NCBI RefSeq assembly: GCF_947331435.1
Contig: NZ_CAMZOF010000001.1
Location: 1,054,001-1,118,000, forward strand
Direction: 5' to 3'
Source: Pelagibius sp. Alg239-R121
GTDB taxonomy: Bacteria; Pseudomonadota; Alphaproteobacteria; Kiloniellales; Kiloniellaceae
Length of the DNA: 64,000 nucleotides
A program made the position numbers and the translations under genes. Below the pieces are notes generated by a model. That model made no database searches, was not told the origin of the DNA, and was given only the letters and a program-made list of their open reading frames with translations. This document shows positions 1 through 64,000 of the stretch, piece after piece; position 1 is the stretch's first letter; each line of letters starts with the position of its first letter.

Positions 1-1
1 C

Positions 2-670
2 CCCGATGATCCTGAGTTTCAGGACGCCGTAAACCTGTGGGCGGAAGAGGAAATCCAGCATGGCGCCGCTCTGGCGCGTTGGGCGGAGCTCGCTGACCCG
101 AGTTTCGACTTTAAAAGCAGCTTTAAGCGCTTCACAGACGGCTATAGCCTACCTTTGGATGCTTCGACCTCCGTACGTGGAACCCGCTCTGGCGAGCTGG
201 TTGCGCGCTGTATCGTGGAGGTCGGCACGTCGTCCTATTACACGGCATTGGGCGATGCCTCTGAGGAACCGGTCCTAACCAAGATCTGCCGCCTGATCGC
301 AGCCGATGAGCTGCGGCATTACAAACTCTTCTATACTCATCTGAAGCGCTATCTGGAATCCGAAAAAATCGGCAAGGTGAAGCGAGCGCTCATTGCTCTT
401 GGCCGTATCACTGAAACCGAAGACGATGAACTCGCCTATGCATATTTTGCGGCGAACGGCGAGGGTGAGGTCTATAACCGCAAGCGTTGGTCAAAGGCGT
501 ATATCCAGCGTGCCGCCGGTTACTATCGGCCGAAACACCTGAATCTCGGTGTTGCAATGACTTTCAAGGCGGCCGGCCTGAACCCGCAGGGCCGTTTGGC
601 CAGTTGGGCGTGCCGTGCCGGCTATTGGGCCGTACAGCGGAAGGCAAAAGGCTTAAAAGAAGCCGCGTGA
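2..670 (+). CDS. Ferritin-like diiron protein (5' end outside window)
   Basis: The frame is open from base 2, so the gene begins before the window; about 222 residues are visible. Two helical ExxH-type motifs can be seen, EEIQH near the start of the visible part and ADELRHYK about 75 residues later. These are the usual iron ligands of a four-helix ferritin-like or rubrerythrin-type fold. The C-terminal third is basic and carries no motif I recognise. There is no visible transmembrane segment. It runs convergently towards rppH, ending 19 bases before the rppH stop. The substrate is unknown; it could be a ferritin-like oxidase or an acyl-ACP desaturase relative. The fold call is fairly safe, the function is not. 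Confidence 0.6.
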   Translation, partial: PDDPEFQDAVNLWAEEEIQHGAALARWAELADPSFDFKSSFKRFTDGYSLPLDASTSVRGTRSGELVARCIVEVGTSSYYTALGDASEEPVLTKICRLIAADELRHYKLFYTHLKRYLESEKIGKVKRALIALGRITETEDDELAYAYFAANGEGEVYNRKRWSKAYIQRAAGYYRPKHLNLGVAMTFKAAGLNPQGRLASWACRAGYWAVQRKAKGLKEAA

Positions 671-689
671 GATTTTCGAAGCTGTCGGA

Positions 690-1196
690 TTATGCAGCCA
701 GATGTCTGAACTCTTCGATAATCTTACGATAGAGGTCACGTTTGAACGGTACAGCAAATTCCGCGACTTCACCAATGCCGACCCATTTCCAGGCCGAGAA
801 TTCAGGATGCTCGGTTTCGATGTTTATGGTCTCATCGCCGCCACGCAGACGTAATGCAAACCACTTCTGGGTTTGCCCTCTATAACGCCCTTTCCAGAGC
901 CTGCCGACAAGTTCCCGTGGCAGGTCGTAGCTATGCCAGTCTGCACTTTCCGCCAGGATCTCAGCGTCGGCAGTACCAATCTCTTCTTCAAGTTCCCGGA
1001 GCGCGGCGTCTCTGGGAGCCTCACCTTTGTCGATACCGCCCTGAGGCATCTGCCAGGCCTCGCTACGCATATCATTACGCTGGGCTACGAAAACCTCGCC
1101 TTTGGTGTTTAGAACGAGGAGGCCCACGCATGGCCGATAGGGCAGCTTATTGATCGCGGTTTCACTCAGGACTGCTGTCGTCTTATTTTTCGACAT
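690..1196 (-). CDS. rppH: RNA pyrophosphohydrolase RppH
   Basis: This 168-residue Nudix hydrolase should remove pyrophosphate from the 5' end of triphosphorylated mRNA, which opens the transcript to RNase E decay. The Nudix box lies at residues 53-75 (GGIDKGEAPRDA followed by RELEEEIGT) with all consensus glycine, glutamate and arginine positions present. The N-terminal LPYRPCVGLLVLN and the segment WKGRYRGQTQKWFALRL are typical of the RppH/IalA subgroup rather than of other Nudix enzymes. It is the last gene of the minus-strand block and follows the polysaccharide deacetylase gene by 30 bases, an arrangement common in alphaproteobacteria. Confidence 0.93.
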   Translation of the reverse strand: MSKNKTTAVLSETAINKLPYRPCVGLLVLNTKGEVFVAQRNDMRSEAWQMPQGGIDKGEAPRDAALRELEEEIGTADAEILAESADWHSYDLPRELVGRLWKGRYRGQTQKWFALRLRGGDETINIETEHPEFSAWKWVGIGEVAEFAVPFKRDLYRKIIEEFRHLAA

Positions 1197-1226
1197 TTGA
1201 TTCTTACTCTAGAGTGTCGATGACCG

Positions 1227-2813
1227 TCAGTGGTCAGTCTTTTTGGGATCTTGCCCAGGTGTTTTGGCCTTCGGGACAGATTTCTTTTCGGGTGTCTTCT
1301 GCGCAAGGCGCTGCTGTTTGGCGGATTCCTCAGCCAGTATCGTAATTGGTACCAGCACGATACCTCGCTTTTCGACCTCCGCACTCCATTCTGCAAGACG
1401 TTCGACGGTTACGGGGAACGGCCGCCCCATAGCCACTGCGCTGCCAAACTGCAGGGCAATCCGCTCGACCTGTGCCAGACGGGCGTCGATCGCATCGCGG
1501 CTTGCGAGCGGCACATCGACGTAGCGGTGACTGCTGACCGCAGGAACGCCCAGCTCGTCGGCCAGGCCAGGGCCCAGGCTATCCTCATGCTCAGCGTTGT
1601 CCAGATAGATCAGTCCACGATCCTGGAGTGCCTCCATCAGTGGTCGCATCTGGCGAGGTGAACCCACAAAACGGGAACCCATCCAGACCGCAACGCCGAC
1701 ATAACCTGTGCTGCGATTGAGAGACCAGTCGAGGCGGTTCAGATTTTCCTTTGGTTCCAGAGCGGTCAAAAGTGCCTTGGGACCCGGGTCGCGTTGCGGA
1801 AAGTCGACCGGCTCCAACGGCAGGTCCAACATAACCTCGTGGCCGTTGGACCGGGCCAGCGCACTCAGGTATTCCAGGGATCGCGGTTTAGCATAAGGAC
1901 TAAAGGAAAGGGTGATGGCCGGCGGTAGCTTTTTGATGATTTCTTCCGCTGCGGTTCGGGCGTGGCCCAACTCCGAGAGAATAAAGGCGATCCGTGGTTT
2001 TGGGTTGCCTTTGCTATCCTTCAACCAGCGTCGGTCGACGTTTTGGCGATGGCGCTGCCAGAGCGGCAGGCTGTTGTGGTCAGGGGCCACGACCCTAGGC
2101 AAGGCGGCTTCCTGGACGGTTTCTGGTTCGCCAGAGGCTTGAGAAGCCAGCGTCGGCGCAGGTTCTTCGGTCGTTGCGGCTTCATGAGACTCATCAGTTC
2201 CCTCGTGACCGCTGGGCGTGTCGACCGATTCAACCTCTCCACTGCCATGCGTTTCGTCTGGCACAGTGGTGTTTTCGGGGGCGTGCGCTGCAGCGTCATC
2301 TTCACCGTGAGAAGCGCTGGACTCAGAGGATTCTGCCTCGTGGCCCTCGCTGTCACGGGCCGACGCTTCGGTGGCCGTTTCTACTCCGGCGGCCTGTTTC
2401 GCCGGTGTACCATGACTCTCTTCTTCGTTGCTGGCGTGTTCGACCGGTTCCGCCGAAGTGTTGTTCGAATTACCGTCTTCGAGAGATTCGGCAACATGCC
2501 CGTCGTCTTCGCCGTGTTGGCCGTTTCCGCCGTGTTCACCGTCCCCGCCGTGTTCACCGTCCCCACTGGCTTCTTCGGTTGTTGCAGCTTCTCTGTCATT
2601 CTTCCGGGCAGCGTCATCTTCTCCCTGATTCTTGGATTCAGACACGTGGGATTGTTCGCTGGATTGTCCGGGAGTTTCCTTGGCTGCGACCTGCTCCGTT
2701 GGGGGGTCGGATAGGTACACGTATGCGATCCCGCCGGCGATAACGCCGATGAGGCTCAACCAAGCAACGACCAGTGCTAATCGGTTGCGAGACAGAGTCT
2801 TACGTCCTTTCAA
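1227..2813 (-). CDS. Divergent polysaccharide deacetylase with long acidic linker
   Basis: The 528-residue protein has an N-terminal membrane anchor (about residues 9-31), then some 200 residues of low-complexity sequence rich in Glu, Ser, His and Gly, then a C-terminal divergent polysaccharide deacetylase domain (about 265-500; PKPRIAFILSELG, SLPLEP-type strands, IYLDN, DARLAQVE). The domain is the YibQ-like family and is probably periplasmic. Family members usually sit between ctpA/envC and rppH, as here, suggesting an envelope role, but the reaction is not established. The linker contains a short imperfect repeat of GEHGGD-type units near residues 86-103. The start is a TTG at 2811-2813; an in-frame stop lies upstream and no ATG is available, so the N-terminus is uncertain. 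Confidence 0.85.
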   Translation of the reverse strand: MKGRKTLSRNRLALVVAWLSLIGVIAGGIAYVYLSDPPTEQVAAKETPGQSSEQSHVSESKNQGEDDAARKNDREAATTEEASGDGEHGGDGEHGGNGQHGEDDGHVAESLEDGNSNNTSAEPVEHASNEEESHGTPAKQAAGVETATEASARDSEGHEAESSESSASHGEDDAAAHAPENTTVPDETHGSGEVESVDTPSGHEGTDESHEAATTEEPAPTLASQASGEPETVQEAALPRVVAPDHNSLPLWQRHRQNVDRRWLKDSKGNPKPRIAFILSELGHARTAAEEIIKKLPPAITLSFSPYAKPRSLEYLSALARSNGHEVMLDLPLEPVDFPQRDPGPKALLTALEPKENLNRLDWSLNRSTGYVGVAVWMGSRFVGSPRQMRPLMEALQDRGLIYLDNAEHEDSLGPGLADELGVPAVSSHRYVDVPLASRDAIDARLAQVERIALQFGSAVAMGRPFPVTVERLAEWSAEVEKRGIVLVPITILAEESAKQQRLAQKTPEKKSVPKAKTPGQDPKKTDH

Positions 2814-3189
2814 GGCTCTCGTTTGCAGACCGTTGGCTTGCAGATTGCCTGAACATCCTTGAGCCTGCAGTCTGCGAAGTGTCTAAAATGCAAACTATAT
2901 GGCAAAACAGTTACTTAATTCTGCTTCTTCGCGCAGGTTTGCAAAAAAATTGGAACAATGCAGGAATCTGGCTTCAGGTGATTTAAGAAATTAATTTAAA
3001 ATCAATTTCTTACGCCAGTTTTCGGACTGACCTTGAGTCGGAAACCGGTCAAACTGAAAAAGCTAAACCACCCGGCAATCACTGATCTCTGCGATTGCCG
3101 GGTGATCGGAAGCTGTGCAACCTGTTGGTTGCTTTGTCAGACAGTTCTCCGGAGACTGAGTCCTTGAAGTAACGGCCTCCGGATTAGAC
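2814..3189. other. Intergenic region with ctpA terminator and deacetylase upstream region
   Basis: These 376 bases hold no convincing gene. The low-coordinate part is AT-rich and should carry the promoter of the deacetylase gene. It contains an inverted repeat AAGAAATT (2985-2992) / AATTTCTT (3004-3011). The high-coordinate part holds the strong ctpA terminator described separately. I cannot fix a promoter. Confidence 0.6.
3056..3104 (-). terminator. Rho-independent terminator after ctpA
   Basis: A perfect 12-bp stem (CACCCGGCAATC at 3069-3080 with GATTGCCGGGTG at 3093-3104, 12-base loop) is followed, in the minus-strand direction, by GTTTAGCTTTTTC. It lies 85 bases past the ctpA stop codon and would end the gpmI-envC-ctpA transcript before the deacetylase gene. 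Confidence 0.85.
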
Positions 3190-4491
3190 TTAGTTTGTCG
3201 CACGCTCACTGAAAAGCGACAGACCGCGTAGCAGATCGATGGCCCGGGCGAGTTGATAGTCCGCAGGAGCTTCTTCCGTGTTAGCGTTCGCTTCGCCGTC
3301 GGCAGCTGGTTGGCTGTCTTCGCCGCCACCGGTCGTACCCGGATTTGCCAATGCCCCACGGAGATCAGCTTCGCTCCGCTGTGGGCCTGAAGTAAGCGCT
3401 TCGATGCGGGCCTGTTCAACCTCGATGTCGGGGACGATGCCTTTGGCCTGTATCGAACCACCAGACGGTGTGAAGTAACGTGCCGTGGTCAGTCGCATTG
3501 CGCCATGCCCCGCGAGCGGGATGATGGTCTGGACCGAGCCTTTTCCGAAGGACTTCGTGCCCAAGATAATTGCCCGGCGATGATCCTGCAGAGCACCGGC
3601 CACGATTTCGGACGCCGAGGCAGACCCACCATTGATGAGTACGACAATGGGCAGACCGTCTACCAGATCACCCGCGCGGGCGTTGTAGCGCTGAGTGTCT
3701 TCTGATTCGCGGCCACGGGTTGAAACGATTTCGCCCTGCTCCAGAAAAGCGTCGGAGATGGAAATGGCCTCCGTCAACAGGCCGCCAGGATTGTTGCGCA
3801 GATCAAGCACCAGCCCGGACAGATTGCTGCCGAGTTCCTTCTTGATGTCTGTGATTGCGGCTTCGACACCTGGAGTGCTCTGCTCATTGAAGGAGGTTAC
3901 GCGCACGTAGCCGATATTTCCTTCCACCCGGCTGCGGACTGAGCGAACCTTGATGACATCACGGGTAATGACCAGATCGAAGGGATCAACGCCTTCACGG
4001 CGAATGGTAACCTTCAAGTCTGTATTGACCAGGCCACGCATACGCTCGACCGCTTCGGCCAGGGTCAGACCGAGGACGGCCTCGCCATCCAGATGGGTAA
4101 TGAAGTCACCTGCCTGAACACCCGCCCGGAAGGCCGGTGTATCGTCGATCGGTGAAACGACTTTTACGAAGCCATTCTCCATTGTCACTTCGATCCCAAG
4201 ACCGCCAAATTCGCCGCGGGTCTGAACTCTCATGTCCTTGAAGGACTTTTCGTTCAGGTAGCTCGAGTGTGGATCCAGTGAGGAGAGCATGCCCTGGATC
4301 GCGGACTCGATTAGCTCCTCATCCGTGGCCTGCTCGACATAGTCGGATCTGACTCTTTCAAAGACATCGCCGAAGAGCTTGAGCTGCCTGTAGGTTTCGG
4401 AGTGTTGTTCGTTGTCCTGCGCGACTGCACTGCCGAGCGGGAATAAAAGTACCACTGCAGCCAGAGCGGCCGCCTTCTGCAATTTTAGCAT
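3190..4491 (-). CDS. ctpA: Carboxy-terminal processing protease, S41 family
   Basis: This 433-residue periplasmic serine protease has a signal peptide (about 1-24), a PDZ domain (about 95-170, with GGLGIEV and FRAGVQAGD) and an S41 catalytic domain. The nucleophile region GGSASASEIVAG is at 288-299 and the general-base lysine is in GTKSFGKGSVQ (Lys317). CtpA-type proteases trim the C-terminus of envelope proteins and peptidoglycan hydrolases. The final 80 residues are a low-complexity tail followed by a short conserved end, typical for alphaproteobacterial CtpA. The start codon sits directly against the stop of the EnvC-like gene (one-base overlap), so the two are co-transcribed and probably translationally coupled. 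Confidence 0.93.
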   Translation of the reverse strand: MLKLQKAAALAAVVLLFPLGSAVAQDNEQHSETYRQLKLFGDVFERVRSDYVEQATDEELIESAIQGMLSSLDPHSSYLNEKSFKDMRVQTRGEFGGLGIEVTMENGFVKVVSPIDDTPAFRAGVQAGDFITHLDGEAVLGLTLAEAVERMRGLVNTDLKVTIRREGVDPFDLVITRDVIKVRSVRSRVEGNIGYVRVTSFNEQSTPGVEAAITDIKKELGSNLSGLVLDLRNNPGGLLTEAISISDAFLEQGEIVSTRGRESEDTQRYNARAGDLVDGLPIVVLINGGSASASEIVAGALQDHRRAIILGTKSFGKGSVQTIIPLAGHGAMRLTTARYFTPSGGSIQAKGIVPDIEVEQARIEALTSGPQRSEADLRGALANPGTTGGGEDSQPAADGEANANTEEAPADYQLARAIDLLRGLSLFSERATN

Positions 4492-5951
4492 TAACCTCGT
4501 ACCTTATCGCCAGTTGCCGCCAACCAAGGCAGCGGATTGATCGCCTGTCCGTTTCTTCGGAGTTCCAAGTAGAGTTCTGGTTTGTGAACCCCGTCGCCGG
4601 TCATTACGCCGATCGGCTCTCCCGCTAGTATCCATTGGCCGACAACCGCGTCTACGCGTTCAACACCGGCCAGTAGTGTATGATATCGTTTGCCGTGCTC
4701 TATGATCAAGATGAGGCCGTAACCTCGAAACTCGCCAGCATAGACCACTTTACCATCAAACGGAGCGATCACCTGAGCGCCCTCGCGCGTTGCAATGGTT
4801 ATACCTTTCGAGGCTGGCCTGCCGCTTTTGCCCTGTTGGCCATAGCGCTTCAGTAGCCGCCCGTGAGCCGGCATCAAAAGTTCGTTACGGGCCGCAACCG
4901 GGAAGGTTCTGATGTTTGCTGGCCGTTCAAGGGCTGTGGCATCCGGCTGCTGTGTCCCGGCAGAAGCAACCTGTTGTCCGCTAGCTGCAGATGCGGTGTC
5001 GGTTGATTCTACGGTCGTGGGAGGCGTGCCGGGCGCAAGCAACCGACTTTGTAATTCGGCCTGGTCGTTGCTTTGCGTAAGGGCGGCCAAGCGCTGTTGT
5101 TCTTCAGTGACTTTGCGCTGACGTTCACGCTCAAGCTGTTGCTTTTGCTCTAATTGAAGAGCCAGCCTGCGCTCCTGTTCCCGCTGTGCAGCTTCATGTG
5201 CGATGCGTTCCCGTTCGGCCGCCTCGCGTTCAATCTTTTGGATGAGGTCTCTGAGATCCTGAGCGTCGCGTGCCAATCGCGCCATCCGGCGCCCCGAATT
5301 CGTCTGTTGTTCCGCCGTCCGGGACTGTAGGCGGCGCTTTTTGTTGATCAAGGCGGTCAGCGTTTTCCGCTCTTCGCTGAGCTGCTTGCCGGCGGCGTTG
5401 ACATCCACGCGCTCTCGTTCAATTCGGACCCGAAGGTGATCAAGTTCGTCGAGATCCTGCTTTAACCGATCAGCCTTAAACTCCAATGCCGGCACCGCGA
5501 CTTTCAACAGTGTTGCCGACCGGACTGCGTCGAGGGGCGAACCAGGAGCGGCGACCAAAGCCTCTGGCGGCAAGAGGGCGATCCTTTGCAGCGCGCCCAG
5601 AGTTCTGCCAAGCTGTCGCCGCTGACGCTTCAATGCTGCAGATTTGGCACGCTCCTCGTCTTCGAGGCTGACGATTGTCTCTTCAATGTCGGAAAGCTCA
5701 GATTCGAGATCCAGAGTCTTGCGTGCGACGTTGATCATACGGCCTTTCAACAGCCGCAGTTCGAGCTTTACCTCTTCGGATTTCCGGGCCAGGTTTTCGG
5801 AATTAGCCTTGCTGCGCTCGAGGTCGCGTTCGATGTTCTCCAAGTCTGACGATTGTGCGATAACCAAAGGTGTTGCTGCGACAAGAACAGCAACACCTGC
5901 AACGATCGCAAAGATCGCCGTCGTTCGCTTGGTCGCGAACGATCCAGCCAT
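4491..5951 (-). CDS. EnvC-like murein hydrolase activator (degenerate M23)
   Basis: The 486-residue protein has an N-terminal export signal or anchor (about 8-32), long coiled coils (about 33-300, rich in Glu, Arg, Lys and Gln) and a C-terminal LytM/M23 domain (about 375-480). The metal-binding residues of active M23 endopeptidases are missing: the usual HxxxD region reads GITIATREG and the usual HLHFE reads PELYLELR. That is the pattern of EnvC, which does not cut peptidoglycan but activates cell-division amidases. Position between gpmI and ctpA, with one-base overlaps at both ends, fits the alphaproteobacterial division-envelope cluster. Confidence 0.88.
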   Translation of the reverse strand: MAGSFATKRTTAIFAIVAGVAVLVAATPLVIAQSSDLENIERDLERSKANSENLARKSEEVKLELRLLKGRMINVARKTLDLESELSDIEETIVSLEDEERAKSAALKRQRRQLGRTLGALQRIALLPPEALVAAPGSPLDAVRSATLLKVAVPALEFKADRLKQDLDELDHLRVRIERERVDVNAAGKQLSEERKTLTALINKKRRLQSRTAEQQTNSGRRMARLARDAQDLRDLIQKIEREAAERERIAHEAAQREQERRLALQLEQKQQLERERQRKVTEEQQRLAALTQSNDQAELQSRLLAPGTPPTTVESTDTASAASGQQVASAGTQQPDATALERPANIRTFPVAARNELLMPAHGRLLKRYGQQGKSGRPASKGITIATREGAQVIAPFDGKVVYAGEFRGYGLILIIEHGKRYHTLLAGVERVDAVVGQWILAGEPIGVMTGDGVHKPELYLELRRNGQAINPLPWLAATGDKVRG

Positions 5952-7525
5952 TACTCGGCGGCCGCGTCCGAAGCCGCCTCCGCTGAAGCAATCAGCGAGT
6001 GGCCGGTCATTTCGGATGGAAGCTGAAGCTTCATCAGTGTGAGGATGCTTGGTGCGAGATCCGCTAAACGGCCGTCGCGGAGTGCGGTGATCTCTGCGGG
6101 CGGGTTGACCAGAATCAATGGTACCTTGTTCATAGTGTGGGCGGTATGAGGTTGCCCTGTGGCAGGGTCAGACATCTGCTCGGCGTTACCGTGGTCGGCG
6201 GTGACCAGCATCGTGCCGCCGACCCGTTCGATGCTTTGTTCCAGCCGTCCGATACAGGCATCGATAGTTTCGACGGCTTTCACCGCAGCTTCAAGATCGC
6301 CGGTGTGTCCGACCATGTCGCCATTGGCGTAATTGCAGACGATAAGGCTAAATTCACCTGAATCGATCGCCGCGCACAACTTGTCTGTCACCTCGGGTGC
6401 TGACATCTCCGGTTGCAGATCGTAGGTCGCAACGTCCGGAGATGGCACGAGGACGCGTTCTTCACCTTCGAAGATCTCTTCACGTCCGCCGTTGAAAAAG
6501 AAGGTCACGTGCGCGTACTTCTCGGTTTCGGCGATACGGAGCTGCTTCAATCCGGCGGCCGATACGACTTCGCCGAGCGTCGCGGTTAGATCGGCTGGCG
6601 GGAAGATCGTAGTCATGAAGGCGTTGAGCTGGCTGGCGTACTCGACCATACCCGCAGCTGCGGAGAAGGAAGTTGTCCGCTTACGGGCGAAGCCGTCAAA
6701 TCCCGTATCCAAGAGCGCGGACAGAATTTCGCGCGCCCGGTCGGCGCGGAAATTAGCCATCAGCAGGCCATCACCGTCGGTCATGCCGCTATAGTCGCCG
6801 ATGACTGTCGGCAACACGAACTCGTCGTTTTCGTCGCGTGCGTAGCCTAACTCCACGGCTTTCAGAGCATCGTCCGCGCGTTTGCTGTCGCTATCCTGGG
6901 TACCCTCGACCATGGCATGATAGGCTTTGGTGACGCGGTTCCAGCGTTTGTCCCGGTCCATGGCGTAGTAGCGGCCGGAGACACTGCCAATAACCGCATG
7001 CGGCGCGTTCTGCAGGAAATTCTCGAGAAAGCCAAGGGCCGAGCGCGGGGGCGTATCTCGGCCATCCAGGAACGCATGGACGATTACCTCGACACCCAGA
7101 CCGTGGAGGGTTTCAACCAACTCGGCGATGTGCTTTTGATGGGAGTGAACGCCACCGGGTGACAGCAGTCCCATGACATGGGCTTTACCGCCCGTGGCTT
7201 TTAGCGCATCAGCGAATTCAATCAGGCGAGGGGAGCGGGCAAAGGATCCGTCTGCAATCGCACTGTCGATTCTTGGCAGGTCCTGCAGGACCACACGCCC
7301 AGCGCCAAGATTCATGTGACCGACTTCCGAATTACCCATCTGGCCGACTGGCAGGCCGACTTCCAATTCAGAAGCATCGACCAGGGCATTGGGACAGGAA
7401 CTCGTCAAGCGGTCTAGAACCGGTGTCTTGCCGATGCAAATTGCGTTGTGTTCGCAAATCTCTCTGTGTCCCCAGCCGTCAAGGATGCAAAGGACGACGG
7501 GGCGAGGCGGATTCAGGCTGTTCAT
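5951..7525 (-). CDS. gpmI: 2,3-bisphosphoglycerate-independent phosphoglycerate mutase
   Basis: This 524-residue alkaline-phosphatase-superfamily enzyme interconverts 3- and 2-phosphoglycerate in glycolysis using two manganese ions. The phospho-serine motif is at residues 65-77 (NSEVGHMNLGAGR, Ser66). The N-terminal VLCILDGWG supplies a metal-binding Asp, and the C-terminal VTADHGNAEQM and TAHTMNKVPLI supply the remaining ligands. Length matches the family. It starts the run of overlapping genes gpmI-envC-ctpA. Confidence 0.96.
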   Translation of the reverse strand: MNSLNPPRPVVLCILDGWGHREICEHNAICIGKTPVLDRLTSSCPNALVDASELEVGLPVGQMGNSEVGHMNLGAGRVVLQDLPRIDSAIADGSFARSPRLIEFADALKATGGKAHVMGLLSPGGVHSHQKHIAELVETLHGLGVEVIVHAFLDGRDTPPRSALGFLENFLQNAPHAVIGSVSGRYYAMDRDKRWNRVTKAYHAMVEGTQDSDSKRADDALKAVELGYARDENDEFVLPTVIGDYSGMTDGDGLLMANFRADRAREILSALLDTGFDGFARKRTTSFSAAAGMVEYASQLNAFMTTIFPPADLTATLGEVVSAAGLKQLRIAETEKYAHVTFFFNGGREEIFEGEERVLVPSPDVATYDLQPEMSAPEVTDKLCAAIDSGEFSLIVCNYANGDMVGHTGDLEAAVKAVETIDACIGRLEQSIERVGGTMLVTADHGNAEQMSDPATGQPHTAHTMNKVPLILVNPPAEITALRDGRLADLAPSILTLMKLQLPSEMTGHSLIASAEAASDAAAE

Positions 7526-7706
7526 GCGGGAGTTATAGGCTCATTTTCGTTGGATCTACAGTGTTTTTGCCCGAGTAAATTATGTGGTTTCCGCTGTCAT
7601 GAACAACATCATTGCGGCTTTCACCAAACTAGTATGACTCGTTGGCTTTGCAATATGGTTAATAAATCTTGCTTCGGTGAATTTTCTTCGCGAAGAAAGG
7701 CCAAGT
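7526..7706. other. Intergenic region between rlmH and gpmI with a palindrome
   Basis: This AT-rich stretch of 181 bases should hold the gpmI promoter on the minus strand. A perfect 16-base palindrome, TTTCTTCG followed by CGAAGAAA (7683-7698), lies 8 bases beyond the rlmH stop. It could be a weak terminator for rlmH or an operator; there is no long T-run to decide. Confidence 0.4.
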
Positions 7707-8165
7707 TTATTCCCGATGATAGGGGTGTCCGGCGAGGATGGACTGTGCCCGGTAAAGCTGTTCGGCCAGTAAGGCTCTGACCATCATATGTGGCCAGGTC
7801 ATACGGCCAAATGAGATACTGCGTGTTGCTGTGTCGCGCAGACTTTCATGCAAACCATCCGCCCCGCCAATCACAAAGGCCAGGTCCTGTACACCGTTAT
7901 CGCGCCAATGACCGATCATTTGAGCAAACTCCTGGCTTGATAGGTTCTTACCGCGTTCATCAAGAGTAACGAGGGTCGCTCCTTTCGGAAGGGCGTCGCG
8001 CAACAGGTTCGACTCCCGAAGTTTCAGCGCTGTGGCGGGTAAAGGTTTGCGTTCCTCCACCTCGCGTAACGTGAACGACCAGCTCAAACGTTTTACGTAA
8101 TGCTGATAGAGGTCGCGCGTCGGTCCGGACTTATCTCTGCCCACCGCAGCCAAAGTTATGCGCAT
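7707..8165 (-). CDS. rlmH: 23S rRNA pseudouridine-1915 N3-methyltransferase RlmH
   Basis: The 152-residue SPOUT methyltransferase modifies pseudouridine 1915 in helix 69 of 23S rRNA using SAM. The full family length is present, with the LDERGKNLSSQEFA segment, the glycine-rich SAM-binding loop FVIGGADGL, and the conserved C-terminus LLAEQLYRAQSILAGHPYHRE. It lies between rsfS and gpmI, the usual neighbourhood in alphaproteobacteria. Confidence 0.95.
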   Translation of the reverse strand: MRITLAAVGRDKSGPTRDLYQHYVKRLSWSFTLREVEERKPLPATALKLRESNLLRDALPKGATLVTLDERGKNLSSQEFAQMIGHWRDNGVQDLAFVIGGADGLHESLRDTATRSISFGRMTWPHMMVRALLAEQLYRAQSILAGHPYHRE

Positions 8166-8374
8166 TGCTTTGCTCGTGCCAGTAATATCGCTGAAAGCGT
8201 TTGCTGGGGTGTGCCTCAGGGAAGGAGGCTTGGCGAAGATTACACACCTGTGCCGGTATCATTCCCATCGCGATTAAGGTTGTACCCAGATCATACTTAA
8301 CGCTCTTCGCTCGCGTTAGCGTGCGAATGATGCAGGCTTTTCCGGCCGCGGCGCGCTATCTGCGCCGTAGCGTC
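8166..8374. other. Intergenic region rsfS-rlmH
   Basis: These 209 bases separate the rsfS stop from the rlmH start. An inverted repeat TAACGC (8298-8303) / GCGTTA (8313-8318) is present without a T-run. I see no gene and no clear promoter. Confidence 0.35.
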
Positions 8375-8842
8375 TTAGGCCGTGCCAGCGCTCGCGACCG
8401 TTTCCGGCAGATCGACACCCCACATCTTCTCAAGATTGTAGAAGGCGCGTACTTCCGGACGGAAGAGGTGAACAATCACGTCACCACCGTCGATCAGAAC
8501 CCAGTCACAACGTTCAGCACCTTCTACCTTGGTGCCAGTCACACCGGCCGACTTCAGCGCCCGGCTCAAATGATCCGCCATGGCGCTCACCTGTCTTTGT
8601 GAACGACCGCTGGCGATGACCATGTAGTCGGCGATGCTGGATTTGTCGGCTAGCTCGATAACGACAAGATCTTCCGCTTTGTCGTCTTCGAGGGATGACT
8701 GGACCACTTGGAGCAGATGCTTGCTGGACGCCAAAGCGTCCTGCTTACCGGCCTTGGAGGCCTTGGTTTCTCTTAGTATGGTCTTATGTCTCCGTTTCTC
8801 AGTCCTTGCCTTCGTCCGAAGCGCATATCGCGCTGCGAACAC
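8375..8842 (-). CDS. rsfS: Ribosome silencing factor RsfS
   Basis: RsfS binds ribosomal protein L14 and blocks joining of the subunits in stationary phase. The family core is clear: LLQVVQSSLEDDKAEDLVVIEL, SSIADYMVIASGRS, VEGAERCDWVLIDGGDVIVHLF and FYNLEKMWG. With the GTG at 8842 the protein is 155 residues, and the first 35-40 are basic and not conserved, overlapping nadD by 44 bases. A TTG about 37 codons in, just before the conserved core, is an alternative start giving the usual length of about 115-120. The family call is safe, the start is not. Confidence 0.92.
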   Translation of the reverse strand: MFAARYALRTKARTEKRRHKTILRETKASKAGKQDALASSKHLLQVVQSSLEDDKAEDLVVIELADKSSIADYMVIASGRSQRQVSAMADHLSRALKSAGVTGTKVEGAERCDWVLIDGGDVIVHLFRPEVRAFYNLEKMWGVDLPETVASAGTA

Positions 8843-9590
8843 TCGTGGTTGCCCGTTCCTGCGCCGCCCTCATCGCTGTGGATGATTGGGCATTCAGCCG
8901 GTTATGGAGGAATACCCAGGCGGGTGGCCGCCGGTCCGCTAGGTGTTTCGACTCGCTTTCACGCTTGCGGTACCGGGCAAAACGCCGGGCTGCAATGGCA
9001 GCCAACGCTCTTAAAGAATAGGTCGGACGGTCAAAAATCGCAATGGGCATGGTGTTAAAGATTTTGTGCCAATCCTGCCAGCGATCGATTTGAACCAGAT
9101 TATCAGCTCCCATTAACCATACGAAATGCACCCTTGGAAAGCGTTTGACAAGAAGTCTCAGGCTTTGGGCCGTGTAGGCCGTGCCAAGTTCCCGTTCCAG
9201 CATTGTGGCCCTGATTCGCGGATGCCGGATTAAGGCGGCCGCACGTATTGCGCGAGCTTCCTGTGGCGCCATGCCGCTTGCTGATTTTAGAGGGTTTTGC
9301 GGCGAAACCAGCCACCAGATTTCATCGAGATCAAGGCGGCGCAGCGCCTCTTCACTAATTGCCAAATGGCCTTCGTGTGCCGGATTAAATGAACCACCAA
9401 GAAGACCGATTCGCTGTCCAGGCGCCGGCAAATGCCCGCCGAGCATGCGACCCATGAGCGCGAGACTGGGCTGGCATAAGGTACGTTTACTCCGGGGCGC
9501 AGTGATTTTGCTTGCTCCGGCTTTTGCAGTATCCCCCCGCTGCCTTCTAATCCGCGGCGCTGTGTCGTCCCTGGGCATTCCAAAGCTCAC
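8799..9590 (-). CDS. nadD: Nicotinate-nucleotide adenylyltransferase NadD
   Basis: NadD joins nicotinate mononucleotide to ATP to make deamido-NAD. The nucleotidyltransferase signature GLLGGSFNPAHEGH is present, as is VHFVWLMGADNLVQIDRWQDW, both diagnostic of NadD. With the GTG at 9588-9590 the protein is 263 residues, with about 60 poorly conserved, basic residues before the catalytic core. An AAAGG lies at a fitting distance upstream of that GTG, which favours it, although an internal ATG would give the usual length of about 215. It overlaps rsfS at its 3' end and follows proA by 33 bases. Confidence 0.94.
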   Translation of the reverse strand: MSFGMPRDDTAPRIRRQRGDTAKAGASKITAPRSKRTLCQPSLALMGRMLGGHLPAPGQRIGLLGGSFNPAHEGHLAISEEALRRLDLDEIWWLVSPQNPLKSASGMAPQEARAIRAAALIRHPRIRATMLERELGTAYTAQSLRLLVKRFPRVHFVWLMGADNLVQIDRWQDWHKIFNTMPIAIFDRPTYSLRALAAIAARRFARYRKRESESKHLADRRPPAWVFLHNRLNAQSSTAMRAAQERATTSVRSAICASDEGKD

Positions 9591-9623
9591 TGGTCAACCT
9601 TTAATCGCACCGCCGAGCCCAAA

Positions 9624-10934
9624 CTATGGACGAACCTGACCTTGTCCGCGCACCACATATTTGTAGCTGGTCAACTGATCCGCCCCAACGGGCCCGCGGG
9701 CATGGAGTTTACCCGTTGATATGCCTATTTCGGCGCCCATACCGAACTCGCCGCCGTCCGCATACTGGGTCGAGGCATTGTGCATGACGATGGCGGCGTC
9801 GACCCTGTCCAGGAATTTCTGAGCCGCAGTCTGATCTTCAGTGATGATCGCCTCGGTGTGATGAGAACCATGGTGATTGATGTGCGCAACCGCATCCTCC
9901 AGGCCGTCGACGACTTTTACGGAGATAATCGAATCCAGATATTCAGTATCCCAATCTTTCGACACAGCTTCCTTGACCGGCGTCCCGATCTGCATCGCTT
10001 GCACGGTTTCGTCGCCGCGAATTTCACAACCGGCTGATATCAGACCCTTAAGGACATCTGGCAGGTGGCTCTCGACAGCGGAACGATCGACCAGCAAGGT
10101 CTCGGTTGCACCGCAGATGCCGGTACGCCGCATTTTCGCATTCACGGCAATGTCCCGGGCCATCTGAGGATCGGCGTCATTGTGGATGTAGGTGTGGCAG
10201 AGTCCGTCCAGGTGTGCCATGACCGGAATGCGACTCTCGCGCTGAACACGTTCGATCAGGCCACGCCCACCGCGCGGCACGATCAGGTCGATGTGCTCGT
10301 TCATGGTCAGCATAATTCCGACGGCGGCGCGGTCCGTGGTGGGCAAGCGTTGAACCGCCGCTTCGGGCAGGCCCGCCTGCCGCAGGCCTGCTTGCAGGCA
10401 ATCCAGGATCGCGCTCGAGGAGTTGGCGGATTCCGATCCGCCACGCAGAATGGCCGCGTTACCTGATTTCAGGCAAAGCCCGCCGGCATCTGCCGTCACG
10501 TTAGGACGGCTTTCATAGATGATTCCGATGACGCCCAAAGGGACCGCAATCTTGGTAATGCGCAGGCCGTTCGGCCGATCGCGCTCGTCGAGTACCCGCC
10601 CGAGGGGGTCAGGGAAGGCTGCAATGGCTTCGAGGCCCTGCGCCATGGCGTCGATGCGTTCGGGAGTCAGAAGCAGCCGGTCCAACATGGCTGAAGACAG
10701 GCCTTTGGCTTCGGCAGCGTGCATATCAGCTGCATTGGCGGCTAAAATGACGTCGGATTGATCGCGAAGGGCATCAGCCGCTGCTCTCAAAGCATCGTCC
10801 TTCTGCGCCGGCCCGGCGAGTGCCAGTTCAGACGTTGCGGCACGGGCGGCACGGCCCAACTCAGTCATTTCGTTGACGAGATCGTCACGCAATACGGCGG
10901 TTTCGACGGTCATCTTCCGATCCTCGTTCATCAT
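9624..10934 (-). CDS. proA: Gamma-glutamyl phosphate reductase
   Basis: ProA reduces gamma-glutamyl phosphate to glutamate-5-semialdehyde with NADPH, the second step of proline synthesis. The 436-residue protein has the aldehyde-dehydrogenase fold; the catalytic cysteine is in MRRTGICGATETLLVD. IGIIYESRPNVTADAGGLCLKSGNA and the C-terminal GPVGADQLTSYKYVVRG are strong family markers. Two adjacent ATGs (10934, 10931) and a third at 10913 are possible; the one at 10913 has the better GAGGATCGGAAG upstream. It follows proB by 28 bases. Confidence 0.96.
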   Translation of the reverse strand: MMNEDRKMTVETAVLRDDLVNEMTELGRAARAATSELALAGPAQKDDALRAAADALRDQSDVILAANAADMHAAEAKGLSSAMLDRLLLTPERIDAMAQGLEAIAAFPDPLGRVLDERDRPNGLRITKIAVPLGVIGIIYESRPNVTADAGGLCLKSGNAAILRGGSESANSSSAILDCLQAGLRQAGLPEAAVQRLPTTDRAAVGIMLTMNEHIDLIVPRGGRGLIERVQRESRIPVMAHLDGLCHTYIHNDADPQMARDIAVNAKMRRTGICGATETLLVDRSAVESHLPDVLKGLISAGCEIRGDETVQAMQIGTPVKEAVSKDWDTEYLDSIISVKVVDGLEDAVAHINHHGSHHTEAIITEDQTAAQKFLDRVDAAIVMHNASTQYADGGEFGMGAEIGISTGKLHARGPVGADQLTSYKYVVRGQGQVRP

Positions 10935-10962
10935 TAAACCTATTTTGACGACCCAATTGACC

Positions 10963-13223
<2,261 letters not shown>

Positions 13224-13288
13224 TTAGTTGGACCTTTCGCCCAGTAGTGATCCGGAACAAGCCGGCGATACTTTAGATCAAACACGAA

Positions 13289-13316
13289 AAAGGGGGAATG
13301 GCATGCCATTCCCCCT
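13289..13316 (-). terminator. Rho-independent terminator between rpmA and obgE
   Basis: A perfect inverted repeat (AGGGGGAATGGCA at 13291-13303 with TGCCATTCCCCCT at 13304-13316) is followed on the minus strand by a run of T residues (the A-run at 13286-13291). It would end or attenuate the rplU-rpmA transcript before obgE. Confidence 0.85.
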
Positions 13317-13357
13317 GAAACTCTATCACCCTCGGACTTAAACCGAGAGGCGGGGCC

Positions 13358-13618
13358 TTAAGAGGCCTTCGGCTGCACCGACACGTAGGTGCGGCCACCG
13401 GCTTTCTGCCGGAAGCTCACGTGACCTTCGATCTTCGCGAAGATCGTGTGGTCCTTGCCCATGCCAACGTTGTCGCCGGGATGGAACTGCGTGCCGCGCT
13501 GACGAATGACGATATTGCCGGGAATCACCAGCTCGCCACCGTATTTTTTGACGCCAAGTCGCCGACCGGCCGAGTCGCGACCGTTGCGGGAGCTACCGCC
13601 TGCTTTTTTATGTGCCAT
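13358..13618 (-). CDS. rpmA: 50S ribosomal protein L27
   Basis: L27 sits near the peptidyl-transferase centre. All 86 residues match the family: [20 protein letters not shown] at the N-terminus, with no Firmicutes-type cleaved leader, and the central [18 protein letters not shown] and [11 protein letters not shown]. It follows rplU by six bases in the usual ribosomal pair. Confidence 0.98.
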
Positions 13619-13624
13619 GGAGTC

Positions 13625-14053
13625 CTACTCCTCTTCTTTAGCCTTGGGGGCCGGTTTTTCCTCGGCTTCAGCCTTGGGCTCTTCGACTTTAGCTTTGGGA
13701 GCGGCCTTTTTCTTCGGCGCTGCTTTTGCGGCCTTCTTGCCGTCGGTCAGAATGTCAGTGACCTTAAGAACGGTCAGATCCTGACGGTGACCGTTCTTGC
13801 GGCGGTAATTCTGCCGGCGCTGCTTCTTGAAGACGATGACCTTGTCGCCTCGGGTCTGCTCGACCACTTCGGCGGAAACGGATGCGCCTTCGACGAAGGG
13901 AGCTCCCGTGGTCACATTGTTCTCGTCTCCGAGCATGAGGACCGAATCGAGGGCAACGGAGGCACCAGCCTCACCTTCGAGCTTTTCGACGACAACGATA
14001 TCGTCTTTGGCGACCTTGTATTGCTTGCCGCCTGTTTTGATGACTGCGAACAT
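13625..14053 (-). CDS. rplU: 50S ribosomal protein L21 with Ala/Lys/Glu tail
   Basis: Residues 1-102 are a standard L21 ([39 protein letters not shown]). A further 40 residues form a low-complexity Ala/Lys/Pro tail ending in EEE. Such tails are frequent in alphaproteobacterial L21 and probably extend from the ribosome surface. The gene starts about 190 bases downstream of one copy of the dispersed element described here. Confidence 0.97.
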
Positions 14054-14242
14054 GTCGGTGTTTACCGGCTTTTTTTGCGTGAACGAATGGGCGGCAACCG
14101 CAGATGCGGCCCCGCCGGACCCGCGGAATATAGCTATGGCGAACGCCCTGTCAACGCTTTTCCCGCAAGGATTTTAGGAGTCCCTTCAGGGCATTCCGTA
14201 GAAGCGCTTTTCTCCTGATCCCCAGGACTTACAGCAAGTCTG

Positions 14243-14355
14243 GAGTCTGATCGTTTTTCACTGAATCAGCAAGAAACGTGAAACAGCCTTTAAGTCGCGT
14301 GGTCCGAGTGATGTTTACGCTCTTTTGCCGTTCCGTTAAGAGCGATCGCACTCTA
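14243..14355 (-). repeat. Dispersed 113-bp two-hairpin element, copy A (upstream of rplU)
   Basis: The element begins with GAGTCTGATCG and ends with CGATCGCACTC; the ends are inverted repeats matching at 9 of 11 positions. Inside are two hairpins: CGTTT...AAACG with inner CTGAATCAG, and a 7-bp perfect stem CGCTCTT / AAGAGCG. The same layout, length and end sequences recur at 47801, 56096 and 62500. Strand is given by the downstream gene, rplU. Its right end forms the last codons and the stop of the hydrolase gene at 14336. Confidence 0.6.
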
Positions 14356-15430
14356 AATGTAGTATTTCCGTGACCCCTTCGGCCCCACCCATGCCCGATC
14401 CTGTCCCGGTGCTGTGTCTGGACTTTTCAAAGCCTTGCACCAACAAGTCGCCCTTGGAGGCGTTGGCGACCATAACAAGGCGTGTTGTGTCATTTAGAAT
14501 AGGCGGCTTCAGCCAGTCAAAGGCCGATTCGACCCCTTCACGCATGTCATTGGATTTTTGCCGTGCCAGCATGGCAGCGCTGCGAGAATCGCTGTTATCA
14601 CCCCGCGCGCTGGCCCTGGCCTGCCTGGATTGCCAGTGATTTCCGGCTGAAGCGGGCGATTCACGCACAAAAGCCTTGGTCTCGCTGCGTTCGATTACGC
14701 ACCCCTCATGGTCTTCGATGCCGCTCAGTAGAAAAATAGATGGAAGAGCGAGCTCAGTTTCCATTAGGCGGTGTTTAGCCTCTGCATAGTTCGTGCAGCT
14801 TTCAAAGACCTGCCGCAGCAGATGAGCCGGCGGGATGGCCTTGTTGTTCCAGACCCGCCTGCGGTTGATGAGCCAATCTAAAGGCATGATCGGCGTTCTG
14901 CGAGGCATCGGAGCTTGATGGATTGCAGCGGCGAAGCGTCCGGGCGCCATACCTTGGATTGAGCCGGTAAAGCCGGGCCAGGTCACATTGACCCAACGTC
15001 CCGCAGACGAATTACAACGGGCGGCAACCACATCAGCGCCCAATCTGTCGAGCGGCCAGTCCAGTACCCGGCGCAAAAGATTTCCGCCCTCCGGAGTCTC
15101 GGTCACGCCAGAGGTGCAGCCCCATTCGTAGTTGACGTTAAGAAAATAGATGCCTGGTGCGTCCAGCTTGGCATTCATTGCATCGATTTCGTCCAGGTAG
15201 GGATTACCTGAGCGCCGAAGCCAGCTCCGCGACAGCCGGTCGGCCTGTTTGACCACAAAATCCGGAAAATGTCCGCTGCCGGCGGCAAGCAGGGACTTGG
15301 CTCGTTCGATTTCGCGTTGGAACAGCTTCTCGGGCCACTGCGCGTCCAGATCGTGAACCGGGATCGCAGGCAGTCTTGTCACGTTCATTCCGCGCGCACT
15401 GGGTTTCAGAAGATCTGCGGCATCAGGCAT
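14336..15430 (-). CDS. N-terminal-nucleophile amide hydrolase, NAAA/acid ceramidase-like
   Basis: The 364-residue protein resembles eukaryotic N-acylethanolamine acid amidase and acid ceramidase, which cut fatty-acid amides after self-cleavage exposes a cysteine. The nucleophile segment is GCTSGVT with Cys105; Arg121 and Asp124 lie 16 and 19 residues later, the same spacing as the Cys-Arg-Asp group I recall for human NAAA. VTWPGFTGSIQGMAPGRFAAAI matches the next conserved block, and GNHWQSR (264-270) may supply the oxyanion Asn. No clear signal peptide is visible. The start could be the ATG at 15430 or 15388. Its last codons lie in repeat copy A. Fold call good, substrate unknown. Confidence 0.65.
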   Translation of the reverse strand: MPDAADLLKPSARGMNVTRLPAIPVHDLDAQWPEKLFQREIERAKSLLAAGSGHFPDFVVKQADRLSRSWLRRSGNPYLDEIDAMNAKLDAPGIYFLNVNYEWGCTSGVTETPEGGNLLRRVLDWPLDRLGADVVAARCNSSAGRWVNVTWPGFTGSIQGMAPGRFAAAIHQAPMPRRTPIMPLDWLINRRRVWNNKAIPPAHLLRQVFESCTNYAEAKHRLMETELALPSIFLLSGIEDHEGCVIERSETKAFVRESPASAGNHWQSRQARASARGDNSDSRSAAMLARQKSNDMREGVESAFDWLKPPILNDTTRLVMVANASKGDLLVQGFEKSRHSTGTGSGMGGAEGVTEILHLECDRS

Positions 15431-15599
15431 GTTGGAAACGGCTTGTCCTTGTCATGATTCTCGGGGTGTTGAGTCTTCTATATATAGACCTCGTGGATTT
15501 GCTGCCAGAAGGTGATTTGCCCGCTTGCAGGCGCGCAAGCGTTGGGCTAATGTCCCGCCGCTTCGCGGATCGGCCGTTTCGACCCAGGTTCCGCGGATC

Positions 15600-15689
15600 G
15601 GAGGGGTGCCGGAGTGGTCGAACGGGACGGTCTCGAAAACCGTTGTGCCTTTGCGGGTACCGTGGGTTCGAATCCCACCCCCTCCGCCA
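15600..15689 (+). tRNA. tRNA-Ser (anticodon CGA)
   Basis: The 90-base cloverleaf starts with GGAGGGG and ends with the matching CCCCTCC followed by GCCA, so CCA is encoded. The anticodon stem ACGGT / ACCGT encloses loop CTCGAAA, giving anticodon CGA (15634-15636), which reads UCG. The long variable arm (about 15644-15658) is the class II hallmark of serine tRNA. The T-loop is GGGTTCGAATCCC. Confidence 0.97.
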
Positions 15690-15778
15690 TATTCTTAGGC
15701 ACGCGAGGCAAGCAGTCGGCTCATCGCACAGGCATCGATTTTGAACATCGTTCGAGCCTATCCGCCAAGTAATTCCGT

Positions 15779-16735
15779 TCAATTGTGTCCGTTGGATTTT
15801 GCCCGAGCCCGGTATTCCCGCGGTGAGAGACTGAAGCGGTCTTTAAAAATCCGCGAAAAGTGCTGAAAATTGTTAATACCCCAGCGCATCGCGATGTCGC
15901 TGATGGAGAGTGACAATAGGCGTGGATCACCCAGATCTTGGGCGATTTTCTCCAATCGCGATCTGCGGATATAAGCTGCGATTGATGCGTCTTCCTTGGA
16001 AAAAATCTCGCTCAGACGCCGGATTGACATGCCCATTGCCGCCGCAACCATTCTTCTATCCAGATCCGGATTGCTGAGATTTTTGTGAACAAAAGCCTTT
16101 GCGCGAGCTATGAGCTGCTGTTCGGGCAGGCTCATTTCGTATTTTACGTTGTCGACGGATGCCAGACCTGCGGCGATGAGGTCGATGATCGCGTCCTGCA
16201 TGTGACCTTGAACGCTTCGGTCGGGCTGATTGATTGCTGCGGCGATTTGAGCGATGCCTTTGCCGACAAGCTGGCCGATCGCAGATTTACCGCTGACCGG
16301 CCGACCCGTTAGCAGGTCCGCTGAAGGCAGGCGCATCAAGAGCTCTGATCGTGGAACCTGAACCACCAGCTGTTCGAATCTGTCGGTCAGTTTTAGCGCG
16401 TAAGGCTCCAGGCTGCTGTAGAGCGCGAAGTCTCCGGGTTTTAGATCGGCTGCCCGCTCGAACTGCGAGACGGACGCCTCACTTTTCGTCTGCAGACTTA
16501 ACAGAAAGAAGGCGTCACAGGATCGGGCGATATCCCTTCTGCGGCGATAGACTCGATGGGAATCACCTGAAACGCGGGAAATGGAGAGCTTAGAAAGCCT
16601 TTCGAGCTTGATTTCACCGCGGAAACCCTCGCGCCGGTCATACTCGCAGCCGAGTTGGACGTAGGCGTCACAGACCGCGTCGCGCCAATAGGAAAAACGC
16701 TCGCCTTCTCTGACATCGCTGGTGCTGAACCGCAT
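15779..16735 (-). CDS. AraC-family transcriptional regulator
   Basis: The 318-residue protein has an N-terminal ligand-binding domain of the AraC-binding-like type (VREGERFSYWRDAVCDAY) and a C-terminal double helix-turn-helix (about 215-312; MSIRRLSEIFSKE, AMRWGINNFQHFSRIFKDRF and the signature end SPREYRARA). The start at 16735 is chosen for its GGAAAGG upstream; an in-frame GTG 36 bases further up is weaker. It is divergent from the nitrilase and aldoxime dehydratase genes. AraC-type activators of this kind commonly control such clusters, so it probably activates them in response to an aldoxime or nitrile. Confidence 0.88.
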   Translation of the reverse strand: MRFSTSDVREGERFSYWRDAVCDAYVQLGCEYDRREGFRGEIKLERLSKLSISRVSGDSHRVYRRRRDIARSCDAFFLLSLQTKSEASVSQFERAADLKPGDFALYSSLEPYALKLTDRFEQLVVQVPRSELLMRLPSADLLTGRPVSGKSAIGQLVGKGIAQIAAAINQPDRSVQGHMQDAIIDLIAAGLASVDNVKYEMSLPEQQLIARAKAFVHKNLSNPDLDRRMVAAAMGMSIRRLSEIFSKEDASIAAYIRRSRLEKIAQDLGDPRLLSLSISDIAMRWGINNFQHFSRIFKDRFSLSPREYRARAKSNGHN

Positions 16736-16893
16736 CGGCACTGCCTTTCCCCGGGGAAGCCTGAACTTCACCCTCGCTTTCGGCCCGAAGGCAAAAGACT
16801 AAGATCGAGAGCTCAAAAACACAAATTTTTCCGCCCGATTGCCTAAGCAGGCGGCGTGAAATCTGGAGAAACTGTCTATCGAACCAGTTTCCT

Positions 16894-16964
16894 CAGAGTG
16901 CGACCGGTCTTGACGGACGTAATCGAGAACGTGAACCGCCCTTCATTGGATGAACCAAAGGAAG
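16894..16964 (+). repeat. Short relative of the dispersed element, copy E (upstream of nitrilase)
   Basis: CAGAGTGCGACCGGTCTTGA at 16894-16913 matches the reverse complement of the distal end of copy C at about 18 of 20 positions. A hairpin follows with stems CTTC / GAAG and TTGG / CCAA (16941-16964), at the place where copies A-D have hairpin 1. The centre is shorter than in the other copies. It ends 18 bases before the nitrilase ATG. Confidence 0.4.
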
Positions 16965-16982
16965 AACTACTGGGAGCTAATC

Positions 16983-18011
16983 ATGCCTGAAGCCATCAAA
17001 GTTGCCGCCGTGCAGGCGGCGCCCAAATTCCTCGACCTCGACAAAACTGTAGAGAAAGCGATTGCCCTGATCGATGAAGCCGGGACTCAGGACGTCAAAT
17101 TGATCGCCTTCCCGGAAACCTGGATACCTGGCTATCCCTGGTGGATCTGGCTCGGTGCACCCGCCTGGGGCATGCAATTTGTCGGCCGCTATTTCGAAAA
17201 TGCGATCGAAGCCGGCAGCGCGCAGGACGATGCCTTGAAAGAGGCGGCGAAGCGCAACGGCATGCATGTTGTTATGGGAGTTTCGGAAAGAGCCGGCGGC
17301 AGTCTTTACATGGGACAGTGGCACTATGGTCCGGCGGGGGAGGTCGTGTCTCGCCGCCGTAAACTGAAGCCGACCCATGTGGAGCGGACCGTGTTCGGCG
17401 AAGGCGACGGCAGCGACATGCGGGTCAACGATACGGACATTGGCCGGATTGGCGCACTCTGCTGCTGGGAGCACCTGCAGCCCCTGACCAAATATGCCAT
17501 GTTTAGCCAGAACGAGCAGATCCACATCGCTTCCTGGCCCAGCTTCAGCCTTTATAAAGGCGCGGCCTATGCACTCGGTCCGGAGCTGAACACTTCGGCC
17601 AGCCAGATGTATGCAGCGGAAGGCCAGTGTTTTGTTCTGGCTTCCTGCGCGACCGTCTCCCAGGAAATGTACGAACAGCTCTGCGATACGCCCGACAAGC
17701 AACAGTTTTTGCAGCCGGGGGGAGGGTTTGCCCGCATTTTCGGACCCGACGGAGCTCCATTGGGAGAGCCACTTGGCGAAAGCGACGAGGGGTTGGTGAT
17801 CGCGGAAATCAATCTCGGCATGATCGCCTATGCCAAGGCGGCCGCCGATCCCGTCGGCCACTATTCACGACCCGACGTTTTTCGCTTGATGTTCAATCAA
17901 CGTCCCAATCCCGTTGTGATGTCTTTCGAAGAGGGAATTGCGCTTTCAACGGAGGCTGAAGAGATCACCACGGACAGTGGTGCCCAGGAGAGCAGCGATG
18001 CCACCGGATAG
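16983..18011 (+). CDS. Nitrilase (arylacetonitrilase-like)
   Basis: The enzyme hydrolyses a nitrile to its carboxylic acid and ammonia. The 342-residue protein has the full Glu-Lys-Cys set: Glu45 in FPETWIPGYPWW, Lys129 in RRKLKPTHVERTVFGEG and Cys161 in ALCCWEHLQPL. The motif GEGDGSD after the lysine block resembles arylacetonitrilases. The ATG at 16983 is chosen because GGGAG precedes it and conservation starts there; an ATG 33 bases earlier lies inside a hairpin loop. Its stop overlaps the start of the aldoxime dehydratase gene by 14 bases, so the two enzymes are made together. Confidence 0.93.
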   Translation: MPEAIKVAAVQAAPKFLDLDKTVEKAIALIDEAGTQDVKLIAFPETWIPGYPWWIWLGAPAWGMQFVGRYFENAIEAGSAQDDALKEAAKRNGMHVVMGVSERAGGSLYMGQWHYGPAGEVVSRRRKLKPTHVERTVFGEGDGSDMRVNDTDIGRIGALCCWEHLQPLTKYAMFSQNEQIHIASWPSFSLYKGAAYALGPELNTSASQMYAAEGQCFVLASCATVSQEMYEQLCDTPDKQQFLQPGGGFARIFGPDGAPLGEPLGESDEGLVIAEINLGMIAYAKAAADPVGHYSRPDVFRLMFNQRPNPVVMSFEEGIALSTEAEEITTDSGAQESSDATG

Positions 18012-19047
18012 TCACGACGACAGCCTTGACGAACGGCGCCATCCGCTGCGAATGCCGCCGGATTGGGTGCCGCCCTATCCTTCCTTCATGTCGGAACTGG
18101 GGGAGAATGCCTCTGCGGCCTCCATGGCGGTTATGGGTTGTCAGTTCGATGCGAAGGATCTGCTTCTTGCCGTTGAATTTGCATCTGGCCTTGCGGCCTT
18201 GATGCGGGAAACCGGTGTGGCAAACCACGTCGACCTCTCCGCTTGCGAATGCGACAGCGCGGGGCGCAGCCAGCTGGTCGCAACCGGCTATTGGCTGAAG
18301 TCTGGAGCATTGACGTCTTTCTTCGACCATCCGACCTTCAAAGCCTATTGGGCGCGGCACTCGCTTGATGGCTTGGGATATGGCGTTTTCCGAGAAGTCT
18401 TCGACATTCCAGTGGAACGTTTCGAGACTCTGCATTCCGATCCGACCCACCTTGTCGGCGTGGCTCATGCGCGTGAAGGGGTGAGCGATCCTATCGATCG
18501 GCATGCCTATTGGGGCAGTATGCGTGATCGGCTCCCTGCTTCGGCAGGAGATGCCTTAGATCCTTCAGGCAGTGTCGAAATCCTTGAGCAGGTCTCGAAC
18601 CGGATTGTCGTGCGACCGAATGAGAATGTCGCGGTGATTCGTTCCGGACAGGATCTTGGCGGTGTCGATGGGATCGAACGCCGTGAATACTACGCCGATG
18701 TTGAACCGGTCCTTCGCAAAGGAATGGCCTTTTTGCGCGATGAGGGCGAGGAGGTGAACTGCCTGGATTGCCGCTATATGGCCTTCGTCGACGATACCGG
18801 CAGCGCGACGGATCACACCTTCGGTCTGGCCTATTTTCGTTCTTTGGCCGATCTGGAACGCTGGTCGGAGCATCATCCGACGCACCTTGCCATCTTCAAC
18901 GCGTTCCTGGAGTTTGCGCCGCGCTATGGCCCTGCAATGAAGTCGCGTTACTGGCACGAAGTCTCAGTCCTGCCAGCGCACAGCCTGTTCGCCGAATATG
19001 TGAACTGCGCGCCGGGAACGGGCTTTCTGTCTGGTCTCGCAGATTAA
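17998..19047 (+). CDS. oxd: Aldoxime dehydratase (haem enzyme)
   Basis: The enzyme dehydrates an aldoxime (R-CH=N-OH) to a nitrile at a ferrous haem b. The 349-residue protein matches the phenylacetaldoxime dehydratase family along its length: RMPPDWVPPYPSF, VATGYWLKSGALTSFFDHPTF, and the C-terminal FRSLADLERWSEHHPTHLAIF and SRYWHEVSV, where the haem and catalytic histidines of characterised enzymes fall. The ATG at 17998 has AGGAG upstream and lies inside the nitrilase gene. Together the pair converts aldoximes to acids, a pathway known from nitrile-degrading Rhodococcus, Bacillus and Pseudomonas. It ends convergently with the M20 gene, overlapping by four bases. Confidence 0.92.
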   Translation: MPPDSHDDSLDERRHPLRMPPDWVPPYPSFMSELGENASAASMAVMGCQFDAKDLLLAVEFASGLAALMRETGVANHVDLSACECDSAGRSQLVATGYWLKSGALTSFFDHPTFKAYWARHSLDGLGYGVFREVFDIPVERFETLHSDPTHLVGVAHAREGVSDPIDRHAYWGSMRDRLPASAGDALDPSGSVEILEQVSNRIVVRPNENVAVIRSGQDLGGVDGIERREYYADVEPVLRKGMAFLRDEGEEVNCLDCRYMAFVDDTGSATDHTFGLAYFRSLADLERWSEHHPTHLAIFNAFLEFAPRYGPAMKSRYWHEVSVLPAHSLFAEYVNCAPGTGFLSGLAD

Positions 19048-20270
19048 TTCTGATCGAGTTCGCAGATCTCCAGGATCGCGATCAGATAGAGCCGCACCGC
19101 ATCCAGGTAGTCACGGAGCTCCACACGCTCGTCGGGCATGGTATTATACTTACCGCCAGGGCCGCAGACGATACCTTCCATGCCGAGCATACGGTAAAAA
19201 TGCGCTGCATCGGTGCCGTAGAATGCCGGTGGACGTACGGCCCCCGTCGGTTGTTCTTCACCTCGCAGGTTGCGGTACGCACTGTTCAAGGTCTTCACGA
19301 TGCGAGCGTCAGGCGCCACTTCGAAAGGCGACATGCTCGGCCGTTTGGTCTTGGCTTCCTGAGCGTAAGCCTTGGTTTTGAGACCTGGGTATTCGGCTTC
19401 CAGTCTGTCCAGTTCGACCCGGAAGTCAGCGAGCACCGACTCCCGGCTTTGCGAGGGAGCGTAGCGGGCGGTGCCGCTCAGCAGCGCAAAGTCGGCGATC
19501 TGCGGCGGTCGCCATTCATGGAATTCCCGGGACAGGGCGCCGCGGAAGACGCCAACATTGGCGCGATTGACTGAAAGATGCAGATCATTGGCTGCGCCGG
19601 AAAAGGTCATGGCATTGATCCGTGGCACCAGCGCAGCAGCAGCGGCGACCGCATCGACGGCCTCTTCGCGCTTTGAAATATGGCGGGTGATACCTTCAAG
19701 TTCGATAATAAAATTAAAGGCGCCGGCATGCAGGGTGAGGGCCGCCAGGTCGGTGGGTTCGCAGTTGATGAAATAGTCGGCTTTAACCCCCTGTTCAATA
19801 GCACGAACCGTGCCCACGCCGCCTTGAAGCTCACCCACCACGAAGGTAAGCACGACATCGCCCTTCAGTTTGACCCCTGATTGCACCAGTGTGCGCACTG
19901 CGCAGAAAAAAGCCGCATCACCGGCTTTCATGTTGGAAACACCGATGCCGTAAATACAGTCGTTCTCCACCAGCCCGCCCCAGGGATCGACAGTCCAGCC
20001 TTCGGTGACTGGATTGGTGTCCAGGTGCCCGTTGAACAGCAGGCTTTTACCGTTGCCAGTACCGCGATAGGTGCCGATGGCGTTCACCCGCTGATCGACA
20101 ACCGGCTGCAATTCAGCCTCTAAGCCCAGCGTCTGCATCTGATCGCGCATAAAGGCGGCAAGGGCGCGTTCGCCTTCGGTCTCAGTGTAGCTTTTGTGAC
20201 GCACCATCTGCGCCAGAAAATCGACACAGGCGGACTCGTCGATTGTTTCCAGTATCTCCTGGTACTTCAT
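19044..20270 (-). CDS. M20 metallopeptidase, ArgE/DapE type (distal gene of peptide operon)
   Basis: The 408-residue zinc hydrolase should cleave an amide bond in a peptide or N-acyl amino acid. The metal-site motifs FNGHLDTNPVTEGW and GIGVSNMKAGDAAFFCAV are clear. In the segment that normally reads DEExGG, this protein has VVGELQGGVGT, so only one of the two usual adjacent glutamates is present; I recall this form from other M20 proteins. The start is the ATG at 20270, which overlaps the stop of the ABC ATPase (ATGA). It closes the operon that begins at 27133. Confidence 0.85.
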   Translation of the reverse strand: MKYQEILETIDESACVDFLAQMVRHKSYTETEGERALAAFMRDQMQTLGLEAELQPVVDQRVNAIGTYRGTGNGKSLLFNGHLDTNPVTEGWTVDPWGGLVENDCIYGIGVSNMKAGDAAFFCAVRTLVQSGVKLKGDVVLTFVVGELQGGVGTVRAIEQGVKADYFINCEPTDLAALTLHAGAFNFIIELEGITRHISKREEAVDAVAAAAALVPRINAMTFSGAANDLHLSVNRANVGVFRGALSREFHEWRPPQIADFALLSGTARYAPSQSRESVLADFRVELDRLEAEYPGLKTKAYAQEAKTKRPSMSPFEVAPDARIVKTLNSAYRNLRGEEQPTGAVRPPAFYGTDAAHFYRMLGMEGIVCGPGGKYNTMPDERVELRDYLDAVRLYLIAILEICELDQN

Positions 20271-22366
20271 CGCGGCGTCTCCTTGGGTGTTTTCATTTCC
20301 GTTGTTTGGTGTGCCGTCCAGATTGGCGGTTCGGCCTGTAGGATGTCTTGTGCGAGATGACAACGCAGCCAGTGGCTATCGCCGAATTCCTGGATGGGTG
20401 GTGTTTGCGAATCACAGCAGCCTGCAATCCGTTTTGGACAGCGACTCTCAAAGGGGCAACCGATGGTTTCTTCGGTACGCGTGGGCATGACGCCACCAAG
20501 CCGCACACGCCGCACGTCGATCTCCGGGTCCAAGGTGGGCGCAGAACTGAGTAAGGCCTGAGTGTAGGGATGATAAGGCGGTGCGGTGAGATGACCTGCG
20601 GCGGAAAGCTCGACGATTTGTCCCAGATACATGGTGGCGACGCGGTCGGCGATGTAGCGCAGCAGATTGAGATCATGGGTAATGAAGAGATAGGCAATGC
20701 CGAGGCGCGCCTGAATTTCCTTTAGAAGATTGACGATCGAGGCCTGGACGGAGGCATCGAGACCGGAAGTGATTTCGTCGCAGATGATCACTGCAGGCTC
20801 GGCCGCGACCGCCCGGGCGATCGCAACGCGCTGCTTCTCGCCGCCGGAAAGTTCGTGGGGATAGCGCTTCGCGTAGTGTGATGGCAGCCGCACCTGGGTC
20901 AGAAGCTCCTCGATCCGCGTATCGAGTCCGCTGCCTGTGAGGTTCTTATAGAGTTTCAGGGGGCGACCCAGAATTGCGCCGACCTTTTGACGGGGATTAA
21001 GTGAAGAGTCCGGGTTCTGAAAGATCATCTGTACGCGGCTGCGATACTGCTTATCCATTGCGCCCGGACCCGTGATCTCACAGCCATCGAAGCGGATCGA
21101 TCCTTCGAAGTCACGCAGGCCGCTCAACGCGCGAGCCAAGGTCGATTTTCCGCAACCCGATTCGCCAACCAGGCCCAAAGTTTCGCCGAATTGTAGCGCC
21201 AGATCCACGCTGCTGACGGCATGGACAATCCGGGCCTTGCCGCCAGTGAGGCGACTTAGAAGGCTCCAACGTCCGATCCGCACAGATAGGTTTTCAACTG
21301 TCAGTACAGGCGTGTTGGAACTCTGTGCTTTTTTCGAAGAACCGGAGACCACTTCATTGGTCTGAGAGCTCATGTCCAATGGGAGGACGTCGTGCCATCT
21401 TAGGCAGGCTGTCCAATGACCGCTGTCTTCCGTCAGGGTAACCGCGTGCTCACGGCAGGCGTCAGTTGCAAAGGGGCAGCGTGCTTCGAAAACACACGGC
21501 GGCTTTGGACCCTGCCTGTCTGGCAGCGGGCCTGGAAAGGTCAGGAGTGTCCCGCCTCGTTCGTTTTGCGACGGTCGCGGCAGGCTGGCCAGCAAGGCAC
21601 GCGTGTAGGGATGGCGCGGTTCCCGAAACAGAGTATCAACAGGGCTGTCTTCGACGATACGCCCGGCGTAGATCACGGCGACCCGATGCGCAATCTCTGC
21701 TACGGTCCCCAAATCGTGGGAGATGAAGAGGGCGGAAACGCCGGTTTCTTCCTGCAGCCGCCGGAACAGATCGAGGATATTGACGGCGGTTGTGGCGTCG
21801 AGCGCGGTGGTGGGTTCGTCGAAGAGAATCAGATCCGGACTGCAGGCGAAGGCAATTGCAATGACGATCCGCTGTTTTTCTCCGCCGGAAACTTCGTGGG
21901 GATACTTTTCCAACATTAGATCCGGATCCGGGAGACCAACCATTTCCAAAAGCCGGTGGGCTTCCCTGATTGCCTCTTCGCCGGTTAATCCGCGATGACA
22001 CGCCAAAACCTCAGCAATGTGCGCGCCAAGCGTCAGAGTGGGATTGAGCGATCCGCCAGGGTCCTGGAACACCATGGCCACTGTTTTGCCACGGATGTTT
22101 TCCAGCGACTGCTGTGCCATGCCGATCAAATCATTGCCTGACAGCAGAATGTTACCGCTCTCCAGGGCCCGGCTTTGCAGGCTGCGCATGATAGCGTAGG
22201 CAAGTGAGCTTTTGCCCGAACCTGACTCGCCGACCAAACCCAAAATCTCACCTTCACCGATGGTCAGGTCGATTTGTTCCAGAACCCGAAATGGCTCGCC
22301 TGCAGTTTCGTAGGACAGGCTGTAGTTGCCGACCTGCAAGACGGGATTTTGCGCCGGATCCGTCAT
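20267..22366 (-). CDS. Fused double ATPase of a dipeptide/oligopeptide importer (DppD-DppF type)
   Basis: The 699-residue protein carries both nucleotide-binding domains of an Opp/Dpp importer in one chain. Domain 1 (about 1-320) has Walker A GESGSGKSS, signature VSGGEKQR and Walker B LILFDEPT; domain 2 (about 345-690) has GESGCGKST, LSGGEKQR and VIICDEIT. Each ends in the cysteine-rich oligopeptide/dipeptide C-terminal region (PCVFEARCPFATDAC and CPFESRCPKRIAGCC), which binds an iron-sulphur cluster in some members. Fused forms are common in alphaproteobacteria. The start overlaps the upstream permease stop by four bases. Confidence 0.93.
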   Translation of the reverse strand: MTDPAQNPVLQVGNYSLSYETAGEPFRVLEQIDLTIGEGEILGLVGESGSGKSSLAYAIMRSLQSRALESGNILLSGNDLIGMAQQSLENIRGKTVAMVFQDPGGSLNPTLTLGAHIAEVLACHRGLTGEEAIREAHRLLEMVGLPDPDLMLEKYPHEVSGGEKQRIVIAIAFACSPDLILFDEPTTALDATTAVNILDLFRRLQEETGVSALFISHDLGTVAEIAHRVAVIYAGRIVEDSPVDTLFREPRHPYTRALLASLPRPSQNERGGTLLTFPGPLPDRQGPKPPCVFEARCPFATDACREHAVTLTEDSGHWTACLRWHDVLPLDMSSQTNEVVSGSSKKAQSSNTPVLTVENLSVRIGRWSLLSRLTGGKARIVHAVSSVDLALQFGETLGLVGESGCGKSTLARALSGLRDFEGSIRFDGCEITGPGAMDKQYRSRVQMIFQNPDSSLNPRQKVGAILGRPLKLYKNLTGSGLDTRIEELLTQVRLPSHYAKRYPHELSGGEKQRVAIARAVAAEPAVIICDEITSGLDASVQASIVNLLKEIQARLGIAYLFITHDLNLLRYIADRVATMYLGQIVELSAAGHLTAPPYHPYTQALLSSAPTLDPEIDVRRVRLGGVMPTRTEETIGCPFESRCPKRIAGCCDSQTPPIQEFGDSHWLRCHLAQDILQAEPPIWTAHQTTEMKTPKETPR

Positions 22367-23190
22367 CGTGTCCTCGGGTTCAGTACGTCGCGGAGTCCGT
22401 CGCCCAGCAGGTTGAAGGCGATGGCGACCGTGGCGATCGCGAGCCCCGGCCAGACGATGGTCCAGGCGTTACGGAACATGAAACCGCGGGCTTCGGCGAT
22501 CATCAGCCCCCATTCCGGCGCCGGCGGCTGGGCACCAAGTCCCAAAAAACTGAGAGTGGCCAAAAGCATGATCGCGAAGGCGACGCGAATGGTGCCCTCG
22601 ACGATCACTGGTGCCACCATGTTGGGCAGGATTTCGCGCGCCATGATATAAGCGGCGCTCTCGCCGCGCGCGACGGCGGCTGACACATAATCATGGTTCC
22701 GCGTAGCCAGGGTGACGCTTCTGGCGATCCGTGCCATGCCAGGTGCGAAGGCGATGCCGATCGCGATGACTGCGTTTAGTCCGCTCGGACCTAAAACCGT
22801 CACAATCAACAGGGCGAAAAGCAGATTGGGGATCGCCATTGTGGCGTCGACGACCCGCATGATCGCATCGTCAATCCATCCACCTAGAAATCCTGAGAGG
22901 ATACCGACGGCTGCGCCCAATGAAGTGCCGATCAGCGTGGCGGTGAATCCAAGCAGGACGGTTGAGCGGGCACCCCAGAGCAGGCGGCTCAGAATGTCCC
23001 TTCCAAACTGGTCGGTTCCCATCCAATGATTGGCCGTTGGGCCGACCAGTCTCGCAGAATAGTCGAAGGATTCTGGATCATAAGGTGCGACCAGAGGTCC
23101 AAAGGCCATCGCGAGGATGAGGATGGCGCCGAGGCCAAGCCCGATTGCACCCTGCGGGTGGCTCAGCAGACGTTTCAGCACCTCAATCAT
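22363..23190 (-). CDS. Peptide ABC importer permease, DppC type
   Basis: The 275-residue inner-membrane permease has the OppC_N segment (GPLVAPYDPESFDYSARLVGP, NHWMGTDQFGRDILSRLLWG) and the EAA loop ARGESAAYIMAREILPNM that contacts the ATPase. Five to six transmembrane segments are visible. The start at 23190 begins IEVLKRLLSHP and overlaps the end of the DppB-type gene by eight bases; a longer frame upstream is not needed. Confidence 0.92.
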   Translation of the reverse strand: MIEVLKRLLSHPQGAIGLGLGAILILAMAFGPLVAPYDPESFDYSARLVGPTANHWMGTDQFGRDILSRLLWGARSTVLLGFTATLIGTSLGAAVGILSGFLGGWIDDAIMRVVDATMAIPNLLFALLIVTVLGPSGLNAVIAIGIAFAPGMARIARSVTLATRNHDYVSAAVARGESAAYIMAREILPNMVAPVIVEGTIRVAFAIMLLATLSFLGLGAQPPAPEWGLMIAEARGFMFRNAWTIVWPGLAIATVAIAFNLLGDGLRDVLNPRTR

Positions 23191-24133
23191 ATTGAATCCT
23201 ACGGTCGAGATAAGCATAGGCGAAGTCGGCAAGAAGATTGGAGAACGCGTAGGTCATGGCCATGATTAGCGCACCGGCCTGGATCAGCGGCAGGTCGCGC
23301 TGTTGTACCGCTACAATCAGCAGTCGACCAACACCTGGGAAGGCGAAGATTTCCTCAACCACGATAATGCCGCCGATCAGATAGCCGACATCCAGTGCCA
23401 GCACAGTGATCGTCGGCAGAAGGGAATTGCGCAGGGCGTGCCTGAAGAGCACAGAGTGCCGGGGAAGGCCCCGCAGGTCTGCCGCGCGCACGTAATCGCT
23501 GTGCAGTACATCGACCATTTCCGAACGCACCATACGCATCACATGCGCGGTCAGGACGATGGTCAGCGTAAGAACCGGCAGCGCCAAGTGCCAAAGTGCT
23601 TTCAAAGGATCGTCCGCGAAAGGCACGTAACCGCTGGCGGGAAACCAGCCGAGTTCAGGCCGGGTCAGCCAGACCAGCAGCAGGGTCGCGAGCACGAACT
23701 CGGGCAGAGAAACACCGATATAGGACGTCAGGCTGACTCCGAGGTCGATCTTGCGGCCCTGATACACGGCGGCGAGCACGCCGAGGGGAATAGCGACGAT
23801 CGTCACCATAAGCAGGGACAGACCCGCGAGCGTAAGGGACCGGCTCATGGCGTCGACGACAGTCGGGCCGACAGGCAGGCCGGTGCGCAGTGATGTGCCG
23901 AAGTCACCCACCAGAACGCCGCCGATCCAATCCAGATACTGCCGATAGGCCGGCTGGTCGAGACCGAGACGGGCCTCGATCGCGGCCAGGGCTTCGGGCG
24001 TGGCGAATTCACCGAGCAGCATCTGGGCTGCATTGGCGGGTAGAATCTGGGTGATGCCGAAGACGATGATCGATACCACAAGGGCAGTGATCAACAGATA
24101 GACAAGCCGCTTCACCAAGTAGGCAAGAGACAT
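23183..24133 (-). CDS. Peptide ABC importer permease, DppB type
   Basis: The 316-residue permease starts with the typical single membrane helix LVYLLITALVVSIIVFGITQILP, followed by the family segment RLGLDQPAYRQYLDWIGGVLVGDFGTSL. The EAA loop reads VRAADLRGLPRHSVLFRHALRNSLLP. About six transmembrane helices are visible. It pairs with the DppC-type permease directly downstream. A GC-rich hairpin separates it from the binding-protein gene. Confidence 0.93.
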   Translation of the reverse strand: MSLAYLVKRLVYLLITALVVSIIVFGITQILPANAAQMLLGEFATPEALAAIEARLGLDQPAYRQYLDWIGGVLVGDFGTSLRTGLPVGPTVVDAMSRSLTLAGLSLLMVTIVAIPLGVLAAVYQGRKIDLGVSLTSYIGVSLPEFVLATLLLVWLTRPELGWFPASGYVPFADDPLKALWHLALPVLTLTIVLTAHVMRMVRSEMVDVLHSDYVRAADLRGLPRHSVLFRHALRNSLLPTITVLALDVGYLIGGIIVVEEIFAFPGVGRLLIVAVQQRDLPLIQAGALIMAMTYAFSNLLADFAYAYLDRRIQYD

Positions 24134-24164
24134 TTAGATTTCCACGATTACAAGCGGAGGGCAG

Positions 24165-24190
24165 GGGGGACCAATAACTGGAAGTCCCCC
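24165..24190 (-). promoter_or_regulatory. Intercistronic hairpin after the peptide-binding-protein gene
   Basis: A 7-bp stem (GGGGGAC at 24165-24171, GTCCCCC at 24184-24190) lies in the 90-base gap between the binding-protein stop and the first permease start. There is no T-run. Such hairpins protect upstream mRNA and raise the amount of binding protein over permease in other ABC operons. Confidence 0.55.
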
Positions 24191-24223
24191 TCAACGATAG
24201 CCCAGAGCGAACTACTCTAAGGG

Positions 24224-25795
24224 TCAGCCGCGTTGCGGCGCGCCTGCACCCAGTGAGACCTTTTCGAGGCTGAAGGTCGCGCCTCTGGGGTGCAGTTGAT
24301 AGTTCTCCACGTAGTCACGATGGGCGGCCAGGAGATCGAAGAAGACCGGAACCAGCGCGGGGATGTCTGCCCGCATTTTCTCCTGAGCCGAGGCATAGAG
24401 TTTTGCCCGTTCCGCGATATCCACTGTGGTGCGGGCCTTTTCGACCAACTGGTCGAAGTCGCCGTTGTTCCAGCGGGTTTCGTTCCAGGCAGCATCCGAA
24501 GTGAACAGCAGTTTAAAGACGGCGTCTTCGGTTGGCTGCATGTTGTAGAAGCCAACATAGAAATCACCCTTCTTCCAGACCTGATCCAGATAGGTGCTGT
24601 GAGCCATGGTTTTGACTTCGATGTCGAAGCCGGCTTCCTTAGCCATTTCACGCACCACGACGGCCAGAGTCTTGCGGTAGCCTGGCTTAACCGAAGCGAC
24701 GAGTGTCGTCTTCAGGCCGTCCGGATAGCCGGCCTCGGCCAACAGCTGCTTGGCCCTTGCGATGTCGCGTTTTTTGACGGGCGCATCGCCGTAGTAGCGA
24801 TAGGCGGCGTTGATTGGCGTATCGTTGCCGGGGCTGCCGAAACCTTCGGCCACCAGGTCGATCATGGCCTGCCGGTCAAGACTCAATGAGAGAGCTTCGC
24901 GAACCCGCAGATCGTTGAATGGCGGCTTGTCGTTCGCCATGACGATGTCGATGAAGCGTCCCGAGGGAGTCCGCAAACCGACCACACCTGTGGCAGCACC
25001 GACGCGGGTGAAGTCGGCGGGCGGCACCTCGAGAGAGAGATCGACTTCACCGGCGATCAAGGCCGCCATCTCAGCAGTTGCGTCTGGAAAGACCATCAGA
25101 TTGATTTTATCCAGATAGGGTAGGCCCTCGATGAAATAATCCGGGTTGGCCTCTACCACCGTCAGGCGGTCCGGCTCGTAGCTGACCAGTTTGAAGGGGC
25201 CAGTGCCGATAGCCTGTTGATCCAAAGGCGCAAGGTCGCCCGACGCGATCTCGGCTGGCACGATTTTGGCCGTTGAATAGGCGAGAGCGACGGGTAAGTC
25301 ACCGTAGGGCAGGCTGGTCTTGATCACGACCGTACCGTCGGAACCCTCGGAAACGGATTCGATCGGACCGAGATTGCGCCGTCCCGGTGATCCGGTCGCT
25401 TTATCCAGAACCCGGTTCAGGGATGCGACCGCGTCTGCGGCAACGACGGCTTTACCGTTATGGAATGTGGCGCCGGCACGCAGGGTAAAGGTCCATTCGG
25501 TCAGGTCTGCGCTCGGTGTCCAGGATTCAGCGAGATCCGGCTGTGGGGACATGTCTTGCCCCAGCCTGGTCAAACCGCTGTAGAGCAATTCTCCGAGTAG
25601 ATATTCCGAATTTAGACGGTGCAGGAAAGGGTTCAGTTTGCCGGGCGCACGATTGACACTGACGTTCAGTGTGCCGCCCTTGGACGCTGCAAACGCCTTG
25701 CTTGACGACAAGCCTACAGATGCGCTCAGAAACGGCAGCGCTGCCGAGGTTTTCAAGAACAGGCGTCTATTCAAAGGGAGTGATTTCGTTTTCAT
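24224..25795 (-). CDS. Peptide/opine-type ABC substrate-binding protein (family 5)
   Basis: The 523-residue periplasmic protein belongs to the SBP_bac_5 family (ELLYSGLTRLGQDMSPQPDLAESW, WTFTLRAGATFHNGKAVVAADAV, AIGTGPFKLVSYEPD). The N-terminus NRRLFLKTSAA followed by a hydrophobic stretch and AFA is a twin-arginine export signal, used by a minority of this family. AAGGAGG precedes the ATG. It follows the first M20 gene by 33 bases, so hydrolase and importer are made together. The substrate cannot be read from the sequence; peptides or N-acyl amino acids fit the neighbours. Confidence 0.9.
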   Translation of the reverse strand: MKTKSLPLNRRLFLKTSAALPFLSASVGLSSSKAFAASKGGTLNVSVNRAPGKLNPFLHRLNSEYLLGELLYSGLTRLGQDMSPQPDLAESWTPSADLTEWTFTLRAGATFHNGKAVVAADAVASLNRVLDKATGSPGRRNLGPIESVSEGSDGTVVIKTSLPYGDLPVALAYSTAKIVPAEIASGDLAPLDQQAIGTGPFKLVSYEPDRLTVVEANPDYFIEGLPYLDKINLMVFPDATAEMAALIAGEVDLSLEVPPADFTRVGAATGVVGLRTPSGRFIDIVMANDKPPFNDLRVREALSLSLDRQAMIDLVAEGFGSPGNDTPINAAYRYYGDAPVKKRDIARAKQLLAEAGYPDGLKTTLVASVKPGYRKTLAVVVREMAKEAGFDIEVKTMAHSTYLDQVWKKGDFYVGFYNMQPTEDAVFKLLFTSDAAWNETRWNNGDFDQLVEKARTTVDIAERAKLYASAQEKMRADIPALVPVFFDLLAAHRDYVENYQLHPRGATFSLEKVSLGAGAPQRG

Positions 25796-25828
25796 AAGAG
25801 CCTCCTTCTGTATGTTCGGTTATGACGA

Positions 25829-27133
25829 TTATTCTTTATTGATCTGGTCGCTTTCAAATCCCGCGCTCAGATAGAACAGGATGGCTCTTGCCAATCCCAT
25901 GAGATCCGAAAGCGTCGTATGTTCGTCGGCGGCATGAACGTTTCGGTCAGGGCGGGAGAGACCGCCGAGCAGAATTTCTTTCTGTCCCGTCTTTTGGACC
26001 CATCCTAAATCGGAACTGGTCGAGGATCCGTAGGTTCGAAAATCGGTCATGGCCCAACCGAAGCCTTCTGACAACGCTTGCTGCCAGCGCAATCCATGGG
26101 GGCCGGTTGGATCTGAAACCGGAGCGAGGTGACCAGTGAGAGTAATGTCGTGCCCGAGGAGGCGGGTTCCGGCAACGGCTTGCGCGACGGTGTTCCGGAT
26201 TTCCTCCTCGACCTTCTCCGCATTTTCTTCAGGTGTGTAACGGCGATTGACGATGAGGTGGAATTGACCGGGCAGTGCCGAACCTTTCGAGCCCGCCGAT
26301 GCCGCCGTCAGGGTCAGGCGTGCATGGAGCGGCCGATCTTCGAGGTGAGGCGGTGATGGTATCTGGGACTTGCGTGTTTCGACGCTGCTTTTCAGTTTGG
26401 TCAGGGCGGTGAGGACGGCCAAAGCCTCCTCCAAAGCATTGATCCCGCCAACCGGATCGCCGGAATGTGCACTTCGTCCAAAAAAACTGAGTCGAAAATC
26501 CATACTGCCGAAACTGCCACCATAGATCCGTGGTACAGCGCCGCCGTTCAGACACAGCAAATGACCCGATAACTTTCCTTGTTCCGCGATGTAGCGAACA
26601 CCCGGGTAAAGACCGCCTTCTTCGTCGGTGCAGAACAAGAGAACAGGGTCGTAGGCCAATTCCTCACCGGCTGCGTCCAAGGCTCGCAACGCGGCAAGAA
26701 CGGCTGCGATGGTGCCCTTCATGTCTGCCGTGCCCCGGCCGAAAAGTCTGTCGCCGATCCGTGTCAGTTCAAGGGGCGGATGCGTCCAGCCATCGCCCGG
26801 TGGAACGGTATCGACGTGAAAGTAAATCGCCAGTTTTGGTTTTCCGCTGTCTCGTACTGCGATGACATTCGTTCTTTCTCCAAAAGCCCCCGGGGCGCTC
26901 CAGAGCTCAGGCGGAACGTTTATGCGTTCGCAGGTGAAGCCCAGTGGAGAGACCAGGTTTTCGGCTAGCTGGGCAAAGGCCGGGTAGCCATTACCCGGTG
27001 GGAAACTTGTCTCCGTCGCGATCAAACGACTGAGATCGTCGAGCATCTCTGGCTGCAGTTCGCTCAGGCGTTCAAGAGCCGGCACAAAGGCGCCTGCGCA
27101 ACCTGCATTGGGATTAATCGCTTTTTCGGCCAT
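25829..27133 (-). CDS. M20 metallopeptidase (first gene of peptide operon)
   Basis: The 434-residue zinc hydrolase has the complete M20 set: FHVDTVPPGDGWTHPP, GRGTADMKGTIAAVLAAL, and CTDEEGGLYPG with both adjacent glutamates. A dimerisation-type insert follows (SFFGRSAHSGDPVGG). It is an ArgE/DapE-like deacylase or dipeptidase, not the IAA-amino-acid hydrolase subtype. The ATG at 27133 has GGGAGG eight bases upstream; an upstream TTG at 27172 is possible but has no good site. It leads the operon M20 - binding protein - permeases - ATPase - M20 and is divergent from a GntR regulator. Confidence 0.88.
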   Translation of the reverse strand: MAEKAINPNAGCAGAFVPALERLSELQPEMLDDLSRLIATETSFPPGNGYPAFAQLAENLVSPLGFTCERINVPPELWSAPGAFGERTNVIAVRDSGKPKLAIYFHVDTVPPGDGWTHPPLELTRIGDRLFGRGTADMKGTIAAVLAALRALDAAGEELAYDPVLLFCTDEEGGLYPGVRYIAEQGKLSGHLLCLNGGAVPRIYGGSFGSMDFRLSFFGRSAHSGDPVGGINALEEALAVLTALTKLKSSVETRKSQIPSPPHLEDRPLHARLTLTAASAGSKGSALPGQFHLIVNRRYTPEENAEKVEEEIRNTVAQAVAGTRLLGHDITLTGHLAPVSDPTGPHGLRWQQALSEGFGWAMTDFRTYGSSTSSDLGWVQKTGQKEILLGGLSRPDRNVHAADEHTTLSDLMGLARAILFYLSAGFESDQINKE

Positions 27134-27177
27134 ACCTGTGGCCTCCCAGGGTCGATTGGCTTCGTGCGCCAATTCCG

Positions 27178-27200
27178 TTTTCTATAAACTATATAGAAAA
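27178..27200. promoter_or_regulatory. Perfect 9-bp palindrome, candidate GntR operator
   Basis: TTTTCTATA (27178-27186) and TATAGAAAA (27192-27200) are exact inverted repeats around AACTA. They lie between the divergent M20 and GntR genes, 45 bases from the M20 ATG and 129 bases from the GntR ATG. AT-rich palindromes of this size are typical operators of GntR/HutC proteins, so autoregulation and control of the peptide operon are plausible. Confidence 0.5.
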
Positions 27201-27328
27201 GTATCGGATTGTGGAGTAGAGTCAAGTCCGATAGAGCGTGGTGGAATCAGATGCCGGTTGAGTCTTGGTGTGACTCTGACCCGGCTGGAGCGTTGTATGG
27301 AAGGTTGTTCAAAGCGGTGAAAAGGTCG

Positions 27329-28075
27329 ATGTCTAAGCCGAGTAGAGGGGAGATCCCGGGTCTCGCTGCTGTGCCTCTGTACGAGCAGGTCAAACGTCAT
27401 ATATCCGAATTGATCCTGCTGGGTGAATGGCTGCCCGGAACGGTGCTGCCAAGCGAAACCGAGCTGGCGCGGCGTTTTGGCGTCGCCGTTGGGACGGCCC
27501 GGCGGGCACTAGCGGACCTGACTGCCGAGGGGCTTTTAATGCGGCGCCGAAAGACCGGCACCGTCGTAACCGGCCGCTCACCGCATCATTCTCTGCGGTT
27601 TTTCTTCCAGTACTTTCGGCTGCATGGACTTGATGGATCCTTGATGAACTCTTCGGTCGAGATCAAGAAGGCCGAGCGCCGCCTGGCAGATGCAAGTGAA
27701 GCCGAGCGCCTGGCTCTCAATCCGCAGGATCCCATCATCAGGGTCGAACGCGTGAGAACTGTCGGCGGTCGGGCGGTCATGCACGATGTCATGGTGCTAC
27801 CTGCCGAACAGGTGCCTGATTTGAAGATCGATGACATCCCAGACCGGCTCTATCTCTATCTGCTGGAGGAATACGGTATTCGGGTGTCTGCGGTGCGCGA
27901 ATCTCTGGGGGCGGAGTTGGCGACGGTAGAGGATTGCCGCTTGATCGACGTGGCCATGCCGGGCGCAATTCTGGTCATCGACGAAGTGGCGTTCGAGCAG
28001 ACCGGCGCGCCGGTTATCTGGGCAATTCATCGTGCCGTGACGGATAAGTATCGTTACTTGAATGAAGTGAGCTGA
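27329..28075 (+). CDS. GntR-family regulator, HutC subfamily (UTRA domain)
   Basis: The 248-residue repressor-type protein has an N-terminal winged helix (about 12-78; PLYEQVKRHISELILLGEWLPGT, LPSETELARRFGVAVGTARRAL) and a C-terminal UTRA ligand domain (about 90-240; ERVRTVGGRAVMHDVMVLP, VIDEVAFEQTGAPVIWAIHRA). The ATG at 27329 is chosen because conservation begins there; the 40 codons upstream are not conserved-looking. It lies between two catabolic operons, divergent from the peptide operon and 98 bases upstream of the kinase gene, and may control either or both. Confidence 0.9.
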   Translation: MSKPSRGEIPGLAAVPLYEQVKRHISELILLGEWLPGTVLPSETELARRFGVAVGTARRALADLTAEGLLMRRRKTGTVVTGRSPHHSLRFFFQYFRLHGLDGSLMNSSVEIKKAERRLADASEAERLALNPQDPIIRVERVRTVGGRAVMHDVMVLPAEQVPDLKIDDIPDRLYLYLLEEYGIRVSAVRESLGAELATVEDCRLIDVAMPGAILVIDEVAFEQTGAPVIWAIHRAVTDKYRYLNEVS

Positions 28076-28173
28076 CCTCCGTGTTCCGCATGGGCTTGTC
28101 AAAGCCCGATGTCCCTTTACCATATCGTAAAATGCAAAACGACGCTGTAGGCGGTGTGAAGAGGGGTTAGACG

Positions 28174-29118
28174 ATGGTGAATTTCGATGCGGTCTTTGTC
28201 GGGCTGACCATTCTGGATATTGCGGGCCGGCCGGTAGAGTCCATTCCCGAGGGTGGCGGGGTCGCCTTCATCGATGAGATACGGATGAACCCTGCGGGTA
28301 CGGCGTCGGGCGCTGTGATGAATGCCTCAAAGCTGGGGATTTCCTGTACCACTTCTGCCTGCGTCGGCACAGACGAAAAGGGCGATTTCATCGTCGATTT
28401 TTACGAGCGTATGGGGATCGACTGTTCACTGATACAGCGTAGCGACGAGGCTCTGACGTCCGCTACCATCCTTACCATCCGTCTAAACGGCGACCGGCCC
28501 GCGCTGCACTGCCGCGGCGCGTCGGACAAGCTTTTTATTGCCGAAGATCAGTTCGATAACGTCTGTGATGCCAGGTTTATGCACCACGGCGGCACTGGGC
28601 TGCTTGATGCCATGGACCAGGGGCAGAGCGCGAAGCTTCTTGCACATGCCAAAGCACGAGGTCTGACCACCACCTTCGATCTCATCGCGCCTAACGAACA
28701 AACCGTGGGACTCTTGAAAGACCTGCTGCCGCACGTCGATTACTTTATGCCGTCGTTCGAGGAAGCGGTCTTCCTCTCGGGCTTTGATACGCCTCCTGAA
28801 GCTGCGCGCTTTTTCAAAGGCATGGGCGCTGCCGCTTGCATCTTTAAATGGGGCGAAAAGGGTTCCTATATCAGCACTGCGGATGGTGAATTCGTGGTTC
28901 CGGCGTTTCAGGTCGAGGTCTCGGACACAACTGGATGTGGCGACAGTTACTGCGGCGGTTTCATCGCGGGTCTTGCCATGGGTTATAATCTGGAAGAGGC
29001 CTGCCGTTTGGGCACAGCGACCTCCGGATTGGTCGCGACGGGTTTAGGGTCGGACGCAGGTGTTGTTGACCTTGAGCACACGTTGGAGTTCATGAGGACG
29101 GCGAAAATTTTGAGCTGA
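28174..29118 (+). CDS. PfkB-family carbohydrate kinase
   Basis: The 314-residue ribokinase-fold protein should phosphorylate a sugar or nucleoside. The second PfkB signature reads DTTGCGDSYCGGFIAGLAMG, with Cys in place of the usual Ala in DTxGAGD; the catalytic Asp is present. The N-terminal GGxxxN-type region reads NPAGTASGAVMNASKLG. It opens a plus-strand operon with an ABC sugar importer and dehydrogenase/isomerase genes, so its substrate is probably derived from the imported compound. The next gene follows by four bases. Confidence 0.88.
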   Translation: MVNFDAVFVGLTILDIAGRPVESIPEGGGVAFIDEIRMNPAGTASGAVMNASKLGISCTTSACVGTDEKGDFIVDFYERMGIDCSLIQRSDEALTSATILTIRLNGDRPALHCRGASDKLFIAEDQFDNVCDARFMHHGGTGLLDAMDQGQSAKLLAHAKARGLTTTFDLIAPNEQTVGLLKDLLPHVDYFMPSFEEAVFLSGFDTPPEAARFFKGMGAAACIFKWGEKGSYISTADGEFVVPAFQVEVSDTTGCGDSYCGGFIAGLAMGYNLEEACRLGTATSGLVATGLGSDAGVVDLEHTLEFMRTAKILS

Positions 29119-29122
29119 TCAG

Positions 29123-29968
29123 ATGTTTGATGTGAAGCCGCTCACCGGGGCGATCGGCGCCGAGATCACCGGGGTCGATTTGAACCTGCCGATTTCAGAC
29201 AGGGTTGCCAAAGCCCTGCGCGTGGCACTTTGGCGTCATCTGATTATCGTATTTAGGGACCAGTTTCTCGACATCTCTGCTCAGAAACGGCTGACCGAAG
29301 TTTTCGGCGAAGTTATGCGCCTGCCGTACGTAGAGCCAACCAACGACGATCCGGACGTGATCGCCGTGCTCAAGGAGGCGAGCGAACACAATGTCGGTGT
29401 TTTTGGCGGTGAATGGCATTCTGATTTCAGCTTTCTGGAACGGCCGCCCTCCGGCTCGGTGCTGAACGCGGTCGAGGTGCCGGATTACGGCGGCGACACG
29501 CTCTGGGCAAACCAAGCTTCCGCCTACGAGGCGTTGCCCGCCGACTTGCGAAAGATCGTCGAGGGACGCGACGCCATTCACGTGGGCAAGCCCTATGGGG
29601 TCAAGTACGCGCCGCCCAAAGAAAGCCGGGCAGCCAGCTCAATCAGGATGACTCGGGGAGATCCCGATGCAGACCGGGAGATACACCATCCTGCGGTGAT
29701 CGAACATCCTCACAGCGGACGCAAAGCGCTGTTCCTCAATCCGATTTACACGACCCGCTTCGACGGCATGAGTGATGCGGAAAGCGCGCCCTTGCTTGAG
29801 GCAATTTACAAGCATTGCATCCGCCCGGAGTTTTGCTGTCGCCTGCGCTGGTCTCCCGGCGCTGTTGCCGTGTGGGACAATCGCATGACCCTCCATTACG
29901 CCGTGAATGACTATGACGGGGTACGCCGATTACTCTACCGGACGACCTTTGTCGATGTACGGCACTGA
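29123..29968 (+). CDS. TauD/TfdA-family Fe(II)/2-oxoglutarate dioxygenase
   Basis: The 281-residue non-haem iron oxygenase carries the HxD motif in GEWHSDFSFLERPP, the distal His in WDNRMTLHYAVNDY and the 2-oxoglutarate-binding Arg in RRLLYRTTF. The N-terminus FDVKPLTGAIGAEITGVDL is typical. Family members hydroxylate taurine, 2,4-D and many other small acids, often to release a leaving group. It sits between a kinase gene and a second oxygenase gene in the same operon. The substrate is unknown. Confidence 0.9.
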   Translation: MFDVKPLTGAIGAEITGVDLNLPISDRVAKALRVALWRHLIIVFRDQFLDISAQKRLTEVFGEVMRLPYVEPTNDDPDVIAVLKEASEHNVGVFGGEWHSDFSFLERPPSGSVLNAVEVPDYGGDTLWANQASAYEALPADLRKIVEGRDAIHVGKPYGVKYAPPKESRAASSIRMTRGDPDADREIHHPAVIEHPHSGRKALFLNPIYTTRFDGMSDAESAPLLEAIYKHCIRPEFCCRLRWSPGAVAVWDNRMTLHYAVNDYDGVRRLLYRTTFVDVRH

Positions 29969-30001
29969 GAGCCGCCGCCCTTGGCAGAAAGAAAGGGAGT
30001 G

Positions 30002-30871
30002 ATGAACCCGGCACGTGAACGGCTCCTGACCGACGGTTACTGTACATTCGAGTCTCTCCTGGATCAGTGCCAGCTCGAGCAGGTGCGCCGTGTTTCGGAC
30101 GCGGCACTGCAGCGCGTCTCAAGTGCGCATCGCAAAGAAAATAAATCCCAGGGCAGTCTGATCAATATCTCCGACCATCCCGGTTATGCCGACTTGATCG
30201 GCAACGCCTCGGCCCGAGAAGTATTCAGAAGCCTGGGATTCGCTAATCCCTGTTTCAGCTCAGGCTATCTGATCAGTAAGCCGCCAGGCGGTCCAGCGCT
30301 GTTCTGGCATCAAGACTGGTGGGGTTGGGATGACCCTCTGTCCTATAGCGATCAGATCGCCCAGGTCTTTTTCATGTATTATCTGACGGATACGACGCCG
30401 CAAAACGGCTGTCTTCGGATTCTTCCCGGCAGTCACCGCCGGCGGCACAGTCTGCACGAGGCGATCTAGGCGCATGATCCAGCCCTCTCGCGGGTTGAGG
30501 ATCCGGATCATCCGCTGTACGGGTCACAAGCTGGCGAGGTTGCTGTGCCGGTTCGTGCTGGTGATCTTGTTGTCGGCGACGCCCGGCTGCTGCATTCCGC
30601 CCACGCCAATCAATCTGTCAATGAACGCAGCCTGATCACGCTTTGGTATCACCCGGATGTTGGCGCGCTTCCTGCGGGCATGCGCGCGCGCATTCGCGAG
30701 ATTTTCGATCGGCGCGGCGTCGACACCGATTTGACCGAGGGAAACGCCCTGACTCTCGATGCCTGGCCCAGAGATAAGCGGATATTGACCGAGGACCTCT
30801 TCCCGCCTGCGGAAGTCGGCGTCGAACCACATCGTTGGAATCGTGTCCCTCATTGGCCATCTGGCAAGTAG
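30002..30871 (+). pseudogene. PhyH-type Fe(II)/2OG oxygenase interrupted by in-frame TAG
   Basis: The gene starts at the ATG with GGGAG upstream and runs 155 codons to a TAG at 30467-30469. The same frame then continues without a further stop to 30871, and the downstream part is plainly the second half of the same protein. The first half holds the HxD iron motif (FWHQDWWGWDD); the second half holds the distal histidine region (DLVVGDARLLHSAHANQSVN) and WYHPD. The truncated product would lack a metal ligand and should be inactive. Neighbouring genes end in TAG, so general recoding is unlikely. A recent nonsense mutation or a sequence error are the main explanations. Confidence 0.8.
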
Positions 30872-30963
30872 CTGATTTTGCGTCTCAAAGCTGATCGGAG
30901 AAACCCGTTGTGCGGATTCCCGCAAGGAAAAAGGGGAAATCACGGCAAAAAACTGCTAAGATT

Positions 30964-30975
30964 AATGTATACATT
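30964..30975. promoter_or_regulatory. 12-base palindrome upstream of amidohydrolase gene
   Basis: AATGTATACATT is a perfect palindrome in the 229-base gap before the amidohydrolase gene. Its TGTATACA core resembles operators of some HutC-type GntR proteins, a group to which the regulator at 27329 belongs. It lies about 125 bases upstream of the start. The assignment is tentative. Confidence 0.3.
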
Positions 30976-31046
30976 GTTGTGACTCCAGAACCGGGTCCTG
31001 CCCGAACACCGGGTGTGCGCCGACAGGGGGGTGAAAATGAGGTGGC

Positions 31047-31070
31047 CCAAAGTGCTCTAGAGCGCTTTGG
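31047..31070. promoter_or_regulatory. 24-base near-perfect palindrome before the amidohydrolase gene
   Basis: CCAAAGTGCTCT is followed directly by AGAGCGCTTTGG; 11 of 12 positions pair. It ends 30 bases before the TTG start and could be an operator or a leader hairpin. Confidence 0.4.
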
Positions 31071-31100
31071 AGTTCGCCCGTGCAACTGGGAGGAGATATC

Positions 31101-32375
31101 TTGGGTACGACGCTTTTCAGCAACGTCCAGGTCATTGATGGATCCGGCGCTGCGCCCTTTCCCGCCGAAGTCCTGATTGAAGGAAACCGAATTAAAAAGA
31201 TCGCCCGGGGCGATGCATCACTGTCTCACGAAGGGGCGAGTGTGGTTAACGGTGGTGGAAAGACCCTGATGCCTGGTCTGATCGAGTCTCATGGCCACAT
31301 CAGCTTCTGCGATACGCCGAATTTGGAAGGCCTCGGAGATATTCCGCCCGAGGAACACACACTCCTGACCATGAAGTACGCCAAGAAGATGCTTGATCAG
31401 GGCTTCACGGCCATCTTCAGCGCCGCCGCCGCCAAGGCGCGGCTGGATGTAGTCATTCGCAATGCCATTGACGATGGCGACATTCCGGGACCGCGCCTGC
31501 GGGCGGCGAGCCCCGAGTTGACCGTCACCGGTGGTCTAGGCGACGTCCGCCGGGCTCATATGTACCGCGAAACGTTCGCAATTTGCTGTGACGGTGCAGA
31601 CGAGTTCCTACGTACGGCGCGCGAAATGTGTCGTGAAGGCGTAGACACCTTAAAGATCAACCCTTCGGGCGATGAATTCATTCCCTTTGCCCGCGCCCAT
31701 CAGACCGTTATGAACGAAGCTGAGGTCGCCGCCGTCTGCGAAGTTGGCCGCTCCCGCGGCAAGATGGTTGCCGGGCACGCCCGTTCCGCGGAGTCTGTTA
31801 AAATGTGTGCACGCAATGGGGTGGACGTGATCTATCACGCGACCCTCGCCGACGAAGAAGCTTTGGACATGCTCGAGGCCCGCAAGGACGACGTCTTCGT
31901 CGGCCCGGCGGTTGGTATCATGTACGCGACATCCATGGGCGAGGGGGCGGCTTGGGGAGTCACGAAGGACACACCGGTCGCGATCTATTTTGCGCGCGAG
32001 CTCGAAAGCTGTGTCGAAAACATGAAGAAGCTGAAAAAACGCGGCCTTCGGATATTGCCTGGCGGCGACTACGGCTTTGCCTGGAACCCGATCGGCACCA
32101 ACGCCCGTGACCTGGAACACTTCGTCAATCTGCTCGACTTCACACCGCTGGAGGCGATCACTGCAGCAACCAAGCTGGGCGGTGAGCTGGTTGATTGGGA
32201 CGTGGGACTGGTCAAGGAAGGTTATTTTGCGGACTTGCTGCTGGTTGACGGCGATCCCTCAAAGGACGTCACCATCTTGCAGAACGCTGAAAATCTGACC
32301 GGAATCATGAAGGACGGCGCCTTTCACAAGGATCCGGCATCGTCTGCACATGTCGGCCAGGTTGCTGCGGAATGA
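31101..32375 (+). CDS. Amidohydrolase, imidazolonepropionase-like
   Basis: The 424-residue metal-dependent hydrolase has the HxH motif in LMPGLIESHGHISF, later ligands in GKMVAGHARSAESV and GVDVIYHATLADEE, and the catalytic Asp in LPGGDYGFAWNPIG. The C-terminal GYFADLLLVDGDPSKDVTIL is typical of the superfamily. GGAGGAG lies seven bases before a TTG at 31101, which I take as the start; a GTG 21 bases earlier overlaps that ribosome site. It implies a cyclic amide, lactam or similar bond in the substrate of this operon. Confidence 0.85.
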   Translation: MGTTLFSNVQVIDGSGAAPFPAEVLIEGNRIKKIARGDASLSHEGASVVNGGGKTLMPGLIESHGHISFCDTPNLEGLGDIPPEEHTLLTMKYAKKMLDQGFTAIFSAAAAKARLDVVIRNAIDDGDIPGPRLRAASPELTVTGGLGDVRRAHMYRETFAICCDGADEFLRTAREMCREGVDTLKINPSGDEFIPFARAHQTVMNEAEVAAVCEVGRSRGKMVAGHARSAESVKMCARNGVDVIYHATLADEEALDMLEARKDDVFVGPAVGIMYATSMGEGAAWGVTKDTPVAIYFARELESCVENMKKLKKRGLRILPGGDYGFAWNPIGTNARDLEHFVNLLDFTPLEAITAATKLGGELVDWDVGLVKEGYFADLLLVDGDPSKDVTILQNAENLTGIMKDGAFHKDPASSAHVGQVAAE

Positions 32376-32409
32376 TCTCTGTCCACGGATTGATGAAGAG
32401 GTTCGGGGC

Positions 32410-33501
32410 ATGACGGCGGAGTCAGGCGACATCGCCGTCCGCCTCGATTCGATTACCAAGCGGTTTGGAAGTGTTGTCGCGTTGGACCAGATGTCTTTCG
32501 AGGTTCAGCGCGGGCGTCTGTTCGTGGTGTTCGGGCCGAGTTCCGTCGGCAAGACGACCACATTGCGGACCATTGCCGGTCTCGAGCGACCCCAGGAAGG
32601 GAAGCTTGAGATCAATGGCCGTGACTTCACCCAGGCGCCAATTGCAGGACGGAACGTCTCCATGGTGTTCCAGTCTTTCGCACTCTATCCGCATCTGACG
32701 GTGCGGGAGAATTTTGCCTATCCTTTGAAGGAGGCCGGAACGAGTGCGGCTGACATCGCCAAGCGGATCGATGAGATCGCGCAGATTCTGAGCCTCGGCC
32801 ATCGGCTCGACAATAAGCCGGAAACTCTTTCCGGTGGCGAACAGCAACGGGTGGCGCTCGGGCGATCCTTGATCCGGCGACCCGATATCCTGCTGCTTGA
32901 CGAGCCTTTGACCAATTTGGACGCCAAGCTGCGTGATGATATGCGCACGGAGATAAAGCGCCTACATCGCCAGTTTGGGATTACTATTGTCTATGCGACA
33001 CCCGACGAGCTGGAAGCTCTCTCCATGGGAGAAGAGATCGCGGTGATGCGAGAAGGACACGTGGTGCAGACCGGCACGCCCGATGAACTCTACCTGACTC
33101 CGAAAGATCTCTACGTCGCGCAGAAAATAGGCTCGCCGACTATGAATGTGATCGGTGCCAGAGCGGGGTCCGATGGGGTTTCCATCAATGCGCCTTTCGG
33201 CAATTTTCCTTTGTCAGGAGTCGCTCTTCCGTCTGGGACAGACGAATTGAAAATCGGCATCCGGCCTGCCGATATCAGAATCAATTCTGCGCAGCAGGAG
33301 GGCATTGCAGGTCGGGTGCGCCTACTGGAACCGCTTGGAGACATCACGATTGTGGATGTGGATGCGGCGGACCAACGCCTCAAGATCGTTGTCCGTGAGG
33401 CGGAGGCCTTGTCTCTGCAACCGGGGTCTGAGCTGTCGTTCGCCTTCGATCCGGCAAGACTTCATGTTTTCGATGCTGAGAGTGGTCTGCATATGACGTG
33501 A
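32410..33501 (+). CDS. Sugar-type ABC importer ATPase 1 (H-loop His replaced by Pro)
   Basis: The 363-residue protein is a MalK/UgpC-type ATPase with a C-terminal TOBE regulatory domain. Walker A is GPSSVGKTT, the signature LSGGEQQR is canonical, and Walker B is LLLDEPLTNLD. The switch region, normally THDQ, reads YATPDELEAL, so the H-loop histidine is a proline (codon CCC at 33001-33003). The partner ATPase at 37122 has the opposite defect. The ATG at 32410 lies 34 bases past the amidohydrolase stop; a longer frame is less likely. Confidence 0.9.
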   Translation: MTAESGDIAVRLDSITKRFGSVVALDQMSFEVQRGRLFVVFGPSSVGKTTTLRTIAGLERPQEGKLEINGRDFTQAPIAGRNVSMVFQSFALYPHLTVRENFAYPLKEAGTSAADIAKRIDEIAQILSLGHRLDNKPETLSGGEQQRVALGRSLIRRPDILLLDEPLTNLDAKLRDDMRTEIKRLHRQFGITIVYATPDELEALSMGEEIAVMREGHVVQTGTPDELYLTPKDLYVAQKIGSPTMNVIGARAGSDGVSINAPFGNFPLSGVALPSGTDELKIGIRPADIRINSAQQEGIAGRVRLLEPLGDITIVDVDAADQRLKIVVREAEALSLQPGSELSFAFDPARLHVFDAESGLHMT

Positions 33502-33564
33502 GAAACCTCGCAGATCCATTGCGAGAGGCTGTTTAAACGATAATAAATTGAGGGAGGAAAAGTG

Positions 33565-35004
33565 ATGAAACACGGGAACACCCTAAGGGCTGCAGTATGT
33601 GGGAGTGCCGCAGCAGCCATTTTGTCTGCCGGTCTCTTTACGGCTGCACCGGTTCTTGCCGAAGATATAGTCTTGCGCATGGCAGTGCCGGACTGGCCGC
33701 CGACCCGCATCATGAAAGACCTTTTCGATAAGGGTTACAAAGCCAAGAGCGGCAATAACGTCACCTTGGAACCCGACTTCATTCCCTGGCCCGACTACTA
33801 CACCCGGCTTTCCGGTTCGCTGACCTCGGGCGAGAAGCGTTACAACATGGCAGTATCCGATAGCCAGTGGCTCGGAGCTTTCATCGAGGGCGGCTACTAT
33901 CAAAAGCTAAATGACGCCATTGAGGCGGACCCCGAGTTGCAAACGATCATGGACGGCCTGAACCCGGCGCTCGTGGACGCTTATTCGACCTACCCGCACA
34001 AATCAAAGAACTACTACGGTTTCCCACAGATGCCGGACGTGCTGGTGGCCTACTACCGCAGCGACATCTTTTGTGACGCAGGTGAGGCGGCGGCCTTCAA
34101 GGCCAAGTACAATGCTGATCTGCCTTGCACACCGGAAGAAATGAATAATGCCGATTGGGATATGGTCCAGAAGTTCGGCGAGTTCTTCGGCCGTAAGAAA
34201 GGCGAAAACCTCTCTGGTGCCGCGCTGGATGACGACTTCTACGGTATCGCTTACCAGGCCGGGAAAGGCTATGACTTCTCCACCATGCAGATCGCCAGCA
34301 TGATCTGGCAGCACGGCGGCGACATCTGGGATGAGACCAAGGCCCCGACAGGCAAAGCCGAGGGTGTGGTCAATTCGCCGGAAGCCGTCAAAGGCTTCGA
34401 GCACTATCTCTCGCTGCTGCAGTACATGCCGCCGGTGGTCAAGACCGGGACCATGGACATCTTCAAGCAGGATGAACTCTTCCGCGAGGGCAAAGTCGCC
34501 TACATGATCAACTGGATCGGCTTTGCGGAAAGCTCCATCGATGCCAAGACTTCTAAAGTCTCCGACAAGGTGAACTTTGCGATGGCCGCCGGCCTGAAGA
34601 AGTCGGACGGCAGCATCGACCGGACCTATAATATTGGCGGACAGCCTTTCGTCCTGATGACCTGGAACGATGAAAACACCAACACCGAAGCGCTTGAGTT
34701 CGTGAAGTGGTGGCTTTCGCCCGAGACCCAAGTGGCTTTCGCCAAGGCAGGAGGACAGAGTGGCCTGAAGTCAGTTTATGGCGATGCGTCCTACAATACT
34801 TTCCGCCCTTGGAACCATGCCTTTGGTGCATCCATCAGTAATCAGCAGGATATCTGGCATATTCCCGAGTTCTTTGAGCTACTCGTTCAGCAGCAAGAAG
34901 AATTCGACAAGGCTATCACCGGTCAGCAGGACGCCAAGACGGCACTCGATGCCATCGCGAAGTTCCAGGAAGAGCTTCTGCTGGAAGCCGGACACATCGA
35001 ATAG
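33565..35004 (+). CDS. Carbohydrate-type ABC substrate-binding protein (family 1)
   Basis: The periplasmic protein of 479 residues has a Sec signal peptide (about 1-34, ending PVLAED). It belongs to the family 1 solute-binding proteins used for sugars, glycerol-3-phosphate and polyols (DWPPTRIMKDLFDKGYKAKSG, FREGKVAYMINWIGFA, ALEFVKWWLSPETQVAFAKAGG). GGAGG precedes the ATG at 33565 by seven bases. Substrate residues cannot be assigned. It lies between ATPase 1 and the two permeases and is followed by a strong hairpin. Confidence 0.9.
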   Translation: MKHGNTLRAAVCGSAAAAILSAGLFTAAPVLAEDIVLRMAVPDWPPTRIMKDLFDKGYKAKSGNNVTLEPDFIPWPDYYTRLSGSLTSGEKRYNMAVSDSQWLGAFIEGGYYQKLNDAIEADPELQTIMDGLNPALVDAYSTYPHKSKNYYGFPQMPDVLVAYYRSDIFCDAGEAAAFKAKYNADLPCTPEEMNNADWDMVQKFGEFFGRKKGENLSGAALDDDFYGIAYQAGKGYDFSTMQIASMIWQHGGDIWDETKAPTGKAEGVVNSPEAVKGFEHYLSLLQYMPPVVKTGTMDIFKQDELFREGKVAYMINWIGFAESSIDAKTSKVSDKVNFAMAAGLKKSDGSIDRTYNIGGQPFVLMTWNDENTNTEALEFVKWWLSPETQVAFAKAGGQSGLKSVYGDASYNTFRPWNHAFGASISNQQDIWHIPEFFELLVQQQEEFDKAITGQQDAKTALDAIAKFQEELLLEAGHIE

Positions 35005-35018
35005 GGTTCATTGGGAGG

Positions 35019-35051
35019 GCGTGGCTGGACAGTCCGGCTGTCCAGCCACGC
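35019..35051 (+). promoter_or_regulatory. Strong intercistronic hairpin after the sugar-binding-protein gene
   Basis: A perfect 14-bp stem (35019-35032 with 35038-35051, five-base loop TCCGG) begins 14 bases past the stop. The following sequence TTCTCGATC has only a poor T-run, so it could be a leaky terminator or an mRNA-protecting hairpin that keeps binding protein in excess over the permeases. Confidence 0.7.
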
Positions 35052-35166
35052 TTCTCGATCTCCACCCTTCGGCGGACTGGGGTTCAGGGATCAGAGTGTC
35101 CGGTTCGTCGAAACAAGCCAACCTTCCGCTTGACGCTTCTGCGCAGCACGGGGCAGTGACCGCATT

Positions 35167-36195
35167 ATGATGAAAGTCTGGGTAGTCTATCCCCTCCGGG
35201 TAGCATTTGCTTCGGTCCCTGCCGCGCTGATTGTTTCTGCTCTTGCGATCACCTTTCTGCCGCCGTCTGTATCTTTCTGGGTGTCCGGAGCGGTTTCAGC
35301 CTTTTCGGCTTTTCTCTTTGTGGCGTACGCCTGGGGAAGGCATGCCGGCGGACTGCTGGTGGCGCCGGCCATCGCCCTGCTGTTCTGCATGAACATTTTT
35401 CCGCTGCTCTGGTCGTTTGGGTTAAGTTTTTTTCACTATCGCGCAAATCGTCTGGCACCGCCGCGTTTCGCAGGACTGCATTACTACGAAAAAGTTCTGA
35501 GCGATCCGGTGGTCTGGGACCGGCTGCAGGTCACTGCAAAGATGGTCGTCCTGACTGTGAGCCTGCAGATGGTCATCGGGTTCTTACTGGCCATGCTCTT
35601 TGCCAAGCAGTTTCCCCTGCGGCGGGTTTTGCTGATCCTGGTACTGACTCCGATGATGCTGTCGTTCGTCGCTGTGGGTGCCTTCTTCCGTTACTATTAT
35701 GAACCCACGTTCGGTCTTGTGTCGCAAGCCGTGCGGGTCTTTACCGGTGAACCCTACGTGTTGCTGCAGTCGGCTGCCGGGGCCACCGCCGGCATTGTCT
35801 TTGCCGATGCCTGGATGTGGTCGCCCTTCGTGATGTTGTTGGTGTTGGCCGGTCTGGTGAGCGTGCCGAAGTATCTCTACGAAGCCGCTTCCATTGACCG
35901 CATCTCTCACTGGCGGCGTTTCTGGAGCATTACATTTCCCTACGTACGCAGCCTGCTCATGCTGGCGCTGCTGTTTCGCACCATCGAGGCCTTCAAGCTG
36001 TTCGACGTCGTCTTTCTGCTGACCGAGGGCGGGCCTGGCACGTCGACTGAGACGATTGCTGTCTATGTCTACAGAGTCTCCTTCCAGTATTTCAAAACCA
36101 GCGAGTCGGCGGCACTGGCCTACATCCTGCTCTTCACGGTGATCGTTCTGACCAACCTCTATCTCTACTTCGCCAACAAACGAAACCGGACTTAA
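35167..36195 (+). CDS. Sugar-type ABC importer permease 1 (MalF type)
   Basis: The 342-residue membrane protein has about eight hydrophobic helices, two more at the N-terminus (about 10-60) than a minimal MalF-type permease. The EAA loop YEAASIDRISHWRRFWSITFPYVR contacts the ATPases. FDVVFLLTEGGPGTSTETIAVYVYR is the usual C-terminal family segment. The next permease starts 13 bases downstream. Confidence 0.92.
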   Translation: MMKVWVVYPLRVAFASVPAALIVSALAITFLPPSVSFWVSGAVSAFSAFLFVAYAWGRHAGGLLVAPAIALLFCMNIFPLLWSFGLSFFHYRANRLAPPRFAGLHYYEKVLSDPVVWDRLQVTAKMVVLTVSLQMVIGFLLAMLFAKQFPLRRVLLILVLTPMMLSFVAVGAFFRYYYEPTFGLVSQAVRVFTGEPYVLLQSAAGATAGIVFADAWMWSPFVMLLVLAGLVSVPKYLYEAASIDRISHWRRFWSITFPYVRSLLMLALLFRTIEAFKLFDVVFLLTEGGPGTSTETIAVYVYRVSFQYFKTSESAALAYILLFTVIVLTNLYLYFANKRNRT

Positions 36196-36208
36196 GGAAG
36201 ACACGGCT

Positions 36209-37117
36209 ATGGCGGACACAGAAAAAAAATCCTTGGCAGACCGGCTCGGACTGAAAGTCCATTCGGGTGTCGGTAACGCCGGCTGGGGCCGAACCCTCTT
36301 CGCCGGTGTCATCAGCTTTGTGTACTTTTTCCCCGTCCTCTGGATCATCCTCACCGCTTTCAAGACTCATAATGATGCGCTTGCGATCCCGCCAAAATTT
36401 ATCTTTACCCCTACCCTCGAGAATTTCGTTTCAGTCTTCAGCCGGGCTTATTCGGCAGGAGCAGTGGCTCAGGATACCGGTTTCGCGCTCTATTTTTTCA
36501 ACTCTGTCTTCATCGCCGGAACCAGCGTGTTTCTGGCACTGGCTATCGGAACCCTCGCGGCCTTCGGTTTTTCGCGTTATCCGCTGCGTGGTAACGACAC
36601 ATACCTCTTTATTATTCTTACCACCCGCATGCTGCCTGCCATTGTAGTGATCATCCCCATATTCCTGATGTTTCGCGTCGCGGGGCTATCCGGCACCTAC
36701 ATTGGCGTCATCCTGCTTTATACCGCCTTCAACCTGCCCTTCACGGTCTGGATGATGAAGAGTTTTTTCGATGAGCTCTCGCCAGATGTTGAAGATGCGG
36801 CAAGGATCGACGGATCTTCTGACCGGCGGGTGTTTTTCAAGATCTGTCTGCCGCAAGTGAAAGCCGGTCTTGCCGCTACAGCCGTCTTCGGCCTCATACT
36901 GACTTGGAACGAGTTCCTATTCGCGCTGCTGCTGACCGGTGTCGACACCAGAACCGTACCGGTTGCCATGGCACAGACGATCGGCGGGGATATCGGCGTG
37001 CGCTGGGGACTCTTGGCTGCAATCGAAACTCTCTTTCTCATCCCTGTCATTGTCGTGACCTTCATCCTGCAAAACCATCTTCTGCGCGGTGTTACCTTCG
37101 GCACGGTCAAGAGGTAG
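36209..37117 (+). CDS. Sugar-type ABC importer permease 2 (MalG type)
   Basis: The 302-residue permease has six visible membrane helices, the family segment GTLAAFGFSRYPLRG, the EAA loop VEDAARIDGSSDRRVFFKICLPQVK and the end FGLILTWNEFLFALLL. It completes the heterodimeric channel with permease 1. The ATG of ATPase 2 follows after four bases. Confidence 0.93.
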   Translation: MADTEKKSLADRLGLKVHSGVGNAGWGRTLFAGVISFVYFFPVLWIILTAFKTHNDALAIPPKFIFTPTLENFVSVFSRAYSAGAVAQDTGFALYFFNSVFIAGTSVFLALAIGTLAAFGFSRYPLRGNDTYLFIILTTRMLPAIVVIIPIFLMFRVAGLSGTYIGVILLYTAFNLPFTVWMMKSFFDELSPDVEDAARIDGSSDRRVFFKICLPQVKAGLAATAVFGLILTWNEFLFALLLTGVDTRTVPVAMAQTIGGDIGVRWGLLAAIETLFLIPVIVVTFILQNHLLRGVTFGTVKR

Positions 37118-37121
37118 CGCC

Positions 37122-38207
37122 ATGTCGACCATCGAAGCCACCAGCCTCACAAAAAACTTCGGCAGCTTTACGGCTGTTCGCGACGTAGACCTGAGCGTAG
37201 GGCAAGGCGAAGTCGTCTGCCTGCTCGGACCCTCGGGCTGCGGCAAAACCACGACGTTGCGCATGATCGCCGGCCTTGAGTCCGTGACCGAGGGCGAAGT
37301 GCGGATCGGCGGTAAACTCATGAATAAAATCTCGCCGGAAAAACGCGATATTGCGATGGTGTTCCAGTTTTACGCGCTCTATCCCTCTGTCTCAATCGGT
37401 GGCAACATCGAGATGCCGCTGTTTCGTGCGGGCTTGTCCGCCGCCGAACGGCGCCGGGAGGTGGCACGCGTGGCGGGAATTCTGCAGCTCGACGACGTGC
37501 TCGACAGATTACCCGGGCAGGTATCCGAAGGGGAAAAACAGCGCGCCGCCGTGGCGCGGGCCATCGTGCGCGATCCGAATTGCTTCCTTTTCGATGAACC
37601 TCTATCGCGCCTGGATGTGGAGTTGCGCCATTCCATGCGCGGTCAGATAAAGGAGGTTTTGTCGGGTCTGTCAAAAGCGACGGTGATCGTCACACACGAC
37701 CAGCTTGAGGCGCTCACCATGGCGAACCGTATCGCGATTATGCGTGACGGCATGATCGAACAGATCGGCACGCCGCACGAGGTTTTCTCCAAGCCGCGTA
37801 ATATCTTTGTCGCCGGGTTTATCGGCAGCCCCAAGATGAATCTCTTCGAGGGCCGCTTTTCTTCTTTGTCCGGTGATATGGCAACCATTGAACTCAGTGC
37901 TGAACGCGTGACTATCCCGGTGCCCTCTGCTGTTTCGAATATGCAGGGGGAAACTCTAACTCTAGGGGTGCGACCACGCGCACTGGAGCCGGTCGACAGC
38001 CCGAACCAACACAGTTTGACGGGTCAGGTGGAATTGATTGAACCCATGGGGGCGGAGACCCTTGTCCACGTCCGTGACGAGAGCGACCAAGACCTTCGCG
38101 TTGTTGTGCCACGCCATATAAAAGTGATCATTGGCGAGGTGCTTCATCTGGCTTGCGATCTGTCGCAAACGCATATTTTCGATGGCAAGGGACTGGCAGT
38201 GCGATGA
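37122..38207 (+). CDS. Sugar-type ABC importer ATPase 2 (degenerate signature)
   Basis: The 361-residue ATPase has a canonical Walker A (GPSGCGKTT), Walker B (CFLFDEPLSRLD) and H-loop (VIVTHDQLEAL), but the signature motif is VSEGEKQR instead of LSGGQ. A TOBE-type C-terminal domain follows (about 235-355). The start is the ATG at 37122, since the frame upstream overlaps the permease gene. Having two different ATPases in one importer recalls the GlpS/GlpT pair of rhizobial glycerol importers. Its stop overlaps the start of the small membrane protein gene. Confidence 0.9.
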   Translation: MSTIEATSLTKNFGSFTAVRDVDLSVGQGEVVCLLGPSGCGKTTTLRMIAGLESVTEGEVRIGGKLMNKISPEKRDIAMVFQFYALYPSVSIGGNIEMPLFRAGLSAAERRREVARVAGILQLDDVLDRLPGQVSEGEKQRAAVARAIVRDPNCFLFDEPLSRLDVELRHSMRGQIKEVLSGLSKATVIVTHDQLEALTMANRIAIMRDGMIEQIGTPHEVFSKPRNIFVAGFIGSPKMNLFEGRFSSLSGDMATIELSAERVTIPVPSAVSNMQGETLTLGVRPRALEPVDSPNQHSLTGQVELIEPMGAETLVHVRDESDQDLRVVVPRHIKVIIGEVLHLACDLSQTHIFDGKGLAVR

Positions 38208-38512
38208 TGAACAATCAGCCGAAACTCATGGGATCGGCAAATGCGCGTCTGGTCGAGAACAGCATTATCGCGCTGGGCCTCGTTGCGTTGATTATGATCT
38301 TCCAACCTTTCAGCCTGACCCTCTTTAGTGTCGGTTGTGTTTTGGTGGTGATTGCCGGTCTTGCCAACAATCTGTTGCCGCTCTGCAATCCGGATGGGAC
38401 CTGGCGCGCTTTTTTTAAGGTCGTGCTGATCATTCTCACGGTCTTTGTGACAGTCATCGCCATTGCGATGGGCTCCGCCGTTCTCTACGGCGTTTATCTG
38501 CGCGCGCAATAG
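38204..38512 (+). CDS. Small membrane protein of the sugar importer operon
   Basis: The 102-residue protein has three predicted membrane segments (about 17-36, 38-58 and 72-96) and no motif I recognise. Its ATG overlaps the stop of ATPase 2 (ATGATGA), so it is translated with the importer. Some polyol importer operons carry a small extra membrane protein of unknown role, and this may be an analogue. The overlap and codon pattern make it a probable real gene. Confidence 0.65.
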   Translation: MMNNQPKLMGSANARLVENSIIALGLVALIMIFQPFSLTLFSVGCVLVVIAGLANNLLPLCNPDGTWRAFFKVVLIILTVFVTVIAIAMGSAVLYGVYLRAQ

Positions 38513-38573
38513 GCATTCAATTTCCCGGATCCGGTGGCCGGGCGATCTAAACGCAAGTGTAAGGGAGAAAAGC

Positions 38574-39632
38574 ATGTCGACCACCATTAAGGGACCCGCA
38601 CTATTTCTGGCGCAGTTTGCCGGAGACGAGGCACCGTTCAACTCCTGGGATGCCATCACGAAATGGGCGGCGGACTGCGGTTATATCGGCGTGCAGATAC
38701 CCTCTTGGGATGGCCGCATTTTCGATCTGGAAAAGGCCGCCAGCTCGCAAGATTACTGCGAAGAGGTGAAGGGGATCGCCGAGGGTAACGGTGTGAATGT
38801 GACCGAACTTTCCACCCATCTGCAGGGCCAGCTCGTTGCCGTCCATCCGGCCTATGATGAAGCCTTTGACGGCTTTGCTGCACCCGAAGTGCGTGGCAAT
38901 CCCAAGGCGCGGCAGGAATGGGCGAGCAATCAGGTCAAGCTGGCGCTGCAGGCCTCGAAGAATATGGGTCTTACGGCGCATGCCAGCTTTTCGGGTGCCT
39001 TGGCCTGGCCCTACATCTATCCCTGGCCCCAACGGCCCGCCGGTCTAATTGAAACGGCATTTGCCGAGCTGGCAAAACGTTGGAAGCCTCTCCTCGATGA
39101 GGCGGAAAACTGCGGTGTCGACGTCTGCTATGAGATCCATCCAGGCGAAGACCTCCACGACGGCATCACCTTTGAGATGTTCTTGGAGCAAACCGGCAAT
39201 CACCCGCGCTGCAACATTCTTTATGACCCCTCGCACTTTGCCTTGCAGTGTCTCGACTATCTGGACTTCATCGATATCTACAAAGACCGGATCCGGATGT
39301 TCCACGTCAAGGATGCGGAGTTCAATCCGACCGGCCGTCAAGGGGTTTATTCGGGTTACCAAAGCTGGACCGATCGGGCGGGACGCTTTCGTTCACTCGG
39401 CGATGGGCAGATCGATTTCACTGGGATTTTTGCCAAGATGGCCGCGAACAACTTTGACGGCTGGGCCGTGGTGGAGTGGGAATGTTGCCTGAAGCATCCG
39501 GAAGACGGTGCACGTGAAGGTGCCGCTTTCGTGCGCGATCATATCATCCGTGTGACGGAAAAGGCCTTTGATGACTTCGCCGGTGCTGGGACTGACGAAG
39601 CAGCCAACCGGCGCATGCTGGGTATCGAATAG
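38574..39632 (+). CDS. Sugar phosphate isomerase/epimerase family protein
   Basis: The 352-residue TIM-barrel protein of the xylose isomerase-like family shows metal-site segments VCYEIHPGEDLHDG, LYDPSHFALQ, MFHVKDAEF and WAVVEWECCLKHPEDG. AAGGGAG precedes the ATG at 38574. Members isomerise, epimerise or dehydrate sugars and inositols, and commonly travel with Gfo/Idh/MocA dehydrogenases as here (12 bases apart). Confidence 0.88.
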   Translation: MSTTIKGPALFLAQFAGDEAPFNSWDAITKWAADCGYIGVQIPSWDGRIFDLEKAASSQDYCEEVKGIAEGNGVNVTELSTHLQGQLVAVHPAYDEAFDGFAAPEVRGNPKARQEWASNQVKLALQASKNMGLTAHASFSGALAWPYIYPWPQRPAGLIETAFAELAKRWKPLLDEAENCGVDVCYEIHPGEDLHDGITFEMFLEQTGNHPRCNILYDPSHFALQCLDYLDFIDIYKDRIRMFHVKDAEFNPTGRQGVYSGYQSWTDRAGRFRSLGDGQIDFTGIFAKMAANNFDGWAVVEWECCLKHPEDGAREGAAFVRDHIIRVTEKAFDDFAGAGTDEAANRRMLGIE

Positions 39633-39644
39633 GGAGACCGGATC

Positions 39645-40802
39645 ATGGCGGCAGCAAACAAAGAACCTATCCGGCTTGGCATGGTCGGCGGCGGGCGCGA
39701 TGCCTTCATCGGTGCCGTGCATCGGATCGCGGCGCGCCTGGACGGGCATTACGAGCTCCTGGCTGGCGCGCTCTCGGTCGACCCCGAAAAGGCTCATGCC
39801 TCCGGACTCGATCTTGGTCTGGCCCCCACACGCGCTTACGGCTCTTACCTAGAGATGGCGAAAGCCGAGGCGGCCCGTGCTGATGGCATTGAGGCTGTTG
39901 CGATCGTCACGCCCAATCATATGCACTACCCTCCGGCCAAGGCCTTCTTGGAGGCTGGCATTCATGTCATCTGCGATAAGCCGTTGACCTCATCTTTGGC
40001 CGACGCCAAGAAACTCGCGGCGCTGGTCAAAAAAACCGGCAAGCTCTTCGTGCTCACTCACAACTACACCGGTTATCCAATGATCCGGCAGGCGAGGGAG
40101 ATGGTGCGAAAGGGCGAGCTTGGGACGCTTCGTGTGGTCCAGGCTGAATATCCGCAGGACTGGTTGACTGAAAAGATCGAGGCCAGCGGGCAGAAGCAGG
40201 CAGCTTGGCGCACCGACCCGAAACAGACCGGTGCTGGAGGCTGCATCGGCGATATCGGCACTCATGCATGGAACCTTGCTACTTTTGTCAGTGGTCTTGA
40301 AACCGAAAGTCTTTGTGCGGACCTGGATTCCTTCGTGAAGGGGCGTCAGGTCGACGACAATGCGAACGTCATGCTGCGTTTTAAGGGCGGCGCTAAAGGT
40401 ATGATCTGGTCGAGCCAGGTGGCGCCCGGCAATGAGAATGCCCTTAAACTGCGGATCTACGGCACCAAGGGTGGCCTGGAATGGGAGCAGGAGCATCCCA
40501 ACCAGCTTTGGTTCACACCCTTCGGCCAAACCAAGCGGCTGATCACCCGTGGCGGCGCCGGGTCTATCGATGCTGCCGGACGGGTCACGCGGGTTCCACC
40601 CGGTCATCCGGAAGGTTACCTGGAAGGCTTCGCCAATATCTACACTGAAGCCGCTGCCGCCATCCGCGCCCACCGTAAGAAGAACGGTAAAACTCCAAAA
40701 GGTGTGCTTTTCCCCACGGTCACCGACGGCTTGGACGGTATGCGTTTCATCGACGCCTGTGTGCGTTCGTCAAAGCGAAATAGCGCATGGATCAAGCCGT
40801 AG
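39645..40802 (+). CDS. Gfo/Idh/MocA-family oxidoreductase
   Basis: The 385-residue NAD(P)-dependent dehydrogenase has the Rossmann motif GMVGGGRDAFIGAVHR, the dinucleotide/substrate motif CDKPLTSSL (usually EKP) and the catalytic segment GGCIGDIGTHAWNL with the conserved Asp and His. It probably oxidises a sugar or cyclitol ring carbon before or after the isomerase step. It is the last gene of the operon and is followed by a hairpin. Confidence 0.9.
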   Translation: MAAANKEPIRLGMVGGGRDAFIGAVHRIAARLDGHYELLAGALSVDPEKAHASGLDLGLAPTRAYGSYLEMAKAEAARADGIEAVAIVTPNHMHYPPAKAFLEAGIHVICDKPLTSSLADAKKLAALVKKTGKLFVLTHNYTGYPMIRQAREMVRKGELGTLRVVQAEYPQDWLTEKIEASGQKQAAWRTDPKQTGAGGCIGDIGTHAWNLATFVSGLETESLCADLDSFVKGRQVDDNANVMLRFKGGAKGMIWSSQVAPGNENALKLRIYGTKGGLEWEQEHPNQLWFTPFGQTKRLITRGGAGSIDAAGRVTRVPPGHPEGYLEGFANIYTEAAAAIRAHRKKNGKTPKGVLFPTVTDGLDGMRFIDACVRSSKRNSAWIKP

Positions 40803-40827
40803 GTCATTTTGCTATTGGCATGCGGAA

Positions 40828-40858
40828 GGACCTGCTTCGCGCAGAGCGAAACAGGTCC
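40828..40858. terminator. Hairpin between convergent genes
   Basis: GGACCTG-C-TTCGC pairs with GCGAA-A-CAGGTCC (40828-40840 with 40846-40858) around GCAGA. It lies between the convergent dehydrogenase and PEP-CTERM genes. No T-run follows on either strand, so it is a probable but non-standard two-way terminator. Confidence 0.55.
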
Positions 40859-40923
40859 AAAACCAACCGGTTTCGGAACAGCCATCCTAGCTGAGTGTTT
40901 TTATCTGTCTGCGGCGACCTACG

Positions 40924-41760
40924 TTACGAGATTGGCGTCATGCGGGCCTTTTTTCTGCGTGCGAAGGCCAGGCCTCCAAGACCCAGCAACAACAAAGACG
41001 CCGTCGCAGGCTCGGGCACCTGCGCCCTTGCCTGCGGTTCGCTGTAGATCAGATCATCGAGAACAACCACATCCTGTCCGTTACCGTCGTCGGCTCCAAG
41101 GATCGCATTGCCCAGGGTCAACCTCACGAAGGAGAAGGTTTCCTCGCCGAAGTCTGCTCCCAGGAAGCTGAGATCACCCGATGCTACGTCGACGAACTCG
41201 CTCAGTAGAACCTCGCCGTCGGCGTCAAGGAATTCCATCTGGGTCAAGTTCGGCAGGTCGACATCGGTGAAGACCGCACCGAACGCGTTGACTTCAGCTA
41301 AAATTTCCGTTCCAGAAACGAAAAAACCAACGGTCACCGTATTGCTGTTCACCGGCGTGAAAAGGCGTGGCGCGCTGAAGGTTGCGAACTGGTTCACGTA
41401 ATCGGGATTGAAGCTGTTGAACTTGTCGTCGATCCCATCATTGCTTACCGCGAATTGATCGGCGCCGTTATCGATTGAAAAGCCCGCACCTCGTGTGACC
41501 ACTTCATTGAAGAACAGACCTGGCATGTTGAAGGGAACGATACCGGCGTCCCAGTTTATCTGGCGCCGGCCGTCGTCGATGGGACCCAGTGCATTGCCGT
41601 TGTTCGGATCACCTGCGGCAGTTTGAAAGTCCGCAAAAGTCTGAGCGACGCCGCCACCGGTTGCCCGAAAAACGAATGGGGCAGCACTCGCTGTGGCGCC
41701 GGCCGTCGCTATCATCAGGGCGCCGGCCAATCCGATCGCTTTGAAAGTTTTAAGTGTCAT
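40924..41760 (-). CDS. PEP-CTERM secreted protein
   Basis: The 278-residue protein has a signal peptide (about 1-27, ending in TASAAPF) and a C-terminal PEP-CTERM sorting signal: VPEPATASLLLLG followed by a hydrophobic stretch and RRKKAR. The middle is beta-rich and low in Cys, with no known catalytic motif. PEP-CTERM proteins are processed by exosortase and are usually linked to exopolysaccharide. No exosortase gene lies in the window. The ATG at 41760 has AAAGGA upstream. It is alone between unrelated operons. Confidence 0.85.
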   Translation of the reverse strand: MTLKTFKAIGLAGALMIATAGATASAAPFVFRATGGGVAQTFADFQTAAGDPNNGNALGPIDDGRRQINWDAGIVPFNMPGLFFNEVVTRGAGFSIDNGADQFAVSNDGIDDKFNSFNPDYVNQFATFSAPRLFTPVNSNTVTVGFFVSGTEILAEVNAFGAVFTDVDLPNLTQMEFLDADGEVLLSEFVDVASGDLSFLGADFGEETFSFVRLTLGNAILGADDGNGQDVVVLDDLIYSEPQARAQVPEPATASLLLLGLGGLAFARRKKARMTPIS

Positions 41761-41907
41761 TCTGAAATCCTTTGCTTTATATCGCTGGTTCGCTCTGCCT
41801 GAGCGGCCCCGTAGCTTTGAAAGAATCCGGCCGGCTTGATCGCCGCGTTTGAACAACACCTGCGATGGAAAAAAAATTCCTGGAAGATCGAAATAGTTTT
41901 TGGATTT

Positions 41908-41939
41908 TTTAAAAAAACGACATGGCGCAGAAATGCGCT
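41908..41939 (-). terminator. Possible terminator after boxR
   Basis: A short stem GCGCA (41925-41929) / TGCGC (41934-41938) is followed, on the minus strand, by CATGTCG and then seven T residues. The stem is short and the T-run is offset, so this is only a candidate. The rest of the 239-base gap should contain the PEP-CTERM gene promoter. Confidence 0.35.
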
Positions 41940-41999
41940 GATCAAACGTTCGAAGCTTACATGGATGCTGCGGTGCGTCGATCTTGCCGCATGAAGGTC

Positions 42000-42923
42000 T
42001 TAACTTGCTAGACGGTTGGACAAAAGCCTGGTCAATTCAGTACGGCATTGCGTGACTGTCTTCGTGCTGGTGTTGTAGCTGGCCTCGGCATTTGCGTAGA
42101 GTTGTTGCCGGCTTTCCAGGATCGAACGCAAGTCGTTCATTGCTGCAGGATTTCCGGCCATGGGGCGTCGGTCACCTTGGGCGCGTACCCGGTTCATGTG
42201 CTCCTCCGGGCTGGCCTGCAGCCAGACCGTATGGAACGACCTGAGAAGCATGTCATAGGTGTTGGCTTCGGCCACGATACCACCTGCGACGGCGAGCACG
42301 ACCTTGTTGTGACGGTCAATGACCGATCGCAGGCAACGCTGCTCCAACCGCCGGTAACCGTCTTGACCGTAGAGGGCGAAGATTTCCGGAATCGCCAGGC
42401 CGCTGTCATGCTCGATTTCGTGGTTGAGTTCGATAAATGGAATCTTGAGATCTTCGGCGACCAGACGGCCCAAGGTCGATTTGCCCGCTCCGCGCAACCC
42501 GATCAGGGCGATGCGAGATGCCTTGAGGTTGGCGCCCGACTGATCCAGCAATTCAGTCAGACTGCTGATGATCTCCTCTCTTTGCGCAGGGCTTGCTCTG
42601 CGCGCCAACTCGAGGATCGACATGAGTTCCGGTGCGTCTTGATCGGCTTCCGCAACCAGATCCTGCAGCTTCAGGCCGGTTGCGTCGGCCACCTGGCGTA
42701 ACAAAAGGATCGAAATATTACCGCTGCCGGTTTCCAACTGTGCGAGGTAGCGTTCGGAAACACCGGATTCACGTGCGAGTACTTTGCGCGACATGCCGTG
42801 ACGTGTCCGTGCATTGCGGACCCTGGCGCCGACTTCCTGCAGGAAACGCTGGGCGCTGTTCTCCAGTCCCTCTGTTGTATCGCCGGTCGGAGTACTGGGC
42901 GGTTGATCGTTACGCTCTGTCAC
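42000..42923 (-). CDS. boxR: BoxR-type regulator (HTH plus shikimate kinase-like domain)
   Basis: The 307-residue protein joins an XRE-type helix-turn-helix (about 33-88; SRKVLARESGVSERYLAQLETG) to a shikimate kinase-like domain (about 136-300) with P-loop GLRGAGKST at 142-150. That fusion is the hallmark of BzdR/BoxR, repressors of aromatic-acid pathways that respond to benzoyl-CoA rather than phosphorylating shikimate. The start is a GTG at 42923 with GGAGG eight bases upstream; it overlaps the thioesterase stop (GTGA). It is the last gene of the box unit. Confidence 0.9.
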   Translation of the reverse strand: MTERNDQPPSTPTGDTTEGLENSAQRFLQEVGARVRNARTRHGMSRKVLARESGVSERYLAQLETGSGNISILLLRQVADATGLKLQDLVAEADQDAPELMSILELARRASPAQREEIISSLTELLDQSGANLKASRIALIGLRGAGKSTLGRLVAEDLKIPFIELNHEIEHDSGLAIPEIFALYGQDGYRRLEQRCLRSVIDRHNKVVLAVAGGIVAEANTYDMLLRSFHTVWLQASPEEHMNRVRAQGDRRPMAGNPAAMNDLRSILESRQQLYANAEASYNTSTKTVTQCRTELTRLLSNRLAS

Positions 42924-43438
42924 GCCCTTGCCTCCAGCGGCCGTTCCTGTCGCTCCGCGTAGTGTTTGATCGATTCCCGCATGTTTGGCGGAATTGACAC
43001 CGGCTGCATCCTGCTGGCAGCGACGAAGGCTGCAACCGTTTGACCGGTGAAGCACAATCGTTCGCCCTGAAAACACTCCACGCGGTGCGCAAGGGACGAG
43101 CGTCCGATACGGCGCACATAAACCCTACAGGCAAGAACAGAACGCGGCGTTACCGGAGAAACCATGTCGAAGTCGAGATGGACGAAGGGCGTGCCGATAC
43201 CGTTGTCGAGATTGATGGCGTACCAGTCCACACCCAGACAGGCTTTGTACCAGGCTTCGATCGCCTGCAGAGACCAGGCCGGGATGTTTGCGGTATATGC
43301 GATCTGAGCCGGATCGCAGTCACCCCATCCAACGGTGATGTCATGAACGAAAGGACCCGACGGAAGCTCGCGAATGGCGTCGATATCGTGTGTTTCAGTC
43401 GGCGCCTTTATGCCGCGTGCGTCAGTAAGTTTCGACAT
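42920..43438 (-). CDS. Acyl-CoA thioesterase, 4-hydroxybenzoyl-CoA type
   Basis: The 172-residue hot-dog-fold protein has VGWGDCDPAQIAYTANI, matching the catalytic block of 4-hydroxybenzoyl-CoA thioesterase with its nucleophilic or base Asp. In a Box cluster it probably releases CoA from benzoyl-CoA or from stalled intermediates. Its start overlaps the boxA stop, so it is translationally coupled to the epoxidase genes. Confidence 0.87.
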   Translation of the reverse strand: MSKLTDARGIKAPTETHDIDAIRELPSGPFVHDITVGWGDCDPAQIAYTANIPAWSLQAIEAWYKACLGVDWYAINLDNGIGTPFVHLDFDMVSPVTPRSVLACRVYVRRIGRSSLAHRVECFQGERLCFTGQTVAAFVAASRMQPVSIPPNMRESIKHYAERQERPLEARA

Positions 43439-44615
43439 GATAGCGTCCCGTCGTGCGCAGCGTCGGTTTGAGATCGGCCCAGTCCAGGCCGTCGGCGCGG
43501 CAGATGTCCGCCAGCGCTTCGTCGACGCCGGTTTCCATGCCCTTCAGGCCGCAGATGTAAATATGCGTCCGCTCGTCTTTGAGCAACCCGGAAACCTCAT
43601 CCGGGCAGTTCCGGATCCGGTCTTGAACGTATTCCTTGGGCTGACCGGGAAGCCTGGAATAAACAAGGTGCTGCGTTAGAAGTTCTTTGGGGACCTTAGA
43701 CAGAGGCCCGAAGTAGGGTAACTCGTCCGGTTGCCGCGCCCCGAAGAACAGCAGCATGCTACCGGGAGCCTCCGGCATGGCGCGGCGGCGGCGTTCCGTG
43801 AACCCGCGGAAGGGTGCCGATCCCGTCCCGGTGCAGATCATGATAATGTTCGCCATGGGATCGTTCGGCATTAGGAAGGTCGAACCAAAGGGGCCGGTGA
43901 CCTCGACCCGGTCACCCTTTTTCAAATCACAAAGATAGTTTGAGCAGAGCCCGCCGGGCTCGCGCTTGACCGTCAAGGCAATGTTGTTGGTATTCGGGCG
44001 TTCTCCGTCGCGTGGACTGGCAATCGAATAGAGCCGGGAGTCGTGCGCCTTGCCGTCGCCATCGGTGCCCGGCGGCGTAATCGCGATCGACTGACCTTCC
44101 AGGACGGGAAAGACCGTATCGCCGAAATCAAGGATGATATGCCGGACGTCGTTTTCAACATTGTCCTTGGTCAGTCTGAAGTTGCCTTGGACTGTTGCAA
44201 TGGCGGCGTGTTCGCGGCGGAAGAGATTGACGGTCGGTTTCGAGGCTGAGGCGGGCACGACCGCCTTTCCGCCAGTGCCTTCATGAGCCTTGGCGAGGAG
44301 GGCGTCGATCTCGTCTTCCAGGGCTTCCAGACTGGCAGCACTTTCGTCGTCGTTGGCCAACTCTTCCTGATCAGGCAATTCGTCCCACTCGAACTGCTCA
44401 TCCAACGAATAGGCCGTGGTGACGATCCGCCAGTTGTCGATCGAGCCCGTGGGGCAGGGTGCGATGCAATCCATGCAGTAATTGCAGATCTCAGCGTCCA
44501 CAACGTAGTTGTCGTCATTGTGGGTGACTGCATCAATCGGGCAGGTCTCTTCGCAGGTTCCACAGCGGATGCAGATCTCTGGATCGATCAGATGCTGTTT
44601 GAGGGGCGCGTTCAT
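43422..44615 (-). CDS. boxA: Benzoyl-CoA 2,3-epoxidase reductase subunit BoxA
   Basis: The 397-residue reductase passes electrons from NADPH to BoxB. The N-terminus carries two [4Fe-4S] ferredoxin motifs, CIRCGTCEETCP and CNYCMDCIAPCP (about residues 16-51). A variable linker (about 80-120) leads to a ferredoxin-NADP reductase domain with RLYSIASPRDGE, ICTGTGSAPFRGFTERRR and YICGLKGMETGVDEAL. The stop and start overlap with its neighbours by a few bases. Confidence 0.95.
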   Translation of the reverse strand: MNAPLKQHLIDPEICIRCGTCEETCPIDAVTHNDDNYVVDAEICNYCMDCIAPCPTGSIDNWRIVTTAYSLDEQFEWDELPDQEELANDDESAASLEALEDEIDALLAKAHEGTGGKAVVPASASKPTVNLFRREHAAIATVQGNFRLTKDNVENDVRHIILDFGDTVFPVLEGQSIAITPPGTDGDGKAHDSRLYSIASPRDGERPNTNNIALTVKREPGGLCSNYLCDLKKGDRVEVTGPFGSTFLMPNDPMANIIMICTGTGSAPFRGFTERRRRAMPEAPGSMLLFFGARQPDELPYFGPLSKVPKELLTQHLVYSRLPGQPKEYVQDRIRNCPDEVSGLLKDERTHIYICGLKGMETGVDEALADICRADGLDWADLKPTLRTTGRYHVETY

Positions 44616-46060
44616 GCCGCGATCTGAACGTACTCAAAGTCGCCGGGGCGGTTGTCGATCCCCATCCGAGGCGGCGCGATCCAGCCGGCGTAGGTTCCGG
44701 GGTCCGTAGCTGGAACCATCAGAGACTGGATGAAGTCGCCGTCGTCGACCGAAGGCAGCCATTCGCCCTTGCGTTGGTTCCATTCGCCTTCTGGCAGGAT
44801 AATGCCCGAGGACGTTACGGATACATTGGCGAACTCGCCGATCTGCCGGTGAAAGGCTGCATGCGGCAGGGTCAGTGCGAAGTCGACCCCGGTCTTCTCA
44901 ATAATCTTGTTCCACCGCTTGATGCCCTTCGCACAGTCGGTCACGTAGTCGTCGCGCAACCGCATGTTCAACGCCGAAAGTGCCGGCTCGTCGACCAGCT
45001 TGAATTCGCCGTCCACATGCTTCAGCACCGGGTAGGTTGAATCAAGCAGGCGGTGGTCGTCGTCGATCTTTGTTTCGTGGAAACGACCCTTGATTCCGGA
45101 ATTGAAGGCATTGGCTGCGTTGGTCGAAACCTCGGAGCCGAAGAGGTCCAGGGACAGGGAATAGTGCAGGTTCGCTTTCTTTTGCAAGGTCGGGAGGTCG
45201 ATGACGCCGAGGGCGCGGATCTTCGCGACGTCGTTGGGATCCTCGATCCCGGCTGCCTTCATGGCTTCGCAGGTTCGCTGAATGACCCGGCCGATGCCCG
45301 ACTCGCCGACGAACATGTGGTGTGCTTCCTCTGTGAGCATGAAGCGGCAAGTGCGAGACAGCGGGTCAAAGCCGGACTGCGCCAGACTTTCCAGCTGCAT
45401 CTTCCCATCGCGGTCGGTAAAGAAGGTGAACATGAAGAAGGACAACCAGTCACCGGTCCGTTCGTTGAAGGCACCCAGCATGCGCGGTGCGTCGCCGTCG
45501 CCGGAACGGCGTCGCAGCAGCTCATTGGCTTCCTCGCGGCCGTCGGCGCCGAAGTACTTCTGCAACAGATAGACCATCGCCCAGAGGTGTCGGCCTTCCT
45601 CGACGTTCACCTGAAACAGATTGCGCATGTCATAAAGCGAAGGCGCTGTCTTGCCCAGGTGGCGCTGCTGTTCGACTGAGGCGGGCTCGGTATCGCCCTG
45701 GATCACGACAAGCCGGCGTAGGAGGGCGCGATATTCGCCGGGGATCTCCTGCCAGGCCGGTTCGCCCAGATGTTCACCGAAGGGAATCTTGCGGTCTTCC
45801 TCCTGTGGCGCCAGCAGGACACCCCAGCGGTATTCCGGCATCTTCACATAGTCGAATTTGGCCCAACCCTTGGGGTCCACGCCGATCGCGGTACGCAGGT
45901 AAACCATGGAATCCTGAAAACCGTCGGGACCCATGTCCTTCCACCAGTCGATGTAACCCGGGTGCCAGCGTTCCAGGGCTTTGAGGACGCGGCGATCTTC
46001 CGACAGGCCGACGTTGTTCGGAATTATAGTATCGTAGTTGACGGAATTTGCATCGATCAT
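44612..46060 (-). CDS. boxB: Benzoyl-CoA 2,3-epoxidase oxygenase subunit BoxB
   Basis: The 482-residue class I diiron enzyme adds one oxygen atom to benzoyl-CoA to give the 2,3-epoxide. Iron-ligand helices are visible: QGDTEPASVEQQ (Glu125), NVEEGRHLWAM (154-158) and LTEEAHHMFVGE (244-248). The N-terminus YDTIIPNNVGLSEDRRVLKALERWHPGYI is characteristic. The start overlaps no upstream gene; boxC ends 54 bases before it. Confidence 0.96.
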   Translation of the reverse strand: MIDANSVNYDTIIPNNVGLSEDRRVLKALERWHPGYIDWWKDMGPDGFQDSMVYLRTAIGVDPKGWAKFDYVKMPEYRWGVLLAPQEEDRKIPFGEHLGEPAWQEIPGEYRALLRRLVVIQGDTEPASVEQQRHLGKTAPSLYDMRNLFQVNVEEGRHLWAMVYLLQKYFGADGREEANELLRRRSGDGDAPRMLGAFNERTGDWLSFFMFTFFTDRDGKMQLESLAQSGFDPLSRTCRFMLTEEAHHMFVGESGIGRVIQRTCEAMKAAGIEDPNDVAKIRALGVIDLPTLQKKANLHYSLSLDLFGSEVSTNAANAFNSGIKGRFHETKIDDDHRLLDSTYPVLKHVDGEFKLVDEPALSALNMRLRDDYVTDCAKGIKRWNKIIEKTGVDFALTLPHAAFHRQIGEFANVSVTSSGIILPEGEWNQRKGEWLPSVDDGDFIQSLMVPATDPGTYAGWIAPPRMGIDNRPGDFEYVQIAA

Positions 46061-46114
46061 CGGTCGTTCCTTCGAATCCTACCCTGCGGCCTGTATTTCT
46101 TTTGAGGTGATAAG

Positions 46115-47764
46115 CTAAACCCGCTCCATGTTGTAGTCGGCCTTTTGTCCGCTCCCGTAACGGCGTAGCGCACCGTCTTCGCCGACAGCATTAGGCCGCT
46201 GGAAGATCCAGTTTTGCCAAGCAGTAAGGCGTCCAAAAATTCTGGTTTCCATGGTCTCCGGACCCGCGAAGCGAAGGTTGGCCTCCATGCCAGTCATGGC
46301 GTCCGGCGAGAAGCTCGCGCGCTCTTCCAGGAAGATCCGCACTTCATCCTCCCAGTCGATGTCATCATAGGCGAAGGTTACAAGGCCAAGTTCGTCCGCT
46401 TCTTCGCCGGAGAGTGTATCGCCCAACCGCTCCTGGATCTGAGTGACTTTTCCCGGTTCGCCGAGAAAACGTGTTTCCAGGCGGCTCAGCCCGTTCGACA
46501 TTGGATGCCGGCCGAAGTTGGCGGCCGAGAGTTGCAGCGATGCCTCTGGGCGATTGTCGCCTTCGAATGCACCGATCGCCATGTAGGAGCGGTCACAGGC
46601 CCAGGCAAGTTCCGCCAAGGTGCCAGCGAAGCAGCTGCCAGGCTCGATCAGTGCCACCAGGGAACGCGATGTCATGTCGACCCGCTTCAGGACCCTGCGC
46701 CAATAAAGCAGGATCTCGCGGGCAAGCCAGTGACTGCTCTCGGATTCGAGAAAGTCGTCGTAGGCGACAACCTTGGTGCCCTCGCCGACAGTTTTGAACT
46801 GGATAACGCCCAGCTCCATCTCGTTCAGGCGCAGATGAAGGATCGCATCATCAAGTTCGCGCGCGGCCCGCAGTGGCCAAAAGGTATCGCCCTGCGAGGT
46901 CATTTCTTCGGCAGAAGCCGGTGGACTGTCTTCGGGCCCCTTGATGGTCACTGTGGCCAGTCCGGCGGTCCGGTCCAACTCAATCTGTACGGTCGAATAG
47001 GTGACGGCGTCGTCGGACAGCGTGCGTGACAGCGGACCGAGTTCGATGCCGCTTGCACCATCTGGGCGATCGGATGTTTTTGCGAGCGCCCCGGTTTTGG
47101 CCGCGACAGTTTCCTCGAAACGGGAATTTGGTACCGTCTCGTCCACCAAACGCCAGTCGACGGCTTTTCTGCCTTTGATGCCTTCTTCGATCGAGCAAAA
47201 GACATCGGCCAGATCTCGGCGAACCTTGCGCTTGTCGGTCACCCGCGTTAGGCCTCCCGTACCGGGCAACACTGCCAGCAGGGGAACCTCTGGCAGAGCC
47301 ACGGAAGAAGAGCCATCGTCGGTCAGAATAATATACTCGGTGGACAGGGCAAGTTCGTACCCGCCGCCGGCACAGGCGCCGTTGACGGCGCTGATGTAGA
47401 ACTGGCCGGAGTGGTTGCTGGCGTCTTCCATCGAGTTGCGGGTCTCGTTTGTGAATTTACAGAAGTTCACCTTGTGGGAATGTGCCGCGCCCGCAAGCAT
47501 GCGGATGTTCGCGCCGGCACAGAAGACCTTTTCCTTGCCGGAACGTAGCACGACGACCTTAACTTCAGGGTGTTCAAACCGCAGCCGCTGAATGGCATCG
47601 GCGAGTTCGATGTCTACACTCAGATCATAGGAATTGAGCTTAAGTTCATAACCTTCGAAGAGGCCGCCCTTTTCATCGACATCCATGATCAGGTTGGCGA
47701 CTGCACCGTCGGTTTCAATGCGCCAGTGCCGGTACCGCGACGGGTCCGTTTGAAAATCGATCAT
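46115..47764 (-). CDS. boxC: 2,3-epoxybenzoyl-CoA dihydrolase BoxC
   Basis: The 549-residue crotonase-superfamily protein opens the epoxide ring with two waters, releasing formate and 3,4-dehydroadipyl-CoA semialdehyde. Two crotonase-like halves are visible; the first has KVVVLRSGKEKVFCAGANIRML and NGACAGGGYELAL, the second SRSLVALIEPGSCFAGTLAELAWACD. The start is the ATG at 47764 (IDFQTDPSRYRHW), preceded by AAAGAGAG; the frame further upstream crosses the repeat element and is not coding. It is the first gene of the box unit. Confidence 0.95.
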   Translation of the reverse strand: MIDFQTDPSRYRHWRIETDGAVANLIMDVDEKGGLFEGYELKLNSYDLSVDIELADAIQRLRFEHPEVKVVVLRSGKEKVFCAGANIRMLAGAAHSHKVNFCKFTNETRNSMEDASNHSGQFYISAVNGACAGGGYELALSTEYIILTDDGSSSVALPEVPLLAVLPGTGGLTRVTDKRKVRRDLADVFCSIEEGIKGRKAVDWRLVDETVPNSRFEETVAAKTGALAKTSDRPDGASGIELGPLSRTLSDDAVTYSTVQIELDRTAGLATVTIKGPEDSPPASAEEMTSQGDTFWPLRAARELDDAILHLRLNEMELGVIQFKTVGEGTKVVAYDDFLESESSHWLAREILLYWRRVLKRVDMTSRSLVALIEPGSCFAGTLAELAWACDRSYMAIGAFEGDNRPEASLQLSAANFGRHPMSNGLSRLETRFLGEPGKVTQIQERLGDTLSGEEADELGLVTFAYDDIDWEDEVRIFLEERASFSPDAMTGMEANLRFAGPETMETRIFGRLTAWQNWIFQRPNAVGEDGALRRYGSGQKADYNMERV

Positions 47765-47800
47765 CTCTCTTTTTCGTCCCTTTATCCCGCTCGCCTGCCC

Positions 47801-47912
47801 AGAGTCTGATTGTTTTCTTTCGATCAAAGAAAACGTAACCAGTCTTTCCTCAGAACGTATCAGAGGGCGATTTGCGCTTTTGACCGTTTCCGTCAAGGAC
47901 GACCGCAGTCTG
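47801..47912 (-). repeat. Dispersed two-hairpin element, copy B (upstream of boxC)
   Basis: The element starts AGAGTCTGATTG and ends near CCGCAGTCTG. Hairpin 1 is a perfect 9-bp stem (GTTTTCTTT 47812-47820, AAAGAAAAC 47826-47834). Hairpin 2 pairs TTGAC (47880-47884) with GTCAA (47892-47896). The centre holds ATCAGAGGGCGATTTGCGC, identical to copy C. It ends 36 bases before the boxC ATG. Confidence 0.65.
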
Positions 47913-47989
47913 GTGGCGCGCACTGGTGTCGAGTTGGCCTTCCACGGCTCTTGGTGAGAAGTGTAGTGCAGGTCGGGCTTCGGTCAAGC

Positions 47990-48046
47990 AGAAAAATGCA
48001 TTATGTATCGTATAAATCCACATTAAGAGCAATATAATGCATAAAT
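47990..48046 (-). promoter_or_regulatory. Candidate boxC promoter/operator with two ATGCAT sites
   Basis: This AT-rich stretch just downstream of the DUF309 stop has ATGCAT at 47996 and 48037, the second within AATATAATGCAT. The same 12 bases occur in the region upstream of the benzoate binding-protein gene. As I recall, BzdR/BoxR proteins bind TGCA half-sites, so these are candidate BoxR operators. About 230 bases, including repeat copy B, separate it from the boxC start. Confidence 0.45.
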
Positions 48047-48050
48047 CTAC

Positions 48051-48521
48051 TTACTGTTCAAAAAACTTCAAGTCGACGCCCATGTAACTTCTCTCACCTC
48101 CGCCAAGCACAGCTTTCAGTTCTTCCAACAGTCGGCTGATCTCAAGGGTGAGCCTCCGGGTGGCCTTATCCTTACCCATCGCGCGTTTTAGGCAAGCGTT
48201 CGACATTTGAATTGCCATTTTGAGAAAAAGCCTCTCGACGCTATTGGGGCGGCTGGCCCGCCACACACTTTCCCAAACTTCGTGCGCTTCCCAATAAAAG
48301 CCGGCCTCGAAGAGAGACCAGCCGTATCGATACGGAATGTTATCCGGCCAATCTTCCGCTCTGATGACGTCTGGGCTGGCTGCTTTGGCTTTCCCCAGCA
48401 CTGCTGCCTCCGGGGTGGTCCCGGTTCCCGGACGATGCGGGCATTTGGGCAAAGCAAGGCACTCCAGTGGAAGACTGGTGCTGCCGAGAGTGCCGAGCGT
48501 AAGCGCCATCGAAGTTCCCAT
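48051..48521 (-). CDS. DUF309 protein in the benzoate operon
   Basis: The 156-residue protein has the DUF309 core WSLFEAGFYWEAHEVWESVWR and a second helix pair ending in LLEELKAVLGG. The conserved His and Glu of the core suggest a metal or catalytic site, but no function is established. Its ATG at 48521 is preceded by AAAGGAG and follows the hydrolase stop by seven bases. It closes the second benzoate unit. Confidence 0.75.
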   Translation of the reverse strand: MGTSMALTLGTLGSTSLPLECLALPKCPHRPGTGTTPEAAVLGKAKAASPDVIRAEDWPDNIPYRYGWSLFEAGFYWEAHEVWESVWRASRPNSVERLFLKMAIQMSNACLKRAMGKDKATRRLTLEISRLLEELKAVLGGGERSYMGVDLKFFEQ

Positions 48522-48528
48522 GTCTCCT

Positions 48529-49350
48529 TTACCTCTGTTGCCGAATGTTGGCTGCTTCGTCTCCATCAAACAGCGTTGCAGTGAATCGGCTGATCGCTGC
48601 AAGGGTCTGTTCCGGTTGTTCGCGAAAGGGCGTATGGGCACAGTTCGATAGAAAGAGGCTCTCGAACTCACCGCCGCAGAGTTCTTCGATAGAACAAACT
48701 TGCGCCGCGGTTCCGTACTGATCTTCCAGACCTTGCAGCACGATCACCGGCACTGTGATCGTCGGCAGGAAGTCACGCAGATCCCAATTGCGGAACTCGG
48801 GATCGAGCCAGGCGCCAATCCAGCCCCAGAAGGCGCAATCCACATTGTCGCCGTGATACTTTTGCAGGCGTGTGCGGAGGTCCGTCGTTTCGAAAGTCAC
48901 CTTGGTTTCGGCGATCGCGGCAATGCCCATGTCTTCGGTAAAGAAGTGCGGTGCCATCAGGACCAACCCTAGGATCCGCGGGTCGGCGATTGCGCCGGCA
49001 TGGATCGCGGCAATAGACGCGCCGTCGGAATGCCCGACCAGCAGACCGCTCGTAAAGCCGATGGCATCCAGCAGCTTCGGCAAAACCTGGATTGCTTCAT
49101 CATGCATGTAAGCCAGCGATCGCGGCACCTCGCAGGGAGAGGAACCACCGTACCCCTGGCGGGAATAGACGAAGACGCCAAGGCCGGTCGCTCTGGCCAA
49201 CTGCTCTGGAAAATTACGCCACATGGCCGTGCAGCCCAGGCCTTCGTGCAGCAGCACGATCGTTGGTGCCTCGTCAGGACGCGGACCGATCATCCGGTAT
49301 TCGAGATCGGCATCATCGATGATCAGGGATCCGGCATCCTCGAGGGTCAT
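48529..49350 (-). CDS. Alpha/beta hydrolase in the benzoate operon
   Basis: The 273-residue hydrolase has the nucleophile elbow VGHSDGAS, an oxyanion segment VLLHEGLGCTAMW, an acid residue in VPVIVLQGLEDQYGT and the catalytic His in FLSNCAHTPFREQPEQTL. It fits an esterase, lactonase or thioesterase. In Box clusters such hydrolases are frequent and their role is unsettled. It lies six bases after the ligase gene. Confidence 0.88.
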   Translation of the reverse strand: MTLEDAGSLIIDDADLEYRMIGPRPDEAPTIVLLHEGLGCTAMWRNFPEQLARATGLGVFVYSRQGYGGSSPCEVPRSLAYMHDEAIQVLPKLLDAIGFTSGLLVGHSDGASIAAIHAGAIADPRILGLVLMAPHFFTEDMGIAAIAETKVTFETTDLRTRLQKYHGDNVDCAFWGWIGAWLDPEFRNWDLRDFLPTITVPVIVLQGLEDQYGTAAQVCSIEELCGGEFESLFLSNCAHTPFREQPEQTLAAISRFTATLFDGDEAANIRQQR

Positions 49351-49356
49351 AGTGTG

Positions 49357-50892
49357 TCAGTCTCTCAGTTTGAAGCGTTGGATTTTGCCGGTCGCGGTCT
49401 TGGGCAGCGACTCGACGAAAACGATGTCGCGGGGATATTTCCATTTTCCGATACTGGTCTGCACGTGGTCTTTCAAGGTTTCGAACATGCCCTCTGGCGC
49501 GACACCATTCTGAAGGATGACGAAGGCTCTGGGTTTGGTCAGGCCTTCCGGGTCGTCGAAGGGCACGACCGCCGCCTCCAGAACTCTTTCATGTGAAATA
49601 AGGGCGGACTCGACTTCGAATGGCGAGACCCAGATACCGCTGACCTTAAACATGTCGTCGGTGCGGCCGCAGTAATGATAGCGGCCGTCAGCATCGCGAG
49701 TGTACTTGTCGCCGGTGCGGGTCCATTCGCCCTCGAACGTCAGGCGACTTTTTTCCCGTTGATTCCAATAACCACTGGCTGCTGATGCACCGCGTACCAG
49801 CAACTCGCCGACTTCGTCGTCCGCGACCTCTTGACCCTGTTCATCGATAAGGCGCAAGTCGTAGCCGGGCACCGCCAGTCCCGAGGTGCCATAGACGACG
49901 TCGTCAGGCCGGTTGGAAAGGAAGATGTGCAGCATCTCGGTCGAGCCTACGCCGTCCAGGATGTCCACTTCCATTGCCTTCATCCAAGACTTTCCAACCT
50001 CTTCAGGCAGTGCTTCGCCAGCCGAAAGGCAGCGTCGCAAGCGCATAGAGGCTTGTTCCCGGCTGCAGTTCGGGTGCGCCAGAAGCGCAGCATAGAGGGT
50101 CGGGACACCGCAATAGATCGTAGGCTGATGCTGTTTCAGGAGTTCCAGAACGGCGTCAGGTGTCGGGCGGCCAGGGAAGAGAATCGTCGTGGCGCCGACT
50201 GACATAGGAAAACTCATGCCGTTGCCCAGGCCATAGGCAAAGAACAGCTTCGCAGCGGAATAGATAACGTCGTCTTCCTGGATTCCCAGTACGTCCTGCC
50301 CATAGAGTCGTGCGGTTTCCATCAGGCTGGTGTGCACGTGCGGCACGCCTTTGGGCATGCCGGTGGAGCCGGATGAGTAAAGCCAGAAAGCAGTTTCGTC
50401 CGCGCAGGTTTCAACCGTCTCAAAGCTATCGGGTTGTTGTTCCAAACTCGCCGTAAAATCGGCATGTATGCCGCTCTCGCCGCCGACGACGTAAATAGAT
50501 TTGAGCTGCGGCAGTTTTCCCAACACCGGCCCAACCGTTTCCAGCAACGCCGCAGAAACGAACAGAACCTTGGCACGGGAGTCATCGAGAATGTAGTGAT
50601 ATTGATCCGTAGACAGTAAGGTATTCAGTGCGACCGGGATAACGCCGGCCTTGATTGCACCCCAGAAGATGATCGGAAAGTCGGTCGTATCGAGGACCAA
50701 CATGGCCACCCGGTCTTCGCGCTCAATGCCCTGGGCGGTCAAAAGATTGGCGGCGCGACTGCTCTCGCTCTCGAGATCGCCGTAGGTCAGGCTTCGCTCC
50801 GGATCGATAAATGCGGCCTTATCGCTTCGTCCGGCGGTGATGTTTCTGTCGATGAAATCCGAAGCGGCGTTGTAGGTTCTTGGATAGTCCAT
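49357..50892 (-). CDS. bclA: Benzoate-CoA ligase
   Basis: The 511-residue AMP-forming ligase activates benzoate to benzoyl-CoA, the substrate of BoxAB. The AMP-binding motif is WLYSSGSTGMPKGVPH; RTGDKYTRDADGRYHYCGRTDDMFKVSGIWVSP and the catalytic lysine in KTATGKIQRFKL mark the C-terminal domain. IYCGVPTLYAALL and DGVGSTEMLHIFLSN fit the benzoate-CoA ligase group. Placement with box genes and a Liv importer supports benzoate or a close analogue as substrate. Confidence 0.92.
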   Translation of the reverse strand: MDYPRTYNAASDFIDRNITAGRSDKAAFIDPERSLTYGDLESESSRAANLLTAQGIEREDRVAMLVLDTTDFPIIFWGAIKAGVIPVALNTLLSTDQYHYILDDSRAKVLFVSAALLETVGPVLGKLPQLKSIYVVGGESGIHADFTASLEQQPDSFETVETCADETAFWLYSSGSTGMPKGVPHVHTSLMETARLYGQDVLGIQEDDVIYSAAKLFFAYGLGNGMSFPMSVGATTILFPGRPTPDAVLELLKQHQPTIYCGVPTLYAALLAHPNCSREQASMRLRRCLSAGEALPEEVGKSWMKAMEVDILDGVGSTEMLHIFLSNRPDDVVYGTSGLAVPGYDLRLIDEQGQEVADDEVGELLVRGASAASGYWNQREKSRLTFEGEWTRTGDKYTRDADGRYHYCGRTDDMFKVSGIWVSPFEVESALISHERVLEAAVVPFDDPEGLTKPRAFVILQNGVAPEGMFETLKDHVQTSIGKWKYPRDIVFVESLPKTATGKIQRFKLRD

Positions 50893-50910
50893 AGCGTTTC
50901 CTCCCGCTTT

Positions 50911-51378
50911 CTATTTCCCGGTAAATTCGATCGCGCCGTCGGGCAGTAGATAGAGGATGTAAGCGTCGCCACCAGTAACTGTCGGCCAGTGGTCGCTGCC
51001 GGCGGGATAGACGTACCAGCCGCGCTCGATGTCGTCGAATTTGGCGTCGCCCTCAACCGGCATGATCATGCCGATCTCACCCTGAGTATGAATGTGGTGT
51101 GGTCCTTTGACGTCAGTCATGCGGACCACGTCGACGGAGAAGCGGCCAGCTTGAGCACCGGGTTTGATCGCCCGTCCGAAGCGTATGCCACCCATCTCAC
51201 GCGCACACAGCCAGCCTTCCGCTTCTCCGTCCCGGCACAGGGCCTCGACCTGCTGAAAGACGTCGCCTTCGGCCGGAATTTGCGTGTTGAGAAAGACGGC
51301 CAGATCGTCATCGAGTGCACGTTCGCCGATTGTCGCTGCGACGTCGCTCATGACCCGTTCGAAGTCCGCTTGTGCCAT
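50911..51378 (-). CDS. DUF4863 cupin protein (4-hydroxylaminobenzoate lyase family)
   Basis: The 155-residue protein is a small cupin: GPHHIHTQGEIGMIMPVEGDAKFDD contains the metal-binding His pair and Glu, and YPAGSDHWPTVTGG the distal His. The family includes a lyase acting on 4-hydroxylaminobenzoate, but most members found near benzoate genes have no tested role. The start at 51378 has GAGAGGAAAG upstream. It lies between livF and the ligase gene with gaps under 35 bases. Confidence 0.75.
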   Translation of the reverse strand: MAQADFERVMSDVAATIGERALDDDLAVFLNTQIPAEGDVFQQVEALCRDGEAEGWLCAREMGGIRFGRAIKPGAQAGRFSVDVVRMTDVKGPHHIHTQGEIGMIMPVEGDAKFDDIERGWYVYPAGSDHWPTVTGGDAYILYLLPDGAIEFTGK

Positions 51379-51410
51379 GTCTCTTTCCTCTCTCACCTTT
51401 GGTGGAACGG

Positions 51411-52103
51411 TTACACGCCCAGCCAGGTTTTTTGAACGGCTTGGTCGGCCAGGATCTCCGCTGTCGAGCCCGACCATTGAATGGCGCCCTTGCCGAGCAC
51501 GTAAACCCGGTCGGCCAGGTTGGTCGCGAAGCGGAAGTTCTGTTCGACCAGCAGGATGGTCATGCCCTCGTGCTTGATCGCCTCTAGGCGTTCCTCGATG
51601 TCCTGTACAATGATCGGGGCAAGACCTTCGGTCGGTTCGTCGAGCAGCAGCAAATCGGGGTTGAGCAAAAGTGCGCGGGCGATCGCGAGCATCTGTTGTT
51701 CACCACCGGAGAGTTGAGCCCCTCCGTTGGACCGTCGGGCTTCCAGGCGTGGAAAAATCTCGAATACCCTTGGGATGGTCCAGGGGCCGGGCCGACGCCC
51801 CTCCGCCAACGTCAGGTTCTCATAGACCGAAAGCGACGGAAAGATCCCACGGGTCTCGGGCATGTAAGAAACGCCGCGGCGCGCCATCGCATGCGGTTTC
51901 TGGCCGCTTGTTTCCTCACCCTTGAGGAGAATGCTGCCTTGTTTCGGTGGGGTCAGTCCAATGATGGAGCGCAGTGTTGTGGTTTTACCTGCACCATTGC
52001 GCCCGAGCAGAGAGACGACTTCACCCTCGCCGACGTCCAGCGAAACCCCATGCAGGATATGGCTGGCGCCATAGTAACTGTGGATACCCTCGACCTTCAG
52101 CAT
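51411..52103 (-). CDS. Branched-chain/aromatic-acid ABC ATPase LivF type (benzoate unit)
   Basis: The 230-residue ATPase has Walker A GRNGAGKTT, signature LSGGEQQM, Walker B LLLLDEPTEGLAP and H-loop LVEQN, the usual LivF form. It overlaps the LivG gene by seven bases. In aromatic-acid clusters such HAAT-family importers take up benzoate derivatives. Confidence 0.94.
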   Translation of the reverse strand: MLKVEGIHSYYGASHILHGVSLDVGEGEVVSLLGRNGAGKTTTLRSIIGLTPPKQGSILLKGEETSGQKPHAMARRGVSYMPETRGIFPSLSVYENLTLAEGRRPGPWTIPRVFEIFPRLEARRSNGGAQLSGGEQQMLAIARALLLNPDLLLLDEPTEGLAPIIVQDIEERLEAIKHEGMTILLVEQNFRFATNLADRVYVLGKGAIQWSGSTAEILADQAVQKTWLGV

Positions 52104-52849
52104 TGTTCCTGCGCCGTCTTTCCGCCCAGGTAGGTTTCCTGAACAATGTCCGAACCGCGCACCTCCTGCGGCGTTCCTTCCATCAGGATCTCGCCATAGT
52201 TGAGCACCGTGATGCGATCAGCGTGGGAGAACACCAGATCCATGTCATGCTCGATCAGCAGCACCGCCAAATCCCGCGGCAGGTCGTCGATGAGCTGCAG
52301 CATGCGGCCGGTTTCTTCCGGGCTCATTCCCGAGGTCGGCTCGTCCAGCAACAGCACCTTGGGGGCGGCCATCAGAGCCAGGCCGACTTCGAGTTGGCGC
52401 TGCGCGCCGTACGACAGTTCCGAAACGCCGTGATCAAGCAACTCGGCCAGACCGATTTGTTCGGCAATCGCTGCCGTCTTTTCCTGGGCACTACGGTTGT
52501 CCGACAAACGACGCCAGAAGTGAAAGCCGTAGCCTTGAGCGACAATATCCGCCAGCACCAGGTTGTCGCGCACTGTCCCGCTGAGGAAGAGATTATTCTT
52601 CTGGAAGCTGCGCGATAGGCCGCGGCGCGCACGCCGGTCTGGTGCGAAGCGGGTGACGTCTTGCTCGCCGATCAGAATGCGGCCTTCGTCGGGTAAGAGC
52701 TCGCCTGCCAGCAAATTGAAGAGCGTCGTTTTACCGGCACCATTCGGCCCGATGATGGCATGACGCCTGCCGGTGGGAACTTCCAGAGATACGTCCTTCG
52801 TGACCTGCAGCGCCCCAAAAGATTTGAAAATCCGTTCAGCCCGCAGCAT
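52097..52849 (-). CDS. ABC ATPase LivG type (benzoate unit)
   Basis: The 250-residue ATPase has Walker A GPNGAGKTT, signature LSYGAQRQLEVG (the LivG form), Walker B VLLLDEPTSGMSPEE and H-loop LLIEHDMDLV. The ATG at 52849 has GGAGG upstream and overlaps the permease stop by 14 bases; a longer upstream frame lies inside the permease gene. Confidence 0.93.
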   Translation of the reverse strand: MLRAERIFKSFGALQVTKDVSLEVPTGRRHAIIGPNGAGKTTLFNLLAGELLPDEGRILIGEQDVTRFAPDRRARRGLSRSFQKNNLFLSGTVRDNLVLADIVAQGYGFHFWRRLSDNRSAQEKTAAIAEQIGLAELLDHGVSELSYGAQRQLEVGLALMAAPKVLLLDEPTSGMSPEETGRMLQLIDDLPRDLAVLLIEHDMDLVFSHADRITVLNYGEILMEGTPQEVRGSDIVQETYLGGKTAQEQC

Positions 52850-53834
52850 CGTTCGACCTCCGGGCTGTCGACTTGGATTGGGCGCCACGGCGCGCGACAA
52901 AACGCCAACCGGCTTCCAACCAGCCGACGACACCGTTCTTTCCCCCCATGACGACCAGGATCAGGAACAGGCCAAGCCAGAGTCCCCAATAATCGGTCAG
53001 ATCACTCAGTTCATGACGGAGCAGGGTGATTAATGCCGCGCCGATGATCGGGCCCACCAACGTGCCCAGGCCGCCGAGAATAGCGATGACCAGCACCTCG
53101 CCGGATGTCGTCCAGTGCAGCAGTTGCGGTGCGATAAACATGGTGTGCTGGGCACTTAGAGTTCCAGCGAAACCGGCGAGTGCGCCCGAAAAAGCGAAGA
53201 TACTGGTTTGGTAGAGCTGCACCGGCAACCCCAGCGCGCGCATCCGTCCCGCATTGTCGTGCAGACCGGTCAGCACAGCACCATAGGGTGATCCAAGCAA
53301 CCGTAAGAGCAACAGATAGACAACGGCAACAAGCAGAATCAGTGTCAGCGCAAAGATGCCGGGGTCGTTCAAATCCACGCCTATGGCAGAAAGGTCCAAC
53401 CTGGGAATGCCCGCCAAGCCGTCATCGCCACCCAGCGCGCGAGTCTTGAAGACAAGTTCGTAACCCATCTCGCCGATCGCCAGGGTAATCATAATAAAAA
53501 AGATGCCCTGCACCCGCGTCACAACAGCGCCAACCACCAACGACACCAGCCCGGTCAAGAGTGTGGCCGCCGCCATGGAAAGGGATGCCGGCCAACCCCA
53601 AATCGCGGTAAAGACAGCGAAGCTGTAGGCTCCGCATCCGAACAAGGCTGCATGCCCCAAACTCACCAGGCCGGTGTATCCAGCCAGGAGGTCCAGGCTC
53701 ATGGCAAGCAAGGCGAGGACAGCGATCTCTGCAAGAATTTCCATGCCAAAGTACTCGGCATTGGTCCAGGAGATCAGTAACGTAATCAGAGTCAGGGCGG
53801 CAAGCGCTGGCCGGAAGCTTATCAAACTTCGCAT
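52836..53834 (-). CDS. ABC permease LivM type (benzoate unit)
   Basis: The 332-residue membrane protein has about nine hydrophobic helices and the LivM signatures SLDLLAGYTGLVSLGHAALFGCGAY and GLGTLVGPIIGAALI. The basic C-terminal tail is unremarkable. It follows livH by four bases. Confidence 0.93.
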   Translation of the reverse strand: MRSLISFRPALAALTLITLLISWTNAEYFGMEILAEIAVLALLAMSLDLLAGYTGLVSLGHAALFGCGAYSFAVFTAIWGWPASLSMAAATLLTGLVSLVVGAVVTRVQGIFFIMITLAIGEMGYELVFKTRALGGDDGLAGIPRLDLSAIGVDLNDPGIFALTLILLVAVVYLLLLRLLGSPYGAVLTGLHDNAGRMRALGLPVQLYQTSIFAFSGALAGFAGTLSAQHTMFIAPQLLHWTTSGEVLVIAILGGLGTLVGPIIGAALITLLRHELSDLTDYWGLWLGLFLILVVMGGKNGVVGWLEAGWRFVARRGAQSKSTARRSNDAAG

Positions 53835-53838
53835 CAGC

Positions 53839-54711
53839 CTAACCTCGCGCCGGGAACAAGCCCGACGGCCGGATCAGCAACACCGCAACCAGCAAGGCAT
53901 ACATCAGCATGCTGGCGAAGCTCGGAATAATCACCTGCCCAAAGGTCAGTGTCGTGCCGATCAACAGCGACCCCGCGAAGGCGCCTTTCAGACTGCCGAG
54001 TCCGCCGACTACGACCACCACGAGGGTTGGTACCAGAATCGAAACTCCCATGCCGGCTTCGGCAGAAAACGCGGGCATGGCGACGACGCCTGCGAGCCCA
54101 GCCAGTGCGCTGCCAATCAAAAAAACCACAAAAAAAGTGCGCTCCACATTCACGCCGAGACAGCTTGCAGTCTCAGGATCGTCGACACCGGCTCGGACTT
54201 CAGCACCCAATCGGGTGTGTTCGAGCAGGAGAAACAGTGCAGCGAAAACCACCAGGCCGACACAGATGATAAAGAGCCGGTAACTGGGGTAGATCTCACC
54301 GAAGATCTCGAAGCTGCCCGAGAAGGGGATGCCGCTAGTGACCCCGAGCTGGTCGGTGCCCCAGAGATAGCGCTGAATGTCGAGGAGAACGAAAATCAAA
54401 CCGAAGGTAACCAGAACCTGCTTCATGGGTCCGGCCTTACGCATACGGTCGATGATCAGAATGTAGAGAATGGCGCCGACCAGCATTACGCAGAGGGGTG
54501 CCAGAAGGTAGGCAAGCCACATACCTCCGGTCGCTTGCGCGATGGAATAGCCGAACAGTGCTCCTAGGGCATAGAGCGATCCATGGGCGAGGTTCACGAA
54601 GTTCATCAAGCCGAAAATGACCGTTAGCCCTACTGACAGCAGGAACAGCAACATTGAGAGCTGTAGGCTGTTCAGTACCTGAACGAACCAAAATCCGCTA
54701 TCTGTCAGCAC
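53839..54711 (-). CDS. ABC permease LivH type (benzoate unit)
   Basis: The 290-residue permease shows the LivH segments GLTVIFGLMNFVNLAHGSLYALGA and VVVVGGLGSLKGAFAGSLLIG, with about eight hydrophobic helices. A 196-base gap with a hairpin separates it from the binding-protein gene upstream. Confidence 0.93.
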   Translation of the reverse strand: MLTDSGFWFVQVLNSLQLSMLLFLLSVGLTVIFGLMNFVNLAHGSLYALGALFGYSIAQATGGMWLAYLLAPLCVMLVGAILYILIIDRMRKAGPMKQVLVTFGLIFVLLDIQRYLWGTDQLGVTSGIPFSGSFEIFGEIYPSYRLFIICVGLVVFAALFLLLEHTRLGAEVRAGVDDPETASCLGVNVERTFFVVFLIGSALAGLAGVVAMPAFSAEAGMGVSILVPTLVVVVVGGLGSLKGAFAGSLLIGTTLTFGQVIIPSFASMLMYALLVAVLLIRPSGLFPARG

Positions 54712-54861
54712 GTCACTCTCTCAAAATTCCAACGGACGATTCTGTTCGGCTTCGTATCTTGAGTCTTTGTCGAAGATTGAACTGGATTTAACCAGCCGCA
54801 AACATGCCGGCCCGGTATTGCGTGCTTCATATCTTATCACAGTGGGGTGCGTAAAAACGCA

Positions 54862-54891
54862 TCCGGCCGGAGACCTGCGCCCCCGGCCGGA
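54862..54891 (-). promoter_or_regulatory. Intercistronic hairpin after the benzoate-unit binding-protein gene
   Basis: TCCGGCCGG (54862-54870) pairs with CCGGCCGGA (54883-54891) around a 12-base loop, 17 bases past the stop. A second small stem with a TTTTT run follows on the minus strand (GCGTTTTTACGC). It may partly terminate and keep the binding protein in excess. Confidence 0.65.
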
Positions 54892-54907
54892 AGAAAAAGG
54901 CGGTCGA

Positions 54908-56077
54908 TTACATCGAGCAGCCGTTTGGCGCGTCCTGTACATCCGGGATGGTGTCCAGGATCGTCTGAACCACCTTGCCGTCTTTGAACTCGTTCTTGAA
55001 GAGGTAGATGTTCTGGACAACGTTGTTGGTGGCGGGATCGATGCGCAGTGGACCGCGCGGCCCGTTGAATTCGGCCTTTGACAAAGCAGCTTTGAAAGCG
55101 TCCTTGTCGCCGCCCGATTTCTTGATCGCCTGGACGATCAGATGGGCCGCGTCATAGCCGGCAACCGCAAACTCAGACCCAACCTTCTGATGGGCGGCCT
55201 GATAGGCATCCTGGAATTTTTTGTTCTCAGGTGTATCGATGGCGGGGACATAGTGCAGTGCCGCTACGGTGCCGTCCGCGGCTTCGCCTTGAACATGCAC
55301 GTAGGCAGCCGAAGTGAGGAAGCCCGCACCGTAGAGGGGGATGTCTTTTTTGACACCGAAATCATGGTACTGCTTGACGAAGGTGATTGCTGCACCACCT
55401 GCGAAGAACGTGTAGATCGCATCGGGCTTGGCCGCTTTGGCTGCCGTGATGTAGGGGCCGTAGTCTTTGGTGCCCTGCAATGGTGGATAGGCCTCGCCGA
55501 CGATCGTGCCGCCCGCTTCGGTAAAGGTCTTCTTGAAGGCCTCCATCATCTGATGACCCGCAGCGTAGTCGGGTGCCATCAGATAGGCAGTCTTGACACC
55601 CTGCTTGGCGAGCCAGCCGCCGACCGGACGATTGATCTGACTGTTGGAAAAGGAGACCCGGACGATATTCGGGCTGCATTTCTCACCAGTCATGTGATCG
55701 TTGCCGGCGTTTGCTACCACCAGGGGAGTGCCGGAATTATGCACGAAGTCCCGCATACCGCCTAATACGGCCGAGGAGACGACGCCGACCAGCACGTCGA
55801 CTTTGTCCTGCAAGACCATTTTCTTGGTTTTTGCGAGACTGGCGGCCGGCTTGGCTTCGGTATCGGAGCGCACCATGGTGATGGTGTCGCTGCCTAGATC
55901 TGCACCATAGTGCTCCAGGCCCAGTTTGAAGCCGTTTTCGATATGTGCGCCGAGACCGGCGTAAACGCCTGAGAACGGCAGCAGGACACCGACCTTGTAT
56001 TCCTTGGACATTGCCTGTCCGCCCGCGAGCATAAGGCTGGCAGCGACAGCGACCCCGAGTTTGACCCGAGTCTTCAT
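54908..56077 (-). CDS. Liv/HAAT-type substrate-binding protein (benzoate unit)
   Basis: The 389-residue periplasmic protein has a Sec signal (about 1-23, LMLAGGQAMSKEY) and the Peripla_BP_6 fold (KVGVLLPFSGVYAGLGAHIENGFKLGLEHYG, DVLVGVVSSAVLGGM, KDYGPYITAAKAAKPDAIYTF). GGGAGGAGAG precedes the ATG. It is the first gene of the unit that ends with DUF309. Aromatic-acid uptake is inferred from the neighbours, not from binding residues. Confidence 0.9.
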   Translation of the reverse strand: MKTRVKLGVAVAASLMLAGGQAMSKEYKVGVLLPFSGVYAGLGAHIENGFKLGLEHYGADLGSDTITMVRSDTEAKPAASLAKTKKMVLQDKVDVLVGVVSSAVLGGMRDFVHNSGTPLVVANAGNDHMTGEKCSPNIVRVSFSNSQINRPVGGWLAKQGVKTAYLMAPDYAAGHQMMEAFKKTFTEAGGTIVGEAYPPLQGTKDYGPYITAAKAAKPDAIYTFFAGGAAITFVKQYHDFGVKKDIPLYGAGFLTSAAYVHVQGEAADGTVAALHYVPAIDTPENKKFQDAYQAAHQKVGSEFAVAGYDAAHLIVQAIKKSGGDKDAFKAALSKAEFNGPRGPLRIDPATNNVVQNIYLFKNEFKDGKVVQTILDTIPDVQDAPNGCSM

Positions 56078-56095
56078 CTCTCTCTCCTCCCTGTT

Positions 56096-56208
56096 AGAGC
56101 CTGATCGCTTCACTTTGAATCAAAGCAAGGCGTGAATCAGCCTCTATTTAATCTATCAGAGGGCGATTTGCGCTTGCGATTGAAGCAATCAAGAGCAGTC
56201 GCACTCTG
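56096..56208 (-). repeat. Dispersed two-hairpin element, copy C (upstream of benzoate binding protein)
   Basis: It starts AGAGCCTGATCGC and ends GTCGCACTCTG. Hairpin 1 includes CTTTG / CAAAG (56113-56125), hairpin 2 GATTG / CAATC (56178-56190). The centre ATCAGAGGGCGATTTGCGC is shared exactly with copy B. It ends 18 bases before the ATG, next to the ribosome site. Confidence 0.65.
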
Positions 56209-56239
56209 AGCCTGAGCATTTTATTGTTCTTATAGTCTA

Positions 56240-56310
56240 CACGTTACATGCATTTTGATACATGTCAAATTCAATATTTTGTGTTTTATGTAATATAATG
56301 CATGTTTTAT
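56240..56310 (-). promoter_or_regulatory. Candidate promoter/operator of the benzoate transport unit
   Basis: Two ATGCAT sites (56248, 56298) lie in a strongly AT-rich stretch; the second is in AATATAATGCAT, identical to the site upstream of boxC. The arrangement, two sites 41-50 bases apart then a repeat element then the start codon, is the same in both units. Confidence 0.45.
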
Positions 56311-56468
56311 GCTTTCAAACCATACAGTGTCTGTATCTGTACGAAGATACGCTGACGACGAGCGCGGTCTGGTCGTCACCTCACGATTTGAGTGTGAGTT
56401 CGAGGCTCAAGGTGAATGCGTTTTGTTTGTGGAATGCGGTGTCTAATGCCGTTTTGCTGCGCGCGAAA

Positions 56469-57470
56469 TCAGTCGAATTCATCCAGGCGCACCGGTCGGT
56501 TTTCTGAAACCGAGCGGACAACGGCCTCGGCAATCTTCTGTGCGGCGAGTCCGTCTTCGAGTGTCGGCAGGAATGATGTGCCGGTTTTGATGGCTTCAAT
56601 AAAAGCGGCTAATTCAATCGAGTAGCTCTCCCGAAACCTCTCGAGCCAGCTTTGGTGAAGGCCGTTTTCAACGATTTGAGGTCCGGAAGTAAAGCGCAGG
56701 TTGCCAGCCTGGGGATGGCGGGACTCGAGCATGCCGCCGGAGCCAAAAGCTTCTATCCGTTCGTCGCAACCGTAGTTGGTTTGTCTGCTGAAATCGAAAT
56801 GGCAAAAGGCACCACCGGCAAAACGCAATATTATCATTGCGGTGTCGAGGTCGCCGTGATCGGCAAGTTTTTTCTCGATCCGGCAGGCACCCGTAGCGAA
56901 GACCTCAACCGCTTCGTCATCGGCGATCCAACGGGCCAAATCATAGTGGTGTGTGCCTTTTTCTCTTAGCATGCCGCCTGATCCCGGCACATTCTCCAGC
57001 TTAGGCAATTTTTCGCTGCGCGAAGTGAGATGCAGCATATCCATGCGACCAATGCGTCCTTCGCGGACTTGGTTCCACAGCGCCCGGTGATTGCGATCGA
57101 AGCGGCGATTGAACCCTGTAACTGCGAGGACGCCAGCATTGCGGGCAACTTCGATGCAACGCCGAGCATTCGCCAAGTCCTCGGCGATGGGTTTTTCACA
57201 AAGAATCGCTTTGCCCGACCGCGCCGCAGCGATCACAAATTCGGCGTGGGTTTGGGTATTGGAACCGATGATGACCGCGTCTACCGATGGATCATCGAAG
57301 ACTTGCGCGGGGTCTGTACAAGGTTTCCCACCGCAGGTCTGCGCCAAGGCCTCGGCCGTTTCGGCGTGAATGTCAACGATGTGGGTCAATTGGGCGTTGT
57401 CGGACTGTGCGATGTTTGCGGCATGAACCCTGCCGATCACACCCGCGCCGAAAAGACCGATATTGATCAT
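56469..57470 (-). CDS. Gfo/Idh/MocA dehydrogenase, inositol 2-dehydrogenase-like
   Basis: The 333-residue protein has the Rossmann motif GLFGAGVIGRVHAANIA, the EKP motif in ILCEKPIAEDL and the catalytic GTHHYDLARW. The pattern is close to IolG (myo-inositol 2-dehydrogenase), but related enzymes act on other sugars and cyclitols. It follows the second LivG gene by 56 bases and may be co-transcribed with that importer, which normally would carry amino or aromatic acids rather than inositol. Confidence 0.85.
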   Translation of the reverse strand: MINIGLFGAGVIGRVHAANIAQSDNAQLTHIVDIHAETAEALAQTCGGKPCTDPAQVFDDPSVDAVIIGSNTQTHAEFVIAAARSGKAILCEKPIAEDLANARRCIEVARNAGVLAVTGFNRRFDRNHRALWNQVREGRIGRMDMLHLTSRSEKLPKLENVPGSGGMLREKGTHHYDLARWIADDEAVEVFATGACRIEKKLADHGDLDTAMIILRFAGGAFCHFDFSRQTNYGCDERIEAFGSGGMLESRHPQAGNLRFTSGPQIVENGLHQSWLERFRESYSIELAAFIEAIKTGTSFLPTLEDGLAAQKIAEAVVRSVSENRPVRLDEFD

Positions 57471-57526
57471 GGCCGGACTCCTGAAAACAGAAATTCTATG
57501 GTAGCCCGTCGGTGAAAGACGTTCCG

Positions 57527-58327
57527 TCAGCCCGCCATGGCGGCACGAACTTCCTCGTCATCCATTTCACGGCCCAGATAAGCCTCAATGACAGCGTGGT
57601 CGTCGCGCACATGCGCTGGACTGCCTTCTGCGATTTTCTCTCCGTGATCCAGAACGGTCACCCGTTCGCAGGTGTCCATGACCACCTTCAGGATGTGTTC
57701 AACCACGATCACCGTCAGGCCATAACGCTTTTTCAGCTGCACCATGATACTCATCAGATTGTCAACGTTCACGGGCGAGAGGCCTGCGGCGGGTTCGTCG
57801 AGCATCAGCAATTTTGGTTTCATGGCAATGCCACGGCCCAGGGCCAGGAGCCTTCTCTGTCCGATCGACATTTCCGACGCGGGCACTTCGGCGAAATCGG
57901 CCAAGCCGATGAAGGACAACAGCTCCATCATCTCGTCGCGCAGGCGCTTTTCTTCGGCGGCAACGCGGCCGATGCCGAACACCGCTGCAAAGGGGCCGTA
58001 CTGCACGTGGCAATGCTGACCGATCATGAGGTTTTCCAGCACGGTCATTTCAGTGAACATACGTAGCAGCTGAAAGGTGCGCGCAACGCCCTTGGCGGCG
58101 ATATCGTGCGGCTCCCAATTGGTGACGTCGGCGCCGTCGAACCTGACCGAACCGCTGTCGCATTTGTAGACACCGGAAATGAGGTTGAAGAGCGTGCTCT
58201 TGCCGGATCCGTTGGGGCCGATCAAACCGCGGATCTCTCCGTCCTCCACCTCCAGGCTGACGTTCTTGATCGCTTGCAGACCGCCGAAGCTCTTGCAGAG
58301 GGAGTCGACTTGTAGAAGCGTGGTCAT
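57527..58327 (-). CDS. ABC ATPase LivG type (second Liv importer)
   Basis: The 266-residue ATPase has Walker A GPNGSGKST, signature MSIGQRRLLALG, Walker B LLMLDEPAAGLSP and H-loop VIVVEHILKVV. It follows the LivM gene by three bases. The short conserved C-terminal YLGREMDDEEV is common in the LivG group. Confidence 0.93.
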   Translation of the reverse strand: MTTLLQVDSLCKSFGGLQAIKNVSLEVEDGEIRGLIGPNGSGKSTLFNLISGVYKCDSGSVRFDGADVTNWEPHDIAAKGVARTFQLLRMFTEMTVLENLMIGQHCHVQYGPFAAVFGIGRVAAEEKRLRDEMMELLSFIGLADFAEVPASEMSIGQRRLLALGRGIAMKPKLLMLDEPAAGLSPVNVDNLMSIMVQLKKRYGLTVIVVEHILKVVMDTCERVTVLDHGEKIAEGSPAHVRDDHAVIEAYLGREMDDEEVRAAMAG

Positions 58328-58330
58328 GGT

Positions 58331-59383
58331 TCAGGACTCCCCGCTCTTTGCGGCTGCGGCTTCGGCGCGTTTCTGCTCCGCGGTCTTTTCGCGCGCCGCC
58401 ACGAAACGCTTGCTCACGAAGTAGCGGTCGATGATGCCGCCGATGCCTTTCGGCATGAAGAGCACTGTGCCGACGATCACTAGGCCGAACATCAGCAGCT
58501 GATAGAAGTAAAAGTCGCGGGTCAGGTCGGCGATGATCGTGACCAGGATCGCACCGATGATGCCGCCCCAGATGTTACCGATGCCGCCGAGCACGACCAT
58601 CAGCAACAGAGTGACCATCTCGATGACGGTGAAGTTGTTGGGATGCACATAGCCTGGCACCATGTGCGCGAAAAGGCTTCCGGCCAGCCCGGCGTAAACC
58701 GCACTCAGCATGAAGGCGATCAGCTTGTAGCGCCGCACGTTCACGCCGGTGGCGGCAGCGGAGAGCGCATCTTCGCGCACCGCCATGAAGGCGCGCCCGG
58801 TCGCCGAGCGCAGGATCGCGAAAGAAGCGTAGACTGCGATCAGCATGAAAGGCATGACCAGATAATAGTAGCGGAAATAGTCGTAGAAAACGAAGTTGCC
58901 GATGGATGGCGGGGCGATCCCGCCCAGGCCCGAGGCGGAGCCCAGATAGTTTGTGACCCGGATATAGATCTCGACCGATTGCGCAAAGCCCAAAGTGGCG
59001 AGCGCGAGATAAGCGCCTTCGAGCCGGAACGAAGGAATGCCGACCAGGGCCCCGGCCAGCATCGTGACGGCGATCGCGGCCGGCAGGCAGAACCAGAAAG
59101 GCACTCCGAACTTGACCGAGAGAACACCCGAGGTATAGGCGCCGATCGCATAAAGTGCGACGTGGCCTACCGTGACCTGTCCGCAAAAGCCTTTAACGAT
59201 ATTCAGGCCGGTCGCCAGGATGATCATGATGCAGATCACATTGAGCAGATAGATCTGATAGTCGTTCAACGCCAGCAGCGGTAGCGGCAACAAAAGAACA
59301 AAGGAAGCAAACCAGGGCATCAGGGGATGGATGCGCTTCAAGGCGTCCAACGATGCGGTACTCTTTTGGACCAGTGCGTTCAT
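58331..59383 (-). CDS. ABC permease LivM type (second Liv importer)
   Basis: The 350-residue permease has about ten hydrophobic helices and LivM signatures (ATGLNIVKGFCGQVTVGHVALYAIGAYTSG, VLGGIGNIWGGIIGAILV). The lysine/alanine-rich end is unremarkable. It lies downstream of the binding-protein gene, from which a hairpin separates it. Confidence 0.93.
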   Translation of the reverse strand: MNALVQKSTASLDALKRIHPLMPWFASFVLLLPLPLLALNDYQIYLLNVICIMIILATGLNIVKGFCGQVTVGHVALYAIGAYTSGVLSVKFGVPFWFCLPAAIAVTMLAGALVGIPSFRLEGAYLALATLGFAQSVEIYIRVTNYLGSASGLGGIAPPSIGNFVFYDYFRYYYLVMPFMLIAVYASFAILRSATGRAFMAVREDALSAAATGVNVRRYKLIAFMLSAVYAGLAGSLFAHMVPGYVHPNNFTVIEMVTLLLMVVLGGIGNIWGGIIGAILVTIIADLTRDFYFYQLLMFGLVIVGTVLFMPKGIGGIIDRYFVSKRFVAAREKTAEQKRAEAAAAKSGES

Positions 59384-59447
59384 GAACCTGTTCGCTGCCT
59401 TTGCGTTCGAAGCTTATTTTTGGATGAGGATTGTTGAAGAGGCAGAG

Positions 59448-59472
59448 GAGGCCGCTCTGACTGAACGGCCTC
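59448..59472 (-). promoter_or_regulatory. Intercistronic hairpin after the second Liv binding-protein gene
   Basis: GAGGCCG (59448-59454) pairs with CGGCCTC (59466-59472), 16 bases past the binding-protein stop and 65 bases before the LivM start. No T-run follows. Confidence 0.55.
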
Positions 59473-59487
59473 GCCCTGATTTCCCGC

Positions 59488-60693
59488 TTACTTCTCGAGC
59501 CCGAACTCAACCGGCATGGTGACGCGGTCGAGAATGCCCAGTTCAAAGTCCTCGCCGCCCTTCTTGTAGCCGATCAGGACCACCGTCCGGTTGCCGTCCC
59601 GGCACTCCGGCGTCGGGTCGGCGCAGAAGGAGATCGGGCCGGAGGCCAAACCCTGGTAGTCCTTCACGCCAGCGATGGCATCGCGGATCGCAGTCCGGTC
59701 GGCCTTTAGGTTGTCGTCGTCCAGCTTCAGATCGGCATTGCGCAGGGCGATCTCGACGATGCGCACCAGATCGTAGGCCTGGCTGAAGTCATGATCGACC
59801 TTGGAGATGCCGTAGCGCTGCTTGACCATGGAGTTGAACAGCTTGGCGATCGGTCGGTCGTCCGAGTCCGAATAGGCCGCGGTATAGAACACGCCCTTGA
59901 TGGCGTCGCCCGCCATGGCCGGAACCGGCGCGTTGGAAGCCACCGAGTTGGCCAGACGCTTGACCGATGCGGGAAGCCCTACTTCGTAGGACTGCACCAG
60001 CGCACGCGCCATCGGCTCCTGCAGGGCCGCGATGAAGATGGCATCGGGGCTTAGCGCCTTGATCTTCAGCAGATGCGAACGGAAGTCGATTTCCTTTTCC
60101 TGCACCTGCGCGGAATAGACCGGATCGACGCCGTAAAGCTCTTTCATCTGAGACTGCAGACCCTCGGCATCGGAAACCGCCGCGGCATCGGATGCATAGA
60201 GATAGGCAATCTTCTTGCCGACCTTGTCACCGACGTACTTGGCGACGACGCCTTTGTAGTAGCGCGCCGAAATTGGCACCCGGAAAACCCAGGCGGAGCC
60301 CTTTTGCGTGATTTGATGGTTGGTCGAGTGCGGGATGATCTGCGGAACTTCCGCCTGCGCCGTCACGTCGACGATCGGCAGGGACACGGAGGAACAGGTC
60401 GATCCGATCAGGAGGTGAACTTTCTCCTGGTGGATGAACTTGTTGGCGTTGGCGACGCCTTTATCCGATTTGCACTCGTCGTTGAGCAGCGAAAGCTTGA
60501 TGGTATGGCCGTTGATGCCGCCTGCGGCGTTGATGGCGTCGAATTCGTCCTGCACCATCTCACCGTACTTCTGGCCGTTCTCCGAGATCATGCGCATCGT
60601 GGCGCCGACCCGGATCTCAGCCGCGGACAGGCTGTTCAATGCGACCGAGGACGCCAGTGCGGCGGCGGTCAATCCCAGGATGTGTCTTTTCAT
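59488..60693 (-). CDS. Liv/HAAT-type substrate-binding protein (second importer)
   Basis: The 401-residue protein has a Sec signal (about 1-25, ending LSAAEIRVG) and the Peripla_BP_6 fold (MVQDEFDAINAAGGINGHTIKLSLLNDECKS, HLLIGSTCSSVSLPI). Two cysteines near the C-terminus (SFCADPTPECRDG) may form a disulphide. The gene lies between LivH and LivM rather than at the start of the operon. Substrate unknown. Confidence 0.9.
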   Translation of the reverse strand: MKRHILGLTAAALASSVALNSLSAAEIRVGATMRMISENGQKYGEMVQDEFDAINAAGGINGHTIKLSLLNDECKSDKGVANANKFIHQEKVHLLIGSTCSSVSLPIVDVTAQAEVPQIIPHSTNHQITQKGSAWVFRVPISARYYKGVVAKYVGDKVGKKIAYLYASDAAAVSDAEGLQSQMKELYGVDPVYSAQVQEKEIDFRSHLLKIKALSPDAIFIAALQEPMARALVQSYEVGLPASVKRLANSVASNAPVPAMAGDAIKGVFYTAAYSDSDDRPIAKLFNSMVKQRYGISKVDHDFSQAYDLVRIVEIALRNADLKLDDDNLKADRTAIRDAIAGVKDYQGLASGPISFCADPTPECRDGNRTVVLIGYKKGGEDFELGILDRVTMPVEFGLEK

Positions 60694-60746
60694 TTTCTCT
60701 TTCCTCCCTTGATTATGGCCCTTGAAATTGGATCTCCCTATCGTCT

Positions 60747-61631
60747 CTATGCCTTTACCTTCGCGGCAACGCCGAGCAGTCCTGTCGGCCTGACCATCAA
60801 GACGAAGATCAGAAGCAAAAAGGCATAGATGTCTTTGTGACTGCCCGAAATGTATGCGGCGCCAAGGGTCTCGAAGACACCGACCATGAGGCCGCCGAGA
60901 ATGGCGCCGGGCAATGATCCGAAACCGCCGACCACGGCGGCTGCGAAGGCCTTGATGAGCATCAGGTATCCCATCTCGACCTGCACATAGTTGATCGGTG
61001 CGATCAGGACGCCGCCCGCGGCGGCAAGCGCGCAGGCCACCCCGAAGATCAGAGAAATCATCAGCGGCACGTTAACGCCCATCAGATAGGCGATGTCCTT
61101 GTTGGCCGCGACGGCGCGGATCGCGAGTCCCAGTTTGGTGTGCTTGAGAAAGAGGTGCAGGACCGCCATCAGGGCGACCGAGACCACCAGGATCCAGACA
61201 TAGCTTTGCGGCAGGGTGATGGTGCCCAGCTCGACCGGCATGCCGAAATTAACGTGCATAGGCCGGCCGTTTGCGCCCCAGATCAGAAAGGCGATGTTCT
61301 GCAGGATAATCGCCATGCCGAAACCGCAGATAATCATGCCCATGCCGGCGACGGTGTAGCCGCCACCCTGCGAGGTGAGTCGCCGATAGAACACGCGTTC
61401 GATTATCACGCCCATGATGCCGGCCAGGATCATCGCGACAAAAAGGGTGATGGGATAATTGAAACCGGCCTCATCGTACAGCACCAAACCGAAGAAGGCG
61501 CCGAACATGAAGATTTCGCCATGGGCGAAATGCACGATGTCGAGGCCGGAATAGATCAGGGAAATGCCGAGCGCCACCAGGCCGTAGAGAATGCCTATCG
61601 ATAAGCCGACGATCAGAAAATCATATAACAT
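60747..61631 (-). CDS. ABC permease LivH type (second Liv importer)
   Basis: The 294-residue permease has the family segments GISLIYSGLDIVHFAHGEIFMFGA and AAVVGGFGSLPGAILGGLMVG and about eight hydrophobic helices. It lies between the LivF gene (111-base gap) and the binding-protein gene. Confidence 0.93.
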   Translation of the reverse strand: MLYDFLIVGLSIGILYGLVALGISLIYSGLDIVHFAHGEIFMFGAFFGLVLYDEAGFNYPITLFVAMILAGIMGVIIERVFYRRLTSQGGGYTVAGMGMIICGFGMAIILQNIAFLIWGANGRPMHVNFGMPVELGTITLPQSYVWILVVSVALMAVLHLFLKHTKLGLAIRAVAANKDIAYLMGVNVPLMISLIFGVACALAAAGGVLIAPINYVQVEMGYLMLIKAFAAAVVGGFGSLPGAILGGLMVGVFETLGAAYISGSHKDIYAFLLLIFVLMVRPTGLLGVAAKVKA

Positions 61632-61742
61632 TCGTTGCGCCGTTCCTGCTGGCCTCTTATTGCAGAGACCTCTTTCGTTCCATGTACCGTTGCCCGGTTT
61701 GCCGCTGCGTCTGTCTTAAGAGCGGCTTGCCGGATAACTCTC

Positions 61743-62486
61743 TTAGCGATGTAGAGCCGGACTTTCGACTTCCGCCACCGTCCCGCCCAGATAGGCGAGG
61801 CGAACCGCGTCGTCGTCGATCATGTCCTTTGCGTCGCCTTCCAGGTGAATTTTGCCGTCGTGAATCACGTAACCGTAACTCGCGAGAAGCAAAGCCATCC
61901 GCACGTTCTGCTCGACCACTAGAATGGTCATGCCCAGGTCACGGCTGATGCGGTTGATCTGCTTGAAGATGTCCAGGACGACTTTCGGCGCGAGTGCGGC
62001 TGAGGGTTCGTCCAGCATAATCATTTTGGGCTTTGCCATCAGGCCCCGGCCGACCACCAGCATCTGCACCTGACCGCCTGACAACAGGCCCGAGAGCTGT
62101 TTGCGCCGCTCCTTCAGGATTGGGAAGAAGCCGTAGACCTTTTCCAGATCCGCGCGTACGCCGGCCCGGTCCGATCGCGAAAAGGCGCCGAGCATCAGGT
62201 TCTCTTCGACCGTCATACCGGGATAGGAATCCTTGCCCTGGGTGACCTGCACCAGTCCTGCACGCACGATTTCATGGGGCCGTTTATTGTGGATGGGTTC
62301 GCCATCAAACAGGATTTCGCCGCTCCAGACAGGAAGCAGTCCGGAGATCGCCTTCAATAGTGTCGATTTGCCGGTGCCGTTGCCGCCAAGCAGCGCAATG
62401 ATCGCGCCGTCGGGGACGGTCATATCAATACCGCGCAGAATTTTCAGTTTACCGTATCCGGCTTCGACGCCTTTAAGGGCGAGCAT
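61743..62486 (-). CDS. ABC ATPase LivF type (second Liv importer, first gene)
   Basis: The 247-residue ATPase has Walker A GGNGTGKST, signature LSGGQVQM, Walker B MIMLDEPSAALAP and H-loop LVVEQNVRMAL. The ATG at 62486 has GGGAGGAATTGG directly upstream and begins the conserved LALKGVEAGYGKL; the frame further upstream lies in repeat copy D. It heads the unit livF-livH-binding protein-livM-livG-dehydrogenase. Confidence 0.93.
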   Translation of the reverse strand: MLALKGVEAGYGKLKILRGIDMTVPDGAIIALLGGNGTGKSTLLKAISGLLPVWSGEILFDGEPIHNKRPHEIVRAGLVQVTQGKDSYPGMTVEENLMLGAFSRSDRAGVRADLEKVYGFFPILKERRKQLSGLLSGGQVQMLVVGRGLMAKPKMIMLDEPSAALAPKVVLDIFKQINRISRDLGMTILVVEQNVRMALLLASYGYVIHDGKIHLEGDAKDMIDDDAVRLAYLGGTVAEVESPALHR

Positions 62487-62499
62487 CCAATTCCTCCCG

Positions 62500-62613
62500 A
62501 GAGTCCGATCGTTTTCTCTGAACCAGGCGAAAACGCGACCCAGATCCTTCACCATAATTCTCTACAGGGTGATTCGAGCCTCCGGACGCCTTGATCCGGA
62601 AGAGCCACGCTCA
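62500..62613 (-). repeat. Dispersed two-hairpin element, copy D (upstream of second livF)
   Basis: It starts AGAGTCCGATCG. Hairpin 1 has a 7-bp stem CGTTTTC (62510-62516) / GAAAACG (62529-62535); hairpin 2 pairs TCCGG (62581-62585) with CCGGA (62596-62600). The central block CTACAGGGTGATTCGAGC is a diverged form of the B/C centre. It ends 13 bases before the livF ATG. Confidence 0.55.
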
Positions 62614-62737
62614 ATGCCTGCTTAGTGCAGATCGTTCCAATGATCTTCGGGAGGCACAAAATTGGAGTCAACGCCAAAGCAGGTCGCGGTGGCTGACCAA
62701 AAGCCGAAACAACGCAGTTAGGGCCTTTGGTGGGATA

Positions 62738-62798
62738 ATGATGCGTCAAATGGCTCAAAAACTAGGTGAATTGCATCATTCCTACACCAGTTGATGCA
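62738..62798. promoter_or_regulatory. Triple TGATGC cluster, candidate operator
   Basis: TGATGC occurs at 62739-62744 and 62792-62797, with its inverse GCATCA at 62773-62778, all within 60 bases in front of the PhyH gene. The surrounding bases are AT-rich. No regulator gene is adjacent. Confidence 0.3.
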
Positions 62799-62878
62799 TT
62801 TCACTCTGTTTTGAGGTTGGCATTTGCCGATTGAGGCGTTCACATTTAAGGGCGTGTCACTCACTGGAGTTTGCCATT

Positions 62879-63877
62879 ATGTCGGCCCGCGAAACCTTCC
62901 AAGATCAGGGTTATTTTCTGGCTGAAAACCTGCTCGACCCAGGTGCTGATCTGACGCCAGTGATGTCAGACTATGCGAGGATACTTGAGACACTGTTGCT
63001 CGAGTTACAAAAGGTCGGGCGAGTGGACGAGGGCTGGCATCGGATGGACTTCGATGCACGAGTCAAGTTCCTTTACCACGAAGCCGGCGGGCTGTATGCG
63101 CAGAACTTCGATATCTGCGTGCCGCCTCAGGCCGGCTTGCCCAGCGACATTCCCATTTGCCTGAGCGACGCGATTTTCGGGCTCTTGACCCATAACCGGC
63201 TGCTCGATTTCGTCGAGGATCTGATCGGACCTGAGATCCGTGTTAATCCGGTTCAGCACGTCCGGATCAAGCCGCCGGAAAACCTTCTGGAAAATGCGTC
63301 GGACGACGGTGACTTTCATGCTGCGTTGCGGGTCACCAATAAGAACGGCCTGATGGCGCAGACGCCCTGGCATCAGGACAATGCAGTTCTGACAGAAGAT
63401 GCCGACGAGACCGAGATGATTACGGTCTGGTTTCCCTTGACGCCAGCACCGGAAAACATGGGGTGCCTGACGGTTGTTCCCGGCAGCCACAAAGAAGGCT
63501 TGCGCACCCACTGTCCGGGGGAAACAACCGATCTGAGCGTTCCAGCTTCGCTGGTTCCAGTGGAGCGGGCGGTATCGCTGCCGATGGAACGGGGCGATGT
63601 CCTATTCCTGCACCGGCGGATGCTGCATGCCTCGCTCACCAACAGTTCCGACCGGGTGCGCTTCAGTTTCGACTTGCGCTACCAGCCCGATGGCAAACCT
63701 ACTGGTCGCGCGCTTCTGCCGAGTTTTCTGGCGCGCTCTCACACTCAGCCGTCGGAAGTAGTGCGCGATCCAGAGGTTTGGCGCTCCTGCTGGTACGCCG
63801 CTATTCAAGCGCTGTCACAGGCGCCGGAAGTCCCGGCTTCCAATCGTTGGTCGGCGGAGGCGAGCCTTTGCGCCTGA
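62879..63877 (+). CDS. PhyH-family Fe(II)/2-oxoglutarate dioxygenase
   Basis: The 332-residue oxygenase has the HxD motif in TPWHQDNAVL, a distal His in LFLHRRMLHASLTNSSDRVRFSFDLRYQP with the 2-oxoglutarate Arg, and VWFPLTPAPENMGCLTVVPGSHK, all typical of phytanoyl-CoA dioxygenase-like enzymes. It is intact, unlike the relative at 30002. The ATG at 62879 is chosen where the conserved DQGYFLAENLL begins shortly after. It is divergent from the second Liv unit; a link to that importer's substrate is only suggested. Confidence 0.9.
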   Translation: MSARETFQDQGYFLAENLLDPGADLTPVMSDYARILETLLLELQKVGRVDEGWHRMDFDARVKFLYHEAGGLYAQNFDICVPPQAGLPSDIPICLSDAIFGLLTHNRLLDFVEDLIGPEIRVNPVQHVRIKPPENLLENASDDGDFHAALRVTNKNGLMAQTPWHQDNAVLTEDADETEMITVWFPLTPAPENMGCLTVVPGSHKEGLRTHCPGETTDLSVPASLVPVERAVSLPMERGDVLFLHRRMLHASLTNSSDRVRFSFDLRYQPDGKPTGRALLPSFLARSHTQPSEVVRDPEVWRSCWYAAIQALSQAPEVPASNRWSAEASLCA

Positions 63878-64000
63878 GCGAAAGTGCGATCGATTTACCA
63901 GTGTTCAGGTTGAGCCGAGTTCTGGGTTTTCGATTGACGAAATTCGACCCAGTAGAGTCGTTACAAAAACAGAAATGGCGTTTGCAGTCGCATTGGTTGT
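63878..64000. other. End of window, non-coding
   Basis: AGTGCGATCG soon after the stop codon matches the outer end of the dispersed element, but the rest does not, so I do not call a copy. A stem CTGGGT / ACCCAG (about 63924-63951) is also visible. No gene starts here. Confidence 0.3.

Follow-up and report, generated by a model that had tools for sequence, protein, structure and literature searches.

What is the folded repeat that recurs in front of several genes of Pelagibius sp. Alg239-R121: a leader RNA that belongs to those genes, or a mobile element that happens to settle there? The initial annotation of a 64-kb window (the whole stretch of DNA analysed, 64,000 nucleotides) had left the choice between a structured leader RNA and a MITE-like repeat. 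The four full copies it listed were all recovered with a covariance model, and its fifth, shorter relative on the opposite strand was recovered as a weak and truncated match (Table 1).

Table 1 Copies of the repeat in the 64-kb window, and the two hairpins of copy C
Feature	Position	Strand	Basis
Copy A, full length	14242..14354	minus	Covariance model R1, 81.4 bits
Copy B, full length	47801..47911	minus	Covariance model, 81.6 bits
Copy C, full length	56096..56207	minus	Covariance model, 97.1 bits
Copy D, full length, most diverged of the four full copies	62500..62613	minus	Covariance model, 59.0 bits
Copy E, truncated (hairpin 1 and part of the remainder)	16895..16970	plus	Weak covariance-model match, 29.1 bits
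Copy C, hairpin 1	56158..56207	minus	Structure counted; coordinates estimated from an arm of ~50 nt
Copy C, hairpin 2	56096..56145	minus	Structure counted; coordinates estimated from an arm of ~50 nt

Four of the five copies lie shortly before a start codon, as had been claimed. The start codon of boxC (TIGR03222, E 9e-283) comes 36 nt past the end of copy B, that of a periplasmic binding protein gene 18 nt past copy C, which adjoins the Shine-Dalgarno sequence, and that of a LivF-like ABC ATPase gene (PF00005) 13 nt past copy D. Copy E is directly upstream of a carbon-nitrogen hydrolase gene (PF00795), 18 nt from the start codon when counted from the end given in the initial annotation and 12 nt from the end given by the model. 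Copy A is the exception in placement, as the L21 gene starts about 188 nt downstream of it, and on the hairpin 1 side it shares 19 bases with the 3′ terminus of the gene at 14336-15430. Within the window, the genes downstream of copies A-E are unrelated to each other.

The repeat is dispersed well beyond the window. When the 8.02-Mb genome was searched with the covariance model, at least 150 matches were obtained at E ≤ 1 with a best value of 5e-26, which excludes chance; the genome-wide counts below rest on 104 copies, with A-D as full members and E as a truncated one. The window is a rich spot with five copies in 64 kb, whereas 20 scattered 20-kb stretches together gave a single copy scoring above 57 bits plus six weaker matches. 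Tandem arrays (C2:328773-329339) and inverted pairs are present. Among genomes, occurrence is patchy, and some of them, including G314 and G025, have near-identical copies. One member matches 343 plasmid records at 1617 places, 339 of the records being from Rhizobium. Plasmid searches with the G023, G274 and G002 elements and a phage search with the G314 element gave no match.

The repeat consists of about 113 bases forming two hairpins of about 50 nt, placed tail to tail with a linker of about 13 nt between them. Both hairpins are found in each full copy with changed bases, as initially described, but the stems given then are only the upper parts: each stem runs on down to AGAG/CTCT, with a T·C or G·A mismatch and a 3-nt bulge. 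The stems of the two hairpins do not match each other. Also borne out are the similar outer ends (AGAGT-N2-GATCG in the copies) and the exact central block common to B and C, which is 22 bases long.

Survival of the stems despite base change was confirmed over many genomes. Across Alphaproteobacteria the stem bases change completely while pairing is kept in 97.2% of cells, and covariation is 0.713 vs 0.179 in shuffled alignments. AGAG, GAT and the bulge with GANTC, in contrast, are nearly fixed. GANTC lies on the inner lower stem, where the bulge is, and in most cases does so in both arms: among 57 distinct copies from other genomes, the inner stretch contains it in 57 for hairpin 1 and 56 for hairpin 2, as exact TGAATC in 51 and exact GATTCA in 51. 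Of ten further members, L404 has it in neither arm and L405 in only one of them.

Copies B and C are absent from the corresponding sites of all three congeners (G001-G003), which are 109-110 bp shorter there. The empty sites have diverged, and CTAG is found only at site C, which contains CTAGGGAGG in G001 and G002 but not in G003; at site B it is absent in all three. In the present genome, exact CTAG occurs at 22 of 104 left junctions and 26 of 104 right junctions, and at both in 7 of 104, so most single junctions are not exact. In the 57 distinct copies from other genomes it occurs at both junctions in 35, at one in 16 and at none in 6. CT adjoins each end of the element, and beyond the CTAG consensus no copy-specific target duplication of 2-9 bp was detected. 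None of the 104 copies lies wholly inside a called gene, as judged with our own gene caller, which is blind to a gene cut by the insert.

Of 25 IS630 transposase loci examined, 12 (representing 11 of 23 distinct elements) have the transposase enclosed by a TAGAG...CTCTA pair 1051-1093 bp apart. Because the end search required TAGAG, the evidence is in the uniform spacing and the bases that come after it. IS630 elements with TAGAGY ends thus occur in carrier genomes, and two of them continue with NNGATCG or NNGATGA like the repeat. The G314 element has TAGAGC(C/G)GGATGA at both ends, and a probable end in G030, taken as such from its position because the contig stops just past the transposase, reads CTAGAGCGGGATCG. 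Among the IS630 loci examined, the longer match to the repeat is confined to G030 and G314, most ends having only TAGAGY in common with it. At the other 13 of the 25 loci the end pair of about 1.05 kb was not found, in some for lack of sequence. The present genome gave only a short IS630 match, and searches in G002, G083 and G222 gave none, so the mover in these genomes has been lost, was missed or is another enzyme. A larger autonomous element with the exact G025/G314 outer end was not present among 77 pattern matches, these being repeats, versions that are broken or have a single hairpin, and coincidental matches (30 loci, and 38 matches in 34 loci, were read; the other nine were covered as model rows, two of them by reading as well).

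Dispersal, patchy occurrence, absence at B and C in congeners, CTAG junctions and IS630-type ends make a mobile element the best supported of the two initial options, with the copies in this genome perhaps recruited as leader RNA of putative function. We conceive that the repeat is a non-autonomous element (MITE) that would be moved in trans by IS630-family transposases. The transposase may pair the outer ends (TAGAGC-N2-GAT) and insert the element at the TA within CTAG. As the element begins with AG and ends with CT, CTAG would be rebuilt on both sides of it after insertion, which would leave intact a TAG stop codon or a Shine-Dalgarno AG. Some of the copies in this genus would be retained immediately in front of the ribosome-binding site as a transcribed part of the leader, where the folded RNA may be under some selection; our first guess for its role is stabilisation of the mRNA 5′ end. 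We regard this combination, an IS630-moved MITE with some copies kept as transcribed leader in this genus, as probable; its probability is lowered slightly, and that of the plain MITE and RAYT alternatives below raised, by a Y1 gene count over carriers that is not strongly one-sided and by the lack of CTAG at site B in the congeners.

Retention as a leader was assessed from placement, orientation and base pairing. In this genome, 39 of the 99 copies have their end at most 40 nt before a start codon, against 13 of 101 noncoding CTAG sites at that distance (odds ratio 4.4, p 2e-5). Target supply alone was thus rejected as the cause of leader placement here. Bias of start choice by the ribosome-binding-site score was also dropped, since 36 of 85 copies are still within 40 nt without the score. 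Orientation is 64 sense to 23 anti (n = 87), which is not an artefact of orientation calling, as orientation from sequence only agrees in 99 of 99. The initially claimed leader position and sense orientation thus hold in this genome. Against the leader option, the three congeners have no sense bias (13 sense, 12 anti), and in other lineages copies often sit at stop codons, as do 11 of the 16 distinct G314 copies, 7 of 20 in G023/G030 and 6 of 13 in G025.

G-U pairs exceed A-C pairs on the transcribed strand, both in this genome and in the congeners, which have no sense bias. In this genome, the G-U:A-C counts are 149:70 for sense copies and 25:36 for anti copies (permutation p 0.0002); with one copy per locus, they are 20:7 and 10:19 in G001-G003 (p 0.004). 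In a control, unpaired sites gave 86:74 vs 185:95 at paired sites (p 0.011), and transcription-linked mutation could account for part of the asymmetry. In ortholog copies, 10.7% of paired sites and 23.3% of unpaired sites have diverged. Single changes there break a pair 59 times and keep one 23 times, and 26 double changes keep the pair in 13, break it in 9 and are unpaired in both in 4.

A plain MITE without leader function would owe its positions to target choice and loss of harmful insertions, and its wobble to transcription-linked mutation. The CTAG consensus at junctions, the stop-codon sites elsewhere, the pairs often broken in orthologs and the congeners without sense bias fit it, but the leader share and sense bias in this genome and the lower divergence at paired sites argue against it, making it possible but less probable.

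A family of the REP/BIME/REPIN kind, whose single-stranded hairpins would be the substrate of a RAYT (Y1 HUH) transposase, is improbable. The hairpins with a fixed bulge, the inverted pairs, the tandem arrays and the CT adjoining each end speak for it, as do two Y1 genes in this genome and Y1 genes in 11 of 23 carriers searched, this genome included. However, searches that covered this genome, 40 related genomes and ten genomes of carriers gave no Y1 match in 12 of the 23 carriers (5 of 14 in a first set and 8 of 10 in a second, G025 being in both), including G314 and G025 with their near-identical copies. Only one weak copy, at L155, was found in 32 scanned loci, 31 of which are Y1 loci, and RAYT proteins from 16 of the 31 had no match among the loci they were compared with. 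REP/BIME/REPIN sequences, treated in PMC3116915 and PMC3733652 among others, likewise have palindromic units, inverted pairs and arrays; a GTAG or CGTC tag at one end is reported for them, whereas the present repeat ends in AGAG/CTCT, lacks GTAG and has larger hairpins.

A genuine family of cis-regulatory leader RNAs, whether riboswitch-like or protein-binding, that spread by duplication and descent would agree with leader position, sense orientation and covariation, but it is very improbable given the empty B and C sites in three congeners, the stop-codon copies in other lineages, the unrelated downstream genes (window genes only) and the Rfam search, in which the window gave only tRNA above the gathering score and 8 loci with copies gave none.

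Returning to the IS630-moved MITE, we tentatively suggest a wider joint reading, which is rather doubtful as a whole, of a class-wide element selected for shape, a ready-made installer of leaders and movement coupled to CcrM. Its arms would keep little beyond AGAG, GAT and the GANTC bulge, the stems being free as long as they pair; two-hairpin leaders would be placed repeatedly directly upstream of Shine-Dalgarno sequences with the transcribed-strand fold maintained; and the nearly invariant GANTC would link transposition to the cell-cycle mark set by CcrM methylation. If the narrower reading of an IS630-moved MITE is right, the CIR-type repeats of Alphaproteobacteria, described in 2003, gain a candidate transposase and target site, rebuilding of the stop codon and ribosome-binding site gives a simple reason why CTAG insertion can do little harm, and there is a natural case of a transposable element that gives many genes one same folded leader. 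Its many replicate loci would suit tests of how two 5′ hairpins affect an mRNA.

The initial annotation recognised no named family, which is probably wrong: judged by description, the anatomy fits CIR and perhaps RIME. The former were reportedly described by Chen and Shapiro in 2003 and the latter by Osteras in 1995; RIME are about 108 bp with two palindromes. CIR are the Caulobacter CcrM-associated intergenic repeats of alphaproteobacteria, and PMC2229807 and PMC10969869 give them, like the present repeat, about 110 bp, two inverted-repeat arms with a linker, GANTC within the repeat, intergenic placement and TA at the ends. They differ in that GANTC is at or in a terminal loop of one arm in CIR, according to these papers, but beside the lower-stem bulge on the inner side here. 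The mechanism of CIR mobility is given as open in PMC2229807, whereas IS630 is proposed for the present repeat; the literature searched, with most subscription journals outside it, did not name IS630 as the mover of CIR or RIME. RIME, the Rhizobium-specific intergenic mosaic elements (mentioned in PMC2245857 and PMC2873474), resemble the present repeat in host, given the Rhizobium plasmid records above. Other bacterial repeats, as PMC2229807 describes them, form a single stem from their 5′ and 3′ ends, RUP of pneumococcus among them, in contrast to the two hairpins with non-matching stems here. RUP is described in that paper as having a TA target and ends in common with an IS630 element, the two features proposed for the present repeat.

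Copies A-D of the two-hairpin repeat, as proposed by the initial annotation, are real and full length by both covariance model R1 and sequence, and R1 reports the shorter fifth relative (E) as a weak, truncated member. R1 was built from an alignment (A1) of 19 copies with the structure set by hand. Copy B as a DNA query hit 40 places in the same genome, which comprises 8.02 Mb in 48 contigs. R1 returned at least 150 rows there at E ≤ 1. The working set of 104 copies consists of the rows at or above 56.8 bits, minus two that hit an already counted place from the opposite strand; rows below 56.8 bits were left out of placement counts. The genes downstream of B-E are unrelated, being boxC and those for a periplasmic binding protein, a LivF-like ABC ATPase and a carbon-nitrogen hydrolase.

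Location of an array of the repeat and of features near copies A and E.
Feature	Location	Strand	Observation
Array (L046)	G000:C2:328773-329339		Five copies head to tail, period ~114 bp
Additional match at the array	G000:C2:329415-329503		Orientation opposite to the array
Gene	window 14336-15430	-	3' end reaches 19 bases into copy A; C45 acyltransferase match, below cut-off
tRNA match	window 15600-15686	+	Rfam, 58.6 bits; lies between copies A and E where open frames overlap

Hairpin 1 reads AGAG-T-N2-GAT-CG, upper stem, loop, upper stem', CG-TGA-ATC-N2-C-CTCT, and is followed by a linker of ~13 nt and by hairpin 2, which has the same plan reversed. The lower stem of each hairpin consists of 4 + 5 pairs flanking a mismatch; the inner arm carries a 3-nt bulge, and an upper stem follows. 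In the own genome, both-sided changes occur at 18 of 40 pairs, compared with 11.1 in shuffles, none of 500 of which reaches 18. That stems survive base changes was confirmed across genomes with alignment A4 (124 rows from other genomes in both orientations, 112 distinct), in which 97.2% of cells are paired and the covariation score is 0.713 versus 0.179 when shuffled and at most 0.117 when slid. A4 was found by and fitted to the structure, which biases these values in its favour; the stems are nonetheless plain in raw sequences. The 18 copies read in one genome (G023) form several subfamilies with unrelated stems, every one 113 bp long.

Of 57 distinct copies taken from other genomes, 51 contain exact TGAATC and 51 exact GATTCA, and some GANTC lies within the inner stretch of hairpin 1 in all 57 and of hairpin 2 in 56. 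The site is almost but not fully fixed, because among ten further members found with a second model it is absent from both arms in L404 and from one arm in L405. The two outer ends are alike over AGAG(C)-N2-GATCG: identity is 0.74-0.98 over positions 1-5 and 0.75-0.93 over positions 8-12, but drops to 0.16 and 0.04 at positions 6-7; beyond position 12 they range from 0.12 to 0.79, mostly about half. Within each hairpin, the arms match each other. We infer that upper-stem pairing is accounted for by a fold rather than by a transposase reading both ends alike.

Between the two possibilities raised initially, a structured leader RNA or a MITE-like repeat settling in leaders, mobility is well supported, and a leader function is no more than suggested. 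In alignments, the sites homologous to those of B and C lack 109-110 bp in three other genomes of the genus (G001-G003). At the empty site of C, both G001 and G002 have CTAGGGAGG, unlike G003; at that of B, where flanks have diverged, CTAG occurs in none of the three. The junction consensus is CT/AGAG...CTCT/AG (slashes mark junctions), and exact CTAG is present at 22 left and 26 right junctions of the 104 copies in the own genome. No variable target duplication was seen at the copies, which would follow if the insertion duplicates the TA within CTAG.

R1 matched 14 of 41 genomes (the own and 40 relatives), including all three congeners with 55-66 rows, and 14 of 289 class-wide; model R2, built from a diverse set, matched 34 of 385. 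Copies are near-identical in G025 and in G314. A member found in Rhizobium matched 343 plasmid records at 1617 places, and the G314 element had no match in phage records. In G025, single hairpins sit between CTAG sites, five among the loci read, so an arm can probably spread by itself. These five loci (L240, L242, L246, L250 and L254) have one hybrid junction in common.

As the mover, IS630 is fairly well supported. Of 14 carrier genomes searched for IS630 transposases (PF13358), 11 had matches, 10 of them above cut-off, and the own genome has one short match. The transposase is flanked by a TAGAG...CTCTA pair, spaced 1051-1093 bp, at 12 of 25 IS630 loci, which represent 11 of 23 distinct elements. 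The G030 element has CTAGAGCGGGATCG at one end, the other lying beyond the contig, and the G314 element ends in TAGAGCCGGATGA and TAGAGCGGGATGA; these ends carry the motif that the repeat has in the respective genome. Contig C1 of G025, a complete genome, holds IS630 elements of two kinds, one matched three times and the other five (L347, L357, L364, L369, L372 and L375), at equal or nearly equal scores; the pairs that were compared are 99.9-100% identical. The G025 elements are a likely source of active transposase. A rival is the Y1 (RAYT) transposase of REP repeats. A Y1 gene is present in 9 of 14 copy-bearing genomes, the own included, and absent in 5; a search of ten carriers found none in eight. 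Taken together, 12 of 23 distinct carriers have none, G314 and G025 among these. The two Y1 genes of the own genome (L031 and L032) have no repeat copy within 1.5 kb.

If a transcript must fold, G-U is tolerated on the transcribed strand but A-C is not. For own-genome copies no farther than 100 nt from a start codon (the alignment held 88 of 104 copies), G-U:A-C was 149:70 in sense versus 25:36 in anti orientation relative to the downstream gene (label permutation p 0.0002); within 40 nt, the asymmetry gave p 0.019 by permutation and 0.07 by Fisher's test. In G001-G003, the ratios were 25:9 and 19:42, or 20:7 and 10:19 when each locus is counted once (p 0.004). Mutation by itself is a possible but weaker cause, because on the gene-sense strand unpaired columns gave 86:74 and paired columns 185:95 (p 0.011). 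In G001-G003, 17 non-independent pairs of orthologous copies from 9 loci diverge by 10.7% at paired and 23.3% at unpaired sites. Double changes number 26 versus 7.8 expected (13 keep the pair, 9 break it, 4 are unpaired in both), and 59 single changes break a pair while 23 keep one. Thus, stems decay in place, with some constraint.

Genes were called with our own caller, based on codon usage and start choice and blind to genes cut by an insert; none of the 104 copies lies wholly inside a called gene. Their neighbours are co-directed at 66, divergent at 26 and convergent at 8, with 4 copies at edges. When array neighbours were dropped, 87 of the remaining 99 copies faced a start codon, 65 sense and 22 anti by the model. 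The uniform orientation claimed for the window holds as a bias in the own genome (64 sense, 23 anti by sequence alone), but not in G001-G003 (13 and 12). Thirty-nine of the 99 copies end no more than 40 nt from a start codon, and 7 share a stop codon. A 464-kb sample (the window and 20 scattered 20-kb stretches) has 212 CTAG sites outside copies, of which genes contain 111, stop codons 19 and the stretches up to 40 nt from a start 13, with 69 elsewhere. Leader placement is therefore more frequent than target supply predicts (odds ratio 4.4, p 2e-5), and target supply is rejected as the sole cause in this genome. In G001-G003, 13 of 34 copies, or 9 of 19 with one per locus, are within 40 nt of a start. 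The tendency to leader positions in this genus looks like partial recruitment.

Outside these genomes, stop-codon positions are common. In G314 they are taken by 11 of the 16 distinct copies (17 rows, L230 duplicating L253), in G023 and G030 by 7 of 20, and in G025 by 6 of the 13 true copies left after two of 15 rows proved not to be copies. A gene cut by an insert would also appear to end there in one frame in three; the convergent neighbours of 13 of the 17 rows argue against this in G314. Seven of nine annotated Rhizobium copies looked at share exactly two bases with the end of a deposited gene, which is what a TAG stop within CTAG would give, although this is no rate, five of the seven having been chosen because a gene showed under the match. 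One further record has no annotated genes at its copy. The TAG itself was read in two of the seven. The repeat is a MITE-like element, probably of the CIR type, the known alphaproteobacterial intergenic repeats, and is most likely moved by IS630 transposases. IS870 belongs to the IS630 family. It reportedly needs a CTAG target to make a stop codon (Fournier 1993).
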